Shown: piece by piece, positions 1-64,000 of the stretch
How positions within the stretch are numbered: position 1 is the first letter of the stretch
Layout of the letters: the number at the start of each line of letters is the position of its first letter
Assembly (NCBI RefSeq): GCF_001421565.1
Contig: NZ_LMKQ01000003.1
Span: forward strand, 156,588-220,587
Source of the DNA: Agromyces sp. Leaf222
GTDB lineage: Bacteria > Actinomycetota > Actinomycetes > Actinomycetales > Microbacteriaceae
Length of the DNA stretch: 64,000 nucleotides
Direction of reading: 5' to 3'
Position numbers and translations under genes: made by a program
Notes under the pieces: model-generated
The model's input: the letters and a program-made list of their open reading frames with translations, nothing else
Databases searched by the model: none
What the model was told of the DNA's origin: nothing

Positions 1-324
1 CATGAGCTCGGTCGCCGTTCGCGGGTCGAGCGGCACGCTCGGCTCGGGCAGCACGGGCCCGCCGAGCCCGTTCTCGCCGTGGATCCACTCGGCGGTCACG
101 AGCGGGCGCACGAGCGGCCCCGGGGCGCCGGCCGCGACCGGAACGCCGACGACGCCCGCGACCGACAGCACGATGCGCGCGTTGCGGCTCGTGTGCTCGA
201 GGGGCACGTTGCCGCCGACCGTGGTGACCGCGAGCAGCTCGATCGACGGATGCCCGGCCGCGAGCCACAGCGCGAAGACATCGTCATGACCCGGATCGCA
301 GTCCAGGATCACCGGAACGGTCAC
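1..324 (-). CDS. Nucleoside hydrolase (IUNH family), 5' part only
   Basis: The first 108 residues of an inosine/uridine-preferring nucleoside hydrolase run off the left edge of the window. The N-terminus carries the family's calcium-binding Asp cluster (DCDPGHDD, residues 8-15), and a TTVGGNV segment follows near residue 39. These enzymes split ribonucleosides into base and ribose in the cytoplasm for salvage or catabolism. I place the start at a GTG that overlaps the stop of the upstream septum-like gene by four bases (GTGA), which implies translational coupling in the pyrE operon. The coupling to pyrE fits pyrimidine nucleoside salvage, but substrate specificity cannot be read from this fragment. 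Confidence 0.88.
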   Translation of the reverse strand, partial: MTVPVILDCDPGHDDVFALWLAAGHPSIELLAVTTVGGNVPLEHTSRNARIVLSVAGVVGVPVAAGAPGPLVRPLVTAEWIHGENGLGGPVLPEPSVPLDPRTATELM

Positions 325-3300
325 GCCGTGGGGCCCGGCCCGGCGATCGAGCCCGTGAGCGGCTCGCCGCCGGCACGGTTGGCGAAGCAGTAGTACGTGC
401 GCTCGCCCGCGGCCCACTGCTCCTCGGTCACGGGGTAGCTGCCCTGCACCTGCAGGTCGGGAACGCCGGCCGCAGCGGCCACGTCGATGATGCCGGCCGC
501 CGTGCAGAGGGTGTTCATCTGCGCGCCGAGCTCGGCCTCGCCGGGGAATACCGCCGCCTCGTCACCGGGGAGCGTGCCGCGGTAGACGAGCTGGGCCGCA
601 TGCGCGACGCCGCAGTCCACGACGGTGTACTCCTCATCCCACGCGGACGCGAACGGGTCGAGGCACTCGCCGCCGAACAGCGTGTTCCACGCGTGCACGC
701 CCATCGGCTGCGGTGCGGTGGGCTCGGGAGCGGGGGTGTCGGATGCCGCTTCGCCCTCGGTCTGGCTCGCCGTCGGGCCGCTGGTCGATGCGAGTCCGCC
801 GCCGACCAGTTTCGTGCCGAAGAAGAAGAGCCCGGCGAGCACGACGAGCACGAGCAGTCCGCCGGCCACCCAGATCAAGGGCCTGGCCGGGCCTCGCCCG
901 CCGGGGTCCTTGCCGGAGCCGGAGCCTCCCGACCCGCTGCCGCCGGATGCACCGGAACCGCCGTTGGAGCGACCGGCGCTGCCAGCGCCGTATCCGTTGC
1001 CGGCACCGGACGAGGCGAAGCCGCCGTTGCCGCCGCTCGCACCGCGCGATGCGCCGCCGCCGGAGTCGCCTCGGCCCGCACCTGCGCCTGCGGCGCCACC
1101 TGCGCCGCTCGAGGAGGCACCGGATGCCGCGGCGAACGCCGCGAACCCGCCGGCCGATGCGCCGACCCCGGTCGCGGCCGCTGCGGAGGAGACTTGCACC
1201 GGCCCGGTCGGCTCGAACAACGAGGCGAAGGGGTTGTCGTCGTCGGACTGGTCCGCATCGGCGTGCGAATCGGTTGCCCACGGGTCGGTGGAGGCGATCG
1301 GCATGCGCTGCGTCGCGGTCGGAATCTGCTGCGTCGCGAAGGCGTCGTCCGCAGCGCCCGCGAAGGCGAACGGATCGTTCGTGAACGCCTCGGTCTGTGC
1401 GTGCTCGGAGTGGCCGGGCACGACCGGGAGCATCGCGGTGGCTGCCGGCGGCTCTTCGGACGCCGGTGCGGAGAACCAGTCGCCGGCGTCGGATCCGAAG
1501 GCATCGTCGGCCGAGAGGTCGTCTTCGGCCGACGGAACGGGAGCCTCGGCCGGCCGGCGCAGGACGCCGGGCGCTCCGGAGGCTGCAGTGGCCGACGCGG
1601 CGACGGCCGCCGCCCCGCCGAACGCGAGCGCGCGGAGCGGGGAACCGAGGGGCTGGTCGGCGCGGGGGTCTTCGGCCGTCGGGTCGGGGCTGATGCCCCA
1701 CTGGTAGCCGGGCTCCTCGTCGTCGCCCGCCGGAGCGGGCTCGTCGTGCCGGTCGTCACCGGGCACGTTCGACCAGGCTCGCGCGGCCCCGAACTGCGGC
1801 ACGGAGGGCGTCTCGTCGACGCCGAGGTCGTCGTCGTCGTCTTCGTCGGCGAACGAGAGGCCAAGGCCCGCGAGCCCGTCGGACTCGGACTCGGACTCGC
1901 CCTGCGCATGCGGCGCGGGCTCCGACTCGACCGGGGTCAGCCGGTCGTACGGGGAGGTCTCGGCGGCGAACGCCGCGAAGCGCCCGCGGTCTGCGACGGG
2001 CGCGACGGGGGCGATCGGGGCGGATGCCGCAGCGGCGCCGCCGAGCGCAGCCAGCAGGTCGTCGACCGGTTGCACCGTTTGCGGGGCGATCGGCGCAGAT
2101 GCGGCCGGGGCCGCCGCGAAGGCGGGGAACCGGTTGCGCGGCGCATCGGTACCGGACGTGGGCCACGCGTTCGGCGCCTCCTGCGACGGGGTGCGGTCGA
2201 TCGCCGGGAAGACGCGGGTGCGGGCGGCCTCGAGCTCGGCGGCCGCCTCGGCTTCGGCGCGCGCCTCGGCCTCGGCGCGGGCTGCGGCTTCGGCGCGAGC
2301 TGCGGCTGCAGCGCGGGCATCGCGTGCGGCACGAGCCTCGGCTTCGGCGCGGGCTTCAGCCACGGCACGAGCCTCGGCGACCGCGGCAGCGTGCGCTGCG
2401 GCGGCGGCCTGCGCCTCGGCGGCAGCCTGGGCTTCGGCCGCGGCCTGCGCCTCTGCGGCGGCCACGGCCATCTGCTGCTCGAGCGCCAGGCGCTCGCGGC
2501 GGGTGAGGTCGGGCGAGGTGGGGGAGGCGACGGCCGTGGGCTGGGGGTCGGGCTCCTGGAGGGCAGACCAGAGGTCGGCTCCGAAATCGGTGGAGGGCGG
2601 CGCGTTGCCGGCGGTCGGTGACACGGGCGTGAAGGAGCTCCGTGCGACAGGGGGCGCGACCGGAGACACGACCGGCGCAACGGGCGCGACCGTCTCGGGC
2701 TGCGACAGCCGGCGGAACGCCTCGCGAAGCGCGTCTTCGGAGTTCACGGAGGCCCCGTCGGGCTCGCCCCAGGTGAGCGCGAACGGCCCGGTCGGAGTGG
2801 CCGGACCGGGCACGACGGGCGGCGCCGGGTCGAAGGCCTGCGGGGCCGGTGCCGGCGTGGCAGCGGCCGACTGATTCCACGAGGGGAACACCTGATCGGC
2901 CTGACGGTCGGCGCGCTGGAGGCCGACGGGCGGCTCGACCGTGAGCGGCGAGTGCGACGGCGCAGCCGACGAGGGCGACGAGGGCGTCGAGGGGGCGGGC
3001 GTGGCGGGCTGGTTCCAGGCGGGGAACCCCGACGTCTGCGGTGCCGACGGCGGTGCCGGCGCCCATGGCGTCGAGGCGGGAGCGCCCGGTGCGGCCGCAG
3101 CAGCAGCCCCGGCCCCGGCCTGCCACGTGGGCACGGGCGGAACGACCGGGAGCGACTGCGGGTGCTGCGTCGGGAGGGATTCGCCGATGACCGGGAGCGC
3201 CCGCGTGCCCGTGTCGCGGGCAGGGGGCTCCGCCAGCGAGAACCAGTCGAGCGACTCCTCGCTGCGGCGCGGGACGGATGCGGTCGGCGGTGCTGCGGAA

Positions 3301-3476
3301 GGAGCGGAGGCGGGCGGGACCGACGCGGGCGGAACGGACCTCGACGGCGCCGCAGGCGCAGCCGGCTGCCCGAACGACGGCGGCGTCACCGGATGCTGCG
3401 GGCGCGGCTCACCGCCGGCCGCGAGCTGCGCAAGGAGCCAGTCGGCGTCGTTGCCGCCCAGTCGGTCGCCCGACAT
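321..3476 (-). CDS. Large Ala/Pro-rich single-pass membrane protein with septum-formation-like C-terminal domain
   Basis: A 1051-residue protein. Residues 1 to about 860 are low-complexity Ala/Pro/Ser/Gly-rich sequence and include a long Ala-Glu-Arg stretch (about 335-420) that should form a charged helix. A Gly/Ser-rich linker leads to one membrane segment (about 865-890) and then an external domain of about 130 residues with four cysteines, in contexts GGECLDPF, VVDCGVAH, NTLC and YYCF. That cysteine pattern and the DC..AHAAQ motif resemble the actinobacterial septum formation family (PF13845). The ATG overlaps the pyrE stop by one base (TGATG), so it is cotranscribed with pyrE. The cytoplasmic part gives no function; a cell-envelope or division role is inferred from the C-terminal domain only. 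Confidence 0.75.
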   Translation of the reverse strand: MSGDRLGGNDADWLLAQLAAGGEPRPQHPVTPPSFGQPAAPAAPSRSVPPASVPPASAPSAAPPTASVPRRSEESLDWFSLAEPPARDTGTRALPVIGESLPTQHPQSLPVVPPVPTWQAGAGAAAAAAPGAPASTPWAPAPPSAPQTSGFPAWNQPATPAPSTPSSPSSAAPSHSPLTVEPPVGLQRADRQADQVFPSWNQSAAATPAPAPQAFDPAPPVVPGPATPTGPFALTWGEPDGASVNSEDALREAFRRLSQPETVAPVAPVVSPVAPPVARSSFTPVSPTAGNAPPSTDFGADLWSALQEPDPQPTAVASPTSPDLTRRERLALEQQMAVAAAEAQAAAEAQAAAEAQAAAAAHAAAVAEARAVAEARAEAEARAARDARAAAAARAEAAARAEAEARAEAEAAAELEAARTRVFPAIDRTPSQEAPNAWPTSGTDAPRNRFPAFAAAPAASAPIAPQTVQPVDDLLAALGGAAAASAPIAPVAPVADRGRFAAFAAETSPYDRLTPVESEPAPHAQGESESESDGLAGLGLSFADEDDDDDLGVDETPSVPQFGAARAWSNVPGDDRHDEPAPAGDDEEPGYQWGISPDPTAEDPRADQPLGSPLRALAFGGAAAVAASATAASGAPGVLRRPAEAPVPSAEDDLSADDAFGSDAGDWFSAPASEEPPAATAMLPVVPGHSEHAQTEAFTNDPFAFAGAADDAFATQQIPTATQRMPIASTDPWATDSHADADQSDDDNPFASLFEPTGPVQVSSAAAATGVGASAGGFAAFAAASGASSSGAGGAAGAGAGRGDSGGGASRGASGGNGGFASSGAGNGYGAGSAGRSNGGSGASGGSGSGGSGSGKDPGGRGPARPLIWVAGGLLVLVVLAGLFFFGTKLVGGGLASTSGPTASQTEGEAASDTPAPEPTAPQPMGVHAWNTLFGGECLDPFASAWDEEYTVVDCGVAHAAQLVYRGTLPGDEAAVFPGEAELGAQMNTLCTAAGIIDVAAAAGVPDLQVQGSYPVTEEQWAAGERTYYCFANRAGGEPLTGSIAGPGPTA
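2220..2475 (-). repeat. Imprecise Ala-Glu/Ala-Arg coding repeat
   Basis: Degenerate tandem triplet and hexamer repeats (gcctcggc / gctgcggc type) inside the septum-like gene encode runs of AEA, ARA and AAA. The product should be a continuous charged alpha helix. Such tracts are prone to slippage, so length may vary between strains. Confidence 0.6.
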
Positions 3477-4048
3477 CAGGCCAGGCCCAGGTCGTCCAGG
3501 TAGATCGCCGCGAGGTACTGCACGCCGGCCGCTTCGATGACCTCGCGCGCCCCGGTGGCACGGTCGACCACGACGGCGACGGCGACGACCTCTGCGCCGA
3601 CCTTGCGGAGCGCCTCGATGGCCTTGAGCGGCGAACCGCCCGTGGTCGAGGTGTCCTCGAGCACGATGACGCGCTTGCCCGCGACATCCGGACCCTCGAC
3701 CTGTCGGCCACGGCCGTGGTCCTTCGGCTCCTTGCGCACGACGAAGGCGTCGTACTCGAGGCCGCGTGCGGCGCCTTGGTGCAGCACGGCGGAGGCGATC
3801 GGGTCGGCGCCCATGGTGAGACCGCCCACGGCGGCGACATCGGGGACGTCGGCGATGAGGTCGATCATGACCTGGCCGATGAGCGGTGCCACGCGGTGGT
3901 CGAGGCTCACCTTGCGGAGGTCGACGTAGTAGGTCGCCTTCTTGCCGCTGGTGAGCGTGAAGTCGCCATGGAACACCGCATCGGCGGAGATGTAGTCGAT
4001 GAGCTGCTGACGGGCGTCGGCGCTGCTGTGGGGGTCTGTGAGCGTCAC
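3476..4048 (-). CDS. pyrE: Orotate phosphoribosyltransferase
   Basis: A 190-residue protein of normal length for the family. It transfers phosphoribose from PRPP to orotate to give OMP in de novo UMP synthesis. The PRPP-binding signature VIVLEDTSTTGGS lies at residues 128-140, the catalytic-loop region KEPKDHGRGRQ at about 106-116, and the N-terminal SGKKATYYVDLRK segment is typical. The start is GTG. Six bases upstream of it is TAGAGT, a good actinobacterial -10 box, with no ribosome-binding site between, so the mRNA is probably leaderless. It heads an overlapping operon with the septum-like protein and a nucleoside hydrolase. Confidence 0.96.
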   Translation of the reverse strand: MTLTDPHSSADARQQLIDYISADAVFHGDFTLTSGKKATYYVDLRKVSLDHRVAPLIGQVMIDLIADVPDVAAVGGLTMGADPIASAVLHQGAARGLEYDAFVVRKEPKDHGRGRQVEGPDVAGKRVIVLEDTSTTGGSPLKAIEALRKVGAEVVAVAVVVDRATGAREVIEAAGVQYLAAIYLDDLGLA

Positions 4049-4054
4049 CCGAAT

Positions 4055-4060
4055 ACTCTA
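4055..4060 (-). promoter_or_regulatory. -10 box of leaderless pyrE promoter
   Basis: TAGAGT lies six bases before the pyrE GTG, which places the transcription start at or next to the start codon. No purine-rich ribosome-binding site is present. Confidence 0.55.
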
Positions 4061-4100
4061 CGGCGCACTCGCCTGAGAGGAAGGTTTGTATTTTCGGGGT

Positions 4101-5498
4101 TCAGTCGTGCCGGGTGGCGTCGTCGTGCCGCGCCTGCGCACCGGCATCCGCTCGCCGTGCCTCTTTGCGCCGGCCCCAGAACGACCGCGGGGTGCCCGGC
4201 AGGATGCGCGCCCAGAACGACGGCTCGTCGGCCTCGGCGAGCGCGGCCGGCACCTCGATGTGGAACTGGGCGATCTCCTCCGCGCCGTGGTGCACGACCC
4301 GGTACAGCGCCGTTCCGATGAGCACGCCGAGCGCGATCGACATGACTGAGGTGAGCGCGGTCGCGAAGCTCTCGAGCCCTTCGCTCGTGCCGACCGCCTC
4401 GGTGATGCCGACGAGTCCCGCTGCACCCGGCACGAGCAGCCAGAACGCCGGGAGGAAGGTGAGCTGCGAGGGTGCGCCGTGTCGAAGCGTCGCGATCCAG
4501 AGCACGACCGGCGTCATCGCGAGGGCGCCGATGAACCCGCTCACGGCCTGCCCGACGAGGGCGATGCCGAGCTGCTGACCGGTGTAGGCGACGAAGAGGG
4601 TGAGCAGCACCCATCCGAACGTCGCCCTCGGCGCCGAGAAGTGCAGGTAGTTGCCGATCGCGAAGAGCACCACGCCGACCGCCGGGATCCACCACGGCAG
4701 GGTTGCGGATGTCTCGAGCGGCACGTAGCTCGAATCGTCGACGCCGACGATGGTGCCGGCCGCCAGGATGCCGAACGCGAGCAGGGCGAGCTGCACGAGC
4801 CCGAAGACCAGGCGGGAGGCGCCGGCCACCATCTGGCCCGCCGCGAGCTCGACGGTCGCCGTGGTCAGCACGCCGCCGGGGAGGAACGTCGCGAGGGGCG
4901 CGATGAGCAGCCGGATCGGGTCGCCGATCTCGACGTAGGGCGAGATCAGGAACACGGCCAGCGCACTGACGAACGCGGCGAACACCGGGAAGACGAGCTG
5001 CAGCGTCGGCGAGCGCACGAGCTTCAGGAGGCCGAGCAGCGCCCCGAGCGCGAACGCGATGATCGCACCCTGCCAGGTCGGCGCGAGGAGCAGCGCGAGC
5101 CCGGTGGTGAGCACCGCGTGCCCGAACACGCGCACCGGCCAGCCGAAGCGCTGACGCATCGCGCCGATCTCGTTGAGCCGGTTGATGCCGTCGAGCGGGT
5201 CGATCGAGCCGGCCTGCGCCGACTCGATCAGCCGGTACAGCGCCGCGATCTGGTCGAAGCGGAAGGAGACGTTGATCGCGGAGCGGATCGCGACCCGGCC
5301 GTCCTCACCGCCTCCGGTCTCGATGAGCACCACCGTCGGCAGCACGACCACGTCGGTGTCGGTGCGTCCGTAGGCGAGCGAGACCGCGCTCATCGTCTCG
5401 CCGACCTTGTCGACGGACTCGCCCGCGGCGTTCATGCCCTCGGCGAGCCCGAGGAGGAAGCGGCGCAGCACCGCCTGGTCGGCGACGACGTCGGTCAT
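4101..5498 (-). CDS. Threonine/serine exporter family membrane protein (ThrE type)
   Basis: A 465-residue integral membrane protein. The first ~110 residues are cytoplasmic, with the GMNAAGESVDKVGETM and FRFDQIAALYRLI patterns of the ThrE/DUF1212 family. About ten hydrophobic segments follow, covering the two halves seen in ThrE (PF06738 and PF12821). The known Corynebacterium ThrE exports threonine and serine by proton antiport; the substrate here is inferred from family only. A ribosome-binding site (gaggggg) sits just before the ATG. The C-terminal ~40 residues are charged and cytoplasmic. The gene is monocistronic, with intergenic DNA on both sides. Confidence 0.85.
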   Translation of the reverse strand: MTDVVADQAVLRRFLLGLAEGMNAAGESVDKVGETMSAVSLAYGRTDTDVVVLPTVVLIETGGGEDGRVAIRSAINVSFRFDQIAALYRLIESAQAGSIDPLDGINRLNEIGAMRQRFGWPVRVFGHAVLTTGLALLLAPTWQGAIIAFALGALLGLLKLVRSPTLQLVFPVFAAFVSALAVFLISPYVEIGDPIRLLIAPLATFLPGGVLTTATVELAAGQMVAGASRLVFGLVQLALLAFGILAAGTIVGVDDSSYVPLETSATLPWWIPAVGVVLFAIGNYLHFSAPRATFGWVLLTLFVAYTGQQLGIALVGQAVSGFIGALAMTPVVLWIATLRHGAPSQLTFLPAFWLLVPGAAGLVGITEAVGTSEGLESFATALTSVMSIALGVLIGTALYRVVHHGAEEIAQFHIEVPAALAEADEPSFWARILPGTPRSFWGRRKEARRADAGAQARHDDATRHD

Positions 5499-5575
5499 CT
5501 CTCCCCCTCGTGTCGAGGCTCACGGTAACGCCGCGCTCACGGTAGCGCCGCGCCGCGTGCGCACCCGAGAGCACA

Positions 5576-5618
5576 CGCGGCGCATCGGCATCCCCCCAGT
5601 ACATGCCGATGCGCCGCG
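5576..5618. terminator. 16-bp perfect inverted repeat
   Basis: Arms 5576-5591 and 5603-5618 are perfect complements with an 11-base loop. There is no clear T tract, as is common in GC-rich actinobacteria. It lies between the mini membrane protein gene and the ThrE-type gene, both on the minus strand, so it probably ends transcription coming from 5824. Confidence 0.6.
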
Positions 5619-5630
5619 GGCGCACGATGA

Positions 5631-5690
5631 AGGGCCGCCCTGCGGAGTGTCCCTCTCCGTGGGCGGCCCTTGGGCCCGGCCGAGCCGGGC
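5631..5690. terminator. Two further hairpins downstream of the mini membrane protein gene
   Basis: AGGGCCGCCC (5631-5640) pairs perfectly with 5661-5670. A second short hairpin, GCCCGGC/GCCGGGC (5674-5680 and 5684-5690), follows at once. Together with the repeat at 5576-5618 this makes three consecutive stem-loops immediately 3' of the 39-residue gene. Confidence 0.55.
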
Positions 5691-5704
5691 GGGTTCGCGC
5701 GACC

Positions 5705-5824
5705 TCAGACGGTGCGCGCGAAGGTCTCTGCGGGCTGGCGGCGGTAGCCGTCGCGAGTGGCGAGAACGATCGTGCCGACGACTCCGGCGACGGATGCAGC
5801 TGCGACGAAGATGAGCGTGGCCAT
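5705..5824 (-). CDS. 39-residue single-pass membrane protein
   Basis: A very small gene too short for most callers. The ATG at 5824 is preceded by a good ribosome-binding site (aaaggga, about seven bases upstream). Residues 3-22 are one hydrophobic helix (TLIFVAAASVAGVVGTIVLA), followed by a basic patch DGYRRQ and a short tail. It is divergent from the LysR gene and followed by three strong hairpins, which supports a real transcript. The function is unknown. Divergence from a LysR regulator suggests it may be that regulator's target. Confidence 0.6.
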   Translation of the reverse strand: MATLIFVAAASVAGVVGTIVLATRDGYRRQPAETFARTV

Positions 5825-5949
5825 GATGGTTCCCTTTTCGAATGGTGACGGCGAGTGATCGAGCGGTTCGTTGCGCCGTTGCAACCCTTCGATGTCTCCA
5901 TCATCCTCCTCAAAACAATGCAGCACAAGCTCACAGAACTGCAATGAAT

Positions 5950-5966
5950 ATGTAGGCTGGCTACAT
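5950..5966. promoter_or_regulatory. Dyad ATGTAG-N5-CTACAT overlapping the LysR start
   Basis: Six-base perfect arms separated by GCTGG, with T-N11-A spacing typical of LysR-type operators. It overlaps the TAGGCT -10 box (5953-5958) and the ATG of the LysR gene, so binding here would block its own transcription. Confidence 0.45.
5953..5958 (+). promoter_or_regulatory. -10 box of leaderless LysR-gene promoter
   Basis: TAGGCT followed by six bases and then the ATG at 5965; no ribosome-binding site. The same TAGGCT-N6/7-start layout recurs at cofD and at the exonuclease III gene. Confidence 0.5.
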
Positions 5967-6930
5967 GGACGTGAACCGGCTCGACCTCCTCCGCGAACTC
6001 TCCGAACGCGGCAGCGTGACCGCGGTCGCCGAGGCCACGGGCCGAACCCCGTCAGCGGTCTCGCAGCAGTTGAAGGTGCTCGAGCGCGAGGCGGGCATGC
6101 CGCTCACCGAGCGCAGCGGCCGCGGCCTCGTGCTCACGAGCGCCGGCCACGCGCTGGCCAGGAGCGCGGCCGACGTGGCCATCGCCCTCGAGCGCGCCAC
6201 CGCCCTGTGGGACGAGTTCCGCAACCACCCGAGCGGCGAGGTCACGCTGCTGACCTTCCCGACGATCGGGGCGAGCCTGCTGCCCGGCGTGCTGACCGAC
6301 CTCGCGAGCGTCGCCGGCCTCGTGGTGCGCTGCACCGACCTCGACCCGGAACTCGCCGGGTTCCCCGACCTCACGTCCGACTACGACATCGTGCTCGCCC
6401 ACTCGATGCCGGGCGAACTGCCTTGGGGCGGTCGCGGGCTCACCGTGGTGCCGCTGCTGACCGAGCCGCTCGACGTCGGCATCCCGAGCGACCACCGCCT
6501 CGCCGGGCGTTCGCACGTGACCAGCGCCGACCTCGTCGACGAGACCTGGCTCGGGGTGCCGCCCGGCTTCCCGTTCGAGCGCATCCTGCACTCGATCGAG
6601 CAGCAGGGCGGCAAGCGCGTGCACGTCTCCCAGCGCTTCAGCGACATGCGCATCGTCGAGGCGTTCATCGCTGCAGGCCAGGGCGTCGCGTTCGTGCCGC
6701 GCTACACCTCTGGCGCAGTGCCCGACGGCGTGCTCCTGAAGCCGATCCGCGGCGTCACCTCGGCACGGCAGATCGTCGCGCTCGTGAGACCGGATGTCGC
6801 GGAGCGGCTGGCCGTGCGCACGGTGCTCGACGTGCTGACCGCCCGCGCATCCCGGCTCGAGCAGTCCTCCGCGCACCCGTCGCGGGGCGACGCGGCGGTG
6901 CAGGGCGAGCCCCCGTCGCCGGCTGCCTGA
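5965..6930 (+). CDS. LysR-family transcriptional regulator
   Basis: A 321-residue protein. The N-terminal winged helix-turn-helix (residues 1-60) has the LysR pattern LLRELSERGSVTAVAEATG...SAVSQQLKVLERE. The effector-binding domain covers about 90-290. The last ~25 residues are a Pro/Ala-rich tail. The gene looks leaderless and a LysR-type dyad covers its start, so autoregulation is likely. The nearest divergent gene is the 39-residue membrane protein at 5824. The effector is unknown. Confidence 0.88.
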   Translation: MDVNRLDLLRELSERGSVTAVAEATGRTPSAVSQQLKVLEREAGMPLTERSGRGLVLTSAGHALARSAADVAIALERATALWDEFRNHPSGEVTLLTFPTIGASLLPGVLTDLASVAGLVVRCTDLDPELAGFPDLTSDYDIVLAHSMPGELPWGGRGLTVVPLLTEPLDVGIPSDHRLAGRSHVTSADLVDETWLGVPPGFPFERILHSIEQQGGKRVHVSQRFSDMRIVEAFIAAGQGVAFVPRYTSGAVPDGVLLKPIRGVTSARQIVALVRPDVAERLAVRTVLDVLTARASRLEQSSAHPSRGDAAVQGEPPSPAA

Positions 6931-6932
6931 AC

Positions 6933-6988
6933 CGGCCGCCTGGGGCGGCCGCCTGAGCCGGCCGCCTGAGCCGGTCGCCTGGGGCGAG
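6933..6988. repeat. Short tandem repeat after the LysR gene
   Basis: Four imperfect copies of a 13- to 14-base unit (ggccgcctgagcc and ggccgcctggggc variants) lie between the LysR stop and the terminator. It is non-coding and likely a slippage-prone minisatellite. Confidence 0.55.
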
Positions 6989-7010
6989 CAGCAGAGCCGG
7001 GCGCGCGAAC

Positions 7011-7049
7011 GGCGGCGGACGGCGCTCCCCCGAGTCGCCGTCCGCCGCC
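7011..7049. terminator. Bidirectional terminator, 14-bp perfect stem
   Basis: GGCGGCGGACGGCG (7011-7024) pairs with 7036-7049 over an 11-base loop. It sits between the convergent LysR and SHOCT genes and can end both transcripts. Confidence 0.7.
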
Positions 7050-7061
7050 GCGTGGTCGCGC

Positions 7062-7451
7062 TCAGGCCTGCAGCGCCTTCGCCTTCAGGGTCTCGAACTC
7101 CGCGGGCGTGATCGCTCCCGAGTCGAGCAGGCGCTTGGCCGACTCGATCTCGGATGCCGCCGAGGCCGTCGACGACGAACCCGCGACCGTCCTGATGTAC
7201 TCGTCGCTCTGCGCTCGTGCGGCCTGCGCCTCCGCGAGCTTGCGCTCACCCATGCCGCGCCCGCGCGCGATCAGGTAGATGAACGCCGCCAGGAAGGGCA
7301 GGAACACGAGGAAGACGACCCAGAGCGCCTTGGCCCATCCATTCAGCGTGTGATCGCGGAAGATGTCCACGATCACCGTGATGAAGATCCAGATGCAGGC
7401 GATGAGCACGTAGAACCAGAAGAGCCAGACGAAGAAATCCCAGAGGTTCAC
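7062..7451 (-). CDS. SHOCT-domain membrane protein with PLDc_N-type transmembrane hairpin
   Basis: A 129-residue protein. I start it at the GTG at 7451 because AAAGGGA lies five bases upstream; reading farther upstream gives only Arg-rich sequence. Two membrane segments (about 2-30 and 38-60) in the PLDc_N style (NLWDFFVWLFWFYVLIACIW...WALWVVFLVFLPFLAAFIYLIARG) are followed by a linker and a C-terminal SHOCT motif (IESAKRLLDSGAITPAEFETLKAKAL, given here as residues ~100-126). SHOCT motifs are thought to mediate oligomerisation. Its promoter shares a dyad and a TACCGT -10 box with the sulfatase promoter, linking it to the LuxR-type regulator next door. Confidence 0.85.
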   Translation of the reverse strand: MNLWDFFVWLFWFYVLIACIWIFITVIVDIFRDHTLNGWAKALWVVFLVFLPFLAAFIYLIARGRGMGERKLAEAQAARAQSDEYIRTVAGSSSTASAASEIESAKRLLDSGAITPAEFETLKAKALQA

Positions 7452-7499
7452 GGTGGTCCCTTTCCATCCGGGCGTGCTCTTCACGCCCATGCGAGCACG

Positions 7500-7505
7500 A
7501 CGGTA
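7500..7505 (-). promoter_or_regulatory. TACCGT -10 box for the SHOCT gene
   Basis: TACCGT on the minus strand, 22 bases from the near edge of the dyad at 7528-7546. The sulfatase promoter has the same box 21 bases from its dyad. Confidence 0.45.
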
Positions 7506-7525
7506 GTTCCCGCCGCCTCGCCTCC

Positions 7526-7552
7526 GCATCACCCTGAATGGATGACTCGACC
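7526..7552. promoter_or_regulatory. Shared operator, copy 1 (GCATCACCC-N5-GGATGA)
   Basis: GCATCACCC, five bases, GGATGA, then CTCGACC. The core is an imperfect 19-bp dyad with half-site RTCAYCC (7528-7546). A second copy with the same spacing lies at 11385-11411. It sits between the SHOCT gene and the LuxR-type regulator gene. Confidence 0.55.
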
Positions 7553-7715
7553 GGCGCCCGACGCACGCCGGGTCGGGACATCCGTCGAATGCAAGGCGAA
7601 GAACAGGGGAACCGATGGTGGAAAGCAGGGCCTCCGAGTCCTCCCGGTGTCATACTGACCGGGTGTCGACCGACACGCGTCTGCCGGGGAGCGAGCAGCC
7701 TCGGTCGGCAGTCGG

Positions 7716-10412
7716 GTGGGACGCATGGTCGAACAGGTGTCGGCGGAATACCTCGTGGAACGCCCCAGCCTGCTGCGCAGGCTGGATCACGCACGGGACC
7801 TGCCGCTGACGATGATCGTCGCCCCCGCCGGCGCCGGCAAGACCGTGCTGCTGCAGCAGTGGGCCGCCGCGACGCCCGGACTCGCCATGGCATGGATCGG
7901 CATCGAGCCCGACGACGACGACCCGATGCGCTTCTCGCGTCGACTGCTCGCGGCGCTCTCCACCGTCCGCGCGCGGGTCGGCGGGCTCGTGCGCCTGTCG
8001 GCGCTCGGCGCGGGCGGGCTCGGCGACCCGTTCCTCGACCACCTGGCCACCGAACTCGCGTCGTTCCCCGAGACGGTCATCGTGCTCGACGATCTCCACC
8101 ACCTCTCCAATCGCACGCTCCTGGCCGACATCGGTCGCCTCGTCGCCGCGATCCCGCCCAACGTGCACCTGGTGATCGCCACGCGCTCCGATCCGCCCAT
8201 CGCCTGGAGCCGCCTGCGGCTGCGCAACCGCATGCACGAGCTCCGCCAGCTCGACCTCGCCATGACCCGTGATGAGTCGGCGGAGCTGCTCGCCCGGATC
8301 ACGCGCCGCGACATCGGGCCCGACGCGGTCGACGCGATCGCCTCCAGGACCGAGGGCTGGGCGGCCGGGCTGCAGCTCGCGGGACTCACGCTGAAGTTCC
8401 AGGGCGAGTCGGAGGAGTTCGTCGCGGAGCTGAGCGGAAGCGACCGCCTCATCGCCGAATACCTCACCGAGGAGGTCCTCGACGCCCTCTCCGACAGCAC
8501 GAGGACCCTCCTGCTCCGGATGTCGGCGCTCGACGTGATGACCGCCGAGCTCGTCGACCACGTGCTGGGGCGCACCGACGCCCAGCAGCTCTTCGAACAG
8601 CTCGAGCACGAGTCGATGTTCCTCGTGGCGATCGACCAGCGTCGCACGACGGTCCGATTCCACCACCTGTTCCGGGACCTCCTCCGCTACCGGCTGCGCG
8701 CCGAGGATGCCGCCGAGGAACGGCGCCTGCTCGTCGCGGCGGCCGATTTCCACCTGGCGCGCGGCGAGCTGACGCCCGCGGTCGAGTACCTCCTCCGCTC
8801 ACGCGAGTGGGACCGTGCGCTCGATGCGATCATGAGCCGCGGCAGCGACGTCTTCGAGCGCGGCGAGATGCACACCGTGATCCGCTGGATCACCGCCGTC
8901 CCCGAGCACGCGCGCGCCGACCGCCTCGACGTGCAGCTCGAGCTCGGCATCCTGGTGGGAATGCAGGGCGAGAGCATCCGGGCCGCCGACGCGTTCCGGC
9001 GGGTGGCGGACGACCCGCGGGCGACGAACGGCGAGCGCGCGATCGCCGAAGCGTGGATCTCCGCGACGGCGCAGTGGTGCACGTCGCCCGACGAGACCCT
9101 CCGAGCCGCCGAGCGCTCGCTCGCCCGACTCGCGCTCGAGTCGATCGAGACTCCCGACCTGATGGGCCTGACGACTCCCGAGCTCCTTCGGACGCTCGCG
9201 ACGGGATCCGGCGGGCGATCGCACTTCCTCCTCGGCGACCTCGTCGAGGCCGAGGCGTGGATCGAACAGGGCCTCGCCACCGACGGCGTCGCGTACCCGC
9301 CCTATCGCGTGGGCCTGCTCGGATCGCTCGCCCTGCTCCACGCATGGTCGGGCCGACTGGCGGATGCCGAGCTGCTCGCCGCCGAGGCGATCGAGACGGC
9401 CGCCGCGGCGGCGCTCGTGATGCATCCGATCATCGCCGACGCCTACCTCGCCCAGGCGCTCGTCGCCCACGAGCGCGGGCGCCCTGAAGCCGCCGCCCGC
9501 CCGCTCGAGAACGGCGTCATCGCCGCGGAGTCCAACCACCGCTCCCAGCTGTCGTGGATCGCCCGGTACGAGGCGGCACTCGTCGCCGGACTCGAGGGTC
9601 GGTTCGAGGACGCCCTCGACCTCACCGAGCTCGTGCCGCACGACGCCGCCGCCGCCGACGGCCCGATTCCCGGCTCCGCCCCCGCGCCCGCCCCCGCCCC
9701 GGCTCCGGCTCCGGCGGTCCGCGACCGGCTCGTCGCGGCCCGCATGAATGCCCTGCGCCGGAGCGGTCGCGCCGAACAGGCGCTGCACCTCTACCCCGCG
9801 GACCGCCGCGGCCTCGGCGCGGCGCCGTCGATCGCCCTCGAGGCGGTGGCCGCGTCCCTCGCGCTCGGCCAGGTCGACGCGGCGAAGGCGCTGCTCTCCG
9901 ACACGACCGACCGGTTCAGGACCGAGCCGCCACGAGGGGCGGTGCAACGACTCCTGCTCCGCGCCTGGGCCGCCGCCCTCGAGGGGTCGCGCCATGCGGC
10001 CCTGGAGTTCGTCGACGCGGCACTCGCACGGGCCGAGCCCGAGGGCCTGGTCGCGCCGTTCCTCGAATCGGACGACGTCGTGCTCGATCTCGTGGCGGAC
10101 CTCGCACCGATGCGAGGCGGTCTCGCCGGCACGGTCGTCGCGCTCGACGGGCGGCGGATCCCCGCGCGTGCGAACGCCACGCTCGCCGAGCCGCTCACGG
10201 ATCGCGAACTCGAGATCCTCGGGCACCTTCCCGATCACTCGACCACCGCCGAGCTCGCGGGCATGTGCTTCGTCTCGATCAACACGATCAAGACCCATAC
10301 CGCGCACATCTACCGCAAGCTCGGCGTCACCGGGCGGAGCGCGGCGATCGCCAAGGCGCGCGAACTCGGCCTGCTCGCCCCGCTCAGTCGGGCCGATCAC
10401 CTACGTGCGTGA
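7716..10412 (+). CDS. Large ATP-binding LuxR-family regulator (MalT/LAL type)
   Basis: A protein of up to 898 residues, the normal length for MalT-like regulators. Walker A (APAGAGKT) lies at residues 36-43 and the Walker B-like VIVLDDLHHL near 125. A helical TPR-like middle spans about 300-800, including an Ala-Pro tract near 650. The C-terminal LuxR helix-turn-helix (LTDRELEILGHL...VSINTIKTHTAHIYRKL) spans about 828-885. Such proteins are ATP- and inducer-dependent activators. The start is either GTG 7716 or ATG 7725; the purine-rich GGGTGGGA favours neither clearly. It is flanked by two copies of a dyad, at the SHOCT gene and the sulfatase gene, which are likely its targets. The 3' end overlaps the convergent 73-residue gene. 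Confidence 0.9.
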   Translation: MGRMVEQVSAEYLVERPSLLRRLDHARDLPLTMIVAPAGAGKTVLLQQWAAATPGLAMAWIGIEPDDDDPMRFSRRLLAALSTVRARVGGLVRLSALGAGGLGDPFLDHLATELASFPETVIVLDDLHHLSNRTLLADIGRLVAAIPPNVHLVIATRSDPPIAWSRLRLRNRMHELRQLDLAMTRDESAELLARITRRDIGPDAVDAIASRTEGWAAGLQLAGLTLKFQGESEEFVAELSGSDRLIAEYLTEEVLDALSDSTRTLLLRMSALDVMTAELVDHVLGRTDAQQLFEQLEHESMFLVAIDQRRTTVRFHHLFRDLLRYRLRAEDAAEERRLLVAAADFHLARGELTPAVEYLLRSREWDRALDAIMSRGSDVFERGEMHTVIRWITAVPEHARADRLDVQLELGILVGMQGESIRAADAFRRVADDPRATNGERAIAEAWISATAQWCTSPDETLRAAERSLARLALESIETPDLMGLTTPELLRTLATGSGGRSHFLLGDLVEAEAWIEQGLATDGVAYPPYRVGLLGSLALLHAWSGRLADAELLAAEAIETAAAAALVMHPIIADAYLAQALVAHERGRPEAAARPLENGVIAAESNHRSQLSWIARYEAALVAGLEGRFEDALDLTELVPHDAAAADGPIPGSAPAPAPAPAPAPAVRDRLVAARMNALRRSGRAEQALHLYPADRRGLGAAPSIALEAVAASLALGQVDAAKALLSDTTDRFRTEPPRGAVQRLLLRAWAAALEGSRHAALEFVDAALARAEPEGLVAPFLESDDVVLDLVADLAPMRGGLAGTVVALDGRRIPARANATLAEPLTDRELEILGHLPDHSTTAELAGMCFVSINTIKTHTAHIYRKLGVTGRSAAIAKARELGLLAPLSRADHLRA

Positions 10413-10605
10413 CCGCCTCGATCTCGACGTTCAGGCTCCGGAGCAGATCGAGCACCCCGAGCAGGCGGGCCTGATCCGGCACCTCTCCGCGAAGCCTGGT
10501 CGATCCCGGACCACTCGCGACCACGTCGAAGTCGACGAGCTCATCGGTGATCATCGGTCCGAGCTCACCGCGCACCAGGATGTCGAACGTCTCCCGGCCC
10601 CCCAT
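10384..10605 (-). CDS. Small conserved protein, 73 residues, third gene of the DUF6325 operon
   Basis: The start is ATG 10605, with GGAGG five bases upstream. The sequence is a compact alpha/beta-looking protein without membrane segments (ETFDILVRGELG...VDQARLLGVLDLLRSLNVEI style). I do not recognise a named domain, but proteins like this commonly accompany DUF6325 genes and MalT-type regulators in actinobacteria (general knowledge, not a search). Its last 29 bases overlap the 3' end of the convergent LuxR-type gene. It is probably cotranscribed with the 53-residue gene and the DUF6325 gene. Confidence 0.7.
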   Translation of the reverse strand: MGGRETFDILVRGELGPMITDELVDFDVVASGPGSTRLRGEVPDQARLLGVLDLLRSLNVEIEAVTHVGDRPD

Positions 10606-10679
10606 ACGCACCTCCGGACTCGCACGACGTCGTGCATCGCGCCTCGTGCTTCTTCGCTTCGATCGGGCAGAGGGCGCGA

Positions 10680-10841
10680 CTAGATGCGGCGACGTCGCCC
10701 GGGGGTGACGGCTGCTCCGATCACCGCGGCCTTCGCCACCGGTGCCGGACCCGGTCGGACCGCGGCGGTGACGACGGCAGCCTTGGCGACGGGAGCGCCG
10801 ATGACGCCGACCCGTCCGATTCGTGCAGGCCTGAGCGGCAT
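10680..10841 (-). CDS. 53-residue basic protein with an internal duplication
   Basis: The start is ATG 10841, preceded by AGGAG, and it lies one base after the stop of the DUF6325 gene. The sequence is Ala/Val-rich with basic ends, and a unit of about 16 residues (PVAKAAVVTAAVRPG and PVAKAAVIGAAVTPG) occurs twice. The N-terminus (MPLRPARIGRVGVIGAPVAK) looks like that of SHOCT proteins found in similar operons, but the SHOCT domain itself is missing, so this may be a shortened relative. The two units may form an amphipathic or membrane-associated hairpin. Function unknown. Confidence 0.6.
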   Translation of the reverse strand: MPLRPARIGRVGVIGAPVAKAAVVTAAVRPGPAPVAKAAVIGAAVTPGRRRRI

Positions 10842-10842
10842 G

Positions 10843-11301
10843 TCACGCTCCTGTCGTCTCGAGCGGTTCATCGGCCTCGATCGAGGCGAGGATCGCCTGG
10901 ATCGGGATCCGGCCGTTGGCGATGAGCTGACCACCTGCCCGCCGCGTTGCGGCCGCGAACGGCCCCGCCCAGATGTTCTCGTAGACGATGACGCCGGCGA
11001 CGCTGCCCGGATCCATCGCAGCGGCGAGGTTCACGACGTCATCGGCTGCGAGCAGCTCGGCGAGGTCGGCTTCGAGGGCGACGAGCGGACCAAGGTCGCC
11101 GGCGTCGGCGAGCTCGACCGCCTCGATGTCGCCGTTCTCGTCCTTCGCGAGGACGATCGCATCGATGAGCCGAATGGTGCCTGCCTCGACGAGGTCCACG
11201 AGTTCCTTCGCGATCTCGCCCGTGAAGGTCTGATGTCCCGCGGGAAACTCGATGACGAGGTAATCGACCGGTCCCAGGTCGTCCAGTTCGTGCTCGGCCA
11301 T
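10843..11301 (-). CDS. DUF6325 family protein
   Basis: A 152-residue soluble protein that starts at ATG 11301 with GAGGAC upstream. The pattern LGPVDYLVIEFPAG..FTGEIAKELVDLVEAGTIRLIDA, the acidic middle and the end VIVYENIWAGPFAAATRRAGGQLIANGRIP are typical of the DUF6325 family. The biochemical role is unknown. It is the first gene of a three-gene operon and is divergent from the arylsulfatase gene, with the copy-2 dyad of the presumed LuxR-type regulator between them. This suggests a stress or envelope response rather than a metabolic pathway. Confidence 0.82.
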   Translation of the reverse strand: MAEHELDDLGPVDYLVIEFPAGHQTFTGEIAKELVDLVEAGTIRLIDAIVLAKDENGDIEAVELADAGDLGPLVALEADLAELLAADDVVNLAAAMDPGSVAGVIVYENIWAGPFAAATRRAGGQLIANGRIPIQAILASIEADEPLETTGA

Positions 11302-11384
11302 GTCAACCGTCCTCTGCTTCTCGCGTGCCCCCGACGATGCGAAGCCGCATCGAACGCCCACGATCCTCGCGATGGCATCCACCT

Positions 11385-11411
11385 GCATCACCCGATAGGG
11401 ATGATTCGGCC
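11385..11411. promoter_or_regulatory. Shared operator, copy 2 (GCATCACCC-N5-GGATGA)
   Basis: GCATCACCC, five bases, GGATGA, then TTCGGCC, with the same architecture as 7526-7552. It lies between the DUF6325 operon and the sulfatase. The dyad core is 11387-11405, 21 bases from TACCGT at 11427-11432. Confidence 0.55.
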
Positions 11412-11426
11412 ACCACCTCGGTTCGG

Positions 11427-11432
11427 TACCGT
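11427..11432 (+). promoter_or_regulatory. TACCGT -10 box for the sulfatase
   Basis: Same hexamer and nearly the same distance from the operator dyad as in the SHOCT promoter, consistent with a position overlapping -35 (activator-type binding). Confidence 0.45.
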
Positions 11433-11496
11433 GTGCCCGTCGACCCGCGGCGGCCCGATGGCGCCCGCCGGTCGCGATCCGAGGGGGAGAACGAGC

Positions 11497-13866
11497 ATGA
11501 GTCCTGATCGCCACGCCCGCACCATGCTGCCGATCCCCGATCGGCAGCCACCCGGACTGACCACGTACGACGCGAAGGACCCGCAGACCTCCTATCCGCC
11601 GATCGAGGTGCTGCTCCCGCCCGAGGGAGCGCCCAACGTGCTCGTGGTGCTCATCGACGACGTCGGGTTCGGCGCCTCGAGCGCCTTCGGCGGCCCCTGC
11701 GAGACTCCCAACTTCGAGCGGCTCGCCGCCGGCGGCCTGAAGTACAACCGCTTCCACACGACGGCGCTCTGCGCACCGACACGGCAGGCCATGCTGACCG
11801 GGCGCAACCACCACTCGGTCGGCATGGGAAGCATCACCGAGACCGCGACCTCGGCACCCGGCAACAGCTCGCTCCGGCCCAACACCAAGGCGCCGCTCGC
11901 CATGACCCTGAAGCTCAACGGGTACTCCACGGCGCAGTTCGGCAAGTGCCACGAGGTGCCGGTCTGGCAGAGCTCGCCGGTCGGGCCGTTCGACGCGTGG
12001 CCGTCGGCCGGGGGCGGCTTCGAGTCGTTCTATGGATTCATCGGCGGCGAGAACAACCAGTGGGATCCGGCGCTCTACGACGGCACCACGCCCGTCGAGC
12101 CGCCGAAGACGCCGGAGGAGGGGTACCACCTCACCGAGGACCTCGCCGATCATGCCATCGGCTGGATCCGCACCCAGAAGGCCCTCGCGCCCGAGAAGCC
12201 GTTCTTCGTCTACTTCGCGCCCGGTGCGACGCACGCGCCGCACCACGTGCCGAAGGAGTGGCCCGAGAAGTACGCCGGGGCCTTCGCCGACGGCTGGGAC
12301 GCCCAGCGTGAGAAGACCTTCGCGCGCCAGAAGGAGCTCGGCGTCGTCCCGGCCGACGCCGAGCTGACCCCTCGGCATGCCGAGATCCCCGCGTGGGACG
12401 ACATGCCCGACGACCTCAAGCCCGTGCTCGAACGCGAGATGGAGGTCTACGCCGGATTCCTCGAGCACACCGACCACCACGTCGGTCGGGTGCTCGACGC
12501 GATCGAGTCGCTCGGGGTCATGGACGACACGCTCATCTACGTCATCATCGGCGACAACGGCGCATCCGCCGAGGGCACCCTCAACGGCGCGTTCAACGAG
12601 ATGGCGAACTTCAACGGCATGGCGGCCCTCGAGACGCCCGAGTTCATGCGCTCGAAGATGGACGAGTTCGGGTCGCCGAGCTCGTACAACCACTACGCGG
12701 TCGGCTGGGCCTGGGCGATGGACGCCCCCTTCCAGTGGACCAAGCAGGTCGCCTCGCACTGGGGCGGCACACGCAACGGCACGATCGTGCACTGGCCGAA
12801 CGGCATCGCCGAGCCGGGCGGCCTGCGTTCCCAGTTCACGCACTGCATCGACGTCGCGCCGACCATCCTCGAGGCCGCAGGGCTGCCCGAGCCGACCATG
12901 GTCAACGGCGTGCTGCAGTCGCCCATGGAGGGCACGTCGATGCTCTACTCCTTCAACGACGCGGATGCCGCTGAGCGCCACGACCTGCAGTACTTCGAGA
13001 TGTTCGGCAACCGCGGCATCTACCACAAGGGCTGGAGCGCGGTCACGAAGCACCGCACGCCGTGGGAGATGGTCGGCGGCACGCTCGCCGCGTTCGACGA
13101 CGACGTCTGGGAGCTCTACGACGGCGCTGCGGGCGACTTCAGCCAGTCGCGCGACCTGTCCGCCGAACATCCCGAGAAGCTGCACGAGCTGCAGCGGCTG
13201 TGGCTGATCGAGGCCGTCAAGTACAACGTGCTCCCGATCGACGATCGGGGTGCCGAGCGCATCAACCCCGAGCTCGCCGGCCGGCCCACGCTCATCCGCG
13301 GCACGTCGCAGCAGTTCTTCCCGGGAATGGGGCGGCTGTCCGAGAACAGCGTCGTCAACATCAAGAACAAGTCGTGGTCGGTCACGGCCGAGGTCGAGAT
13401 CCCCGAGGGCGGCGCGAACGGCGTGCTGATCGCCCAGGGCGGCCGCTTCGGCGGATGGACGCTCTACCTCCACGAGGGACGTCCGGTCTTCTCGTACAAC
13501 CTGCTCGGCATCACGTCGTTCACGACACGGGGCGACGAGGCGGTGCCGGCCGGCACGCACCAGGTGCGCATGGAGTTCGCGTACGACGGCGGCGGACTCG
13601 CCAAGGGCGGCGACGTCACGCTGTTCGTCGACGGCAGCGCGGACGGAACCGGCCGGGTCGACGCCACCCAGGCGATGGTCTTCTCCGCCGACGAGACGAC
13701 CGACATCGGTTACGAGTCCGGCACGAGCGTGAGCCCCGACTACACCGCGGGCAGCAGCCGCTTCACCGGACGCATCGAGTGGGTGCAGATCGACCTCGGC
13801 GACGACGACCACGACCACTTCATCGATCCCGACGAGCGGATGCGCATCGCGATGGCCCGCCAGTAG
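11497..13866 (+). CDS. Arylsulfatase (Cys-type, formylglycine-dependent)
   Basis: A 789-residue type I sulfatase, about the size of the long mycobacterial AtsA/AtsD class. The metal ligands VLIDDVGFG lie at 51-59 and the C-x-P-x-R activation motif (CAPTR, Cys92) is in LCAPTRQAMLTGRNHH, so the enzyme needs conversion of Cys92 to formylglycine by a maturase not seen here. Other conserved features are GKCHEVP, YVIIGDNGASAEG and HWGGTRNG. The C-terminal ~150 residues form a beta-rich extension (LLIAQGGRFGGWTLYLHEG style). No signal peptide is visible, so it is likely cytoplasmic. The start has a strong GAGGGGGAGA site. The promoter shares a dyad with the SHOCT gene. Confidence 0.93.
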   Translation: MSPDRHARTMLPIPDRQPPGLTTYDAKDPQTSYPPIEVLLPPEGAPNVLVVLIDDVGFGASSAFGGPCETPNFERLAAGGLKYNRFHTTALCAPTRQAMLTGRNHHSVGMGSITETATSAPGNSSLRPNTKAPLAMTLKLNGYSTAQFGKCHEVPVWQSSPVGPFDAWPSAGGGFESFYGFIGGENNQWDPALYDGTTPVEPPKTPEEGYHLTEDLADHAIGWIRTQKALAPEKPFFVYFAPGATHAPHHVPKEWPEKYAGAFADGWDAQREKTFARQKELGVVPADAELTPRHAEIPAWDDMPDDLKPVLEREMEVYAGFLEHTDHHVGRVLDAIESLGVMDDTLIYVIIGDNGASAEGTLNGAFNEMANFNGMAALETPEFMRSKMDEFGSPSSYNHYAVGWAWAMDAPFQWTKQVASHWGGTRNGTIVHWPNGIAEPGGLRSQFTHCIDVAPTILEAAGLPEPTMVNGVLQSPMEGTSMLYSFNDADAAERHDLQYFEMFGNRGIYHKGWSAVTKHRTPWEMVGGTLAAFDDDVWELYDGAAGDFSQSRDLSAEHPEKLHELQRLWLIEAVKYNVLPIDDRGAERINPELAGRPTLIRGTSQQFFPGMGRLSENSVVNIKNKSWSVTAEVEIPEGGANGVLIAQGGRFGGWTLYLHEGRPVFSYNLLGITSFTTRGDEAVPAGTHQVRMEFAYDGGGLAKGGDVTLFVDGSADGTGRVDATQAMVFSADETTDIGYESGTSVSPDYTAGSSRFTGRIEWVQIDLGDDDHDHFIDPDERMRIAMARQ

Positions 13867-13883
13867 TCGGACATCGACAACTC

Positions 13884-13907
13884 CCCCGGCCGCCCGCGCC
13901 GCCGGGG
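13884..13907. terminator. Hairpin after the sulfatase gene
   Basis: CCCCGGC (13884-13890) pairs with GCCGGGG (13901-13907) across a GC-rich loop. It ends immediately before the TAGACT box of the next gene. Confidence 0.4.
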
Positions 13908-13922
13908 CTAGACTCGCCAACC

Positions 13923-14708
13923 ATGAGCGACGACGCCCTCCTGTTCGACGTGCGCGACGGTCTCGCGCACCTCACCCTGAACCGCCCCGAGCGCCTCAAC
14001 GCCGTCGGGCCCGACGCGATCGCGCTCTGGCACCGGTACGCCGGCGAGATCGCCGATCGCGACGACATCCGCGCCGTGCTCTTCGACGCGAACGGTCGCG
14101 CGTTCTGCGCCGGCGGCGACGTGCGCGCCATGTCCGAGCTCGGCGGCGACGGCACGTCGGCTGGCCAGGTCGTCGCCGAGCTCGCCGACGCGATCCACGC
14201 GGGGCACCGGATGCTGCGCGAGAGCGCCAAGCCCATCGTCGCCGCCGTGCAGGGGCCCGTCGCGGGCGGCGGGCTCGGGTTCATGCTCGTGGCAGACCTC
14301 ATCGTGGCCTCCGACCACGCGACGTTCGCGAGCCGCTACGCGGACATCGGCCTGACGCCCGACTGCGGCGTGAGCACGCTCCTGCCCGAGGCCGTCGGCA
14401 CCCGCCGGGCGCTCGAGCTCACGCTGACGCCGCGCACGCTCTCCGCGGCCGAGGCGCTCGACTGGGGACTCGTGACCGAGGTGGTGCCGGCCGACGAGGT
14501 CGCCGGGCGCGCCCGCGCGATCGCCGAGACGTGGCTGTCCGGGGCATCCGCCGCCTACGGGCAGGCCAAGCGCCTCGTGCGCTCCGGTCTCTCGCGCGAG
14601 TTCCAGGCCGCGCTCGACGACGAGGCCCGCACCATCGGTGCCGCGTTCGACACCCCAGAGGCAGCGGCCCGCGTCGCGGCGTTCGCCGGGCGCAGCTCCC
14701 GCGGCTGA
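13923..14708 (+). CDS. Enoyl-CoA hydratase/isomerase family protein
   Basis: A 261-residue crotonase-fold protein. The oxyanion-hole segments FCAGGDVRAM (about 60-70) and VQGPVAGGGLGFMLVADLIVAS (near 105-125, quoted in part) and the glycine-rich PEAVG region are normal. Crotonase enzymes hydrate or isomerise acyl-CoA esters; the substrate cannot be told. One usual glutamate position (after GGG.GF) is not an obvious Glu, so hydratase activity is uncertain. TAGACT nine bases upstream and no ribosome-binding site suggest a near-leaderless mRNA. The lipoprotein gene follows 14 bases later. Confidence 0.85.
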   Translation: MSDDALLFDVRDGLAHLTLNRPERLNAVGPDAIALWHRYAGEIADRDDIRAVLFDANGRAFCAGGDVRAMSELGGDGTSAGQVVAELADAIHAGHRMLRESAKPIVAAVQGPVAGGGLGFMLVADLIVASDHATFASRYADIGLTPDCGVSTLLPEAVGTRRALELTLTPRTLSAAEALDWGLVTEVVPADEVAGRARAIAETWLSGASAAYGQAKRLVRSGLSREFQAALDDEARTIGAAFDTPEAAARVAAFAGRSSRG

Positions 14709-14722
14709 CCGGCGGCACAGAG

Positions 14723-15343
14723 ATGACGCGAGTACCCGGCATCGCAGCCTCGGCCATCGTCGCTATGGCGCTGCTCTCGGGCTGCGCCACGCCGGACGCG
14801 CAGGGGGGTCCATCGCGAATCGTGGTGTCGGCGGAATCGATCGACGTTCTCGGCGACGACGGCGCCGCGCTCGCGACCTTCGACTATCGACAGCCCACCG
14901 CCGAAGTCGTCGAAGGGCTCAGCGAGTACCTGGGCGAACCCGTCGAGAGCCGCACGCGTTGGCGCTCCGACTCGCTGAACGCCACCCTGCACAACTGGCT
15001 CGGGTTCCAGCTCTTCGACACCGATGCGGTCGAGGAGGGTCCGTATTCTCCGAACCACCACATCATCACGATCGTCGGCGAGGTTCGCGGCATCGCCATC
15101 GAGACCCCGGACGGCATCAGCGTCGGAGACCCCCTCGACGAGATCGATCTCACCTCGGCCGAGTGGGAGGACCTCCCATCGAAGACCGAGGGCGGGCAGC
15201 GCACGATCCGCGTCGACCCGGTCTCGCTCCCGGCCGCCGAGGGGGTCGGCGACAATCCGACGCTGACGGTGCTCGTCAACGCCGACATCGACGCGAACGC
15301 CGTCGACCGGATCTCGGCCCCGATCCCGAGCTACGCCGACTGA
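14723..15343 (+). CDS. Secreted lipoprotein of unknown function
   Basis: A 206-residue protein with a short N-terminal signal and a clear lipobox, LLSGC (Cys about residue 20), so it should be anchored to the outer face of the membrane. The mature part is acidic, with no domain I recognise (PTAEVVEGLSEYLGEPVESRTRW...). The start ATG has AGAG upstream. It lies 14 bases after the crotonase stop, but a functional link is unlikely. A 40-base perfect palindrome follows. Confidence 0.7.
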   Translation: MTRVPGIAASAIVAMALLSGCATPDAQGGPSRIVVSAESIDVLGDDGAALATFDYRQPTAEVVEGLSEYLGEPVESRTRWRSDSLNATLHNWLGFQLFDTDAVEEGPYSPNHHIITIVGEVRGIAIETPDGISVGDPLDEIDLTSAEWEDLPSKTEGGQRTIRVDPVSLPAAEGVGDNPTLTVLVNADIDANAVDRISAPIPSYAD

Positions 15344-15418
15344 TCCGCGAGCGGAACGGGTCTGCACGTCCTGCGGGGCTCACGCGATGCAGGCGAACAC
15401 GCGGCGCAGGCGAACGCA

Positions 15419-15458
15419 CGCTGCTCAGGATGATTCGGCCGAATCATCCTGAGCAGCG
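15419..15458. terminator. 40-base perfect palindrome, bidirectional terminator
   Basis: Perfectly self-complementary over 40 bases around the centre CGGCCG. It lies between the convergent lipoprotein and dehydrogenase genes and should form a very stable stem-loop on either transcript. Its centre contains GGATGATTCGGCC, which also occurs at 11399-11411 in the sulfatase operator. Confidence 0.7.
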
Positions 15459-15495
15459 CGCGAATGCCTGAATACCGATCGAGCGGCGCGAGCCG

Positions 15496-16995
15496 TCAGT
15501 CGTGCTGCGGGAACCCCAGGTTCAGGCCACCGTGGCTCGGGTCGAGCCAGCGCGAGGTGACCGCCTTCTCCTGCAGGAAGAAGTCGAAGCCCTTCGGGCC
15601 GTACGCCTTGGCGTCGCCGAACAGCGAGTCCTTCCATCCGCCGAACGAGTGGTACGCCACCGGCACCGGGATCGGCACGTTGATGCCGATCATGCCGACC
15701 GTGACCTCCCGCTGGAACCGCCTCGCGGCGCCGCCGTCGTTCGTGAAGATCGCCGTGCCGTTGCCGTAGCGCGAGGCGTTGATGATCTCGAGCCCCTGCT
15801 CGTAGCCGTCGACGCGCACGATCGAGAGCACCGGTCCGAAGATCTCGTCCTGGTAGACGACCGACGACGTCGACACCCGGTCGATCAGCGTTGGGCCGAG
15901 CCAGAAGCCGTCGGGCGCGCCGTCGACCTCGGGGTCGCGTCCGTCGACGACGAGGGTCGCGCCGTCGTCGACGGCGACGTCGAGGTATCCGGCGACCTTG
16001 TCGCGGTGCTCGCGCGTGATGAGCGGGCCCATGTCGCAGCCGCGGGTGCCGTCGCCGGTCGTGAGCCGCGACATCCGCTCGCTCACCTTGGCGACGAGCT
16101 CGTCGGCGACCGCGTCGACCGCGAGCACGACCGAGACCGCCATGCAGCGCTCGCCCGCCGAGCCGAAGCCCGCGTTCACGGCGGCGTCGGCCGCGAGGTC
16201 GAGGTCGGCGTCCGGCAGCACGAGCATGTGGTTCTTCGCGCCGCCGAGGGCCTGCACGCGCTTTCCGTTGGCCGAGGCCGTCTGGTAGATGTACTGGGCG
16301 ATCGGGGTCGAGCCGACGAACGAGATCGAGCGCACGACCGGATGCTCCAGCAGCGCGTCGACCGCGACCTTGTCGCCGTGCACGACGTTCAGCACGCCGT
16401 CGGGCAGGCCGGCCTCCTTCATGAGCTCGGCCATCCAGACGGCAGCAGACGGGTCCTTCTCGGACGGCTTCAGCACGACCGTGTTGCCGGCCGCGATCGC
16501 GAGCGGGAAGAACCAGAGCGGCACCATCGCCGGGAAGTTGAACGGGCTGATGATGCCGACCACGCCGACCGGCTGCTTCAGCGTGTACACGTCGACGCCC
16601 GTCGAGACGTTCTCGGAGTACTCGCCCTTCGTGTAGCCGGGCATCGCGCAGGCGAGCTCGACGACCTCGAGTCCGCGGGCGATCTCGCCCCCGGCATCGG
16701 AGGTGACCTTGCCGTGCTCGCTCGTGAGGATCGCGGCGAGGTCGCCCGAGCGCGCGTTCAGCAACTCGCGGAAGGCGAACATCACCTGCTGCCGCTTCGC
16801 GATCGAGGTGTCGCGCCAGCCTGGAAAGGCTCGCGCAGCGGCCTCGACGGCCAGGTCGACGTCCTCCGTCGATGCGAGGCGCACGCGCTTCTGCTCGACG
16901 CCGAGGGCCGGGTTGTAGACCGGGCCGGTGCGCTCCGATGCGCCGGTCGCGGGTGCGCCGTCGATCCAGTGCTCGATCGTGGTGGTGGTGCTCAT
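15496..16995 (-). CDS. mmsA: CoA-acylating methylmalonate-semialdehyde dehydrogenase
   Basis: A 499-residue aldehyde dehydrogenase of the MMSDH branch. The catalytic Cys284 lies in FGSAGERCMA and Asn153 in SPFNFPAMVP. The usual general-base Glu is replaced (GGAKNHM near 251-257), as expected for CoA-dependent members. The enzyme converts malonate or methylmalonate semialdehyde to acetyl- or propionyl-CoA with NAD. As the last gene of the pyrimidine-catabolic operon it fits oxidation of the semialdehydes made by the aminotransferase upstream from beta-alanine or beta-aminoisobutyrate. Confidence 0.92.
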   Translation of the reverse strand: MSTTTTIEHWIDGAPATGASERTGPVYNPALGVEQKRVRLASTEDVDLAVEAAARAFPGWRDTSIAKRQQVMFAFRELLNARSGDLAAILTSEHGKVTSDAGGEIARGLEVVELACAMPGYTKGEYSENVSTGVDVYTLKQPVGVVGIISPFNFPAMVPLWFFPLAIAAGNTVVLKPSEKDPSAAVWMAELMKEAGLPDGVLNVVHGDKVAVDALLEHPVVRSISFVGSTPIAQYIYQTASANGKRVQALGGAKNHMLVLPDADLDLAADAAVNAGFGSAGERCMAVSVVLAVDAVADELVAKVSERMSRLTTGDGTRGCDMGPLITREHRDKVAGYLDVAVDDGATLVVDGRDPEVDGAPDGFWLGPTLIDRVSTSSVVYQDEIFGPVLSIVRVDGYEQGLEIINASRYGNGTAIFTNDGGAARRFQREVTVGMIGINVPIPVPVAYHSFGGWKDSLFGDAKAYGPKGFDFFLQEKAVTSRWLDPSHGGLNLGFPQHD

Positions 16996-17020
16996 GTTCG
17001 TTGCTCCCCTTGTCAGTTCC

Positions 17021-17070
17021 TGGTCTCGATACGCTTCATCACTCGACCGGCCGCTCGGCTACCCGACCGG
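17021..17070. repeat. Dispersed palindromic repeat, copy 1 (partial)
   Basis: TGGTCTCGATACGC...ACTCGACCGG matches the right arm of the elements at 18414-18488 and 57688-57764. It sits between the dehydrogenase and aminotransferase genes and overlaps the last codons of the latter. Confidence 0.6.
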
Positions 17071-18381
17071 CGTCGTCGACAGCACGTCGTCGTAGACGGC
17101 CACGGCCTCGGCGACCTCGTCGGCGGTGACCACGCACGGCGGCACCACGTGGATGCGGTTGTCCTGCACGAACGGCAGGAGCCCGCGTTCGACCATCGCG
17201 CCCTTGAGCCTGCCCATCGCCGCTGCCGCCAGCGGCTCGCGCGTCTCGCGGTCGGCGACGAGTTCGATCGCCCAGAACACGCCCTCGCCGCGCACCTCGC
17301 CGATGACGGCGTGCCGGTCGGCGAGTTCGGCGAGTGCCGGGCCGATCGCCGTCTCGCCCACCGTGCGGGCGTTCTCGACGACGCCCTCGGCCTGCATGGC
17401 GTCGAGCGTCGCGACGATCGACGCCATCGCGAGCGGATGCCCCGAATAGGTCAGTCCGCCGGGGAACACGCGCTCGTCGAACGTCTCGGCGACGGTCTCG
17501 GAGATGATCACGCCGCCGGCGGGGATGTACCCCGAGTTCACGCCCTTCGCGAAGGTGATGAGGTCGGGGCGCACGTCGTAGCCGTCGAACGCGAACCACC
17601 GGCCGGTGCGACCGAAGCCCGCCATGACCTCGTCGAGGATCAGCAGGATGCCGTGCCGGTCGCAGAGCTCGCGCACGCCGGCGAGGTAGCCGGGCGGCGG
17701 AAGCAGGACGCCGGCGGTGCCCGGGATCGACTCGAGCAGCACGGCCGCGATCGACGACGGCCCCTCGGCCTCGATCACGCGACGCAGGTGCTGCAGCGCG
17801 CGCTCGGACTCCTGCTCGGGCGTCGTCGCCCAGAACTCGGAGCGGTACAGGTAGGGGCCGAAGAAGTGCACGTGTCCGCGCGCGAACTCGTTGGGGATGC
17901 GGCGCCAGTCGCCCGTCGAGACCACGGCCGCGCCCGTGTTGCCGTGGTACGACCGGTACGTCGAGAGCACCTTGTCGCGGCCCGTGTGCAGGCGCGCCAT
18001 GCGGATCGCGTTCTCGTTCGCGTCGGCGCCGCCGTTGGTGAAGAACACCCGGCGGAATCCTGAGGGCGCGCGGTCGACGATGCGCTTGGCGGCCTCGCCG
18101 CGCGCGAGGTTCACGGTCGACGGCGCGATCGTCGTGAGCAGCTCGGCCTGCTCCCGGATCGCCTCGACCACGACCGGATGCTGGTGGCCGATGTTGACGT
18201 TCACGAGCTGGCTCGAGAAGTCGAGGTACTCGCGCCCGGAGTGGTCCCAGACGCGGCATCCGCGACCGCTCGCGATGACGAGCTGCGGGGACTGCCCCTG
18301 CGCCGACCACGAGTGGAAGACGTGTTCGTGGTCGAGCCGCCTGGCGAGGTCGTCGAGGTCGGCTGCGAGGTTGTCGGTCAT
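17059..18381 (-). CDS. Class III (omega) aminotransferase, probable beta-alanine--pyruvate type
   Basis: A 440-residue PLP enzyme. Hallmarks are the GGADANENAIRMAR cofactor region (about 110-125), the LILDEVMAGFGRTG aspartate, and the Schiff-base lysine in TFAKGVNSGYIPAGG. The best match from memory is the beta-alanine/taurine--pyruvate group. In the operon with dihydropyrimidinase and beta-ureidopropionase the natural job is transfer of the amino group of beta-alanine (or beta-aminoisobutyrate) to pyruvate, giving a semialdehyde for MmsA. The final codons (TTPVG) lie inside a dispersed repeat sequence. The exact amino donor is inferred. Confidence 0.87.
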   Translation of the reverse strand: MTDNLAADLDDLARRLDHEHVFHSWSAQGQSPQLVIASGRGCRVWDHSGREYLDFSSQLVNVNIGHQHPVVVEAIREQAELLTTIAPSTVNLARGEAAKRIVDRAPSGFRRVFFTNGGADANENAIRMARLHTGRDKVLSTYRSYHGNTGAAVVSTGDWRRIPNEFARGHVHFFGPYLYRSEFWATTPEQESERALQHLRRVIEAEGPSSIAAVLLESIPGTAGVLLPPPGYLAGVRELCDRHGILLILDEVMAGFGRTGRWFAFDGYDVRPDLITFAKGVNSGYIPAGGVIISETVAETFDERVFPGGLTYSGHPLAMASIVATLDAMQAEGVVENARTVGETAIGPALAELADRHAVIGEVRGEGVFWAIELVADRETREPLAAAAMGRLKGAMVERGLLPFVQDNRIHVVPPCVVTADEVAEAVAVYDDVLSTTPVG

Positions 18382-18413
18382 GGCTTCGGTGCCTTTCAGG
18401 TGGTTCTGCGGTG

Positions 18414-18488
18414 CCGGTCGAGTAGCGGAGCGTATCGAGACCCGCGTTCGGGCATGGTCTCGATACGCGCTTCGCGCTACTCGACCGG
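18414..18488. repeat. Dispersed palindromic repeat, copy 2 (complete hairpin)
   Basis: Left arm 18414-18442 begins CCGGTCGAGTAGC and ends GAGACC. Right arm 18456-18488 runs GGTCTCGATACGC...CTACTCGACCGG. The arms are nearly perfect complements. It lies between the substrate-binding protein gene and the aminotransferase gene and could attenuate or stabilise the operon mRNA. Confidence 0.7.
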
Positions 18489-18496
18489 CGGTTCCA

Positions 18497-19648
18497 CTAG
18501 TTGCCGCCCTCTTCGAGGGTGACGTCGATGGGCGACCAGTCGGCGCCCGTGAGGTCGAGGTCTTCGCCCTCGAGCTCCGAGAGGGCCTTCTCGATGTACT
18601 CGTTCGACCAGGCGGTGGCCGGGGGCTCCTCGGTGATGAGGTGAGCGCCCGTCTCGTTCACCGCGGCGAGCGCACCGGCGACGGTCTTGTCCCACGCGGT
18701 CTCGTCGATGACGCCGATGCCCTTGTCGGACGGCCAGATGAGCTTGTTCGTCTCGTTGACCATCCAGAGCTCGTGGCTCGGACCCCAGCCGGAGCCGGCC
18801 GCGATCGTGATGTCGGCGGCATCCTGCGGGTTGGCCGCGGCGAACGCCCAGCCCTTGATGACGGCCTTGAGGAACTTGACCGTCGTGTCCTGGTACTCGG
18901 TGTCGCTGTCGAGGCGCTCGGTGTCGGCCCAGATGGCGTCCTGGAGCATGGCGCCCTCGGTGTCCTCGTAGCTGATGACGTTGAAGTCGTCCTCGGTGTA
19001 GAGCTCGCCCGTGTCGGGGTTCACCGTCTCGAGCAGCTGCGCGTACTCGTTGTAGGTCATGGCCTGGGCCGCGTCGATGTCGCCCTGCAGGAACGCATTC
19101 ATGTTGAAGTCCTGCGTGATGATCTGCACGGTCGAGGCGTCGAGGCCCTCGGCGGCCATGGCCGCGAAGATCTCCCACTCGTTGCCGAAGCCCCACGAGC
19201 CGATCTTCTTGCCCTCGAAGTCGGCGACCGAGTCGATGCCCGAGTCGGCCCACGACACCTGCAGGGTGCCGGAACGCTGGAAGATCTGGGCGATGTCGGT
19301 GAGGTTGGCGCCCTGCTCGATCGAGCCGAGCACCTTGGGCACCCAGGCGATCGCGTAGTCGACGTCGCCGTTGGCGAGCGCGTCCTGCGGCACGATGTCG
19401 CCGCCAGACGGGATGATCTCGACGTCAAGGCCCTCCTCCTCGAAGAAGCCCTGGTCGACGGCGGCGAAGTAGCCGGCGAACTGGCCCTGCGGGAGCCACT
19501 GCAGCTGGAGCTTGACCTCGGTGAGCGCGCCGTCGTCGCCGGAGCCGCCATCGGTGCCTCCGTCTCCGGACGAGCAGGCGGCGAGGAGGAACGCGGCCGT
19601 GACGGCGAACGCTCCGGCCGCGATTCCGCGGCGTGTGCTGTGCTTCAT
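18497..19648 (-). CDS. ABC transporter substrate-binding lipoprotein (NMT1/THI5-like)
   Basis: A 383-residue secreted lipoprotein with signal and lipobox LLAAC (Cys25). The mature part has the NMT1/THI5 fold: KLQLQWLPQGQFAGYFAA, DQGFFEEEGLDVEIIPSG, and NGDVDYAIAW. This family binds pyrimidine precursors of thiamine, pyrimidines or sulfonates. It is cotranscribed with two permeases, an ATPase and pyrimidine-catabolic enzymes, so import of a pyrimidine or a related ring compound is the best inference. I found no thiamine riboswitch upstream. Confidence 0.9.
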   Translation of the reverse strand: MKHSTRRGIAAGAFAVTAAFLLAACSSGDGGTDGGSGDDGALTEVKLQLQWLPQGQFAGYFAAVDQGFFEEEGLDVEIIPSGGDIVPQDALANGDVDYAIAWVPKVLGSIEQGANLTDIAQIFQRSGTLQVSWADSGIDSVADFEGKKIGSWGFGNEWEIFAAMAAEGLDASTVQIITQDFNMNAFLQGDIDAAQAMTYNEYAQLLETVNPDTGELYTEDDFNVISYEDTEGAMLQDAIWADTERLDSDTEYQDTTVKFLKAVIKGWAFAAANPQDAADITIAAGSGWGPSHELWMVNETNKLIWPSDKGIGVIDETAWDKTVAGALAAVNETGAHLITEEPPATAWSNEYIEKALSELEGEDLDLTGADWSPIDVTLEEGGN

Positions 19649-19697
19649 GTCAGTCCTTCCCTGGTTCTCGGTGCGAGACGTCTCGGTGCGAAACGGC

Positions 19698-20552
19698 TCA
19701 GTGCGAAACGGTGGTGCTGGTGGTGGAGCGCGTGCTGGTGCTGGTGGTGCGGGTTCCGGTGGTGCGGTCGGGGGTGGTGGTGCGGGTTCGGAGCACGAGT
19801 CGCTCGAGCAGGAGCGTCGCGAGGTAGAAGAGCAGGCCGAGGGCGATGGATGCCACGACGTAGGCCCAGGCGCGGGCGTAGGCGCTCGAGGCGGCCGACG
19901 TCGAGATGAGGCTTCCGAGGCCGCCTCGGGGTCCGCCGAAGTACTCGGCGACGAGGGCCGAGATCACGGCGAGTGAGGAGGCGATGCGGATGCCCGTGAG
20001 GATGAACGGCCTGGCCGTCGGCAGCGTGAGCGTGCGCAGCACCTGGCTGGGTGTCGCGGCGTAGGCGCGCATGAGCTCGCGATGCACCGGCGTGGTCTGC
20101 CGGAACCCGCGCAGCGTGTTCACGAACACCGGCACGAACGAGGCGATCGCGGCGATCGCCTGGCGGCCGAACTGGCTGTCGGCCCCGAACATCGAGTTCA
20201 GCACGGGCGCCAGCGCCACGATCGGCACGACCGCGAGCGAGGCGATGACGGGCGCGCTCATCTGGTCGACCACACGCCACCTCGCGGCGAGCGCGGCCAG
20301 GGCGATGCCGAGCAGCGATCCGACGACGAGGCCGATGAGCGCGTTCGTGCCGGTGATGATCGTGGCCGACACGATCGAGTCCCACGAGGCGACGAGCTCC
20401 TCGACGATCGAGGCGGGGCTCGGCAGCAGGTAGTCCGAGACCCCGACGACGCTCACGAGGAACTGCCAGAGGCCGAGCACGATCGCGCCCACCGTGATCG
20501 GCGCCACGATCCGCAGCGTCGTCTCGGCGCGCGGGCTCAGGTGCGCGGTCAT
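19698..20552 (-). CDS. ABC transporter permease (first of two)
   Basis: A 284-residue permease of the SsuC/TauC/ThiX type with about six membrane segments. The EAA-loop region (ELMRAYAATPSQVLRTLTLPTARP) that contacts the ATPase is clear. The C-terminal ~30 residues are a Thr/Ser/Arg-rich tail (TTTPDRTTGTRTTSTSTRST) encoded by repetitive DNA. The upstream ATPase stop overlaps or abuts its start at 20552, so the genes are coupled. It probably pairs with the permease at 21487 as a heterodimer. Confidence 0.9.
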   Translation of the reverse strand: MTAHLSPRAETTLRIVAPITVGAIVLGLWQFLVSVVGVSDYLLPSPASIVEELVASWDSIVSATIITGTNALIGLVVGSLLGIALAALAARWRVVDQMSAPVIASLAVVPIVALAPVLNSMFGADSQFGRQAIAAIASFVPVFVNTLRGFRQTTPVHRELMRAYAATPSQVLRTLTLPTARPFILTGIRIASSLAVISALVAEYFGGPRGGLGSLISTSAASSAYARAWAYVVASIALGLLFYLATLLLERLVLRTRTTTPDRTTGTRTTSTSTRSTTSTTVSH

Positions 20553-21490
20553 CAGCGCGTCTCCACTCCGCGCGCGCCCATGGCGACCGGGGCGCCGTGC
20601 AGTGCCTCGCGCACGGCGGTGACCATCTCGAAGAACGAGCGGTCCTCGCGGAGGCCGTCGGTGCGTGCGGCGCGCGCCGCGCCACCGGTCGTGGCCACCG
20701 TCGTCGCCTGGGACACGCCGACAGCCGACCCCGCCGCCGCCGACCCGAGCCGCATGGGCACGATCTCGCGGATGCGGCCGGGCCGCGGCGACATGACGAC
20801 GACGCGGTCGCTGAGGAACACGGCCTCGGGGATCGAGTGCGTGACGAACACGACGGCGGCTCCGGTCTCGGCCGAGATGCGCACGAGGTCGGACTGCATC
20901 TTCTCGCGCGTCATCTCGTCGAGGGCGCCGAACGGCTCGTCCATGAGCAGCAGCCGCGGCTGCTCGGCGAGCGATCGGGCGATCGCGACGCGCTGCTGCA
21001 TGCCGCCCGAGAGCTGGTCGGGGTAGCGGTCGGCGAAGTCGGCGAGTCCGACCATGTCGAGCAGCTGCTCGACCTTGGCCTTGCGATCGGCGGATGCCAC
21101 GCCGTGCAGCTCGAGCGGCAGTGCGACGTTCGCGGCGACCGTGCGCCAGGGCAGCAGCCCGGCCTGCTGGAACGCGATGCCGTACTCCTGGTCGAGGCGC
21201 GCCTGCGCCGGCGTCTTGCCGAACACCGTGATCGCACCGGCCGACGGCGCGTCGAGGTCGGCGATGAGGCGCATGAGCGTCGACTTGCCGCAGCCGCTCG
21301 GACCGATGAGCGACACGAACTCGCCCGCCGCGACCTCGAGGTCGATGCCCTCGAGGGCGTGCACCTGGCCGCCGCGCGTCTCGAACACCTTGTCGACGGC
21401 CTTCACCTCGACGGCGGTCACGCCGGCAGCGGGCGCCGATGGAGCGGTGGCCGGGGTCTCAGGAGCGGCAGCGTTCTCTGGAGCACTCAT
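20552..21490 (-). CDS. ABC transporter ATP-binding protein
   Basis: A 312-residue ATPase. Walker A GPSGCGKST lies at 63-71, Q-loop GIAFQQAGLLPW, signature LSGGMQQR, Walker B LLLMDEPFGALD, and H-loop VFVTHSIPEA. It belongs to the nitrate/sulfonate/taurine/pyrimidine subclass. The N-terminal ~22 residues and C-terminal ~50 residues are Ala-rich and not conserved. The start ATG overlaps the upstream permease stop by four bases (ATGA). It powers the importer formed with the two permeases and the NMT1-like binding protein. Confidence 0.93.
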   Translation of the reverse strand: MSAPENAAAPETPATAPSAPAAGVTAVEVKAVDKVFETRGGQVHALEGIDLEVAAGEFVSLIGPSGCGKSTLMRLIADLDAPSAGAITVFGKTPAQARLDQEYGIAFQQAGLLPWRTVAANVALPLELHGVASADRKAKVEQLLDMVGLADFADRYPDQLSGGMQQRVAIARSLAEQPRLLLMDEPFGALDEMTREKMQSDLVRISAETGAAVVFVTHSIPEAVFLSDRVVVMSPRPGRIREIVPMRLGSAAAGSAVGVSQATTVATTGGAARAARTDGLREDRSFFEMVTAVREALHGAPVAMGARGVETR

Positions 21491-22485
21491 GCGGCTTCCT
21501 CCGTTCGTCGGTAGTTCTTGAGGATCACGCCGAGGAGCGCGACCGAGCCGGCGGCGACGAGGCCGAGCACGATGGCGCCGAAGATCGGCCCCCATGCCTT
21601 CGCCGGGTCGCCGGAGGCCTGCCCGGCGAACTGGATGAGCAGGCGGCCGATGCCGCCCTGCAGGCCCGTGGAGACCTCGGCCACGACCGCGCCGATGACG
21701 GCGTTCGCCGCGCCGAGCCGCAGCGCGGGCAGGAGGTAGGGCACGGCCGCGGGAAACCGCAGCTTCGCGAGCGTCGCCCAGTAGCCGGCCGCGTAGGTCT
21801 GCATGAGCTCCTCGTGGATGCGGTCGGGCGACTGCAGTCCCTTCAGGGCGCCGATCGCGATCGGGAAGAACGCCAGGTAGCTCGCGATGAGCGCGACCGA
21901 CATCCAGTCCTGCCACTCGAACGAGCCGATCTCGACGCGCGAGCCCCAGCTCTTCACGATCGGCGCGAAGGCGATGAGCGGCACGGTCTGGCTCAGCACG
22001 ATCCACGGCAGCAGGCCCCACTCGGCGAGCCGCCACCGCTGCATCACGAGCGCGAGGCCGACGCCGACGACGACGCCGACCAGCCATCCGGCCGCGGCGA
22101 TGCCGAGGGTCGTGAGCGCCGCGAGCAGCACGACGAGCCAGAGCGCCTGCGCCGACGGGGAGCGCGTCACGGGCTCGCCGAGCCGCCCGATCATGTCCCA
22201 CACGTGCGGCATCGCGAGATCGGTCGTGCGCGGCAGCACGCGGGTCTCGCCGATGAGCACGCCGTCGGCCGGCGCGAGCAGCTTGTAGCCCTCCCACAGC
22301 ACGACGAGCAGCACGACGCCGAAGACGCCCCAGCCGACCGCGGCGAGGCGCCGACGGGCGACCGGGCCGCCGCGCCGCGCACCGCCGGCAGACCCCTTCG
22401 ACCCCGGAGAGCGGATGCCGCGCCCCGGCGTCGCGCCCGCGGCATCCGCCATCGGGCTGGGGTCGCGCAGGTCGACGTCGGTCAT
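21487..22485 (-). CDS. ABC transporter permease (second of two)
   Basis: A 332-residue permease with a 45-residue basic cytoplasmic N-terminus, an extracytoplasmic loop around 70-110, and about six further membrane segments. The EAA loop is ELMQTYAAGYWATLAKLRFPAAVP. It starts at ATG 22485, which overlaps the stop of the luciferase-like oxidoreductase gene by four bases. Together with the shorter permease it suggests a heterodimeric channel. Confidence 0.9.
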   Translation of the reverse strand: MTDVDLRDPSPMADAAGATPGRGIRSPGSKGSAGGARRGGPVARRRLAAVGWGVFGVVLLVVLWEGYKLLAPADGVLIGETRVLPRTTDLAMPHVWDMIGRLGEPVTRSPSAQALWLVVLLAALTTLGIAAAGWLVGVVVGVGLALVMQRWRLAEWGLLPWIVLSQTVPLIAFAPIVKSWGSRVEIGSFEWQDWMSVALIASYLAFFPIAIGALKGLQSPDRIHEELMQTYAAGYWATLAKLRFPAAVPYLLPALRLGAANAVIGAVVAEVSTGLQGGIGRLLIQFAGQASGDPAKAWGPIFGAIVLGLVAAGSVALLGVILKNYRRTEEAA

Positions 22486-23498
22486 GCCTTGGCCGTGATG
22501 TGCTCGGAGAGCGCGGGGATCACGGTCTCGCCGTAGACCCGCAGCGTCTCCTCCTTGTTGTCGTGCTGGAGGTAGCCGGCGAACTGGTCGACGCCGAGCT
22601 CGCGCAACTGCTCGAGCTTCGCGATGTGCTCCTCGGCCGTGCCGAGGATGCAGAACCGGTCGACGATCTCGTCGGGCACGAACGAGGTGTGGGTGTTGCC
22701 CGCACGCCCGTGCTCGTTGTAGTCGTAGCCCTCGCGGCCCTTGATGTAGTCGGTCAGCGCCTCGGGCACGTCGCCGTGCATGCCGTACTTCGCGACGATG
22801 TCGGCGACGTGGTTGCCGACCATGCCGCCGAACCACCGGCACTGGTCGCGCATGTGCTCGAGGTCGTCGCCGATGTACATGGGCGCGGCGACGCAGAACT
22901 TGATCGACATCGGGTCACGGCCGGCCGCCTCGGCGGCATCGCGCACGGTCTTGATCATCCACTTCGCGATGTCGACGTCGGCCAGCTGCAGGATGAAGCC
23001 GTCGCCGACCTCGCCCGTGAGCTTGAGGGCGAGCGGGCCGTAGGCGGCCACCCAGACCTCGAGCTCGGAGCCCTTCGACCACGGGAACTGCAGCTGGGAG
23101 CCCTTGTACTCGACCGACCGCGAGTTCGCGAGCTCGCGGATCACGTGGATCGACTCGCGAAGCTCGGACATCGTGACCGGCTTGCCGTTCGTGACGCGCA
23201 CGGCCGAGTCACCGCGGCCGATGCCGCAGATCGTGCGGTTGCCGTACATCTCGTTGAGCGTGGCGAAGATCGACGCCGTCACGGTCCAGTCGCGCGTGGC
23301 CGGGTTCGTGACGAAGGGGCCGACCTTGATGCGGTGCGTCTCGCTCAGGATCTTGCTGTAGATGACGTAGGGCTCCTGCCACAGCAGGTGCGAGTCGAAG
23401 GTCCACGCGGTGCTGAAGCCGTACTGCTCGGCGAGCTTGGCGAGGTGCACGGTGCGCGAGGCGGGCGGGTTGGTCTGCAGGACGACGCCGAAATCCAT
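22482..23498 (-). CDS. Luciferase-like F420-type oxidoreductase (TIGR03842-like)
   Basis: A 338-residue TIM-barrel oxidoreductase of the bacterial luciferase superfamily. Typical segments are MDFGVVLQTNPP, HLAKLAEQYGFSTAWTFDSH, GPFVTNPATRDWTVTASIFATLNEMYG and TICGIGRGDSAVR. It resembles the TIGR03842 subgroup, whose members use F420 or flavin and are often next to dihydropyrimidinase genes (knowledge, not a search). It is translationally coupled to the permease. No dihydropyrimidine dehydrogenase is encoded here, so this enzyme may perform a redox step on the imported ring. That function is inference. Confidence 0.85.
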   Translation of the reverse strand: MDFGVVLQTNPPASRTVHLAKLAEQYGFSTAWTFDSHLLWQEPYVIYSKILSETHRIKVGPFVTNPATRDWTVTASIFATLNEMYGNRTICGIGRGDSAVRVTNGKPVTMSELRESIHVIRELANSRSVEYKGSQLQFPWSKGSELEVWVAAYGPLALKLTGEVGDGFILQLADVDIAKWMIKTVRDAAEAAGRDPMSIKFCVAAPMYIGDDLEHMRDQCRWFGGMVGNHVADIVAKYGMHGDVPEALTDYIKGREGYDYNEHGRAGNTHTSFVPDEIVDRFCILGTAEEHIAKLEQLRELGVDQFAGYLQHDNKEETLRVYGETVIPALSEHITAKA

Positions 23499-23542
23499 GG
23501 GGGGCTCCGTTCGAGGGTGGGGAGAAGCGGGTGTCGTCCGGG

Positions 23543-24979
23543 TCAGATGAGGTACTGGCTGAGGCCCCGCTTGAGGTACTTCCCGTCGCCCTTGGCGCCG
23601 AGGTACTGATCGCCGTCGACGACGACCTTGCCGCGCGAGAGCACGGTGTCGACCTTGCCGTCGATCTCGTAGCCCTCCCACGCCGAGTGGTCCATGTTCA
23701 TGTGGTGCGTCTTCTCGTAGCCGATCGACGTGTGGCCGTTCGGGTCGTAGACGACGATGTCGGCATCCGCCCCCGGCTGGATCACGCCCTTGCGTCCGTA
23801 GAGGCCGAACATGCGGGCCGGCGTCGTCGACGTCAGCTCCACCCAGCGCTCGAGGGTGATCTCGCCGGTGACGACGCCCTGGTACATGAGGTCCATGCGG
23901 TGCTCGATCGAGCCGATGCCGTTCGGGATCTTGCGGAAGTCGCCGAGTCCGAGCTCCTTCTGGTCCTTCATGCAGAACGGGCAGTGGTCGGTCGAGACCA
24001 TCTGCAGGTCGTTCGTGCGCAGCGCCTGCCACATCGAGTGCTGGTGGCCCTCGGCGCGCGAGCGCAGCGGCGTCGAGCACACCCATTTCGCGCCCTCGAA
24101 CGAGCCCCATTCGGGTCCGGATGCCCCGAGCTGGTCTTCGAGCGAGAGGTAGAGGTACTGCGGGCAGGTCTCGCCGAACACGTTCTGGCCCTTGTCGCGC
24201 GCCCAGGCGAGCTGCTCGACGGCCTGCTTCGCGCTCACGTGCACCACGTAGAGCGGAGCGCCCGTGAGCTTGGCGAGCATGATCGCGCGGTGGGTCGCCT
24301 CTTCTTCCATCTCCCAGGCGCGGGCGAGGCCGTGGTAGTACGGGTCGGTGTTGCCGGCGTCGACGAGCTGCTGGGCGAGCACGTCGATGGCGGGGCCGTT
24401 CTCGGCGTGCATCATCGTCATGAGGCCTGTGTCGCGCGAGACCTGCATGGCCTTCAGGATCTGCGCGTCGTCGGAGTAGAACACGCCCGGGTAGGCCATG
24501 AAGAGCTTGAAGCTCGAGATGCCCTCGTCGGGCAGCCGCTTCATCGCGGCCAGGGAGTCGGCGTTCACGTCGCCGACGATCTGGTGGAACCCGTAGTCGA
24601 TGGCACAGTTGCCCGCGGCCTTGTCGTGCCAGGAGGCGAGGCCGTCTTCGATGCGCTGCCCGTACGTCTGCACGGCGAAGTCGATGATCGACGTGGTGCC
24701 GCCATGCGCGGCCGCCCGCGTTCCGGTCTCGAAGGTGTCGGATGCCTCGGTGCCCCCGAACGGCAGCTGCATGTGCGTGTGCGCGTCGATGCCGCCCGGG
24801 ATGACGTACTTGCCGGTGGCGTCGATCACGCGGTCGACGGATGCCGCGACATCCGTTCCGAGCAGGGTGCTGCCGGGGGCGAGCACCGCGCGGATCGTCT
24901 CGCCGTCGATGAGGACGTCGGCCGCCGCGCGCCCGGTGGCGCTGACGACGGTGCCGCCGGTGATGAGGGTGGTGGTCAT
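23543..24979 (-). CDS. hydA: Dihydropyrimidinase (D-hydantoinase family)
   Basis: A 478-residue cyclic amidohydrolase. Metal ligands His67 and His69 lie in GGIDAHTHMQ, the carboxylated Lys158 in ISSFKLFMAYPG, further His in MMHAEN and VVHVSA, and Asp in VSTDHCPF. It opens dihydrouracil or dihydrothymine to N-carbamoyl-beta-amino acids in the cytoplasm. The start has a strong GAAGGAG site. It lies between beta-ureidopropionase and the luciferase-like gene, the expected setting for reductive pyrimidine breakdown. Hydantoins are an alternative substrate. Confidence 0.95.
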   Translation of the reverse strand: MTTTLITGGTVVSATGRAAADVLIDGETIRAVLAPGSTLLGTDVAASVDRVIDATGKYVIPGGIDAHTHMQLPFGGTEASDTFETGTRAAAHGGTTSIIDFAVQTYGQRIEDGLASWHDKAAGNCAIDYGFHQIVGDVNADSLAAMKRLPDEGISSFKLFMAYPGVFYSDDAQILKAMQVSRDTGLMTMMHAENGPAIDVLAQQLVDAGNTDPYYHGLARAWEMEEEATHRAIMLAKLTGAPLYVVHVSAKQAVEQLAWARDKGQNVFGETCPQYLYLSLEDQLGASGPEWGSFEGAKWVCSTPLRSRAEGHQHSMWQALRTNDLQMVSTDHCPFCMKDQKELGLGDFRKIPNGIGSIEHRMDLMYQGVVTGEITLERWVELTSTTPARMFGLYGRKGVIQPGADADIVVYDPNGHTSIGYEKTHHMNMDHSAWEGYEIDGKVDTVLSRGKVVVDGDQYLGAKGDGKYLKRGLSQYLI

Positions 24980-25011
24980 GATTCGCTCCTTCGCGTCTCG
25001 TCGCGCTCGGG

Positions 25012-25860
25012 TTACGGCTTCGCGATCTGGGCGTAGGAGTCGGGGCGCCGGTCGCGGTAGAACTGCCAGTCGTCGCGCATCTGCTGCACCATGTCGAGGT
25101 CGAGGTCGCGCACGAGCAGCTCCTCGTCGGTGCCGGAGCCGCGCTCGCCGACGAAGTTGCCGCGCGGGTCGATGACCTGGCTCGTGCCGTAGAAGTCGAC
25201 GGCGAGGTCGCCGTACTCGTTGTCCTCGCGGCCGACGCGGTTCGGCTGCAGCACGAAGTAGCCGTTCGCGACGGCGGCGCACGGCCCTTCGACCTCCCAC
25301 AGGCGGTTCGACAGCCCGGGCTTCGTGGCGTTCGGGTTGAAGACCATGTGCGCGTCGTTCAGGCCGAGCTCGCGCCATCCCTCGGGGAAGTGCCGGTCGT
25401 AGCAGATGTACATTCCGACGCGGCCGACGGCGGTGTCGAAGACGGGGTAGCCGAGGTTGCCGGGGCGGAAGTAGAACTTCTCCCAGAAGCGGTCGAGGTG
25501 CGGCAGGTGGTGCTTGCGGTACTTGCCGAGGATCGTGCCGTCGGCGTCGACGAGCACCGAGGTGTTGTAGTAGACGCCCGTCTGCGCCTCTTCGTAGATC
25601 GGCAGCACCATCACGGTGCCGAGCTGCTTCGCGAGGTCGGCGAAGCGCTGCACGATCGGGCCCTCTGCGGATTCGGCGAAGCGGTAGTACTTCTGGTCCT
25701 GCGTGATGCCGAAGTACGGGCCGTAGAACAGCTCCTGGAAGCACACCACCTGGGAGCCCTGCGCCGCGGCATCCCGCGCGAACTGCTCGTGCTTGTCGAG
25801 CATCGACTCCTTGTCGCCGGTCCACGTGGTCTGCGTGATGGCCGCTCTGACGATCGTCAT
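25012..25860 (-). CDS. Beta-ureidopropionase (N-carbamoyl-beta-alanine amidohydrolase), nitrilase family
   Basis: A 282-residue nitrilase-fold amidohydrolase. The catalytic triad is visible as Glu43 (CFQELFYGPYFG), Lys116 (KYRKHHLPH) and Cys153 (YICYDRHFPEGWRELGL). The ELFYGPYF and DRFWEKFYFRPGN segments are typical of beta-ureidopropionase rather than other nitrilases. It hydrolyses N-carbamoyl-beta-alanine to beta-alanine, CO2 and ammonia. I chose ATG 25860, which has AGGAGA upstream. It is the first gene of the nine-gene pyrimidine operon and is divergent from the MocR regulator. Confidence 0.94.
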   Translation of the reverse strand: MTIVRAAITQTTWTGDKESMLDKHEQFARDAAAQGSQVVCFQELFYGPYFGITQDQKYYRFAESAEGPIVQRFADLAKQLGTVMVLPIYEEAQTGVYYNTSVLVDADGTILGKYRKHHLPHLDRFWEKFYFRPGNLGYPVFDTAVGRVGMYICYDRHFPEGWRELGLNDAHMVFNPNATKPGLSNRLWEVEGPCAAVANGYFVLQPNRVGREDNEYGDLAVDFYGTSQVIDPRGNFVGERGSGTDEELLVRDLDLDMVQQMRDDWQFYRDRRPDSYAQIAKP

Positions 25861-26034
25861 GAAGATTCTCCTGAGTCGTGCGGCGCCATTGCCGTGCACT
25901 CGAGGATCGCCTGGCGTGGTGCTCGTGTCAGGTGTTCATCGGGTGCTGCTGCGACGCCGAGATGTACCGATTGAACTGCCGGTGGAACTGCCGAACGGAA
26001 TGCCGAGGACTGGGCTCGTGACCCGTTCTGTTAT

Positions 26035-26089
26035 TGTTCGGCTTGAACATTTCTCTTCTGTTTCACTCTGTGACGCTGTGGTTAAACAT
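26035..26089. promoter_or_regulatory. Candidate MocR operator region
   Basis: An unusually AT-rich patch in the 255-base divergent gap. It holds a dyad TGTTC-N5-GAACA (26035-26049) and two direct octamers TTGAACAT (26043-26050) and TTAAACAT (26082-26089), 39 bases apart. GabR-type MocR regulators bind spaced direct repeats, so this is a plausible site for control of both divergent units. Confidence 0.4.
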
Positions 26090-26115
26090 CCTGTCCCTTG
26101 CACCGTGTGGAGGCA

Positions 26116-27531
26116 ATGGTGGTGTCAGGTATTCGTGTGGACGCCGAACGACTGATCGACCTCGCCGACTTCTCCGACGCGTCGCCCCGAGCCATCGCTG
26201 GGGAGGTCGCCCGGCTCGTGAACGGCGGCGACCTCGGAGCCGGCGATCGCCTGCCGACCGTGCGCGAACTCGCCGCGGCCATCGGCGTGAGTCCGGCGAC
26301 GATCAGCCAGGCATGGCAGGCGTTGGCGCGCGCCGGCCTCATCGAGAGCCGCGGTCGCGCCGGCAGCTTCGTGCGCGGCGCGGCATCCGCCCGCCTCGCG
26401 CCCCGCATGCGCGGCATGGCGGCCCCCGACGACCCAGTGCGCCTCGACCTCTCACGCGGCACGCCGGACCCCCTGCTGCTGCCCGCGCTCGGGCCCGCGC
26501 TCTCGCGCGTCTCGGCGAAAGCCGAGACCGGCAGCTACCAGGCCGAGCCCGTGATCCCGCAGCTCGCGCGCGTGCTGCGCGACTCCTGGCCGAGCGACGC
26601 CGAGGCGATCATGGTCGTCGACGGCGCCCTCGACGCGATCTCGCGCACGCTCGAGCAGGTCGTGCGATTCGGCGACCGGGTCGTCGTCGAGAGCCCCGGC
26701 TTCCCGCCGTTCCTCGACCTGCTCGAGGTGCTCGGCACCGTGCCCGTGCCCGTGCGCCTCGACGAGCACGGCATGCGGCCCGAGTCCCTCGCCGCCGCGC
26801 TGCGCAAGCGCCCCGTCGCCGTGCTGCTGCAGCCGCGCGCCCAGAACCCGACCGGCGCGTCCATGACGCCCGCCCGCGCCGAGGCACTCGCCCGCACGAT
26901 CGAGGCGGCCGAACGCGTCGACGACCTCGTCGTCATCGAGGACGACCACTCGGGCCTCATCTCCATCGAGGGCGACGTCACGCTCGGTACCTGGCTGCCC
27001 GACCGGGTCGTGCACGTGCGCAGCTTCTCGAAGTCGCACGGACCCGACCTGCGCATCGCCGCCCTCGGCGGCCCCCGCGACCTGATCGAGCACATCGCCG
27101 GCCGCCGCATGCTCGGCCCCGGGTGGACCTCGCGCATGCTGCAGACGATCCTGCTCGACCTGCTCGTCGACGGCACGGCCATCAACACCGTCACCGAGGC
27201 CCGGCGCCAGTACTACACGCGGCAGCGCACGCTCGGCGACGCCCTGCGATCCCGCGGCGTCGCAGCCGTGCCCGCCGACGGCATCAACCTGTGGATGCCG
27301 GTGCTCGGCGAGCGGTCGGCGCTCGTGCAGTTGGCGGCGGCCGGCATCCGCGTGGCGGCCGGCACGCCGTTCCTCGCGGCATCCGATGCGACGGATGCCG
27401 CGAACGGCATGCGCCAACGGGCCGGAGGCGACTTCGTGCGCGTCACCGTCGGCGCCGTGCGCGCCGCGGCCGACGAGGTCGCCGACGACCTCGCGTCGGC
27501 CGCGACGCACCTCGTGGCGGGCGGCTACTGA
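26116..27531 (+). CDS. MocR/GabR-type regulator (GntR helix-turn-helix fused to an aminotransferase fold)
   Basis: A 471-residue protein. The N-terminal GntR winged helix (about 28-90: VARLVNGGDLGAGDRLPTVREL, quoted in part, and SPATISQAWQALARAGLIES) is fused to a class I aminotransferase domain (about 105-465). The PLP lysine is Lys306 in VRSFSKSHGPDLR, with NPTG at 244-247. Such proteins use PLP and an amine effector to regulate neighbouring genes. It is divergent from the pyrimidine operon, so beta-alanine or a PLP adduct is a sensible effector. Start alternatives are TTG 26098, GTG 26104, ATG 26116 or the GTGs just after it; GGAGG at 26109-26113 favours ATG 26116 or the next GTG codons. 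Confidence 0.9.
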   Translation: MVVSGIRVDAERLIDLADFSDASPRAIAGEVARLVNGGDLGAGDRLPTVRELAAAIGVSPATISQAWQALARAGLIESRGRAGSFVRGAASARLAPRMRGMAAPDDPVRLDLSRGTPDPLLLPALGPALSRVSAKAETGSYQAEPVIPQLARVLRDSWPSDAEAIMVVDGALDAISRTLEQVVRFGDRVVVESPGFPPFLDLLEVLGTVPVPVRLDEHGMRPESLAAALRKRPVAVLLQPRAQNPTGASMTPARAEALARTIEAAERVDDLVVIEDDHSGLISIEGDVTLGTWLPDRVVHVRSFSKSHGPDLRIAALGGPRDLIEHIAGRRMLGPGWTSRMLQTILLDLLVDGTAINTVTEARRQYYTRQRTLGDALRSRGVAAVPADGINLWMPVLGERSALVQLAAAGIRVAAGTPFLAASDATDAANGMRQRAGGDFVRVTVGAVRAAADEVADDLASAATHLVAGGY

Positions 27532-27603
27532 GCTCCGACTGCCGCGCGAGTGAGGCGCTGCGATAGTCTGCCCCCAAAGCGCGGTCGCATGGGGGGAGTC
27601 CAG

Positions 27604-29796
27604 ATGACCGACTCGACGAACACGGTGCAGGGCGGGTCATCCGCCGCCGTGAAGGACACCGACCAGGCGCGCAAGCGGCCCTCCGCCGCCGACGCGGCCG
27701 ACGCCTCGCCGGCGACCCCGACGCCCGCGCGGCGGGCGCTCCGGCTCCTCGCGCGGGTGCCGTTCACGCTCGTGCTGCTGGCGACGCTCGTGATCGTCGG
27801 CATCCTGGTCGGCGGCTTCACGGCGCCGATCACCGACGCGGACTGGTACGAGACGTTCGCCTACGGCGTGCCCTCGTTCGCCGACGGTCGCTGGTGGACG
27901 ACGCTGACCGGCACGTTCCTCGTCGCGCAGCCGTGGGGCTACCTCGTGCTCGTGCTCACGGCCCTCGGCGTCGGCTGGCTCGAGTTCCGGCGCGGCACCG
28001 GCCGGGCCGCCGCCTACTTCTTCGGCGGTCAGGCGATCGCCATCATCGGCTCCGCGATCGTCATCGCCGGCTTCGCCGAGATGGGGTCGCACTGGGCCGA
28101 GGCGCTCGTCACCCAGGTCGACGTCGGCCCCTCGGGCGGCGTGTTCGCGTGCATCACCGCCGCCGCCGCGAGCCTCGGGTCGCCGTGGCGCGGCCGGGCC
28201 CTGCTCGTGCTGACGGCGTTCACGCTCGTGAGCGTGCTCTTCCTGGGCACGATCGCCGACGTCGAGCACGCGATGGCGGTCGGCATGGTGCTGCTCATCA
28301 ACGCCGGCTCGTTCAGCAAGCCGACGCTGCGCGAGCAGCGCTGGGTGGCGTTCGTCATGATCGTCGCGCTCATCGTCGTGCAGCTCATCGCCTCGATCGT
28401 GCCGACGTACGGTCCGTTCGGCATGACGCAGGTGGGCGGCATCGACGTGCTCGACGTCGTGATCGACCTGATCATCGTGGTCGTCGTCGCGACCGGCCTC
28501 CGCGGCGGGTACCGCGCGGCCTGGGTCGTCGCCGTCATCCTGGCCGCGTTCAACGTGCTGGCGGGCGCGCTCTCGGTCTTCATCATCGCCCACCCCGACC
28601 TGTTCGACGGCAGCACCGACTACGACGACCGCGAGGGGCTCGCGTTCGCCGCGGCATCCGGATTCCTGTGGGCGGTGATGCTCGTGTGGCTCGTGGTGTG
28701 CGCGCGGGCGTTCCGCGCCAGGCTCCGGCGACGGCTGACCGGCGACCGCGGTGCCGACCGCCCTGGCGCTCGCCTCGACGAGGTGCGGCACGTCGTGCAG
28801 ACGGCCGGCGGCGGCGCCCTCTCGTGGATGGCGACGTGGCGCGACAACCGGCACTACTTCGGCTCGGACACCGGCACGGTGGTCGCCTATCAGACTCACC
28901 AGGGTGTCGCGCTCGTGCTCGGCGACCCCATCGCCGAGCCGGAGAAGCTCGGCGAGACCCTGACCGAGTTCATCGACACGGCCGAGCGCGCCGGCTTCGT
29001 GGTGTGCGTGTTCGGCGCGGGGTCGGCGGCGCGCGATGCGATGCCGACGGGCTGGCACGCCCTGCAGGTCGCCGAGGACACGATCGTCGACCTGCCCAGC
29101 CTCGAGTTCACGGGCAAGAAGTGGGGTGCGGTGCGCACGGCGCTGAACCGGGCCGACCGCGACGGGGTGCGGTTCCGGTTCGCCTCGCTCGCCGCCGAGC
29201 CTCGCGCGGTGCGCGCCCAGATCACGGCGATCTCCGAGCAGTGGGTGGGCGACAAGGGCCTGCCCGAGATGCGCTTCACGCTCGGGTCGATCGACGAGGC
29301 GCTCGATCCCGCGGTGCGCATGGCGATCGCCGAGTCCGCCGACGGCACCGTGCAGGGCTTCCTGAGCTGGCTGCCCGTGTACGCGCCCGGCGGCCGCATC
29401 CGCGGATGGACGCTCGACCTCATGCGACGCCGTGACGGCGGCGGGTTCCCGCCCGTCATGGAGTTCCTCATCGGGTCGTCGGCGCTCGCCTTCCGCGACG
29501 AGGGGGCGGAGTTCCTCTCCCTGTCGGGGGCGCCGCTCGCCCGAACCGACTCGCCCGACGACGAGCGCCAGATCGAGGTCATCCTCGACAAGCTCGGCGG
29601 CATCCTCGAGCCGGCCTACGGGTTCCGCTCGCTGCACCGGTTCAAGCAGAAGTTCAACCCGCGCGGCGAGCCCATGTACCTGCTCTACCGCGACGGCGCC
29701 GACCTCGCCCGCATCGGCGTCGGGCTCGTGCGCGCGTACCTGCCCGACGCGTCGGTGCCGCAGCTCGTGCGCGCGGGCCTCTCGATCGGCAAGTAG
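27604..29796 (+). CDS. DUF2156 membrane protein with rhomboid-like N-terminal half
   Basis: A 730-residue protein. After a ~50-residue charged tail, about eight membrane segments (55-390) resemble a rhomboid-like bundle. The cytoplasmic half (about 400-720) is a DUF2156/MprF-type acyltransferase domain: AVVAYQTHQGVALVLGDPIAE style, LEFTGKKWGAVRTALNRADRDGVRF near 500-525 (quoted in part) and GFRSLHRFKQKFNPRGEPMYL at the end. MprF-type enzymes aminoacylate phosphatidylglycerol using aminoacyl-tRNA. The start ATG has a GGGGGGAG site. The substrate is unknown; a role in membrane lipid modification is inferred. Confidence 0.8.
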   Translation: MTDSTNTVQGGSSAAVKDTDQARKRPSAADAADASPATPTPARRALRLLARVPFTLVLLATLVIVGILVGGFTAPITDADWYETFAYGVPSFADGRWWTTLTGTFLVAQPWGYLVLVLTALGVGWLEFRRGTGRAAAYFFGGQAIAIIGSAIVIAGFAEMGSHWAEALVTQVDVGPSGGVFACITAAAASLGSPWRGRALLVLTAFTLVSVLFLGTIADVEHAMAVGMVLLINAGSFSKPTLREQRWVAFVMIVALIVVQLIASIVPTYGPFGMTQVGGIDVLDVVIDLIIVVVVATGLRGGYRAAWVVAVILAAFNVLAGALSVFIIAHPDLFDGSTDYDDREGLAFAAASGFLWAVMLVWLVVCARAFRARLRRRLTGDRGADRPGARLDEVRHVVQTAGGGALSWMATWRDNRHYFGSDTGTVVAYQTHQGVALVLGDPIAEPEKLGETLTEFIDTAERAGFVVCVFGAGSAARDAMPTGWHALQVAEDTIVDLPSLEFTGKKWGAVRTALNRADRDGVRFRFASLAAEPRAVRAQITAISEQWVGDKGLPEMRFTLGSIDEALDPAVRMAIAESADGTVQGFLSWLPVYAPGGRIRGWTLDLMRRRDGGGFPPVMEFLIGSSALAFRDEGAEFLSLSGAPLARTDSPDDERQIEVILDKLGGILEPAYGFRSLHRFKQKFNPRGEPMYLLYRDGADLARIGVGLVRAYLPDASVPQLVRAGLSIGK

Positions 29797-29862
29797 GCGA
29801 CCGCCCGTCTTCGGGCATCGCCGGTCGGGGCTCCGGGCTCCCGGGCTCCGGCTTTCAGGTCG

Positions 29863-32800
29863 TCAGTCGCGAGCGGATGTCGCGGGCCGCCGCCTGCGGA
29901 TCCGCAGCGCCGCGGCACCGGCGAGCAGCAGCGCGAGCCCGACGAGCAGCGTCGGCGTCGACTCGACGCCGGTCGAGGCCATGCCGGTCGGCGTTCCGCC
30001 CGTCGAGCCACCGCCGGTCGAGCCGCCACCCGGAGGCGTTCCCGGATCCGTCGGACCGCCGGTCGGCGGGGGCTCCTCGCCCTCGTCGACCGTGATCGTG
30101 AACGAGTCCGAGACGACCGCGAAGAGCACGATCTCCTCGGCGGGAGCGGAGTCGGTCGCCGTGCACGTCACGGTCGTGACCCCGATCGGGAAGAAGTCCC
30201 CGGAGTCCGCGTCGCAGGCGACGTCGACGGGGGCGACGCCGCCGGTGGTCGTGGGCGGGTCGAAGTCCACGTTGTCGCCGGTCTCGCCGAACGGCACCTC
30301 GACGACGATGTCGTCGGGCACCGTGATCGTCAGCGGATCGGGCGACACGACCACCTGGAACGTGACCTCGTTGTCTTCGGAGGTCGAGGCCTCGCTCGGG
30401 TTGGACGCCGCATCCGTCGCGGCTCCGGCGACGACGTCGGCGATCGAGAGACCATCAGCCGACATGCCCGACACCTCGACCGTGTAGCTCGCGCCCGCAC
30501 CCGATACGACCGCCGTCGTCGGGTTCGCCGACCCGCTCAACACGACGTCCGCATTCGTGAACCCGGTCACGGGCTCACTGAACTCGACCTCGAACACGAT
30601 CGGCGACGCACCCGTCGGATCGGCCTGGGCTGCGCCCTGCTCGATCGTCACCGTCGGCGCCGTGACGTCACCCTCGTCGTACTGGAACGTCACCTCGTTG
30701 TCGACCGACGTCGACGCCTCGGACAGGTTGCCCGCCAGATCCTCGGCCGCACCCGCCACGACCTCCGCAATCACGAGACCGTCAGCCGACATGCCCGACA
30801 CCTCGACCGTGTAGTTCGCGGCCGTTCCGGACACCACCGCCGTCGTCGGGTTCGCCGAACCGCTCAAGACGACATCGGCCGGACCGAACCCGCTCACGGG
30901 CTCGCTGAATACGACCTCGAAGACGATCGGCGACGTCCCCGTCGGGTCGGCCTGCGCCGCGCCCTGCTCGATGGTCACCGTCGGTGCCACCTCGTCGACG
31001 CCCGCGAACGTGACCTCATTGTCGACCGAGGTCGACGCCTCCGAAAGGTTGCCGGCCGCGTCCTCAGCGGCCGCCGCGACGACCTCGGCGACGACCAGCC
31101 CGTTCGCACTCATGCCCGACACCTCGACCGTGTACGACGCTCCCGTACCGGACACAGCGGCGGTCGTCGGGTTCGCCGAACCTGAGAGCACCACATCCGT
31201 ATTCGTGAACCCGGTCACCGGCTCGCTGAACTCGACCTCGAAGACGATCGGCGACGCACCCGTCGGGTCGGCCTGGGCGACTCCCTGCTCGATCGTCACC
31301 GTCGGCGCCGTGACGTCACCCTCGTCGTACTGGAACGTCACCTCGTTGTCGACCGACGTCGACGCCTCCGACAGGTTGCCCGCAGCGTCCTCAGCGGCCG
31401 CAACGACGACCTCGGCGACGACCAGCCCGTTCGCACTCATGCCCGAGACCTCGACCGTGTACGACGCCCCGGCGCCCGACAGGACCGCCGTCGTCGGATT
31501 CGCCGAACCGCTCAACACGACATCCGTGTTCTCGAACCCGGTCACCGGCTCACTGAACTCCACCTCGAACACGATCGGCGACGTCCCCGTCGGGTCGACC
31601 TGGGCAGCGCCCTGCTCGATCGTCACCGTCGGCGCCACCTCGTCGACACCCGAGAACGTCACCTCGTTGTCTTCGGACGTCGACGCCTCGGAGAGGTTGC
31701 CCGCGGCATCCTCGGCGGCTGCCGCGACGACCTCGGCGACGACCAACCCGTTCGCACTCATGCCCGACACCTCGACCGTGTACGACGAACCAGCGCCCGA
31801 CACGACCGCCGTCGTCGGGTTCGCCGAACCGGAGAGCACGACATCCGTGTTCTCGAACCCGGTCACCGGCTCGCTGAACTCCACCTCGAACACGATCGGC
31901 GACGTGCTCGTCGGATCCGCCTGCGCGGCTCCCTGCTCGATCGTCACCGTCGGCGCCACCTCGTCGACACCCGAGAACGTCACCTCGTTGTCTTCGGATG
32001 TCGATGCCTCGGAGAGGTTGCCCGCCGCATCCTCGGCCGCTGCCGCGACGACATCCGCGACGACCAGCCCGTTCGCGCTCATGCCCGACACTTCAACCGT
32101 GTACGAGGCTCCTGCACCCGACAGGACCGCCGTCGTCGGATTCGCCGAACCGCTCAGCACGACATCCGTGTTCTCGAGCCCGGTCACCGGCTCACTGAAC
32201 TCCACCTCGAACACGATCGGCGAGGTCCCGGTCGGGTCGGCCTGGGCAGCGCCCTGCTCGATCGTCACCGTCGGCGGGGTCGTGTCGGTCGGCACTTCGT
32301 CGTCGAGAATCGTGACCAGCGCCGTCGGGTCGGTGATCGTCACGTCGTACCCGGGCGGGTCGGCCGGGAACCCGTCGATCGAGACGGTGTACGTCTCCCC
32401 CGGATCGAGGTCGCCGTCCTGCAGCGCATCGACGGGGATGTCGATCGACGCGGCATCCTCCGGCACGGCGAAGGTCTGCGCGGCGATGGGCGAGAAGTCG
32501 GCGGCGCTCGTGGGCGGCACCGCGGACGTCGAGATCGTCACGTCGAAGGCCGGGTGCGTCGTCGGCGACACCACGAGCGGCACCGTCGTCGCGCCACCCT
32601 CGGGCACCGAGACATCCGTCGGCAGCGACACCTCGATGGTCTCGCCCTCGCCGACCTCGACGACGACCTTCTCGGTGGTCGGGAAGTCGTTCGTGTCGAG
32701 GTCGAAGCCGAAGAACGGCACCTGGATGCCGTAGGGCGGGTCGCCGAGGTACTGCAGCGGCAGGCCGTTGTTGCCGAGGTCGGAGACCAGGAACCGCACG

Positions 32801-34086
32801 GTGCAGGTCGTGTCGGTGAGCCCCGTCGCCTGGAACTCGACCTGGTCGAGGGCGTAGTTGAGGCTGTCGATCGCGTTCAGCCCGCTCACGACCCCGGCGA
32901 ACGCGCTGTGCGGGTCGCTCGGGTTGCCGGTCGCGAACGGCAGGTTCTTCACCTCGTCGGGCAGCGCCGCCATCGCGGCGTCGATCAGCGCCGTCTTGTT
33001 CGTCTGGTACTCGGCGTACTCGGGGTCGGCCGGGTCGGGCTCGAGTCCGAGGTCGAGCGCGTCCTCGAACAGCTGCTCAAGATCGTCGGAGATCGTGAAC
33101 GGCGACGCGGGCATCGCGAAGGTGCCGCAGTCGGCCCACGCGATGAGCAGCCACTCGTCGCCCGGCCCGTCGATGGTGTCGTTGTCGTCCTGCTCGTCGT
33201 TGTCCTCGTCGAGGACGTTCCAGTCCTCCTCATCGGGCTGACCGATGTCGTCGCCGGCGTCGCCGAGGAACCCCGTGCCGCCCGACGGCACCTGGAACAC
33301 CTCGTCGGGCACCTCGACCTCGGGGAACTCGTTGATCTTCTGCACCCGGATCTCGACCTCCATCGAGGCGGTGCCGATCGCGGGGTCGCCGGCGGCGAGC
33401 GTCACGTCGAGCGTCTCGGGATTCGAGCCGTTGTAGTAATACGGGTCGTCCTCGGTGCCGTCGTCATCCTCGTCGGGGTCGGGCAGGTAGACGAGCGTCG
33501 CGAGCGCGGCGTTCACCTGGGCGGTCGTGCCGATGAGCGCAACGGCCGGGGCCGGCAGGTCGCTCAGCTCGTCCTTGTCGCGCTCGAGCGCGCCGTCGGC
33601 GAACTTCAGCACGTCGAACGGGCTGTCGCCGTCGTCCTCCTGGGTCGGCAGCGGGTCGAACGTCAGCGTGCCGTGCGAGACCGAGAGCTGCACCGCGGTG
33701 CATCCGCCCTGGTTCCAGTCGGGCGCCGCCAGCGCGCATCCGACCTCACCCGACTCGACCTCGATCGTGCGCACGTCCTGTGAGATGAGGTCGGTCTCGC
33801 CATCGAAGGGCAGGTCGCCCTCGGGGATGATCGTCGGGAATCCGTCAGGAATACTCACCGGCAGCGACCCGGCCGGCGCCATGTAGAGGCGCGTCGGCGG
33901 CTCGACGAACGAGGGCGGCGCGGCATTCGCGGGCGCGGCGAGCGGGAAGACGATGAGCGCGGCGGTCGCGAGCGCGGCGAGCACGGTTCGCACGGGCGTG
34001 AGCGAGCGGATGCCGCGGCGCGGCGCTCCTGCGCCACGCTCGAGGCGCGACCGGCTCGCCTGGTGCCCTGGGACGCGTTCGGACAT
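29863..34086 (-). CDS. Large sortase-anchored surface protein with six Ig-like repeats
   Basis: A 1407-residue secreted protein. A signal peptide with hydrophobic core (VRTVLAALATAALIVFPLAAPANA, quoted in part) ends near residue 55. An acidic N-terminal region of about 450 residues is followed by a Calx-beta-like domain (about 500-600) and six repeats of 107-109 residues (about 605-1245) of the Big_12-like type (FEVEFSEPVTGF..TDVVLSGSANPTTA). An HYR-like domain, a Pro/Gly linker and the anchor MASTG plus membrane helix and RIRRRR tail end the protein. MASTG is a variant of LPXTG, so sortase attachment to the wall is likely. Adhesion is a guess. Confidence 0.88.
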   Translation of the reverse strand: MSERVPGHQASRSRLERGAGAPRRGIRSLTPVRTVLAALATAALIVFPLAAPANAAPPSFVEPPTRLYMAPAGSLPVSIPDGFPTIIPEGDLPFDGETDLISQDVRTIEVESGEVGCALAAPDWNQGGCTAVQLSVSHGTLTFDPLPTQEDDGDSPFDVLKFADGALERDKDELSDLPAPAVALIGTTAQVNAALATLVYLPDPDEDDDGTEDDPYYYNGSNPETLDVTLAAGDPAIGTASMEVEIRVQKINEFPEVEVPDEVFQVPSGGTGFLGDAGDDIGQPDEEDWNVLDEDNDEQDDNDTIDGPGDEWLLIAWADCGTFAMPASPFTISDDLEQLFEDALDLGLEPDPADPEYAEYQTNKTALIDAAMAALPDEVKNLPFATGNPSDPHSAFAGVVSGLNAIDSLNYALDQVEFQATGLTDTTCTVRFLVSDLGNNGLPLQYLGDPPYGIQVPFFGFDLDTNDFPTTEKVVVEVGEGETIEVSLPTDVSVPEGGATTVPLVVSPTTHPAFDVTISTSAVPPTSAADFSPIAAQTFAVPEDAASIDIPVDALQDGDLDPGETYTVSIDGFPADPPGYDVTITDPTALVTILDDEVPTDTTPPTVTIEQGAAQADPTGTSPIVFEVEFSEPVTGLENTDVVLSGSANPTTAVLSGAGASYTVEVSGMSANGLVVADVVAAAAEDAAGNLSEASTSEDNEVTFSGVDEVAPTVTIEQGAAQADPTSTSPIVFEVEFSEPVTGFENTDVVLSGSANPTTAVVSGAGSSYTVEVSGMSANGLVVAEVVAAAAEDAAGNLSEASTSEDNEVTFSGVDEVAPTVTIEQGAAQVDPTGTSPIVFEVEFSEPVTGFENTDVVLSGSANPTTAVLSGAGASYTVEVSGMSANGLVVAEVVVAAAEDAAGNLSEASTSVDNEVTFQYDEGDVTAPTVTIEQGVAQADPTGASPIVFEVEFSEPVTGFTNTDVVLSGSANPTTAAVSGTGASYTVEVSGMSANGLVVAEVVAAAAEDAAGNLSEASTSVDNEVTFAGVDEVAPTVTIEQGAAQADPTGTSPIVFEVVFSEPVSGFGPADVVLSGSANPTTAVVSGTAANYTVEVSGMSADGLVIAEVVAGAAEDLAGNLSEASTSVDNEVTFQYDEGDVTAPTVTIEQGAAQADPTGASPIVFEVEFSEPVTGFTNADVVLSGSANPTTAVVSGAGASYTVEVSGMSADGLSIADVVAGAATDAASNPSEASTSEDNEVTFQVVVSPDPLTITVPDDIVVEVPFGETGDNVDFDPPTTTGGVAPVDVACDADSGDFFPIGVTTVTCTATDSAPAEEIVLFAVVSDSFTITVDEGEEPPPTGGPTDPGTPPGGGSTGGGSTGGTPTGMASTGVESTPTLLVGLALLLAGAAALRIRRRRPATSARD
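30359..32278 (-). repeat. Six tandem repeats of about 321-327 bp in the surface protein gene
   Basis: Each unit begins APTVTIEQG and ends NEVTF. Units are very similar at the DNA level and alternate two linkers (SGVDE or AGVDE, and QYDEGD). High identity indicates recent duplication or gene conversion, and copy number probably differs between strains. Confidence 0.85.
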
Positions 34087-34254
34087 CCCGACCTCCTGTG
34101 GTCTGGCGCGGGGAACTCATCCCGAGACAAGCAGTCGAGCCCTGGAGCGTCAAGAGCATTCCTCACGTTCTGCGCGATCGGGTGCAGCCAGTTCGGGGGA
34201 CATGGAGTGGCTGTCGGTGCGCACCGTGCGGGCGGCGCGACTCCGGCCGCCGCT

Positions 34255-34260
34255 TAGGCT
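34255..34260 (+). promoter_or_regulatory. -10 box of leaderless cofD promoter
   Basis: TAGGCT six bases before the GTG start of cofD, with no ribosome-binding site. Confidence 0.5.
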
Positions 34261-34266
34261 TGCCGA

Positions 34267-35334
34267 GTGCGGATCACAGTGCTCGCGGGCGGCGTCGGAG
34301 GGTCGCGCTTCGTGCGCGGCGTGCGTGAGGAATGCGCGAGGCGGTGGCCCGACCCTTCGACAGGCTCAGGACGGCGCGGCGAAGGCGGCACCGTGGCATC
34401 CGTCACCGTGATCGTGAACACCGGCGACGACATCTGGCTCTCTGGCGTGCGCCTCATGCCCGACTTCGACTCGCTGCTCTACTCGCTCGCGGGCGTCAAC
34501 GACACCGAGCGCGGCTGGGGTCGCGCCGGCGAGACCGAGCGCGTCTCGGCCGAGCTGCGCGAGTGGGGCGTCGGCTGGCCGTGGTTCACGCTCGGCGACC
34601 TCGACCTCGGCACCCACCTCGCCCGCACCGCATGGCTCCGCGACGGGCTCACCCCCTCGCAGGTCGGCGAGCGCCTGCAGCGGCGATGGCCGCTCGGCGT
34701 GCGGCTCATCCCGGCGACCGACACCGAGGTCGACACGCACGTGCTCGTGGCCGACCCCGAGGCATCCGGTTCCGAGGACGGCTCCGGCTCCGGCTCCGGC
34801 ACCGGCGAGCGCGAGATGCACTTCCAGGAGTGGTGGACGAGGTACCGCGCGACGCTGCCCGCGCTCGCCTTCCGGCAGCGCAACCTCGCCGAGGCCCGCC
34901 CGGCGCCCGGCGTCGTCGAGGCGATCGCCGACGCCGACCTCGTGCTCATCGCCCCGTCGAACCCGGTGGTCTCGATCGGCACGATCCTCGCCGTTCCGGG
35001 CATGCGCGAGGCGCTCGCAGCGACCGCGGCTCCCGTGGTCGGCGTCTCCCCGATCATCGGCGGCAAGGTCGTGCGCGGCATGGCCGACGCCTGCCTGCCC
35101 GCGATCGGCGTCGAGACGAGCGCCGAGGCGGTCGGCCGGCACTACGGATTCCGGCGCGACGGCGGCCTGCTCGACGCATGGCTCGTCGACGAGACGGATG
35201 CCGCGGCCGCGGCGGCACTGTCGGCCGAGGGCCTGCTCGCGGCATCCGCCCCGCTCTGGATGCACGACCTCGATCGCTCGGCCGACCTCGCCGGTGCGGC
35301 GATCGACCTCGGCACCACCGCCCGGAGCGCCTGA
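34267..35334 (+). CDS. cofD: 2-phospho-L-lactate transferase
   Basis: A 355-residue protein that builds coenzyme F420-0 by joining the phospholactyl moiety to Fo. The nucleotide-binding MRITVLAGGVGGSRF start, the VNTGDDIWLSG motif and the SNPVVSIGTIL and PIIGGKVVRGMAD segments define the family. Between residues ~24 and 45 there is an extra hydrophilic loop encoded by a dispersed actinobacterial repeat sequence (CCCTTCGACAGGCTCAGG type). A second low-complexity loop (SGSEDGSGSGSGTGE) lies near 165-180. It starts at GTG and looks leaderless. Other F420 genes are 19-25 kb away in the same window. Confidence 0.93.
   Translation: MRITVLAGGVGGSRFVRGVREECARRWPDPSTGSGRRGEGGTVASVTVIVNTGDDIWLSGVRLMPDFDSLLYSLAGVNDTERGWGRAGETERVSAELREWGVGWPWFTLGDLDLGTHLARTAWLRDGLTPSQVGERLQRRWPLGVRLIPATDTEVDTHVLVADPEASGSEDGSGSGSGTGEREMHFQEWWTRYRATLPALAFRQRNLAEARPAPGVVEAIADADLVLIAPSNPVVSIGTILAVPGMREALAATAAPVVGVSPIIGGKVVRGMADACLPAIGVETSAEAVGRHYGFRRDGGLLDAWLVDETDAAAAAALSAEGLLAASAPLWMHDLDRSADLAGAAIDLGTTARSA
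34350..34373. repeat. Dispersed repeat sequence inside cofD
   Basis: CGACCCTTCGACAGGCTCAG matches the widespread actinobacterial repeat of the CCCTTCGACAGGCTCAGG type. It is in frame and adds residues PDPSTGSGR to CofD. Confidence 0.6.
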
Positions 35335-35371
35335 GCACATCAGCGCCCGAGCGCCCGAGCCCCTGAGCGCG

Positions 35372-35377
35372 TAGCGT
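35372..35377 (+). promoter_or_regulatory. -10 box of leaderless promoter for the gene at 35385
   Basis: TAGCGT seven bases before the ATG at 35385, with no ribosome-binding site between them. Confidence 0.45.
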
Positions 35378-35384
35378 TGCGCGC

Positions 35385-35854
35385 ATGGCGTACTTCTCCG
35401 AAACCCGCCACGACCTGCTCGACGGGGTCGCCCGGGAGTTCCTGCACCTGACCCCCCGCGGTCGACGACTCGTCGCGATCGAGGGAGCCGACTCCGAGCG
35501 GGCCGCGCGGTTCGCCGACGACCTCGCGGGCGCCCTCGAAGCGCAGGGCCAGGTCGTGGCGCGGCGGTCGCTCGGCGACGTCGACGAGGCGACGCTGCGC
35601 GCCGAGACGATCGAGCCGTTCCGCGCGGGCACGCTCGACGGGGCGAGCGACCCCGACACCGTGCTCGTGGTCGACGGCCGCCGCCTGCTCAACGAGAAGG
35701 TCCGCGGCATCTGGCACTTCACCGTCTGGGTGCTCGCGGGCGAGGAGCTGCCGCACGCGGGCGTCAACGTCATCGTCGACGCGACCCTTGACTCGACGCC
35801 GAAACGCTTCTTCTACGACTACTGCGCGCTGCCGCCGAGCGTGGGGGAACTCCG

Positions 35855-35858
<4 letters not shown>
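35385..35858 (+). CDS. Uridine-kinase-like protein with degenerate P-loop
   Basis: A 157-residue protein. The layout (VAIEGADSERAARFADDLAGALE near 25-45, quoted in part, a central VLVVDGRRLLN and a late VWVLAGEELPHAGVNVIVDATLD, quoted in part) follows P-loop nucleoside-kinase relatives. The GxxGxGKS/T motif is replaced by EGADSERA with no Lys, so ATP binding in the normal way is doubtful. It could be a pseudokinase or a regulatory relative. The mRNA looks leaderless, and the stop overlaps the start proposed for the acetyltransferase gene. Confidence 0.6.
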
Positions 35859-36424
<566 letters not shown>

Positions 36425-36482
36425 ACCGGGGTGCAGAGCGCCCGTCCGCGGCATCCGCCCGACGAGCCGTACTGAAGACGGC

Positions 36483-36504
36483 CCAGAGGGGTGTTCCCCT
36501 CTGG
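36483..36504. terminator. Bidirectional terminator, 9-bp perfect stem
   Basis: CCAGAGGGG (36483-36491), loop TGTT, CCCCTCTGG (36496-36504). It lies between the convergent acetyltransferase and LigA genes. Confidence 0.7.
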
Positions 36505-36511
36505 ATCCCGG

Positions 36512-36563
36512 TGCCGAAGTGCCGGAGTGCCGGAGTGCCGGAGTGCCCGAGTGCCCGAGTGCC
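36512..36563. repeat. AGTGCCGG octamer microsatellite
   Basis: About six copies of an 8-base unit (AGTGCCGG with AGTGCCCG variants) in non-coding DNA just after the terminator. Likely polymorphic in length. Confidence 0.75.
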
Positions 36564-36597
36564 GCCGAGTCCAACGTCGAGACCCTCGCAGCGACGC

Positions 36598-36945
36598 TCA
36601 GGGGATGTAGTCGACCACGCCGTGCGGGGCGACCGCGGCGCGGTACCGCTCGACGAGCTCGCGCCACCCCGACTCCAGCGTGAACTCGTGGGCGTGCACC
36701 GCCTCGGTGAAGTGCCATAGCAGGTACGGATGCGCGCCGAGCAGGTACAGGGCCTCGAAGTCGCGCGCGGCGAAGGCGGCCCGTTCCTCGTCGGTGAGCA
36801 CGCGGTCGTCGGTCGCCCCCTCGGGGCCGCCGCCCTCGGCGAGCCAGCGGTCGACGTAGGCGGCCGGGTCGGCGACGTACTCGGCGACGAGCGCGTCGGA
36901 GAGCTCGACGAAGCGCATGAACTTGTCGACCATGTATCGGGTCAT
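36598..36945 (-). CDS. Extradiol dioxygenase small (LigA-type) subunit
   Basis: A 115-residue all-helical protein of the LigA family (PF07746): DKFMRFVELSDALVAEYVADP, DFEALYLLGAHPYLLWHFTEA (both quoted in part). LigA caps the active site of LigB in protocatechuate 4,5-dioxygenase. The ATG overlaps the LigB stop by one base (TGATG), so the two subunits are made together. It is the last gene of the minus-strand operon that starts at 41034. Confidence 0.88.
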   Translation of the reverse strand: MTRYMVDKFMRFVELSDALVAEYVADPAAYVDRWLAEGGGPEGATDDRVLTDEERAAFAARDFEALYLLGAHPYLLWHFTEAVHAHEFTLESGWRELVERYRAAVAPHGVVDYIP

Positions 36946-37787
36946 CAGCGGGTCTCCCACAGGAAGAAGGGACTCGACGCGAACCGCGACTCGGTCACGT
37001 CGGCGAAGTCGGCGGGCCGGCCGCCCATCGCGGCGAGCGCGGCGACGGCGTTGAGGTACTGGTAGGTCATGCAGCCGGCGTCGAGCAGTCGGTCGAAGTC
37101 GCTGCAGACGGCGATCGCGCCGTCGAGGTCGCCGTCGCGCATCCACGCGGCCGCTGCCCGGTCGAAGTCGGGGTCTGGCGAACCCGCGAAGGTGCGCGGG
37201 CCGCCGACGTCGTTCGCCATGTGGCCCGAGGTGAGCAGGGCGACCCGGGCATCCGAGTCCCACCCCGCGACCGCCGAGCGCACGTGCTCGCCGAGTGCGA
37301 TGAACCGGCGCACCGACGGCACCGGCGGCATCGAGGCGTTCGTGTGGATCGGCACGACCGGCACGTCGAGCTCGGGCCGCACGTACTGCAGCGGGATCAC
37401 GAAGCTGTGGTCGAGCCGCCACTCGAGGCTCACCGAGAAGTCGATCGCCTCTGGCTGCACCCGGCGACCGGTGATCTCGTCGGCGAGTTCGCGATGGCCC
37501 TCGAGCTCGACGTAGTCCATGCCGAACGTGCGCACCTCGTTCTCCCAGGTGCCGTGGTACGACTCGGCCTTGCCGACGACGAACGCCGGCGAGTGGTCGT
37601 ACGAGAACTGCCGCAGGTGGTCGGTGCCGATGACGACGACCACGTCGACGTCGTGCTCGGCGAACGACCGCCGGAACCGCGCGAAGTTCGCGGCGACCCC
37701 GGCGAGGTCGTCGGGCATCGGGTCGCGCATCGCGCGCCAGAGCAGCGGGTTGTGCGGCGTGGCCGCCGCGAGCACGAGCTCGGCCAT
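36945..37787 (-). CDS. Extradiol ring-cleavage dioxygenase large (LigB-type) subunit
   Basis: A 280-residue class III extradiol dioxygenase. Iron-ligand candidates are His12 (ATPHNPLL) and His57 (IGTDHLRQF), with a C-terminal Glu. The YHGTWENEVRTFGMDY and LEWRLDHSFVIPLQYV segments are typical. These Fe(II) enzymes cleave catechol-type rings, such as protocatechuate or gallate, next to the diol. The enzyme sits with an ACMSD-type amidohydrolase and a CaiB transferase, suggesting a carboxylated aromatic or heteroaromatic diol. The true substrate is unknown. Confidence 0.88.
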   Translation of the reverse strand: MAELVLAAATPHNPLLWRAMRDPMPDDLAGVAANFARFRRSFAEHDVDVVVVIGTDHLRQFSYDHSPAFVVGKAESYHGTWENEVRTFGMDYVELEGHRELADEITGRRVQPEAIDFSVSLEWRLDHSFVIPLQYVRPELDVPVVPIHTNASMPPVPSVRRFIALGEHVRSAVAGWDSDARVALLTSGHMANDVGGPRTFAGSPDPDFDRAAAAWMRDGDLDGAIAVCSDFDRLLDAGCMTYQYLNAVAALAAMGGRPADFADVTESRFASSPFFLWETR

Positions 37788-37831
37788 CGGGTTCCGTTTC
37801 TCGAGGGTCTGGGTTCAGGAGGGCGGCGGGC

Positions 37832-38695
37832 TCAGAGCCCGAACAGGGTGCGGGCGTTGTCGAGCAGGATCTTCTGTCGCGACTCGGGCTTGAGGCCCAG
37901 TTCGTCGAACTCGGTCATCCAGCGGTCGGCGGTCATGACGGGCCAGTCCGAGCCGAAGAGCACCCGGTCGCTGATGAGCGAGTCGGCGTAGCGCACGACC
38001 TCGGGCGGCAGGTACTTCGGCGCCCAGCCGGACAGGTCGAGGTAGACATTGGACTTGTGCCAGACCATGGCGAGGTTCTCGAGGTGCCAGGGCCAGGCCG
38101 GATGCGCGCTGATGATCTTCAGCTCGGGGAACTCGGCGGCGACGTCGTCGATGTACGGCACGGGGCGGGCGTTCTCGAGACGGTAGCCGCCACCGCCCGG
38201 GGTGCCGGCGCCGGCACCGGGGAAGCCCGAGTGGAACATCACGACGAGCCCGAGCTCGGCGCACGTCTCCCAGATCGGGAAGAAGCGCCGGTCGTTCGCG
38301 AGGAACTTCTGCCGAGACGGGTTCAGCTCGCCGACGCCCCTGATGCCGTACTCGGCGTGCATGCGTCGGATCTCGGCGACCGCTGCCTCGCCCTTCCACG
38401 GGTCGATGCCCGCGAACGCGAGGAACACGTCGGGGTGGTCGGCCTGCGCCTTGCCGAGCAGGTCGTTCGGTGCGCCCTTGATGCCCGAGGTGGTCTCGGA
38501 GTCCGAGTTCACGATGACCGCCATCATGCGGCGGTCGCGGTACTGGTCGGCCTGCTCGGCGAAGCTGACCACCGGCCGCTCCCGCCCGAAGTGCTTGGCC
38601 ATCTGCTGGTGCCGCTGCCCCATCGCCGCGAGGAACTCCTCGGTCTGCGGGTGCGTGTGCACGTCGATGGCGACGAGGTCGTCGATGCCGCTCAT
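37832..38695 (-). CDS. ACMSD-type amidohydrolase (amidohydrolase 2 family)
   Basis: A 287-residue metal-dependent TIM barrel of PF04909. Metal ligands are His13 and His15 (IDVHTHPQT), a central His in VVMFHSGFPG, His in IISAHPAWPW and Asp in LFGSDWPVM. The family includes decarboxylases (ACMSD, gamma-resorcylate, 5-carboxyvanillate) and hydrolases. Next to LigA/LigB a decarboxylase or ring-product hydrolase fits. It overlaps the CaiB gene by four bases (ATGA). Confidence 0.85.
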   Translation of the reverse strand: MSGIDDLVAIDVHTHPQTEEFLAAMGQRHQQMAKHFGRERPVVSFAEQADQYRDRRMMAVIVNSDSETTSGIKGAPNDLLGKAQADHPDVFLAFAGIDPWKGEAAVAEIRRMHAEYGIRGVGELNPSRQKFLANDRRFFPIWETCAELGLVVMFHSGFPGAGAGTPGGGGYRLENARPVPYIDDVAAEFPELKIISAHPAWPWHLENLAMVWHKSNVYLDLSGWAPKYLPPEVVRYADSLISDRVLFGSDWPVMTADRWMTEFDELGLKPESRQKILLDNARTLFGL

Positions 38696-39984
38696 GCGCT
38701 GGCTCCTTCGATGGTGGGGGCGGATGTCACGGCGGATGTCCCGGCGGATGTCCCGGCGACGCCGGATGTCGCAGCGGCGGCGGTCGTCGCGGCGGGGCCG
38801 CCGAGCACCGTGCCGTTGTCGGCGCCGAGGCGCGGCGCCGCGCGCAGCACGGGTCGCCCGCTGCGGTGGAACCGGGTGCTCGGCGCGGGGACGCGCAGCG
38901 GTTCGCCGTCCGGTCCGGCGATCTCCTCGACGAGGCCCATCGAGGCGACCTGCGGGTCGTCGAGGAGGTCGGCCACGGTGTTCAGCGGCCCGTGCGGGAT
39001 GTCCGCAGCCGCGAGCCGGTCGAGCCAGTGCTGCCGCGGCATCCGCTCGGTGATCGCCTTGAGCTCGACGTCGAGCTCGTCGTAGTTGCGCACGCGCGCC
39101 TCGCGGGTGGCGAACCGGGGGTCGGATGCCAGTTCGGGACGCTCGAGCACCGCGACGAGGCCCGTCCAGAACTTCTCGGGCACCGACATGTGGATGACGA
39201 ACGCGCGCCCATCGGACCCGACGCAGGCGTACGCCTGGGCGCGGCGCGGCCGGGAGTCGGGGCCCGCCACCTGCCCGGTCTCGAGGTAGGTCGAGGCCGC
39301 CTCGGTGAGGAAGTCGATGAGCGACCCGACCATCGACACCTCGAGGTGCTCGCCCTCGGCGACCTCGCCGGCCTCGCCGACCGCGCCCGACCCGCCGCGG
39401 GCGCTGCGCGCGTGCAGCGCCGCGAGCACCGCCTGCGACGCGGACATGCCCGAGAGCAGGTCGGAGAACGCCGGGCCGAGCGGGCGCAGGGTCTCGGCAG
39501 GCACGACCTGGCTGTACATCGCGCCGACGGCCGAGATCACCGTGTCGTACGCCGGGCGCTTCGCATACGGCCCCTCGGCGCCGAAGCCCGTGATCGAGCA
39601 GGTGATGAGGGCGGGGTTGAGCTCGTGCAGCACCTCGGGCCCGAACCCGAGGCGAGCGGCGACGCCCGGGCGGAAGTTCTCGATGAGCACGTCGGCCGTG
39701 CGGGCGAGCTCGAGCAGCTCGGCGAGCCCGTCGGGCGACTTGAGGTCGAGCGTGACGGCGCGCTTGCCACGGTTGTACGCGGCGAACTGCGGACTCATCG
39801 TGCCGCTGCCCTCCCAGCGCCGCATCGGATCGCCGTCGGGCGATTCGACCTTCACGACGTCGGCGCCGAGGTCGGCGAGGAGCTTCGCGGCGTACGGACC
39901 CGAGATGTACTGGCCGAGCTCGATGACGCGGATGCCGGCGAGCGGGCCCGCCTCCTCGGCGGCGTCGCGGTGGGGCGTGTTCAT
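38692..39984 (-). CDS. CaiB/BaiF family CoA-transferase
   Basis: A 430-residue type III CoA-transferase. GIRVIELGQYISGPYAAKLLADLGADVVKVE (quoted in part, residues 18-48), NRGKRAVTLDLKSP and the catalytic Asp175 in PAFSDLLSG are normal. These enzymes move CoA between carboxylic acids. The C-terminal ~35 residues are a Thr/Ala/Ser tail encoded by repeated GCGGATGTC units (38721-38775). Cotranscribed with the ring-cleavage genes, it probably activates a product acid. Confidence 0.9.
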   Translation of the reverse strand: MNTPHRDAAEEAGPLAGIRVIELGQYISGPYAAKLLADLGADVVKVESPDGDPMRRWEGSGTMSPQFAAYNRGKRAVTLDLKSPDGLAELLELARTADVLIENFRPGVAARLGFGPEVLHELNPALITCSITGFGAEGPYAKRPAYDTVISAVGAMYSQVVPAETLRPLGPAFSDLLSGMSASQAVLAALHARSARGGSGAVGEAGEVAEGEHLEVSMVGSLIDFLTEAASTYLETGQVAGPDSRPRRAQAYACVGSDGRAFVIHMSVPEKFWTGLVAVLERPELASDPRFATREARVRNYDELDVELKAITERMPRQHWLDRLAAADIPHGPLNTVADLLDDPQVASMGLVEEIAGPDGEPLRVPAPSTRFHRSGRPVLRAAPRLGADNGTVLGGPAATTAAAATSGVAGTSAGTSAVTSAPTIEGASA

Positions 39985-40029
39985 CTGGTGCGGTCCTCTC
40001 GGAGGGTTCTGACGCGGTCGGGGCGGCGG

Positions 40030-41034
40030 TCACACCACATCGATGACCACCTTGCCCCTCGGCGAGGCACCGAAGCCGCGGTAGGCGCCCACGATGTCGT
40101 CGAGCGGATGCCGCGAGCCGATGATCGGCGCGATGGTGCCGTTCTGCACGTGTCGCAGCGCACGCCGCACGTGCTCGTAGTCGGCGCTCGCGACGCCGCG
40201 GAGCTGCTTGCGCTTGAGGTACAGGTCTCGGGCGTCGAGTTCGAGCCTGGCGTCGACGGAGGCGGAGCAGAAGACCGCGCGGCCTCCCCAGCCGAGCGCC
40301 GCGACCCCGGCGGCGATCGTGCCGCCGTGGCCGCTCACGTCGATCGCGACGTCGAACGCGTCGAGGTCGGCGAGTCGGCCTGCGAGCCTCGCGGCGTCGG
40401 GGGCGACGATCTGCTCGACCCCGTCGAGGCGGGGGAGTTCGGCACGCGAGGCGGCGACGACCGAGGCGCCCAGGTGCCGGGCGTAGGCGACGGCCGCATG
40501 GCCGAGCGTGCCGCCCGCGCCGGTCACGAGCACCCGGTCGGCGGCGGTGACGGCCGCGGCGTCGAACGCGTTGATGACGATCGGCAGGCTGTGCACGGTC
40601 GCGCTGGCCGTCGCGGCGTCGAGGTCGTGGCGGTCGAACGCGTTGCGTGAGGGCACGACGACGAACTCGGCGGCACCCCCGTCGCGGTGCACGCCGAGCA
40701 CGGACTGCGCCGGGCAGTCCGCCTCGTGGCCCATCGCGCATCGCGCGCAGTCGCCGCACGGGATGTTCGGCTTGACGACGACGGCCTGGCCGAGTCGTCG
40801 CGCGTCGACGCCCTCGCCGAGCTCGACGATGATGCCGGCGGGGTCGAGTCCGAGCACGCGCGGCAGGCGGGCGGCACGGCCGGGACCGAGGCCGGCGATG
40901 ACGTTGAGGTCGAGCTGGTTGAGGCTCACCGCCTCGACGGCGATGAGCACCTCGCCGGATCCGGGCACCGGGCGCGCGATGTCCCCGACGCGCAGGCCCT
41001 CGAGTCCACTGGCTTGCAGTTGCGCCGCTCGCAT
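40030..41034 (-). CDS. Zinc-type alcohol dehydrogenase/quinone reductase family protein lacking catalytic-zinc ligands
   Basis: A 334-residue medium-chain dehydrogenase. The structural zinc cysteines are present (Cys93, 96, 99, 107 in PCGDCARCAMGHEADC). The NADPH-binding GAGGTLG motif is present. The catalytic-zinc positions are not: the usual Cys near 38 lies in AVSLNQLDLN and the GHE motif is GLDPAG (62-67). It therefore likely works as a zinc-independent reductase, like quinone or enoyl reductases. First gene of the 41034-36598 operon, with a GGATACCGTATCC palindrome 48 bases upstream. Confidence 0.85.
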   Translation of the reverse strand: MRAAQLQASGLEGLRVGDIARPVPGSGEVLIAVEAVSLNQLDLNVIAGLGPGRAARLPRVLGLDPAGIIVELGEGVDARRLGQAVVVKPNIPCGDCARCAMGHEADCPAQSVLGVHRDGGAAEFVVVPSRNAFDRHDLDAATASATVHSLPIVINAFDAAAVTAADRVLVTGAGGTLGHAAVAYARHLGASVVAASRAELPRLDGVEQIVAPDAARLAGRLADLDAFDVAIDVSGHGGTIAAGVAALGWGGRAVFCSASVDARLELDARDLYLKRKQLRGVASADYEHVRRALRHVQNGTIAPIIGSRHPLDDIVGAYRGFGASPRGKVVIDVV

Positions 41035-41081
41035 CCGCACCCCGTTCCCGTCTCGGTCACGAACTTCGATGTCGTGATTTC

Positions 41082-41096
41082 TGGATACCGTATCCA
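41082..41096. promoter_or_regulatory. GntR-type operator, site 1
   Basis: TGGATACCGTATCCA, a perfect 15-base palindrome preceded by TTC, 48 bases upstream of the dehydrogenase start. It shares the TTCTGGAT core with sites at 49438, 57601 and 58591. Confidence 0.55.
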
Positions 41097-41252
41097 ATCT
41101 GCAGCGACGTGTCCACCGATCCGCCGTCAGGCGGCGACATCCGACCTCACCCGGTGGCCGGTCGCCTCGTGCCGACGGATGCGCTTCGCAGCGCCGCAAT
41201 CCAACCGTAACCATCGGCTTCACCCGGAATCATGGACACTTCGAGGGATTTT

Positions 41253-41265
41253 GGATACGGTATCC
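41253..41265. promoter_or_regulatory. GntR-type operator, site 2
   Basis: GGATACGGTATCC, a perfect 13-base palindrome, 70 bases upstream of the ABC substrate-binding gene. It differs from site 1 only at the centre base. The rest of the 300-base gap (41035-41334) holds nothing else I recognise. Confidence 0.55.
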
Positions 41266-41334
41266 GTCAATTCGCACGAGGCCCCGTACTGTGCGGCCGG
41301 CCCCGTTCGAGACACCCGCTGAGAATGGAGAGTC

Positions 41335-42426
41335 ATGCGCAGATCCATCCGCCGATACGGCCTCACCGCGGCAGCCGCCCTCGCAGCATTCACGCTGCTG
41401 GCAGGATGCGCCGCGAACCCCGGAGGCTCCGCCGACGCCGAACCGGTCACCCTCGCCGACGGCGAACCCGGGGCAGCGGAGGACACCGAGATCACGGTGG
41501 CCATCCCGTTCCCCGACATCACCATGTACTCGATGTACGTGCTCGCGACCGACCTCGGCTACTACGAGGAGGAGGGCCTCACCGTCGAGGTCATCACGGC
41601 CGACAACGTCACGGCCGCCGTCGCGAGCGGCAGCGCCGACATCGGCGTCGAGTCCACCGGCACGGTCATCGAGGCGATCCGCGGCGGCGTGGAGGTCGAC
41701 CTGGTCGGCGGCCACTACTGCCGCCAGAACTTCGACTTCGCCGCCCAGAAGGGCATCACGAAGGTCGACGACCTCGAGGGCACGTCCATCGTGCTCGCCG
41801 GCACCCCGGGCGACCCCGCCGAGTTCCAGCGCAAGCTGGTGCTGAAGGAGGAGGGCTGGGACCTCGACACGGTGCAGACCGAGGTCGTCTACCCCGGGCC
41901 CGGCTCCGAGTCGTGGACCGAGTTCTTCGTGAACGACCGCATCTCGATGCAGCCGTTCTACGCCGACGACCTGCCCGCGCTCGAGGAGCACGGGGCGAAC
42001 GTCATCGTCGAGTCGCTGCGCAACTGGGCGAACGACGTGCAGGTGGCCGGCAGCGGCTGGGTCGCCGAGAACCCGAACACGCTCGTGCGGTTCCTGCGCG
42101 CCACGCTCAAGGCGACCGACTACATGACGGCTCCGGCGCCCGGCGTGTTCCCCGAGAACGTCGACTCGGTGCTCGACATCTACGAGGCGAACGACTTCGA
42201 CGTCGAGGTGCTCCGCGACAGCGAGAGCCCCTGGGTGCTCGACGGCCACCTCGCCTGCTCGAACCTCTACTTCGACACCGAGGCATGGGACACCACCATC
42301 GAGACGCAGTCGCTCGAGCCGGTCGAGTTCGACGAGTCGCAGCTCGTCTACCTCGAGAAGGCGCAGGAGCTGCTCGGCATCGACAACGCCGGACCCGAGA
42401 CGCTGACCTACCCGGGCGCACCCTGA
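41335..42426 (+). CDS. ABC transporter substrate-binding lipoprotein (NMT1/THI5-like)
   Basis: A 363-residue lipoprotein with lipobox LLAGC (Cys25). The mature part shows the same fold class as the 18.5-kb protein: ITVAIPFPDITMYSMYVLA, DLGYYEEEGLTVEVITAD, ASGSADIGVESTG. A Cys in GGHYCRQNFDFAAQKG is unusual for the family. GGAG lies upstream of the ATG. Its likely partners are the ATPase and permeases at 43410-45921, transcribed separately, so the transport system is split between two operons that share operator sites. Confidence 0.88.
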   Translation: MRRSIRRYGLTAAAALAAFTLLAGCAANPGGSADAEPVTLADGEPGAAEDTEITVAIPFPDITMYSMYVLATDLGYYEEEGLTVEVITADNVTAAVASGSADIGVESTGTVIEAIRGGVEVDLVGGHYCRQNFDFAAQKGITKVDDLEGTSIVLAGTPGDPAEFQRKLVLKEEGWDLDTVQTEVVYPGPGSESWTEFFVNDRISMQPFYADDLPALEEHGANVIVESLRNWANDVQVAGSGWVAENPNTLVRFLRATLKATDYMTAPAPGVFPENVDSVLDIYEANDFDVEVLRDSESPWVLDGHLACSNLYFDTEAWDTTIETQSLEPVEFDESQLVYLEKAQELLGIDNAGPETLTYPGAP

Positions 42427-42469
42427 TCGACCCTGAGCACCTGCTTCGCGGCACCTCCGCCTCGAAGCC

Positions 42470-42509
42470 GAAGAGCCCCCACCGGAGCGCATGCCGGCGG
42501 GGGCTCTTC
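42470..42509 (+). terminator. Terminator after the substrate-binding gene
   Basis: GAAGAGCCCCC (42470-42480) pairs with GGGGGCTCTTC (42499-42509), with a further CCGG/CCGG pair inside the loop and T-rich sequence after it (CGTCGCTTTCG). Confidence 0.75.
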
Positions 42510-42590
42510 GTCGCTTTCGAGCTTGCTGCGCATGCATGCATGCAGACGTCTCGATCGACGTTCCGACCGCACCGTTGGCCTGAATGCCGA

Positions 42591-42623
42591 GAGCCCCCGC
42601 CGAGCAGATGTCGGCAGGGGCTC
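42591..42623 (-). terminator. Terminator for the small basic protein gene
   Basis: Thirteen-base arms (42591-42603 and 42611-42623) with one mismatch and a seven-base loop, just past the stop at 42640. Confidence 0.7.
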
Positions 42624-42639
42624 CTCGTTCGTTCAGGGG

Positions 42640-42783
42640 CTACTTCTTGCGGTGCGTGGCCTCGGTGATGTCGCTGCCGGTCGAGCGGCCTGCGACCTTC
42701 GACTTCTTGTCGGCGCGCTTCTCCTTGAGGGTGCGCGTTGCCGCGGTTTTCGATGCGGACTTCTTGGGGGACTTGTCGGACAT
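42640..42783 (-). CDS. 47-residue lysine-rich protein
   Basis: A very basic small protein (MSDKSPKKSASKTAATRTL, then EKRADKKSK). ATG 42783 is chosen because AGAGGCGG lies just upstream; earlier in-frame starts have none. No fold is predicted. Lys/Ser/Ala-rich small proteins of this kind are common in actinobacteria and may bind nucleic acid (inference). Its own terminator follows, and it lies 204 bases after RidA, so it is a separate unit. Confidence 0.72.
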   Translation of the reverse strand: MSDKSPKKSASKTAATRTLKEKRADKKSKVAGRSTGSDITEATHRKK

Positions 42784-42987
42784 GATGCCGCCTCTGTTCG
42801 GGAGCTCGAACGGCCCCGTGCGCGCAACCCTACGCGGTCGCACCGCGCGCGCACGGTGTTCCCGGTGGGTTGGCAGGTCGGGTCGTTCACCCTGTCGCGG
42901 CGCAGGGAGCCGGTCCCCGTGTCGCGCATGACACGGGGACCGGCGGTCTCTGAGGCCGATCGGATGCCTCGGCTCGACCTTTCGGCG

Positions 42988-43401
42988 CTACCCGACCGGA
43001 GTCCGAGCGGGCAGCGCCGCGATCGCCTCGATCTCGAAGCGGTACTCGGGCGAGGCGAAGCCGGCGACCTGCACGAGCGTCGAGACCGGGAAGTCGCGCG
43101 TGAAGTGGCGCGCGCGGATCTCCCGCAGGTCCTCGCGCACGAGGTCGAACGCCTCGCCGATGAACACGTTCACCTTGACGACGTCGTCGGGTGCGGCATC
43201 CGCTGCCCTGAGCACCGCGACGAGGTTCTCGAAGGCGAGCTCGACCTGCTCGCGGGTCGTCGGCGGCATGGTGCCGTCGGGACGCATGCCGATGATGCCG
43301 CTCACGAACACGAGGTCGCCCGCCGGCACCCGGATCGCCTGGCTGAACGCCGCCGTCGGCGGGTAGACGCCCTCGGGAACGATGACCTGCTTGTGCACCA
43401 T
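42988..43401 (-). CDS. RidA family (YjgF/RutC-like) protein
   Basis: A 137-residue RidA-fold protein: SQAIRVPAGDLVFVSGIIGM, the active-site Arg in REQVELAFENLVAVL (near 70), VNVFIGEAFDLVREDL and the late EIEAIAALP. RidA proteins hydrolyse reactive enamines or imines; RutC acts on aminoacrylate in pyrimidine breakdown. GGGGAG precedes the ATG. It is the last gene of the seven-gene operon starting at 49368 and lies eight bases after the permease stop, so a catabolic RutC-like role is likely. Confidence 0.86.
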   Translation of the reverse strand: MVHKQVIVPEGVYPPTAAFSQAIRVPAGDLVFVSGIIGMRPDGTMPPTTREQVELAFENLVAVLRAADAAPDDVVKVNVFIGEAFDLVREDLREIRARHFTRDFPVSTLVQVAGFASPEYRFEIEAIAALPARTPVG

Positions 43402-43409
43402 GCGCTCCC

Positions 43410-44246
43410 CTAGCTCCGGCCCATGATCTGGCGGTCGTCGTACCAGGGCGCGAGGCGCTTGCGCAGCACCGAGATGAGGGTGAGCGTCAGGTTGGCGATG
43501 ATGACCATGACGATGACCATCGCGATCGCCTCGTCCATCTCGAACTGGTAGGCCGCGAACTCGAGCATGTGGCCGAGTCCTCCCGTGCCGCCGAGGAACT
43601 CGCCGAGCACCTCGCCCGTGAAGCCGAGCGCCGCGCCGCGCTGGATGCCGGCGAGGCTGTACGGCAGGGTCGCCGGCAGGATCACCTTCCAGCCGAGGGC
43701 CACGCCGTTCACGCCGTAGACGCGCGACGCGCTCACGAGCGACGCGGGCACCGTGACCGCGCCCTCCATGGTGTTCAGGATGATCGGGAACACGGCGAGC
43801 AGGAAGACCAGTGCGATCTTCGACTCGTTGCCGAGCCCGAGCACGAGGATGAACAGCGGTGCGAGCGCGACCTTCGGCGTCGAGTAGAGCAGCCAGAGGA
43901 ACGGCGCCACCGTGAACCGCAGCACGGGCGACCAGCCGACCGCGAGGCCGACGGTCACGCCGACGACGACGGCGAGCACGAGCCCGATGAGCAGGTTCTG
44001 CATGCTGAACGCGAACGCCTGCCAGAACTCGGGGTCGACGAGCAGCTGCACGAACGCGGAGAACACCGCGGTGGGCGGCGGGAGGAACGCCTCGGGAACG
44101 AGGTGCAGCCACGAGACGGCAGCCTCCCAGATCAGCAGGATGCCGGCGATGACGGCGAGGAGCACCCACGTCCACCTGCTCGGTCCCGGCCGACGGCGGC
44201 GGGGCGCGGGGGCGTTCAGCGTCTCGATCGAGACCGTCGCGGTCAT
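43410..44246 (-). CDS. ABC transporter permease (SsuC/ThiX type), island importer
   Basis: A 278-residue permease with six membrane segments and EAA loop SASRVYGVNGVALGWKVILP. The first ~25 residues are basic and cytoplasmic. ATG 44246 overlaps the stop of the other permease by four bases. It probably forms a heterodimer with the product of 44243-45079. Confidence 0.9.
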   Translation of the reverse strand: MTATVSIETLNAPAPRRRRPGPSRWTWVLLAVIAGILLIWEAAVSWLHLVPEAFLPPPTAVFSAFVQLLVDPEFWQAFAFSMQNLLIGLVLAVVVGVTVGLAVGWSPVLRFTVAPFLWLLYSTPKVALAPLFILVLGLGNESKIALVFLLAVFPIILNTMEGAVTVPASLVSASRVYGVNGVALGWKVILPATLPYSLAGIQRGAALGFTGEVLGEFLGGTGGLGHMLEFAAYQFEMDEAIAMVIVMVIIANLTLTLISVLRKRLAPWYDDRQIMGRS

Positions 44247-45079
44247 CGGCGTGCCTTCCTGGTCCAGGGGGCGACGCGACGCTCGATGAGGGTCACGATG
44301 CCGGTCATGCCGACGCTCCAGCAGACGACGACGCCGATCGCGGCGAACGCCTGGTCGGTCTGGTAGGTGTTCGCCGCCTTGATGATGAGGGCGCCCATGC
44401 CGCTCGAGGAGCCCGAGAGCTCGGCGACGACCATGCCGATGGTGGCGAGCACCACGGCCTGCCGCAGCCCGGCGAACAGGAACGGCACGGTCGAGGGCAG
44501 GAACACGCGCCGATAGAGGTCGAGCTGCGATCCGCCGTACACGCGCGCGGCCCGCAGCAGCGACGGGCTCGTCGTGCGCATGCCGGCCGCGATGTTCAGC
44601 ATGATCGGGAAGAGCGCACTGATCACCACGAGGAAGATCACCGGACCGATGCCGAAGCCGAACCACGCCTTCGCGAGCGGCTGGTAGGCGATCGCGGGCG
44701 TCGCGTAGATCGTCCACGCGATCGGCCCGACGACCTTATCGACCGGCAGAGAGGCGCCCATGAGCAGGCCGACGGGGATGCCCACGATCACGGCGATCGT
44801 GAAGCCCGTGAGCCACGCCTGCGCCGAGACCGCGGCATTGGCCGCGAGCGAGCCGTTGGCGACGATCTCGCCGAACCCCTGCGCGATCGCGAGCGGCGGC
44901 GGGAAGAACACCGGGTTGATGAGCCCCCAATAGCCGACCACGAGCTGCCACAGCACCAGCACGATCAGCACCTCGACCGCGATCACCGCGGCCTTGCCGC
45001 CCGTCGAGAGGCCGGCGAGCCACGCGGCGAGCCCGCCACGACCCGTTCGCGGCCCGCCCGTGGCGAAGAGCACGCTCAT
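44243..45079 (-). CDS. ABC transporter permease (SsuC/ThiX type), partner
   Basis: A 278-residue permease with EAA loop RAARVYGGSQLDLYRRVFLP. It overlaps the ATPase gene by four bases at its start and the next permease by four bases at its end. Length equals that of its partner, as expected for a duplicated pair. Confidence 0.9.
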   Translation of the reverse strand: MSVLFATGGPRTGRGGLAAWLAGLSTGGKAAVIAVEVLIVLVLWQLVVGYWGLINPVFFPPPLAIAQGFGEIVANGSLAANAAVSAQAWLTGFTIAVIVGIPVGLLMGASLPVDKVVGPIAWTIYATPAIAYQPLAKAWFGFGIGPVIFLVVISALFPIMLNIAAGMRTTSPSLLRAARVYGGSQLDLYRRVFLPSTVPFLFAGLRQAVVLATIGMVVAELSGSSSGMGALIIKAANTYQTDQAFAAIGVVVCWSVGMTGIVTLIERRVAPWTRKARR

Positions 45080-45921
45080 GAGCCGCCCGCCACCGCGGCC
45101 TGCGTCGCCTCGGCCTGCAGGGCGTCCCACAGGTGATCGCGGAGCTCGAGGAAGCGCGGGTCGCTCTGCACGCTGCGCTCCGAGCGGGGCCTCGTCAACT
45201 TGGTCTCGATGACCTCCTTGATCGCGCCCGGATGGCTCTTGAACACGACGATGCGGTCGCCGAGCAGGATCGCCTCCTCGATCGAGTGCGTGATGAAGAG
45301 CACCGTCTTGCCCGTCTTGGCGATGAGCTTCTCGATCTCGTCGCGCATCACCTCGCGGGTGAGCGCGTCGACCGCGCCGAGCGGCTCGTCCATGAGCAGG
45401 ATCCGCGGCTCGGCGACGATCGCGCGGGCGAGGCCGACGCGCTGCTGCATGCCGCCCGAGAGCTCCTTCGGGTACGAGTTCTCGAATCCCGAGAGGCCGA
45501 CGAGCTCGATCGCCTCCTGCACGCGGTCGCGCCATCCGTCGCCCTTGAGCCGCTTCTGCATCTCGAGGCCGAACTTCACGTTGTCGAAGACCGTGCGCCA
45601 CGGCAGCAGCGCGTAGTCCTGGAAGACGACCGCCCGGTCGGGGCCGGGGCCCGTCACGGGCCGGCCGTCGACCAGCACCTCGCCCGAGGTGGGTGCGACG
45701 AGACCGGCGACGACGTTCATCACCGTGGTCTTGCCGCACCCCGACGGGCCGAGCACGGTGACGAACTCGCCCTCGTGCACGTCGAGGTTCACGCCCTCGA
45801 CGGCCGTGAGCGTTGCCCCGGTGCGCGCGACGTTGTAGCTCACGGTCAGGTTCCGCACCGAGATGAGCGGGGCGGATGCCGCGGGCTCGTCGTGTTCGGC
45901 GGTCGTCGTCGTCATCGTCAT
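45076..45921 (-). CDS. ABC transporter ATP-binding protein, island importer
   Basis: A 281-residue ATPase. Walker A GPSGCGKTT (near 57-65), Q-loop VVFQDYALLPW, signature LSGGMQQR, Walker B ILLMDEPLGAVD, H-loop LFITHSIEEA. It is in the nitrate/sulfonate/pyrimidine subclass, like the ATPase at 20552. It drives the second two-permease importer, whose binding protein is encoded at 41335 on the other strand. Confidence 0.93.
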   Translation of the reverse strand: MTMTTTTAEHDEPAASAPLISVRNLTVSYNVARTGATLTAVEGVNLDVHEGEFVTVLGPSGCGKTTVMNVVAGLVAPTSGEVLVDGRPVTGPGPDRAVVFQDYALLPWRTVFDNVKFGLEMQKRLKGDGWRDRVQEAIELVGLSGFENSYPKELSGGMQQRVGLARAIVAEPRILLMDEPLGAVDALTREVMRDEIEKLIAKTGKTVLFITHSIEEAILLGDRIVVFKSHPGAIKEVIETKLTRPRSERSVQSDPRFLELRDHLWDALQAEATQAAVAGGS

Positions 45922-45992
45922 CGTCCTGCTCTCTCTCGGTCTCTCACGTTTCTCTCACGGAACCCCGCGCCGCGCACACCGGGGCGTCGACG

Positions 45993-46991
45993 TCAGCCGA
46001 CGGGGACGGCCGCCTTCTCGCGGAGCTTCGGCAGCACCTCGGTGCCGAGGAGCTCGATCTGCTCGAAGAAGCGGTCGAACTTGAAGCGGAAGTCGAACAC
46101 GAGGTGGTCGACTCCGGTCGCCTCGAACTTGCGGATCTCCTCGACGGCCTCGTCGGGGTTGCCGACGATGAGCTGGCCCTCGAGGTCCTCGACGGTCTCG
46201 AAGACGCCCGACGGCGGCTTGACCGCGAACTTCGCCTTGTTCGCCCAGGCGAGCAGGCCCGGCACGTTGACGTCCTTCAGCGCCTCGGCGCGGGTCTCCT
46301 CGATGGAGGTCGGCGGGATCACGCCGACGGTCGGCATCGGCCGGCCCGAGGCATCCGTCATCTCCCGCATGACGCCCATGCGCTTCTCGATCGACGCGAG
46401 CGAGATGCGGCCGGGCATCCAGCCGTCGGCGTACTCGGCGGCGAGGCGGGCCGAACGCGGCGTCGCGCCGCAGTACCAGAACGGCACGCGACCGCCGACG
46501 GGCTTCGGCTCGATCGTGACGTTCTCGAACGAGAAGATGCCGTCGTCGTAGGTGACGTCGTTCTCGGTGAAGACGCGCTTCAGGATCTCGGCGTTCGAGC
46601 GCACCATCTCGACGCGGTCCAGGTCGCCCCAGCCGATGGCGTCGAACTCGTGGTCGAAGGTGCCGGCGCCGAAGCCGAGGATCAGGCGCGGCCCGAGCAG
46701 CTGGGTCATGGTGCCGGCCATGAGGGCGGTCACGAGCGGGTGGCGGAACGGGATCAGCGATCCGGTGCCGAGCTCGATGCGGTCGGTGACGGCGCCGATC
46801 GCGGTGAGCGTCGTGAGCGCGTCGTAGAACGTGCGGTTCGGCTTCTCCATCTCGCCGTGCGGCTCGAAGACCAAGTGGTCGCGAACCCAGACGGAGTCGA
46901 AGCCGAGCTCCTCGGCGCGCTTTGAGCCCTCGAGGAGCTTCTCCTTGCTCGCCTCTTCGCCGAAGTGCGGCAGCAGCAGACCGAATTTCAT
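45993..46991 (-). CDS. Luciferase-like F420-type oxidoreductase (island, first)
   Basis: A 332-residue TIM-barrel protein: MKFGLLLPHFGEEASKEKLL, RAEELGFDSVWVRDHLVF, RIELGTGSLIPFRHPLVTA, GPRLILGFGAGTFDHEFDA (quoted in part). It belongs to the F420-dependent luciferase-like class. ATG 46991 is two bases after the amidohydrolase stop. With RidA, an alpha/beta hydrolase and an amidohydrolase in one operon it recalls the RutA-RutD set, in which a luciferase-like flavoenzyme attacks the uracil ring. The reaction here is unknown. Confidence 0.85.
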   Translation of the reverse strand: MKFGLLLPHFGEEASKEKLLEGSKRAEELGFDSVWVRDHLVFEPHGEMEKPNRTFYDALTTLTAIGAVTDRIELGTGSLIPFRHPLVTALMAGTMTQLLGPRLILGFGAGTFDHEFDAIGWGDLDRVEMVRSNAEILKRVFTENDVTYDDGIFSFENVTIEPKPVGGRVPFWYCGATPRSARLAAEYADGWMPGRISLASIEKRMGVMREMTDASGRPMPTVGVIPPTSIEETRAEALKDVNVPGLLAWANKAKFAVKPPSGVFETVEDLEGQLIVGNPDEAVEEIRKFEATGVDHLVFDFRFKFDRFFEQIELLGTEVLPKLREKAAVPVG

Positions 46992-46993
46992 GG

Positions 46994-48406
46994 TCACTTC
47001 CCTTCTGTTGCGGCCAGTTCGGCCGGTCGTGCGGCCGGAGCGGCCGCGAGCTTCCCGAATCCGGGCTCGCCGACGACGACGCCGTCGGCGTAGACCTCGT
47101 GGCCGCGCACGAGCGTGCGCTCGATGCGCGCGCTGATCGTGCGCCCGTTGTAGGGGGTCCAGCCGATCTTCGACAGCACGTCGTCGTCGGTGATGGTCCA
47201 CTCGTGCGCCAGGTCGGCGATCACGATGTCGGCGTCGGCGCCGACCGCGAGCGTGCCCTTGACGCCGGCGAGGCCGAACTTGTCGGCCGGCACCTCGGCG
47301 ACCATCTCGACGACGCGGTCGAGATCGAGCTCGCCCCGGTTCACGGCGTCGAGCATGAGCTCGTAGTAGTACTGGATGCCGGGGGTGCCGGTGTGGGCGC
47401 TCCACATCTCGGTCCAGCCGATCTCCTTCTCCTCGCGCGTGTGCGGCGCGTGGTCGGAGCTCGCGACGTCGATGGTGCCGTCGCGCATGCCCTCCCAGAT
47501 GGCGGCGCGGTTGTCATCGGGCACCCAGTAGCTGAGCGCGTACGGGCCGAGGGTCTCGACGTCGTTCCACGTCGAGAGGAACGGCGCCCAGTGGTTCACC
47601 TCGCACGTCACGTCGATGCCCGAGGCCTTCGCACGGCGCACGGCCTCGATCGAACGGCGGGTCTGGATGTGCGCGATGTGCACGGGGCATCCGGATGCCT
47701 CGGCCAGGCGCAGCACGACGTCGATGGCCGTGTCCCAGATGACGCCCTCGCGCGCGGCGTAGGCGGACGCGTAGCCCTGCGGCGTGTTGTCGCCGCGGGC
47801 GAGCACCTCGCCCTCGATGTAGTCCATGAGCGCCTGGTCGTGCGGGTGCACGATGAAGCGCTTGCCGGTGGTCGCGATGCGATCCATGATCTGCAGCAGA
47901 TGGCCGTGGTCGTGGATGCCGGTCCCCGCCGGGTGCGGGTAGGTGCGGCCCGTGTCGACGACCATGTAGATCTTGAAGGCGTTGATGCCCATCGCCGCCA
48001 TCGGCTCGATCTCGTCGAACTTCGTCGGCGCCGGGTTGTGGTTCCAGTCCACGATCGACGACGAGGCGTAGCGCTCGAACACGTCGGTGAGGCTCGCGAC
48101 GTCGACGGTCGGCGGCTTCAGGTTGGGCATGCCGAAGATCGTCGTCACGCCGCCGGCCGCGGCCTGGCGGGTCGTCGTGAGGATGTCGTCCTTGTGCTCG
48201 TAGCCGGGTTCGCGGGTGTGCACGTGCACGTCGACCATGCCGGGCAGCACGAGGCGGCCGGATGCGTCGATGGTGCGATCCGCGTCGACGGCGACGTCGC
48301 GCGCGACCACGCCCGCGACCTTGCCGTCGTGCACGAGCAGGTCGCCGGCGACGGGTCCGCTCGGGGTGACGACGGTGCCGCCCGTGATTCTGAGGTCGAT
48401 GCTCAC
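46994..48406 (-). CDS. Dihydroorotase/allantoinase/hydantoinase-like cyclic amidohydrolase
   Basis: A 470-residue cyclic amidohydrolase. Metal ligands are in MVDVHVHTREPGYEHKDD, the carboxylated Lys in INAFKIYMVVD, and His/Asp in VHPHDQ, VHIAHIQ and SSDHAPH. The pattern EPGYEHK is closer to dihydroorotase and allantoinase than to the dihydropyrimidinase at 23543. It opens a cyclic amide or ureide. The start is GTG, overlapping the alpha/beta hydrolase stop by four bases (GTGA). With pyrE and no other pyr genes nearby, a biosynthetic dihydroorotase role is unlikely. Confidence 0.87.
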   Translation of the reverse strand: MSIDLRITGGTVVTPSGPVAGDLLVHDGKVAGVVARDVAVDADRTIDASGRLVLPGMVDVHVHTREPGYEHKDDILTTTRQAAAGGVTTIFGMPNLKPPTVDVASLTDVFERYASSSIVDWNHNPAPTKFDEIEPMAAMGINAFKIYMVVDTGRTYPHPAGTGIHDHGHLLQIMDRIATTGKRFIVHPHDQALMDYIEGEVLARGDNTPQGYASAYAAREGVIWDTAIDVVLRLAEASGCPVHIAHIQTRRSIEAVRRAKASGIDVTCEVNHWAPFLSTWNDVETLGPYALSYWVPDDNRAAIWEGMRDGTIDVASSDHAPHTREEKEIGWTEMWSAHTGTPGIQYYYELMLDAVNRGELDLDRVVEMVAEVPADKFGLAGVKGTLAVGADADIVIADLAHEWTITDDDVLSKIGWTPYNGRTISARIERTLVRGHEVYADGVVVGEPGFGKLAAAPAARPAELAATEGK

Positions 48407-49368
48407 TGTCCTGCCTCCATGCGTGGTGCCTCCAGGTGTTCGATGGCCTCGCCCGACTGCGGCGAGAGCGTGGTGCGGATGTCGACGTCGCTCGGCTGCA
48501 CGTGGCGGTCGAGCCAGTCGACGATGCGCGGGGTGGTCTGCTCCCAGTAGCGGTCGTAGGCCGCGTAGTGGGTGGTGTGCCGCTGCATGATGAGCTGCTT
48601 CGGCCCCTTGGCCGCGGCGTAGAGCGCTTCGGCGTGGTCGGTGGGCGTGGTCGCGTCGCCCTCGACGCCGATCACCAGGAGCGGGGTCGTCAGCCGCGCG
48701 GCGGCGTCGATCGGGCGGTAGGCGAGGATCTCCTCGGCGCACGAGAGCGGGATCGCGCTCGGGATGCGGTCGTCGACGTCGGCCTTGATCGTGGTCGCGC
48801 GGCGCTCGGGCGTGGGCACCATGATCTCCTCGCGCGGGTGCACGAGCCGGCCGGCGCCCGTCGTGACGCGGAGTCGACGGTCCTCGTCAAGGCTCGCGAG
48901 GAAGGCGAGCCACTCGTGCTCCTGGCGCATGCGGTGCAGCCAGTCGGTGCCGTCGGCGACCGGCACCTGGCTGACGGCGGCGCGCACGCGCGGGTCGGCG
49001 TCGGCGAGGAGCACGGCGTTGCCGCCGCCCGTGCCGCCGGTGCCGAAGACGCCGATCGCGTCGGCGACGACGTCGTCGCGCGTGGTCAGGTAGGTGACCG
49101 CGTTCACGAGGTCCTGCAGTTGGCGAGCAGGCGAGAGGATGCCTCGGTCGCCCTCGGAGTCGCCGAAGCCGCGGTAGTCGAAGATGAGCACCGCGAACCC
49201 GGCGGCGACGAGCGCCTCGTGGTACCGCACGTAGAGCTTGGCGTCCTTGAGGCCGAGCCAGCCGGGACCCTGCACGATCGCGCGGTACGGGCCGGGCGTC
49301 TCGGGCGTTCGCCAGATCGCGGCGAGGCGGTCGCCGGAGCTGTAGAACTCGACGTTCGTGGTCTTCAT
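48403..49368 (-). CDS. Alpha/beta hydrolase with no serine nucleophile
   Basis: A 321-residue alpha/beta-hydrolase protein: VQGPGWLGLKDAK, LIFDYRGFGDSEGDR and LLVIGVEGDATTPTDHAEALY, with a late HTTHY His. At the nucleophile elbow the sequence is IGVFGTGGTGGGNA (residues 105-118), so the usual Ser is Gly112 or Thr113. It may be a Thr-dependent or non-hydrolytic member. It is the first gene of the seven-gene operon and has a 16-base palindrome 70 bases upstream. RutD is the nearest functional analogue by context. Confidence 0.82.
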   Translation of the reverse strand: MKTTNVEFYSSGDRLAAIWRTPETPGPYRAIVQGPGWLGLKDAKLYVRYHEALVAAGFAVLIFDYRGFGDSEGDRGILSPARQLQDLVNAVTYLTTRDDVVADAIGVFGTGGTGGGNAVLLADADPRVRAAVSQVPVADGTDWLHRMRQEHEWLAFLASLDEDRRLRVTTGAGRLVHPREEIMVPTPERRATTIKADVDDRIPSAIPLSCAEEILAYRPIDAAARLTTPLLVIGVEGDATTPTDHAEALYAAAKGPKQLIMQRHTTHYAAYDRYWEQTTPRIVDWLDRHVQPSDVDIRTTLSPQSGEAIEHLEAPRMEAGQ

Positions 49369-49437
49369 GTGGTGCGGGTCCTCTCGGATCTCGTCGCTGC
49401 GATGCGGCGGAACGGCAGTGCATGGTCATCATTGCGT

Positions 49438-49453
49438 ATTCTGGATCCAGAAT
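49438..49453. promoter_or_regulatory. GntR-type operator, site 3
   Basis: ATTCTGGATCCAGAAT, a perfect 16-base palindrome, 70 bases upstream of the alpha/beta hydrolase gene and 140 bases upstream of the divergent F420-0 transporter gene. A second partial CCAG follows at 49454-49457. Confidence 0.6.
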
Positions 49454-49592
49454 CCAGTATTGATTCCGAATTACCGGGCGCCGTAGGATGAACCCGACCG
49501 CCGATCCGCCTTGATCGGTTGTGATGGCCCGGGATTGGGCCGTGAGTCCTCGACAACTGTCGAAGTCCGCACCGAACCGTCCCGGAGGAACC

Positions 49593-50618
49593 ATGCCCAT
49601 TTCCCGCCGTCACCGCCCTGCCCTCGCGATCCCGGCCGCCGTGCTCGCGATCCCCGCCGCTGCCCTGCTGCTCGCCGGCTGCGCGAGCCCCACCGCCGCC
49701 TCGACCGGCGGCGCAGACCCCTCGGCCGAGGCCGCAGCCGCCGGCTACCCGGTCACGATCGACAACTGCGGCACCGAGGTCACCCTCGAGTCCGCCCCCG
49801 AGCGCGTGCTCACCGTCAAGTCCTCGACCCTCGAGCTCATGCTCGCGCTCGGCCTCGCCGACCGCGTGATCGGCTCGGCGTTCAGCGACGGCCCCGTGCC
49901 CGACGACCTCGGCGACGCGGCATCCGGCATCGAGGTCGTCTCCGACAAGGTGCCCTCGCAGGAGGCGACGCTCGCGCTCGAGCCCGATCTCGTGTTCGCC
50001 GGCTGGGAGTCGAACCTCTCGGCCGAGGGAGCCGGCGAGCGCGACGCCCTCGCGAAGCTCGGCGTGAACAGCTACGTCGCCCCCGCCGCGTGCAAGGCCG
50101 AGGGCTACATGCCCGACCCGCTCACCTTCGACGAGGTCTTCCGCGAGTTCGGCGAGGCCGGCGACGTCTTCGGGGTTCCGGATGCCGCGGCCGACCTCGT
50201 CGCCGAGCAGCAGGCCGAGCTCGACGCGATCGAGCCGAACGACGACGGGCTCACCGCCCTCTGGTACAGCTCGGGCGACGACACGCCCTACGTCGGAGCC
50301 GGCATCGGCGCCCCGCAGATGATCATGGGCGCCGCCGGCCTCGACAACATCGCGAAGGACGTGCACGACACCTGGACCTCGATGAGCTGGGAGGCGATCG
50401 TCGACGCGAACCCCGACGTCATCGTGCTCGTCGACGCCGCGTGGAACACCGCCGACCAGAAGATCGCGCAGCTCGAGGCGAACCCGGCGACCGCCGCCCT
50501 GCCCGCCGTGCAGGAGCAGCGCTACGTCGTGCTCGACTTCCCGTCGACCGAGGCCGGCGTGCGCAACGTCGGCGCCGTGGCCTCGACGGTCGAGCAGCTC
50601 GGAGCCCTGGGGTACTGA
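49593..50618 (+). CDS. F420-0-type ABC transporter substrate-binding lipoprotein
   Basis: A 341-residue TroA/FepB-fold lipoprotein with lipobox LLLAGC (Cys30). The start is chosen by CGGAGGAAC upstream. Segments VTIDNCGTEVTLESAPERVLTVKSSTLELMLALGL (quoted in part) and KLGVNSYVAPAACK fit the family predicted by Haft to bind F420-0 (TIGR03868-like; from memory). A corrinoid or siderophore remains possible. The neighbouring cofC, cofE and fgd genes favour F420-0 or a relative. Confidence 0.8.
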   Translation: MPISRRHRPALAIPAAVLAIPAAALLLAGCASPTAASTGGADPSAEAAAAGYPVTIDNCGTEVTLESAPERVLTVKSSTLELMLALGLADRVIGSAFSDGPVPDDLGDAASGIEVVSDKVPSQEATLALEPDLVFAGWESNLSAEGAGERDALAKLGVNSYVAPAACKAEGYMPDPLTFDEVFREFGEAGDVFGVPDAAADLVAEQQAELDAIEPNDDGLTALWYSSGDDTPYVGAGIGAPQMIMGAAGLDNIAKDVHDTWTSMSWEAIVDANPDVIVLVDAAWNTADQKIAQLEANPATAALPAVQEQRYVVLDFPSTEAGVRNVGAVASTVEQLGALGY

Positions 50619-51730
50619 TGACCGCCCCCTCGAGAACAGGCGCCGCCGGGGTCTCCGCCCCGGAGGCAGGCGCGTCTTCGGCGCGCCGTCCGCCCGCGCC
50701 TGTTCTCGGACGGGCCCTCGCCTGGGGCCTGCTGCTCGCGGCGCTGCTCGCGGCATCCGTCGTCATCGCCGTCACGATCGGCCCGGCGCCCATCGCGCCG
50801 TCCGACGTGTTCGCGAGCGTCGCAGCGCACCTGGGGTTCGGCGAGCCGACGCTCTCGCCGATCCGCGACGGCATCGTGTGGGAGCTGCGGATGCCGCGCG
50901 TGATCACGGCGGCCGTGGTCGGCGCGGGACTCGCGCTCTGCGGCGCCGTGATGCAGGCCGTCACCCGCAACACCCTCGCCGACCCGTACCTGCTCGGACT
51001 CTCGTCGGGCGCCTCGGTCGGCGCGGTCGTCGTGATCGTGCTCGGCGTGGGGCTGCTGCTCCCGCTCGCCGCCTTCGCCGGTGCGCTCGCGGCCCTGGTC
51101 GCGACGCTCGGACTTGCCATGGCCGCCTCCGCGCGGTCGGGCCGCGGCGCCAGGCTCGACCCCACCACGACCGTGCTCGCCGGCATCGCGGTGTCGAGTG
51201 TGTTCGGGGCGATCACGAGCCTCGTCATCTTCTGGAGCGCGACGGGCGACAGCTACCGCGAGATCCTCAACTGGCTGCTCGGCTCGCTCGCGGGCACCGA
51301 CTGGACCTCCGTCGCGATCAGCGGCGTCGCGCTCGTCGTCGTCGGCGTGCCGCTCATCGCGAGCGCCCGCACGCTCGACGCGTTCGCCCTCGGCGAGGCC
51401 GGCGCGGCCGCGCTCGGCGTGCACGTCGCCCGCTCACGCGTCCTGCTGCTCGGCGGCACGGCGCTGCTCACCGGTGCGCTCGTCGCGGTGAGCGGGTCGA
51501 TCGGCTTCGTCGGACTCGTGCTCCCGCATGCCGTGCGGCTCGTGACCGGGCCGGGTCACCGCGCGCTGCTGCCGCTCTCGGCCCTCGCCGGGGCCATCTT
51601 CCTCGTCTGGGCCGACACCGCCGCCCGCACCCTGTTCGACCCTCGCGAGCTGCCGGTCGGCATCATCACCGCACTGATCGGCGGGCCGGTCTTCGCCTGG
51701 CTGCTGCTTCGCGCGAGGAGCACGGCATGA
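50618..51730 (+). CDS. F420-0-type ABC transporter permease (FecCD family)
   Basis: A 370-residue FecCD permease with about nine membrane segments: LRMPRVITAAVVGAGLALCGAVMQAVTRNTLADPYLLGLSSGA (quoted in part), SGSIGFVGLVLPHAVRLVTG. The ATG overlaps the binding-protein stop by one base. It forms the channel for the transporter trio. Confidence 0.88.
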   Translation: MTAPSRTGAAGVSAPEAGASSARRPPAPVLGRALAWGLLLAALLAASVVIAVTIGPAPIAPSDVFASVAAHLGFGEPTLSPIRDGIVWELRMPRVITAAVVGAGLALCGAVMQAVTRNTLADPYLLGLSSGASVGAVVVIVLGVGLLLPLAAFAGALAALVATLGLAMAASARSGRGARLDPTTTVLAGIAVSSVFGAITSLVIFWSATGDSYREILNWLLGSLAGTDWTSVAISGVALVVVGVPLIASARTLDAFALGEAGAAALGVHVARSRVLLLGGTALLTGALVAVSGSIGFVGLVLPHAVRLVTGPGHRALLPLSALAGAIFLVWADTAARTLFDPRELPVGIITALIGGPVFAWLLLRARSTA

Positions 51731-52569
51731 GCCTCGACCTGTCGCGCGTTCGCTTCGATCGCGCCGGACGCACGATCATCGACGGCGTCGACGCGACGCT
51801 CCCCCGCGGCGCGCTGACGGCGCTCATCGGGCCGAACGGCGCCGGCAAGTCGACGCTGCTGCACCTCATCGCGGCGATCGAGCGCGCCGACGAGGGCGAA
51901 CTGCGACTCGACGGTCGGCCGCTCGACGGCATGCGGCGTCGCGAACGCGCCAGGATCGTGGCGCTGGCCGAGCAGCAGGCCGAAGTCGACGGACGGCTGA
52001 CCGTCGAGGCATCCGTCGCCCTCGGGCGCACCCCGCATCTCGGCGTGTTCGGCGTCGCCGGCCCCCACGACCGCGCGATCATCGACGGCGCACTCGCCGC
52101 GGTCGGCGCCGCGGAGTTCGCCGACCGACCCCTCGACTCGCTCTCGGGCGGCGAACGGCAACGCGTGACCCTCGCCCGGGCGATCGCGCAGGAGCCGACC
52201 CTGCTGCTCGCGGACGAGCCGACGAACCACCTCGACCTCGGCTCCCAGTTCGTCGCCCTCGACCTGCTCGCGGGGCTCGCGCGCGGCGGGCTCACCGTCG
52301 TCGCCGCCCTGCACGACCTCTCGCACGCCGCCGCCTACGCCGACCACGTCGTCGTGCTCACCGCCGGACGGGTCGTCGCGGCCGGGCCGCCCGCCGAGGT
52401 GCTCACCTCCGAGCTCGTGCACGACGTCTACGGGGTGCGGGCGGAGGTCGTCACGCACCCGCTCACGGGTCGCCCGCTGATCGCGGTCGCGAGCCCGGCG
52501 ACGTCGGCGGTTCCAGGACCCGTGGCGGCCTCGGCGCCCCTCGGCGGCTCGCCGACGCCCACGGCGTAG
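51727..52569 (+). CDS. F420-0-type ABC transporter ATP-binding protein
   Basis: A 280-residue ATPase of the FepC/BtuD class. Walker A GPNGAGKST (near 34-42), signature LSGGERQR, Walker B LLLADEPTNHLDL, H-loop AALHDLSHAA. Its ATG overlaps the permease stop by four bases. The C-terminal ~30 residues are Ala/Pro-rich. Third gene of the trio and transcribed away from the mmsB-like gene. Confidence 0.9.
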   Translation: MSLDLSRVRFDRAGRTIIDGVDATLPRGALTALIGPNGAGKSTLLHLIAAIERADEGELRLDGRPLDGMRRRERARIVALAEQQAEVDGRLTVEASVALGRTPHLGVFGVAGPHDRAIIDGALAAVGAAEFADRPLDSLSGGERQRVTLARAIAQEPTLLLADEPTNHLDLGSQFVALDLLAGLARGGLTVVAALHDLSHAAAYADHVVVLTAGRVVAAGPPAEVLTSELVHDVYGVRAEVVTHPLTGRPLIAVASPATSAVPGPVAASAPLGGSPTPTA

Positions 52570-52609
52570 CAGCCGACCGATCGCGGGTGGCGTCGGCGCG
52601 GCGATCGGG

Positions 52610-53527
52610 TCAGGCCGAAGGGTCGAACCCCGGTATCGTGCCGTCGGCGGGCGGGTACTTCGCCACGAGGCTCGCGTCCTTGCCCGCGTACCCCTCCGAG
52701 GCGAGTCGACGGAACTGCTCGAGCGCCAACTCGGCGGCCGGGATGTGCAGCGCGGATGCCTCGCCCGCCGCGACCGCGAACGAGAGGTCCTTCTCGGCGA
52801 GCGCCGCTGAGAACGTCGCGTCGAAGTTGCGGTTCGCGGGACTCGTCTCCACGACGCCTGGGGCCGGATACCAGGTGCGGAGCGGCCAGGAGTCGCCCGA
52901 CGAGGCGGCCGCGACCTCATGGAACCTCGCGGCATCGAGTCCGAGCGAGGCCGCGAGCGCGGCCGCCTCCGCGACGCCGAGCAGCGAGACGAAGAGCATG
53001 AGGTTGTTGGCGAGCTTCGCCGCGATGCCGAGCGTCGGCCCGCCGAGGTCGAAGACGTGCGCCGCCATGGGCTCCACGAGCCGGCGGGCCGCCGCCACGG
53101 CGTCGGGGTCGCCGCCGAGCATGAACGTGAGGGACCCGCGCTCGGCCCCGGCGATGCCGCCCGAGACCGGAGCATCGACGAACCGGAACGCATGGGCCGC
53201 CGACTCGGCGTGGCACCACCGCGAGGTCTCGACATCGACGGTCGACGTGTCGAGGAGCAGCGCGTCCGCCGGAGCGGTCGCCCACACACCGGCGGTCGCC
53301 GCGTAGACCTCGCGGACGTGCTCGTTGCGCGGCAGGGACGTGAAGACGGCGTCGACGCCCGCGACGGTCTCGGCGATGCTCTCGCACACGCGCACGCCGC
53401 GCTCGCCCGCGAGGATGCAGGCCGCGTCGTCGAGGTCGAATCCGCGCACCTCGTGCCCTGCCAGGGCCATGCGGGCCGACATGGGCCCGCCCATGTGCCC
53501 GAGTCCGATCCATCCGATGACGGCCAT
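52610..53527 (-). CDS. 3-hydroxyisobutyrate dehydrogenase family protein
   Basis: A 305-residue NAD(P)-dependent beta-hydroxyacid dehydrogenase. The N-terminal Rossmann motif is GWIGLGHMGGPMSARM (about 5-20), the substrate loop VDAPVSGGIAGAERGSLTFM and the catalytic Lys in GIAAKLANNLML. Members oxidise 3-hydroxyisobutyrate, tartronate semialdehyde or related acids, or are imine reductases. Together with mmsA elsewhere in the window it could process 3-hydroxyacids, but it is not in that operon. The substrate is unknown. Confidence 0.87.
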   Translation of the reverse strand: MAVIGWIGLGHMGGPMSARMALAGHEVRGFDLDDAACILAGERGVRVCESIAETVAGVDAVFTSLPRNEHVREVYAATAGVWATAPADALLLDTSTVDVETSRWCHAESAAHAFRFVDAPVSGGIAGAERGSLTFMLGGDPDAVAAARRLVEPMAAHVFDLGGPTLGIAAKLANNLMLFVSLLGVAEAAALAASLGLDAARFHEVAAASSGDSWPLRTWYPAPGVVETSPANRNFDATFSAALAEKDLSFAVAAGEASALHIPAAELALEQFRRLASEGYAGKDASLVAKYPPADGTIPGFDPSA

Positions 53528-53591
53528 GGCCCCCTCCTCCGACGTCGTCGTCGTGCTGCCTCGCAGGCTCCACGCTACGCCGAGCCGAACC

Positions 53592-53654
53592 CCGTGATGT
53601 CGCACGAATCGTCGCCATCGGCTGACGATGCGAGCAGTTCGCGCGACATCACGG
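53592..53654 (-). terminator. Terminator after fgd
   Basis: CCGTGATGTCGC (53592-53603) pairs perfectly with 53643-53654, and the interior can pair further (CGAATCGTC with GACGATGCG). It separates fgd from the dehydrogenase gene, both on the minus strand. Confidence 0.6.
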
Positions 53655-53697
53655 ACTCGGATGGGCGCCGAACAGGGCGACGCCGCCCCGGCGGGAG

Positions 53698-54732
53698 CTA
53701 CTGCGCCGCGCGAGCTCGCAGTCGCGGCGCGAGGTCGCGCTCGAACAGCTGCAGGAAGCGCCGCTGGTCGTGCCCGGGCGCGTGGAACACGAGGTGATTG
53801 AAGCCCCAGTCCATGTACTGGCCGATCTGCTCGACGACGGCGTCGGGGTCGGTGCCGACGATCCAGCGCTTGGCGATCGTCTCGATGGGCAGCGCGTCGG
53901 CGGCCCGCTCCATCTCGACGGGGTCGGTGATGTCGTGCTTCTGCTCCTTCGACAGCGAGAGCGGCGACCAGAACCGGGTGTTGTCGAGCGCGGCCTCCTC
54001 GGTCTCCTCGTACGAGAGCTTGATCTCGATCATGCGGTCGTAGTCGTCGAAGGTGCGGCCGTCGGTGCGGGCCTCCAGCCCCTCCTTCACGGCGGGCATG
54101 AGCTGGTCGGCGTAGAGCTCGGCGCCCTTGCCGGAGGTGCAGATGAAGCCGTCGCCCGCGCGGCCCGCGTACTTCGCGACCTGGGGCCCGCCGGCGGCGA
54201 TGTAGATCGGCACGCCTCCCTCGGGCCGGTCGTAGATCGACGCGTCGTGGGTCGAGTAGTACTCGCCGTCGAAGCTGACCTGGTCTTCGTCGCTCCAGAG
54301 GGCGCGCATGAGGCGCACCGACTCGCGCAGGCGCGCGTAGCGCTCGCGGAACTCGGGCCACTCCTGCTCGCCCGCACCCTGGAAGCCCGTGGCGATCTCG
54401 TTGAGCGCCTCGCCCGAGCCGACGCCGAGGATCACGCGTCCCGGGTAGAGCACGCCCATGGTCGCGAACGCCTGGGCGAGCACGGCCGGGTTGTAACGGA
54501 ACGTCGGCGTGAGCACCGAGGTGCCGATGCGGATCTTCGAGGTGCGCTCGCCGACCGCCGCCATCCAGGCGAGCGAGAACGGCGCGTGGCCGCCGGTGTG
54601 ACGCCAGGGCTGGAAGTGGTCGCTCGTGAAGACGGACTCCATGCCGTGGGCTTCGGCCGCGACGGCGATCTCGACGAGCTCGCGCGGGTCGAACTGCTCG
54701 GCGCTGGCCTTGTATCCGAGGGTGAGGGTCAT
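53698..54732 (-). CDS. fgd: F420-dependent glucose-6-phosphate dehydrogenase
   Basis: A 344-residue protein very close, by eye, to mycobacterial Fgd1: [16 protein letters not shown] start, [21 protein letters not shown] (quoted in part), [42 protein letters not shown], the phosphate-binding [28 protein letters not shown] region and the C-terminal [16 protein letters not shown]. It reduces F420 to F420H2 using glucose 6-phosphate and supplies the luciferase-like enzymes nearby. It overlaps cofC by four bases, so it is made with F420 biosynthesis proteins. Confidence 0.96.
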
Positions 54733-55496
54733 GCTGCTCCCTTTCTGGTGGAGTCGATGGGGCGTGACGACGGCTGGGCGTCGGTCCGGTGGTCGCCGGG
54801 GGCGCCCCGGTCTTCGCGGGCGGCGAGCGCCGCCGTGGTGTGCGCGCCGAGGCCGAGCCGTACGGCGGCGTCGAGCGCGTCGATCGTGTCGACGTCGCGG
54901 CGCATGCGCTCGGCGAGCGGCGCCGGCACGTCGTGCGAGAGGTCGTGGAATCCGAGCGCACGGTGCAGCATCGCCGAGTCGGCGCCGAAGGCGGGCTCGA
55001 ACCGGGTGTGGGCGGCGGCCGTTGCGAGGGTCGTGCCGGTCGCCTCGGCGTCGGGCATGAAGGCGAGCGGATGCCGCGACGCGGCGCCGAGCGCGGCATC
55101 GAGCGCGTGCGGGGTCAGCGCGGGCAGGTCGCCGAGCAGCACGGCGATGCCCCGATGGGAGCGGGTGGAGCGGCGGCCGGCCCTCTCGCCGGCGACGCGT
55201 TCGTCGACGGCGATGCGTCGGGCCTCCGCGATGCCGTGACGGATCGCCGCCGAGAGCGAGCGCGGCTCCGGCTCGGCGACGACCACGACGCCGGCGGGCA
55301 CCTCGTCGACGTGGCCGCTGAGGTCGCCGACGACGATCACCTGCGCGACGCGCTCGGCGGCGAGCGCCGCATCGATGGTGTCGAGCACGAACGCACGGGC
55401 GAGGTCGGCGCGTGCGGAACGGTCGAGCGAGGGCGAGAGCCGGGTCTTGGCCTCGGCGAGGAGCTTGACGGGCACGACCACGTCGTAGGTCAGCAT
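54729..55496 (-). CDS. cofC: 2-phospho-L-lactate (or phosphoenolpyruvate) guanylyltransferase
   Basis: A 255-residue nucleotidyltransferase: [19 protein letters not shown] at the N-terminus, [29 protein letters not shown] and [17 protein letters not shown]. It activates the three-carbon phospho-acid with GTP for CofD. It overlaps cofE by seven bases and fgd by four, making an F420 supply operon. The last ~30 residues ([15 protein letters not shown]) are not conserved. Confidence 0.94.
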
Positions 55497-56518
55497 GTCG
55501 TCGCCTCCGCAGCCGTCTCGGCCGAGCCCACGACCGCCGAGCCCACCGCCGAACCCACGACGGCCGCGGCGCGTGCGCGCGCCATGAGCGCCTCGCTGCG
55601 GGCGGCCGCGACGCCCTCCGCGTAGCCCGCGGCGAACCCCTCGGCGTGCCCGACGGCGCGGCCGCTCGCGAAGCCGTGCTCGTGTCCGTCTCGTCGTCCG
55701 AGCTCGATGGCCTCGTCGGTGCCGAGTCGGAACAGGTCGCGCTCCGACGGGCGGGCGATGCTCGCGGCGCCGGGCAGGTCGAGCGGGCCGACGGCGCGTG
55801 CGAGGCCCGAGACGACGGCCACGGGGCATCCGCTCGCCTTGCCCTTGACGAGGTCGCCGGCGCCCGCGAGCTCGTCGGCGAGGCATGCCATGGTCACGGT
55901 GAGCGTGCGCCCTGCCGCATCGGTGCCGCCGCGCAGGTCGTCGACGACGTGCACGCCGGCAGCGCCGATGGCGACGTCGGTCTGGCCCTCGCGCCACGGG
56001 CGTCCGAGCGTGTCGGAGAGGATCACGCCGACCGTCGCGCCGGTGCGTTCGCGCAGTCCCAGTGCGAGGCGCCGCGCCGAGGCATCCGGATCGACGGGCA
56101 GCAGCAGCACGGTGCCGTCCGCCGTGTTCGAGGCGTCGACGCCCGCCGCAGCCGCGACCATGCCCTGGCGGTTCTCGACGATGCGCGTGACGCCGCCCTC
56201 GTGCGCCCTGGTCGCGACGACCCGCACGGTCTCGTCGGTGATCGCCTGCTCGCGATCGGTCGCGTGCACGATGCGCCCCTCGGCCTTCGACACGATCTTC
56301 GAGGTGACCACGAGGATGTCGCCGTCGTGGAGTCCGCCGGCGTGGTCGGCGGCCGACGCGATGAGCCCGACGAGGTCGTCGCCCGGGCGGATCTCGCCGA
56401 TGCCGGGCAGCGCGCGCACGGCGATCGCCGCGGCATCCGCTCGCTCGAGGCGTGCCACGCGCGCGACGTCCGAAGCGGCGGCGACGCCCGCGCGCGACCC
56501 GGTGATGACGGCGCTCAT
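55490..56518 (-). CDS. cofE: F420-0:gamma-glutamyl ligase, paralogue 1 with Ala-rich tail
   Basis: A 342-residue protein with a complete CofE fold (about 40-265): [54 protein letters not shown] (quoted in part), [21 protein letters not shown]. CofE adds glutamates to F420-0. Unlike mycobacterial FbiB it lacks the C-terminal nitroreductase-like domain; instead there is an Ala/Glu/His-rich helical tail of ~75 residues ([20 protein letters not shown], quoted in part). It overlaps the upstream luciferase-like gene by four bases. Confidence 0.93.
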
Positions 56519-57513
56519 CGCACGAGCCCCGGCAGCACGTCGCGCCCGAAGACCTCGAGCCACTCGCGCTGGTTGCGGCCGACGTTGTGCAGGTAGATGC
56601 GGTCGAATCCGAGGTCGATGCAGCGTTGGATGTGCGCGCGGTGCACGTCGGGGTCGCTCGAGACGGTGAGCCGGCCGGCGAAGTCCTCAGGGCGCACCGA
56701 GCGCGCGAGCTGCTCGAACTCGAAGGGCGAGCGGATGTCGCCGCGAGCGAAGCGCATGCCCGCGATGGGCCACTCGCGCAGCGCGTTCGCCATCGCCTCC
56801 TCGTCGGTCGGCGCCCACGAGAGGTGGAGCTGCAGCACGCGCGTGAGCTTCGACCGGTCGCGGCCGCCCTCGCGGGCACCCTCGTCGAACTTCGCGAGCA
56901 GCACGCGCAGTCGCTCGTCGTCGGCGCCGGTCGTGATGATGCCGTCGACCTGGCGGCCCGCGCGCTTCGCCGTGACGGGCCCCTGGGTGGCGACGTAGAT
57001 CTCGGGGGGGACGGGCGGCATGGTCCAGAGCCGGGTGGTCTCGAGCCGGAAGTGCGGGCCGGCGTGGCGCACCTCGCGGCCGGCGATCGAGGCGCTGAAG
57101 AGCTTCTTGATGATGTCGACGGCCTCGAACATGCGGTTGATGCGCTCGTGCGCCTCTGGCCAGTAGGTGCCGACGACGTGCTCGTTCAGCGCCTCGCCCG
57201 ACCCGATGCCGAGCCAATGGCGGCCGGGGTACATCGAGGCGAGCGTCGCACTGGCCTGGGCGACCATGGCCGGGTGCCAGCGGAACGTCGGGGTGGTCAC
57301 GCCGGGGCCGAGGTCGCCCGTCGTGCGCTCGCCGAGCGCCGCGAGCACGCTCCACACGAACGAGGACTCGCCCTGCTGCGGCAGCCACGGCTGGAAGTGG
57401 TCGGAGGCCATGACCCCCGAGAAGCCGTGCTGCTCGGCGTACGCGGCGAGCGCCACCGCCTCGGCGGGCGGGAACTGCTCGAGCATGGCTGCGTATCCGA
57501 TGTGCACTGACAC
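56515..57513 (-). CDS. Luciferase-like F420-type oxidoreductase (Fgd-related, island second)
   Basis: A 332-residue protein of the Fgd-like branch: [40 protein letters not shown] (quoted in part), [19 protein letters not shown]. It resembles Fgd but the glucose-6-phosphate phosphate-binding residues are not obvious, so it probably acts on another substrate. Start GTG 57513 or GTG 57507; both have GGAGG-type sites, and 57507 has slightly better spacing. A TTCTGGATCCAAAA site lies 88 bases upstream. First gene of the LLM-cofE-cofC-fgd operon. Confidence 0.87.
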
Positions 57514-57600
57514 CCCTCCATCCTCCCGCTCCGATGAAGGTGCCGGGTCCGAATTCGCGAAGGTCGTGCGTTCGAGCGACCCGAGCTCCATCATTCCGGA

Positions 57601-57614
57601 TTCTGGATCCAAAA
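57601..57614. promoter_or_regulatory. GntR-type operator, site 4
   Basis: TTCTGGATCCAAAA, identical over 14 bases to site 5, and one base different from the core of site 3. It lies 88 bases upstream of the luciferase-like/cofE/cofC/fgd operon. Confidence 0.6.
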
Positions 57615-57687
57615 TGCAATACCGAGATCCGATGCCTCGGCGCGACGCCGCGTGTGGCGCGGCAATCCGGCGGGCGCGCCGGCCTCG

Positions 57688-57764
57688 CCGGTCGAGTAGG
57701 CGCGCCGGCGCCGTATCGAGACCAGCACCCCGCAAGGCCTCGATACGCTCCGCTACTCGACCGG
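57688..57764. repeat. Dispersed palindromic repeat, copy 3
   Basis: CCGGTCGAGTAG...GTATCGAGACC on the left (57688-57723) and GGCCTCGATACGC...CTACTCGACCGG on the right (57736-57764). Same family as 18414-18488. It lies downstream of the GntR gene stop and may serve as its terminator. Confidence 0.7.
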
Positions 57765-57777
57765 CCTCGCCGGCCGC

Positions 57778-58551
57778 TCAGCGCGGTGCGCGCACCCGCG
57801 ACGCCGGCGCCGCGGCATCCGCGGCCTTCGACTCCGCCTCGAGCAGCTCGAGCACGGCATCGCGCACGCCGACGAGGTGGTCGCGCAGCACGTCGACGGC
57901 GCGGTCGGCATCACCGGAGGCGACGGCCTCGATGAGCTGCTCGTGCGTGTGGCTGTGCTCGGCGTCGCCCACGAGGCGCCAGCCGAGCACGTAGCGGCCG
58001 ACCTTGAGGCGCAGCTGCTCGATCATCTCCCAGAGCACGGGCCGCTGCTCGGCGTCATAGAGCTCGGCGTAGAACTCGGTGCGGGCGTCGACGAAGTCCG
58101 AGCCCTCCTGCTGGCGGTCGGCGGCCTTGCCGAGCTCGCGCAGGCGGGCGACGCGATCGTCGGTGAGCGCGGCCATCGTGAGCCGGAGCGCCTCCACCTC
58201 GAGGAGCACGCGGATGTCGTAGACCTCCTTCGCCTGCGCCGGCGAGAGCGACTTCACCACGGCCCCACGGCGGTCGTGGAACTCGACGAGCCCGTCGGCC
58301 TCGAGCTGGATCAGCGCCGAGCGCACGGGCAGCCGCGAGACGCCGATCAGCTCGGCGAGCGTCTCCTGCCGCAGCTTCTGCCCCGGCAGCAGGGCGCCGT
58401 TCAGGATCGCGTCCTTGAGGATGTCGTAGACCATGACGCCGACCGAGCGGTACCCGGTCGCGTGCTGGCCTGCGAGTTGCTTGAGGGCGGCGGCCCCGCC
58501 GTCGCCCGATGCCGCCGTGGTGCCCCCGGGTGCTGCGTTCTGCGCGCTCAT
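57778..58551 (-). CDS. GntR-family regulator, FCD type
   Basis: A 257-residue protein. The winged helix lies at about 38-105 (VYDILKDAILNGALLPGQKL, VSRLPVRSALIQLEADGLVE) and the all-helical FCD effector domain at about 115-240 (YDIRVLLEVEALRLTMAAL, EHSHTHEQLIEAVASGDADRA, both quoted in part). FCD regulators usually repress and bind organic acids. TTCTGGATCCAAAA lies 40 bases upstream of its own ATG, and related palindromes precede the other island operons, so it is the likely regulator of the island. The N-terminal ~30 residues are not conserved. Confidence 0.9.
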   Translation of the reverse strand: MSAQNAAPGGTTAASGDGGAAALKQLAGQHATGYRSVGVMVYDILKDAILNGALLPGQKLRQETLAELIGVSRLPVRSALIQLEADGLVEFHDRRGAVVKSLSPAQAKEVYDIRVLLEVEALRLTMAALTDDRVARLRELGKAADRQQEGSDFVDARTEFYAELYDAEQRPVLWEMIEQLRLKVGRYVLGWRLVGDAEHSHTHEQLIEAVASGDADRAVDVLRDHLVGVRDAVLELLEAESKAADAAAPASRVRAPR

Positions 58552-58590
58552 GGATCCCGAACGTAGCGGATAACCGCCCCGATCACCCCG

Positions 58591-58604
58591 TTCTGGATCC
58601 AAAA
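58591..58604. promoter_or_regulatory. GntR-type operator, site 5
   Basis: TTCTGGATCCAAAA, 40 bases upstream of the GntR start and between its ATG and the cofE paralogue stop. Consistent with autoregulation. Confidence 0.6.
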
Positions 58605-58625
58605 AACACGAAGTGCGTCGAAGAG

Positions 58626-59405
58626 CTACAGGTCGCGCCGCAGCGGGCCCTCGTTCTGCGACTCGTCGAAGCCGTCTCGATACCCGTTGTCGTACGCCTC
58701 GTCGGCGCCCACGCGGAACAGGTCGCGCTCGGCCGGGCGCTGGATGCTGCGCGCCCCGGGCAGGTCGAGCGCCCCCACGTACCGGCCGAGTCCGCGCACG
58801 ACGGCCACGGGGATCCCGGCGGACTTGCCCTTGACGAGCTCGGCGGCGCCCGCGATCTCGTCGGCCACGCACGGCATCGTGACCGCGAGCGGCTTGCCCG
58901 TGGCATCCGTCGCCCCGCGCAGGTCGTCGAAGACGTGCACGCCCGCCGCGCCGATCGCGATGTCGGTCTGCCCGTCGCGCCACGGCCGGCCGAGCGTGTC
59001 CGAGAGGATCACGCCGATGCCGAGCCCGGTGAGCGAGCGGATGCCGGTGGCGAGCGCCCGCGCCGACGCGTCGGGGTCGATCGGCAGCAGCAGCACCGTG
59101 CCGTCGGGGGCGTTCGAGGCGTCGACCCCGGCCGCGGCGCCGATGATGCCCTGGCGGTTCTCGACGATGCGGGTGACGCCGCCCTCGTACTCGCGCGTCG
59201 CGACGACGCGCACCGTCTCGTCGGTGATCGCCTGCTCGCGATCGGCCGCGGCAATGACCCGCCCCTCGGCCTTCGACACGATCTTCGAGGTGATCACCAG
59301 GATGTCGCCCTCTTCCAGGCTCACCGCCCCGACGATGATCGCGGCGAGGTCGTCGCCCTTGCCGATCTCGGGCATGCCCTCGACGCCTTCGATGCTGAAC
59401 CCCAC
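58626..59405 (-). CDS. cofE: F420-0:gamma-glutamyl ligase, paralogue 2 (compact)
   Basis: A 259-residue CofE, the size of archaeal CofE, with [33 protein letters not shown] and [21 protein letters not shown]. The fold is nearly identical to paralogue 1 by eye, so the two share a recent common origin, but this copy lacks the Ala-rich tail and the FbiB domain. GTG start. It ends 74 bases upstream of the GntR gene and may be cotranscribed with it or stand alone. Confidence 0.93.
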
Positions 59406-59470
59406 GGCACCCCCCGATCCTCGCCTCGAACGATCTTCGCAGTTCCGCCGGTGTCGCGGCCAGTGCGGGG

Positions 59471-61246
59471 CTAGAGCGAGCCGACTTCGAGCGGGGCGAA
59501 GAGCGGCGTGTGCACCACCTGCGGCTCGGCCTGCAAGGGCTCGGCGCTCACGAACCTGAACTCGACGATCGCCTGTTCGCCCGGCTCGAGGTCGATCGGC
59601 AGCGAGCTCGTCGTCGCGCCCGCGACGTCGCGTGCGAGGGACGGCACCGGCGCGCCGTCGACGAAGACGCCGCCGTTGAACGCGCCCTCAGGCGCGCGAA
59701 CGGTGACGATCGTCGTGATCCGTCCGTGCCCGAAGCCCTCCCGGTATGCGCCGCTCGCATCGATCGGCATGCGCACGAGGTCGGCCGGCGTCACGGCGTC
59801 GGTGAGCGTGACGCGGACGGTGACGTCACCGTGCGCGTCGGCGCGTGTCTGAACGGCGCCGACGTCGATCGCCACGTCGAGATAGGGATCGAGCTTCGCG
59901 GCCGTCGTGTCGTTGAGGTACACGCCGTAGGCCTGCGGGCCGGCTGCGGCCTGCGCGGCGAGGAGCCCGCCGAACGGCGACCGCTCGAGCATGGCCTGCT
60001 CGCCCGCATCGGCGCTCCACATCGAGATGCGGTGCTCCGCTCCGGACTCGGCCACCGCCCACGCGAGGGTTCCGAGGTCGACCGACTCGTGGAGCATGGC
60101 CTCGAAGGTCGCCGCCGCGATCGAACTGAAGTACCGGTCCCGCGCGGCCTGCTCGAACGTCGGGTCCTGGTACGGCTCGATGAGCAGGCGCGAGACCGCG
60201 TTCGCGGCGTCGAGCGGGTCGGCTCCGTCGACGGTCACGAGTCCCGTCGACCGGAGCAGGTACGACAGGGCGATGGGGTCGAGGGCGACGACGCCGTCGA
60301 TGCGATCGCCGAACACCCGTTGCCACATGGCCGCCGTGAGCTCGCCGGTCTCCGCGAAGTCGGGGGTCATCGTCGTGTTCTGGATGTAGCTGCCGACGTC
60401 GTCGCCGAACACCGACCGCATGCCCGGGTCGACGGTCAACGGCGGGTCGAACTTCGCGAAGTCGCTCGTGCTCGCCTGTCGCACGATGGTCAGCCGCCCG
60501 CCGTCGATGCGCACCAATGCGATCGCGCCCGTGATGCCGCCCGCCGTGCGGAGTTCCGCGTTGTTGAGCGAGAGCATGAGGTACTGCCGCGGGGCGTCCT
60601 GCCCGAGCGCCCCCGGGATGAACGACAGCGCGTCGTCGGCGCCGTTCGCGACCGTCGACGCCTCGGTGAGCGCACCGAGGAACCTGGTGCGCGCGCCCGC
60701 CACCGGGCCCAGGAGCCCCCGCGACGGAATGGCCTCGACCTCGTCGGCCGCGATGCCGATCGCGGTCGCCGCGCGGTGCACGACCGGTGCCGATGCGGCG
60801 ATCCGATCGATGTCCATGCGGCCCTCCGCATCTCGCAGTGACGAGGCGTCGAGGCCCGCGACGGTCGTGCTGAGCGGCAGCACGGCGTCCGCCGAGACCC
60901 TGGCGAGCGCAGCCGCCATCACGCCGACGGCCCGGAGGTCGTCGCCGATCCACGGGATCACCTGCGCCCCCGCCCAGACCGGATCGCCCGTGAGCGCCGC
61001 CGCGGCGGACGCGTGCTCGTCGAGCCGCTCCGCCTCGCGGGCCGCTGCCGGCCGGTCCTGGGCGGACATCGCGGACATGACGGATCCCGCCGCGTCGACG
61101 GCGGCCTCGAGCTCGCCCCTCGCGAGCCACCCGCGCACGCCCACCCACGCGGCCGCGGCGAGCGCGACGGCGACGAGCGCACCGATGCCCAGCAGCACCA
61201 GGCGAACGCGGCGACGCTTCGGACGGCCCGGAGCTTCGGACGTCAT
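59471..61246 (-). CDS. DUF4012 membrane-anchored protein
   Basis: A 591-residue protein with a basic N-terminus, one membrane segment (about 16-40: [20 protein letters not shown]) and a long extracytoplasmic domain of the DUF4012 family. The [37 protein letters not shown] and [18 protein letters not shown] segments are typical. DUF4012 proteins appear in surface-polysaccharide or secreted-protein loci; their activity is unknown. It is two bases from the LPDTG-protein gene, so the two are probably made together. Confidence 0.85.
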
Positions 61247-61247
61247 C

Positions 61248-61934
61248 TCAGGGCTGCACCCTGGACCGCGACGCCCCGGCACGGCGACGGATCAGCATGA
61301 GCCCGAGCAGCACGGCGCCCGCGGCAGCGATCCCGAGCGGCGCCGTCCACGACGCGACACCCGTGTCGGGCAGCGCCTCGCCGGCGCTCGCAACACCTGC
61401 GGGCGTCGAGCCGGCCGGGTCGGTGCAGCCGGGCGTGGCAGGCGGGTAGCTGAGCGCCACCTCGAGGTCGGGGTTGACGACGAGCGTCGCGGAGGTCACC
61501 GTGCGGGTCCACGCGAAGTTGCCGGTGGTCTCGACCCACTCGCCGTCGACGAACGCCCAACCGGGCCATCCGGTCGCAGCGCCGCTCGCGTCGACCGAGG
61601 CGCCCGGCCACAGCACGCTCCCCGAGAGCGACCCGTCGACGAGCTCGCCGAGCGGGATCTCGAGCGACTGGCCGTCGGCCCCCTGCAGGATGAGCTTCGC
61701 GAAGTCCGACGTCGCGACCCCGTCGGGGTCGGTCAGCGTCACGGAGTAGAAGATGTACGGGACGTCGTCGTCGCAGACGCCGACCGCGGTCGAGCCGCCG
61801 AGCGTCGGTTCGACCGACACCCCGGGGGCGTAGCCGGGCGCGACGGGAGTGGGGGTCTCCGCCGCGTTCGCCGACTGCCCTCCGAGGAGGACGAGTCCGG
61901 AGGCGAGCAGGATGGCTGCTGTCATTCCACGCAT
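61248..61934 (-). CDS. Sortase-anchored secreted protein (LPDTG)
   Basis: A 228-residue secreted protein. Signal peptide with core TAAILLASGLVLLGG ending near ANA (residue 24). The mature domain is a beta-rich Ser/Thr/Gly sequence with a single Cys pair (VGVCDDD and PGCTDP). It ends with the sortase motif LPDTG, a membrane helix and the basic tail RRRAGASRSRVQP. Start ATG 61934, with no strong ribosome-binding site. Cotranscribed with the DUF4012 gene, so the two may form a surface pair. Confidence 0.83.
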   Translation of the reverse strand: MRGMTAAILLASGLVLLGGQSANAAETPTPVAPGYAPGVSVEPTLGGSTAVGVCDDDVPYIFYSVTLTDPDGVATSDFAKLILQGADGQSLEIPLGELVDGSLSGSVLWPGASVDASGAATGWPGWAFVDGEWVETTGNFAWTRTVTSATLVVNPDLEVALSYPPATPGCTDPAGSTPAGVASAGEALPDTGVASWTAPLGIAAAGAVLLGLMLIRRRAGASRSRVQP

Positions 61935-62184
61935 GATCACATCGGTTCGGGTAGGCGCGACGGGGGTGACGCCGCTGGCGGGGGGCGGGCGGACGGGCGG
62001 GACTCGGACTGCCGGCCGAGGGTGCGGCACGTGCGGGTGACGCAGACCGAGTACTGGTCTCCAAGTGAACGCTGCTCGGCCTCGAAGGGCGATTCCCAGA
62101 ACGGGGGTGATCCGACCCGACGGTGCCGGTCGCGGCGAGGCGCTCCGGTTCGCAAGGGCTTGCGGATGCGGCATCCGCTCTGCG

Positions 62185-62190
62185 TACGAT
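62185..62190 (+). promoter_or_regulatory. -10 box of leaderless promoter for the gene at 62197
   Basis: TACGAT six bases before the ATG, with TTGCGG at 62160-62165 as a possible -35 (19-base spacer) and a GCGGATGC-N-GCATCCGC dyad (62162-62178) between. Confidence 0.5.
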
Positions 62191-62196
62191 CGAGCC

Positions 62197-62703
62197 ATGG
62201 ACGCCCACCCGGATGTCGCGCCCGATGACGGCCGCGACGAGACCGCGAACCAGCGCAGCGACCGCAACTGGAACGAGATCCTGCAGGAGTTGCGCGTCGC
62301 GCTGACCGGCACGCAGCTGATCGGCGGGTTCCTGATCGCGGTCGCCTTCCAGCCGAGGTTCGACGAGCTCGACGACTACCAGGTGCGGCTGTACCTCGTG
62401 CTCGTCTCGCTCGCCGGGCTCGCGACCGTGATCGGGCTCGGCCCGGTGACCCTGCACCGCGCGCTGTTCCGCCGCAAGGTCAAGGAGCGGCTCGTGCTGA
62501 CCGGCAACCGGCTGCTCGTCGCGCACCTCGCCGTGGTCGGGCTGCTGCTCGTCGGCGTCACCTCGCTCGTGTTCGACGTCGCGGTGTCGCGCGAGGCGGG
62601 GTGGTGGGCGCTCGGCGTCGGCGCGGTGGTCGTGATCGCGGCGTGGGTGGTGCTGCCGCTCGTGCGGGCGGCGGCCGACGACGGGCCCGAACTGTCCGCC
62701 TGA
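62197..62703 (+). CDS. DUF6328-like four-helix membrane protein
   Basis: A 168-residue protein. The first ~35 residues are charged and cytoplasmic (RDETANQRSDRNWNEILQELR, quoted in part). Four hydrophobic segments follow (about 40-60, 68-90, 112-135 and 142-165). The NWNEILQELRVALTGTQLIGGFLIAVAFQPRF pattern (quoted in part) matches the DUF6328 family, whose role is unknown and is sometimes annotated as a sodium:proton antiporter. The mRNA is probably leaderless. Gene ends 63 bases before the exonuclease gene. Confidence 0.8.
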   Translation: MDAHPDVAPDDGRDETANQRSDRNWNEILQELRVALTGTQLIGGFLIAVAFQPRFDELDDYQVRLYLVLVSLAGLATVIGLGPVTLHRALFRRKVKERLVLTGNRLLVAHLAVVGLLLVGVTSLVFDVAVSREAGWWALGVGAVVVIAAWVVLPLVRAAADDGPELSA

Positions 62704-62753
62704 ACGGCCGCCCGCGGCGTCCGCCCGCGTTCATCGGTGTCGCACGCCGACCG

Positions 62754-62759
62754 TAGGCT
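62754..62759 (+). promoter_or_regulatory. -10 box of leaderless exonuclease III promoter
   Basis: TAGGCT seven bases before the ATG at 62767. Same hexamer as at cofD and the LysR gene. Confidence 0.5.
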
Positions 62760-62766
62760 TGAACCC

Positions 62767-63603
62767 ATGCGCATCGCCACCTGGAACGTCAACTCGATCC
62801 GCACCCGCGTCGAACGCACCGTCGACTGGATGGTGCGCGAAGACGTCGACGTGCTGGCGATGCAGGAGATCAAGTGCAAGCCCGAGCAGTTCCCGCACGA
62901 GGCGTTCGAGGCCGCGGGCTACGAGCTCGCGATCCACGGCCTGAACCAGTGGAACGGCGTCGCCATCGCGAGCCGCGCGCCCATCGAAGACGTCGCGATC
63001 GAGTTCCCCGGCATGCCCGGCTTCCTCAAGGGCCACGAGGGCCCCGACCTGCCGAAAGAGGCGCGCGCGCTCGGCGCGACGATCGACGGCGTGCGCCTGT
63101 GGAGCCTCTACGTGCCCAACGGCCGGTCGCTCGACGACCCGCACTACACGTACAAGCTCGACTGGCTCGCCGCCCTCACCGAGTACACGCGCGCCGAGAC
63201 GGCCGCCCACCCGACCCGGCCGTTCGCACTCATGGGCGACTTCAACATCGTGCCGTTCGACCACGACAACGGCGACCCCACGGTCATCGAGGGCGTGACC
63301 ACGCACGTCTCACCCGCCGAGCGCGAGGCGTTCTTCGGCCTCGAGGGCGCCGGCGTCACCGACGTGGTGCGCCCGCTCGTGCCGGAGGGCTTCACCTACT
63401 GGGACTACAAGCAGCTGCGCTTCCCCCGCAACGAGGGCCTGCGCATCGACTTCGTGCTCGGCTCCGAGGCCTTCGCCCACGCCGTGACCGGTGCGTCCAT
63501 CCACCGCAACGAGCGCAAGGGCACCGCCCCGAGCGACCACGTGCCCGTGCTCGTCGACCTCGACCTGGGCGGCGACGACGACGATCGGCCGATGATCTTC
63601 TAG
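62767..63603 (+). CDS. xth: Exodeoxyribonuclease III
   Basis: A 278-residue member of the exonuclease III/AP endonuclease family. Motifs are IATWNVNSIRTR (Asn7), MQEIKCKPEQFP (Glu34), LWSLYVPNGRS, MGDFNIVPFDHDN and SDHVPVLVDLDL. It cleaves at abasic sites and removes 3' blocks in DNA repair. Length and motifs are normal and complete. The mRNA is probably leaderless. Confidence 0.95.
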   Translation: MRIATWNVNSIRTRVERTVDWMVREDVDVLAMQEIKCKPEQFPHEAFEAAGYELAIHGLNQWNGVAIASRAPIEDVAIEFPGMPGFLKGHEGPDLPKEARALGATIDGVRLWSLYVPNGRSLDDPHYTYKLDWLAALTEYTRAETAAHPTRPFALMGDFNIVPFDHDNGDPTVIEGVTTHVSPAEREAFFGLEGAGVTDVVRPLVPEGFTYWDYKQLRFPRNEGLRIDFVLGSEAFAHAVTGASIHRNERKGTAPSDHVPVLVDLDLGGDDDDRPMIF

Positions 63604-63621
63604 GCGGCCGACGTGCATCGC

Positions 63622-64000
63622 ATGGGCAGCACGACCTCGACGGCGATCGCCGTCGGCGCGCTGCTCGTGCTCGCGGGCTGCACCCCGACGCCCGACCCTC
63701 CCGCGACGGTTTCGCCCGAGGTGCACGCGCCCGAGGCACCGCTCACGGTCATCGACGAGACGGATGCCGCGGCGGCCGCCATCGCCGTGAGCTCGACCCT
63801 GTTCGCGTCGTCGCCCGTCGCGATCGTCAGTCCGGCCACCGCCGATGAGGTCGCGATCGGGTCGGAGGTCGCCGTCGAGCTCGGCGTGCCGCTGCTCGTC
63901 GCTCCGGGCGGCGACGAGGGCGGCGGCAGCGGCACGGGCACCGGCGACGCGTCGGCTCCGGCGACGGCTCCCGAGAGCGCGCCTGCGTCCGCGGACGCAT
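63622..64000 (+). CDS. Secreted lipoprotein, 3' end outside the window
   Basis: Open to the right edge for 126 codons. A short signal with lipobox LVLAGC (Cys about 20) is followed by a Thr/Pro linker and ETDAAAAAIAVSSTLFASSPVAIVSPATADEVAIG (quoted in part), a pattern like cell-wall-binding repeat 2 segments (inference). A Gly/Ala/Ser-rich region follows at the edge. GTG 63613 is an alternative start nine bases upstream. It lies 18 bases after the exonuclease stop. Confidence 0.62.
   Translation, partial: MGSTTSTAIAVGALLVLAGCTPTPDPPATVSPEVHAPEAPLTVIDETDAAAAAIAVSSTLFASSPVAIVSPATADEVAIGSEVAVELGVPLLVAPGGDEGGGSGTGTGDASAPATAPESAPASADA

Follow-up and report, generated by a model that had tools for sequence, protein, structure and literature searches.

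A shared operator predicted to link F420 salvage to a catabolic island under one GntR/FCD regulator in Agromyces sp. Leaf222

We report that operons of a catabolic island in Agromyces sp. Leaf222 share an operator with operons for the import and finishing of cofactor F420, a strongly supported regulon prediction made from the sequence (positions refer to the window, i.e., the whole 64,000-nt stretch of DNA that was analysed). Specifically, we consider it probable (roughly 0.8) that a single local GntR/FCD regulator co-controls F420 import/finishing and catabolism through this one operator, as a repressor with a catabolic effector. The first-pass annotation had proposed one regulator for transport, ring modification, F420 supply and its own gene, and this is supported by the exclusivity of the motif, the conserved positions of the sites and the cross-recognition of the sites by matrices.

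Five palindromes had been claimed, the last of them ahead of the GntR/FCD gene, and all five sequences are present where they were placed; the gaps given below, measured to inferred start codons, agree with the 40-88 bases, and 140 bases for the importer, of that annotation. Site A (41082-41096, no strand assigned; TGGATACCGTATCCA) forms a perfect 15-bp inverted repeat and precedes adh (41034, minus strand) by 47 nt, and site B (41252-41266, plus strand; TGGATACGGTATCCG) lies 68 nt upstream of the gene for an NMT1-type substrate-binding protein (41335). Site C (49438-49456, no strand assigned) is composite, a 15-bp form, TGGATCCAGAATCCA (49442-49456), overlapping a 16-bp palindrome, ATTCTGGATCCAGAAT (49438-49453), and separates the divergently transcribed hydrolase and importer operons, 69 nt from the hydrolase gene (49368) and 136-139 nt from the importer (49593). 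At site D (57597-57615, minus strand) TGGATCCAGAATCCG (57597-57611) overlaps a palindrome at 57601-57614, ahead of the LLM/CofE/CofC/FGD operon and 89-93 nt from its LLM gene (GTG at 57507). Site E (58591-58604, no strand assigned; TTCTGGATCCAAAA), 39 nt upstream of gntR (58551), fits the 14/16-bp palindrome form only and has three mismatches to the 15-bp form.

The operon behind site A (36945-41034, minus strand) encodes a Zn-dependent alcohol dehydrogenase, a family III CoA-transferase, an amidohydrolase 2 protein and a LigB-type extradiol dioxygenase, and behind site B is the gene for the substrate-binding protein, of NMT1/THI5 type (41335-42426, plus strand). The leftward operon behind site C (42988-49368, minus strand) encodes an alpha/beta hydrolase, a cyclic amidohydrolase (hydantoinase/allantoinase type) and an LLM oxidoreductase together with an ABC ATPase, two permeases and a RidA-type protein. 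The nearest solved structures were methylenetetrahydromethanopterin reductases for the LLM protein and L-hydantoinase 1gkr for the amidohydrolase, and a protein search gave generic names only among the 120 matches listed of 2071. On the other side of site C are the genes for the binding protein, permease and ATPase of a putative F420-0 ABC importer (49593-52569, plus strand; TIGR03868, TIGR03869, TIGR03873); TIGR03868 (485 bits, cut-off 392) and TIGR03869 (481 bits, cut-off 437) are over their cut-offs, and the best match of the ATPase, TIGR03873, is below (331 bits, cut-off 372). For the LLM/CofE/CofC/FGD operon behind site D (52610-57507, minus strand) TIGR03557, TIGR01916, TIGR03552 and TIGR03554 are over cut-off; TIGR01692 scores 270 bits in this region, below its cut-off of 292.

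The regulator gene (57778-58551, minus strand) encodes 257 aa with, by Pfam, an N-terminal GntR winged helix-turn-helix (PF00392, 64.6 bits, cut-off 27) and a C-terminal FCD domain (PF07729, 76.3 bits, cut-off 24.3), and the solved structures that score best against it carry names of GntR-family regulators (3c7j, 3sxy, 3fms). Regulators of the FadR (FCD) subfamily bind DNA as dimers and are released by a small-molecule effector; a metal-binding Asp and three His are common, not universal, in the FCD domain. By eye, His203 and His225 are invariant in 10 aligned orthologues, as are Arg157 and Tyr161, which we take to be at two metal-ligand positions.

Sites A-D reduce to a single motif, TTNTGGATHCNGDATCCR. 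Its half-site, TGGATCCA, is self-complementary, so that at C and D another palindrome overlaps the first, which explains the apparently different centres; site E, the weakest of the five, retains this other form only and is not retrieved by the genome-wide TTNTGGATHCNGDATCCR pattern. Alignment of site D on the plus strand was inferior, and the minus-strand reading was adopted once orthologues had been compared. The unified pattern was written after inspection of the sites, and the relatives-only matrices, an FO-synthase site in another genome (G011) and the sites in other genera, all described below, are less circular.

In the window, TTYTGGATCCARAA with ≤3 mismatches has eight matches (A-E and three others) vs 0.73 expected, and none of 100 shuffles reached eight. 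In the whole genome (4,428,049 bp), for which a motif scan had been proposed, the strong matches are with very few exceptions ahead of these operons, and the random scatter that was named as refuting the regulon is not seen: exact TTNTGGATHCNGDATCCR matches are A, B, C and D only, TGGATACNGTATCCA with ≤1 mismatch finds A and B only, and TTCTGGATCCA occurs at five distinct places, C, D, E and two that appear by eye to be coding. Reversed-pattern controls of these scans gave no matches. The looser TGGATMCNGWATCCR with ≤3 mismatches was unselective (23 matches vs 14.15 expected), and an off-island near match (C4:82826) was examined and no tie to the island GntR was found.

The 15-bp core is present in 23/23 genomes with this GntR (own genome included) vs 7/77 relatives without it (within the genus, 5/37 gntR-negative genomes), and the seven loci from the seven gntR-negative genomes with the core have no island gene within their 3 kb. 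The motif and gntR lie on the same island, so that their co-occurrence is partly linkage. Orthologous sites recur at matching positions in those gntR-bearing relatives that were read. The NMT1-type orthologue (E ≤ 1e-60) is found in 22 of 100 genomes, each of them gntR-positive, a distribution nearly that of gntR; the equivalent of site B is at -82 to -85 of the nmt1 start in all 22, one with 1 mismatch, and 19 of the 22 have a second site (0-1 mismatch) ≤420 bp from this start. The exact 15-bp form of site C is kept in 19/19 relative loci covering the region (a 20th piece ends short of it) and that of site D in 20/20 relatives, while the palindrome form of site E (≤1 mismatch) is found in 14/20, the other six lacking a good E. 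Equivalent sites are also present in Microbacterium, PHSC20C1, Ruania, Mycolicibacterium and a MAG, with GntR proteins 56-75% identical. Moreover, the single off-island exact motif match in G011 is at the 5' end of the FO-synthase gene (fbiC); it begins 10 nt past a potential ATG start and stops 2 nt short of a potential TTG start, so that part of it may be coding. The fbiC gene of G003 has no operator site.

Each single site is short, and the palindromes might be chance, coding or structural repeats with no regulatory role. The shuffle and genome-wide controls rule out a chance origin, however, and with positions kept in 20-22 relatives we find this explanation extremely improbable. The first-pass annotation had also remarked on the different centre of sites A and B and on a possible second regulator. 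The difference itself is stable, GGATAC being kept by A/B and mostly GGATCC by C/D; on its own, however, the different centre does not imply a second regulator, since both types of palindrome fit a common 15-bp frame. A fuller version, in which the island GntR is confined to the TTYTGGATCCARAA form (C, D and E) and a regulator encoded elsewhere takes the perfect TGGATACNGTATCCA form (A and B), would accord with the steady difference in central bases between A/B and C/D/E across relatives, with the 14/16-bp form standing alone at E, and with 11 further FCD matches in the genome (12 in total, of which 11 exceed the cut-off and one is in the island). Yet there is no second regulator among the island ORFs scanned (some small ORFs were outside the scan), and the matrix of each site class retrieves the other. 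With the matrix from the relatives' A/B sites, both strands of A, B, C and D take the first eight places among the windows of the 64 kb, site E falling below a non-site; with the matrix from the relatives' C/D sites, D and C come first, followed by A and B and after these by E, and its best 14 windows are solely sites A-E and their alternative registers. Intermediate sites exist, GGATCCAGTATCCG at D of many relatives and GGATACAGAATCCG in PHSC20C1, and exact A/B-type sites track gntR, being present in 22/23 positive vs 1/77 negative genomes (the positive genome without one, G014, is a draft of about 840 contigs). Cross-recognition and intermediate sites largely, not wholly, remove the doubt, and we consider it unlikely that another regulator acts at A/B.

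As to how the single GntR would act, the inferred importer promoter (49460-49489, plus strand; -35 TTGATT at 49460-49465, 18-bp spacer, -10 TAGGAT at 49484-49489) abuts site C, and site D is held within the 18-bp spacer of the inferred D-operon promoter (57590-57619, minus strand; -35 TTGCAT at 57619-57614, -10 AATGAT at 57595-57590). Both were read by eye from stacked relatives, the importer one also from the own sequence. Site C also overlaps the opposite inferred promoter. Because at D the operator fills the spacer, and at C it abuts or overlaps inferred promoters, the regulator most likely acts by repression at these operons. It might instead bind every site and activate some operons, and activators too are found where site C lies, directly ahead of the inferred importer -35; the placement of D inside its spacer and of C over the opposite promoter argue against this, most catabolic regulators of the FadR subfamily act as repressors, and we think it quite unlikely.

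The gene for CofD (2-phospho-L-lactate transferase; 34267-35334, plus strand; TIGR01819, 308 bits, cut-off 257) has no close motif match upstream in the motif scans of the window. The genome has CofC, CofD and CofE and no match to CofG/CofH (FO synthase); synthesis of the F420 core seems beyond the means of this strain, which on account of this gene set probably scavenges FO or F420-0, and the regulated supply step (importer and CofC/CofE) looks like salvage. The TIGRFAM note reportedly proposes F420-0 as cargo since most founding genomes had CofE only; CofD is present here, so the cargo may be FO. Among 60 genomes of the genus the importer is over cut-off in 57 and CofH (E ≤ 1e-40) is found in two, both also with the importer. 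Outside the genus (40 genomes) the numbers are seven and 11 (seven over cut-off), never together, and in two of the CofH genomes (G067, G093) importer-like matches fall short of the cut-off. The transporter is thus present where early F420 synthesis is absent, as expected of an F420-0 transporter, and that importer and FO synthase hardly ever occur together in related families supports the proposal that this ABC transporter brings in an F420 precursor. In seven inspected of the 34 gntR-negative genomes with the importer, its genes lie next to cofD or close to it, and no site accompanies them.

The sites, their specificity and conservation, and the gene content were computed; in the mechanism that we infer, the GntR/FCD protein (57778-58551) would bind TTNTGGAT[ACT]C-N-G[AGT]ATCC[AG] ahead of the catabolic transporter, ring-processing, importer and LLM-CofE-CofC-FGD operons, and a weaker palindromic form ahead of its own gene. 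Release would come from an intermediate of the catabolic pathway, probably a carboxylic acid; FO or F420-0 would then be imported and F420 finished by CofC/CofD/CofE and reduced by FGD, such that F420-dependent catabolism and cofactor acquisition would be on only with substrate present.

Local catabolic regulators of the FadR (FCD) subfamily, as described in a survey (PMC4494728), share with this system the GntR and FCD domains, probable autoregulation and operators in divergent intergenic regions, as well as an extra half-site, here roughly 7 nt off the centre of the palindrome and in many surveyed groups 7-12 nt off it. By eye, the operator here, TGGATHC-N-GDATCCR, does not fit TKGT-N2/3-ACMA, which is the usual consensus, not a defining one, with exceptions listed in the survey (PMC4494728). 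A further difference is that the targets here include cofactor import and finishing. The importer resembles the F420-0 ABC transporter in its binding protein and permease, both over curated cut-offs, but is here under a catabolic operator and near CofC, CofE and FGD. In npd picrate degradation of Rhodococcus and Nocardioides, F420-dependent enzymes and F420 reduction are likewise grouped and are induced with the catabolic pathway; its regulator NpdR is IclR-type rather than GntR, the enzymes differ, and we know of no importer in it. A literature search, largely without full texts, found no paper on a regulator tying F420 salvage to catabolism. What stands out in the predicted regulon, itself strongly supported, is the unusually clear link between the two processes.

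At about even odds, FO-auxotrophic actinobacteria would acquire F420 conditionally under a dedicated repressor, scavenging, converting and reducing the deazaflavin of their neighbours only with an F420-requiring substrate, probably an N-heterocycle. The route proposed within this reading would open the ring by reduction and a hydantoinase-type hydrolase, and in it the lineage with FO synthase has the operator at the FO-synthase gene too. Finally, our data provide a precise predicted operator and regulator for F420 salvage joined to catabolism, and the regulon, in indicating which operons would serve one pathway, may help to find the catabolic substrate.

The five palindromes that the first-pass annotation had placed in the F420 catabolic island (A, 41082-41096; B, 41252-41266; C, 49438-49456; D, 57597-57615; E, 58591-58604) were all found at the positions and gene distances claimed, in the window (C3:156588-220587) of a 4.43-Mb genome that is 99.99% complete in four contigs (C1-C4). 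Behind A lies an operon for an alcohol dehydrogenase, a CoA-transferase III, an amidohydrolase 2 and a LigB-type dioxygenase, and behind B a gene, nmt1, for an NMT1-type binding protein. Leftward of C are genes for an alpha/beta hydrolase, a hydantoinase-type amidohydrolase, an LLM oxidoreductase, an ABC ATPase, two permeases and a RidA-type protein, and on its other side the putative F420-0 importer (49593-52569, + strand). The operon behind D encodes an LLM protein (LLM56), CofE, CofC, FGD and a 3-hydroxyisobutyrate-dehydrogenase-like protein, while E precedes the GntR/FCD regulator gene itself (57778-58551, - strand). No other regulator was detected among the island ORFs in a scan that omitted some small ones; genome-wide there are 12 FCD matches, 11 of them over the cut-off. 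The gntR gene is flanked on both sides, within 4 kb, by genes for CofE-type F420-0:glutamate ligases (55490-56563 and 58626-59405). A second catabolic cluster in the window (15496-27531) encodes an aldehyde dehydrogenase, a class III aminotransferase, an NMT1-type transporter, an LLM oxidoreductase, a carbon-nitrogen hydrolase and a MocR-type GntR regulator.

On their proper strands A-D read TTCTGGATACCGTATCCA, TTTTGGATACGGTATCCG, TTCTGGATCCAGAATCCA and TTTTGGATCCAGAATCCG, and share a frame with the half-site TGGATHC around one central base. Since TGGATCCA is self-reverse-complementary, C and D also hold a 16-bp palindrome, and E consists of this second palindrome form alone. The genome-wide scan that the annotation had proposed bore out its expectation: exact TTNTGGATHCNGDATCCR occurs at A-D and nowhere else in the genome. 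One mismatch adds just alternative registers of C and D, and two mismatches bring in six off-island positions (C1:10910, 303909, 541011 and 1826784; C3:103410; C4:82830); E is absent from the matches up to this level. Related patterns gave TTCTGGATCCA at five distinct places (C, D, E and two apparently coding), TGGATACNGTATCCA with up to two mismatches at A, B, C and C2:333931, and ATTYTGGATCCARAAT with up to three at B, C, D, E, C4:82826, C1:541014 and C1:3180042. The looser TGGATMCNGWATCCR with three mismatches was unselective in the window (23 found versus 14.15 expected). The near-match TCTCTGGATCCAAAAT at C4:82826-82841 (L014, L160), possibly a sixth target or the site of another FCD regulator, is followed after 31 nt by the gene for an ABC ATPase, downstream of which is an apparent lipoprotein gene.

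Matrices were built from sites of 20 relatives, excluding Leaf222 (14 distinct A/B and 23 distinct C/D sequences); these were selected by pattern, so the test is not fully independent of the motif. Over the 64 kb the eight top windows of the A/B matrix are A, B, C and D on both strands, with E ranked 14th, outscored by position 38175, which is not a site. For the C/D matrix the order is D and C, then A and B, then E, and its best 14 windows are exclusively these sites and their alternative registers.

Among 100 genomes, Leaf222 included, the regulator (E <= 1e-30) is present in 23, all Agromyces, and the named loci with a matching GntR are likewise mostly from this genus. The 15-bp core TGGATMCNGWATCCR occurs in 23/23 GntR-positive genomes versus 7/77 others (Fisher p 8e-17), and TTYTGGATCCARAA in 20/23 versus 4/77 (p 3e-14), although these p-values overstate independence because sites and gntR move together in one island. 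Within the genus the counts are 23/23 versus 5/37 and 20/23 versus 2/37; reversed-pattern controls of the multi-genome scans gave one match and none. For C, D and E, 20 of the 22 GntR-positive relatives were compared: C is exact in all 19 pieces covering the region, D in 20/20, and the E palindrome is found with at most one mismatch in 14/20. The nmt1 gene is present in 22/100 genomes, i.e. the GntR-positive set minus the fragmented G014, with B at -82 to -85 in all 22 (one mismatch in one) and a second site within 420 bp in 19. In other genera with a GntR 56-75% identical, matches with 0-2 mismatches lie mostly at corresponding places, including intermediate forms such as TTTTGGATACAGAATCCG; a Mycolicibacterium locus has a single imperfect site, and a MAG locus has none beside gntR itself. 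A. mediolanus (G003) carries a second GntR copy, 58% identical, with a degenerate two-mismatch site upstream (L041, G003:C2:142203).

Some relatives have sites outside the island. In G011 the sole exact off-island match is at the 5' end of the FO-synthase gene fbiC (L105, G011:C1:142264), 361 kb from gntR provided that the single contig is circular. Two possible start codons bracket the match, an ATG 10 nt upstream of it and a TTG 2 nt beyond its end, so it lies across the start region and part of it may be coding; the G003 FO-synthase gene has no site within the 1.6 kb read. The exact 15-bp motif also immediately precedes a metallo-beta-lactamase-fold hydrolase gene in G029, G003 and G031 (L161, L162, L082; Pfam for G029 and G003, by eye for G031), whose product, as judged by eye, has a twin-arginine-like leader. 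Since a MarR-family gene is just upstream on the same strand in G003, the site there could have another owner. In the seven gntR-negative genomes with the importer that were inspected (of 34 in the genus), the importer is beside or near cofD and no site was seen.

In stacked relatives, with boxes read by eye, D shows a conserved TTGC-T, the operator and a TATAAT-like hexamer (18-bp spacer), and at C the operator abuts the importer's TTGATT-18 bp-TAGGAT and overlaps the opposite promoter; these predicted boxes would fit steric repression. By domain make-up the regulator is an FCD-type GntR, but its predicted operator departs from the TKGT-N2/3-ACMA described as usual for the subfamily in PMC4494728, where additional half-sites placed 7-12 nt from the centre are also reported to be common in this family. 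Taken together, we consider that a single GntR regulon probably covers the predicted sites (probability about 0.8), its weaker points being E and the stable GGATAC/GGATCC difference.

F420-0 as the imported molecule is the original proposal attached to TIGR03868. The sole ABC transporter mention in the part consulted of one review (PMC8498797) concerns possible export by a symbiont. Leaf222 encodes CofD, CofC and two CofE, and CofG (E <= 0.001) has no match in it or in 25 of the 27 genomes tested, itself included. CofH (E <= 1e-40) was found in 2/60 Agromyces genomes (G003 and G011, both under the family cut-off), and the importer binding protein is over its cut-off in 57/60. Among 40 genomes of related families outside the genus, the importer is over cut-off in seven and CofH present in 11 (seven over cut-off), with none having both over the thresholds used; G067 and G093 have CofH, with importer-like matches that stay under the cut-off. 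The near-absence of CofG/CofH together with the widespread importer makes import of FO or F420-0 the likely source of the deazaflavin.
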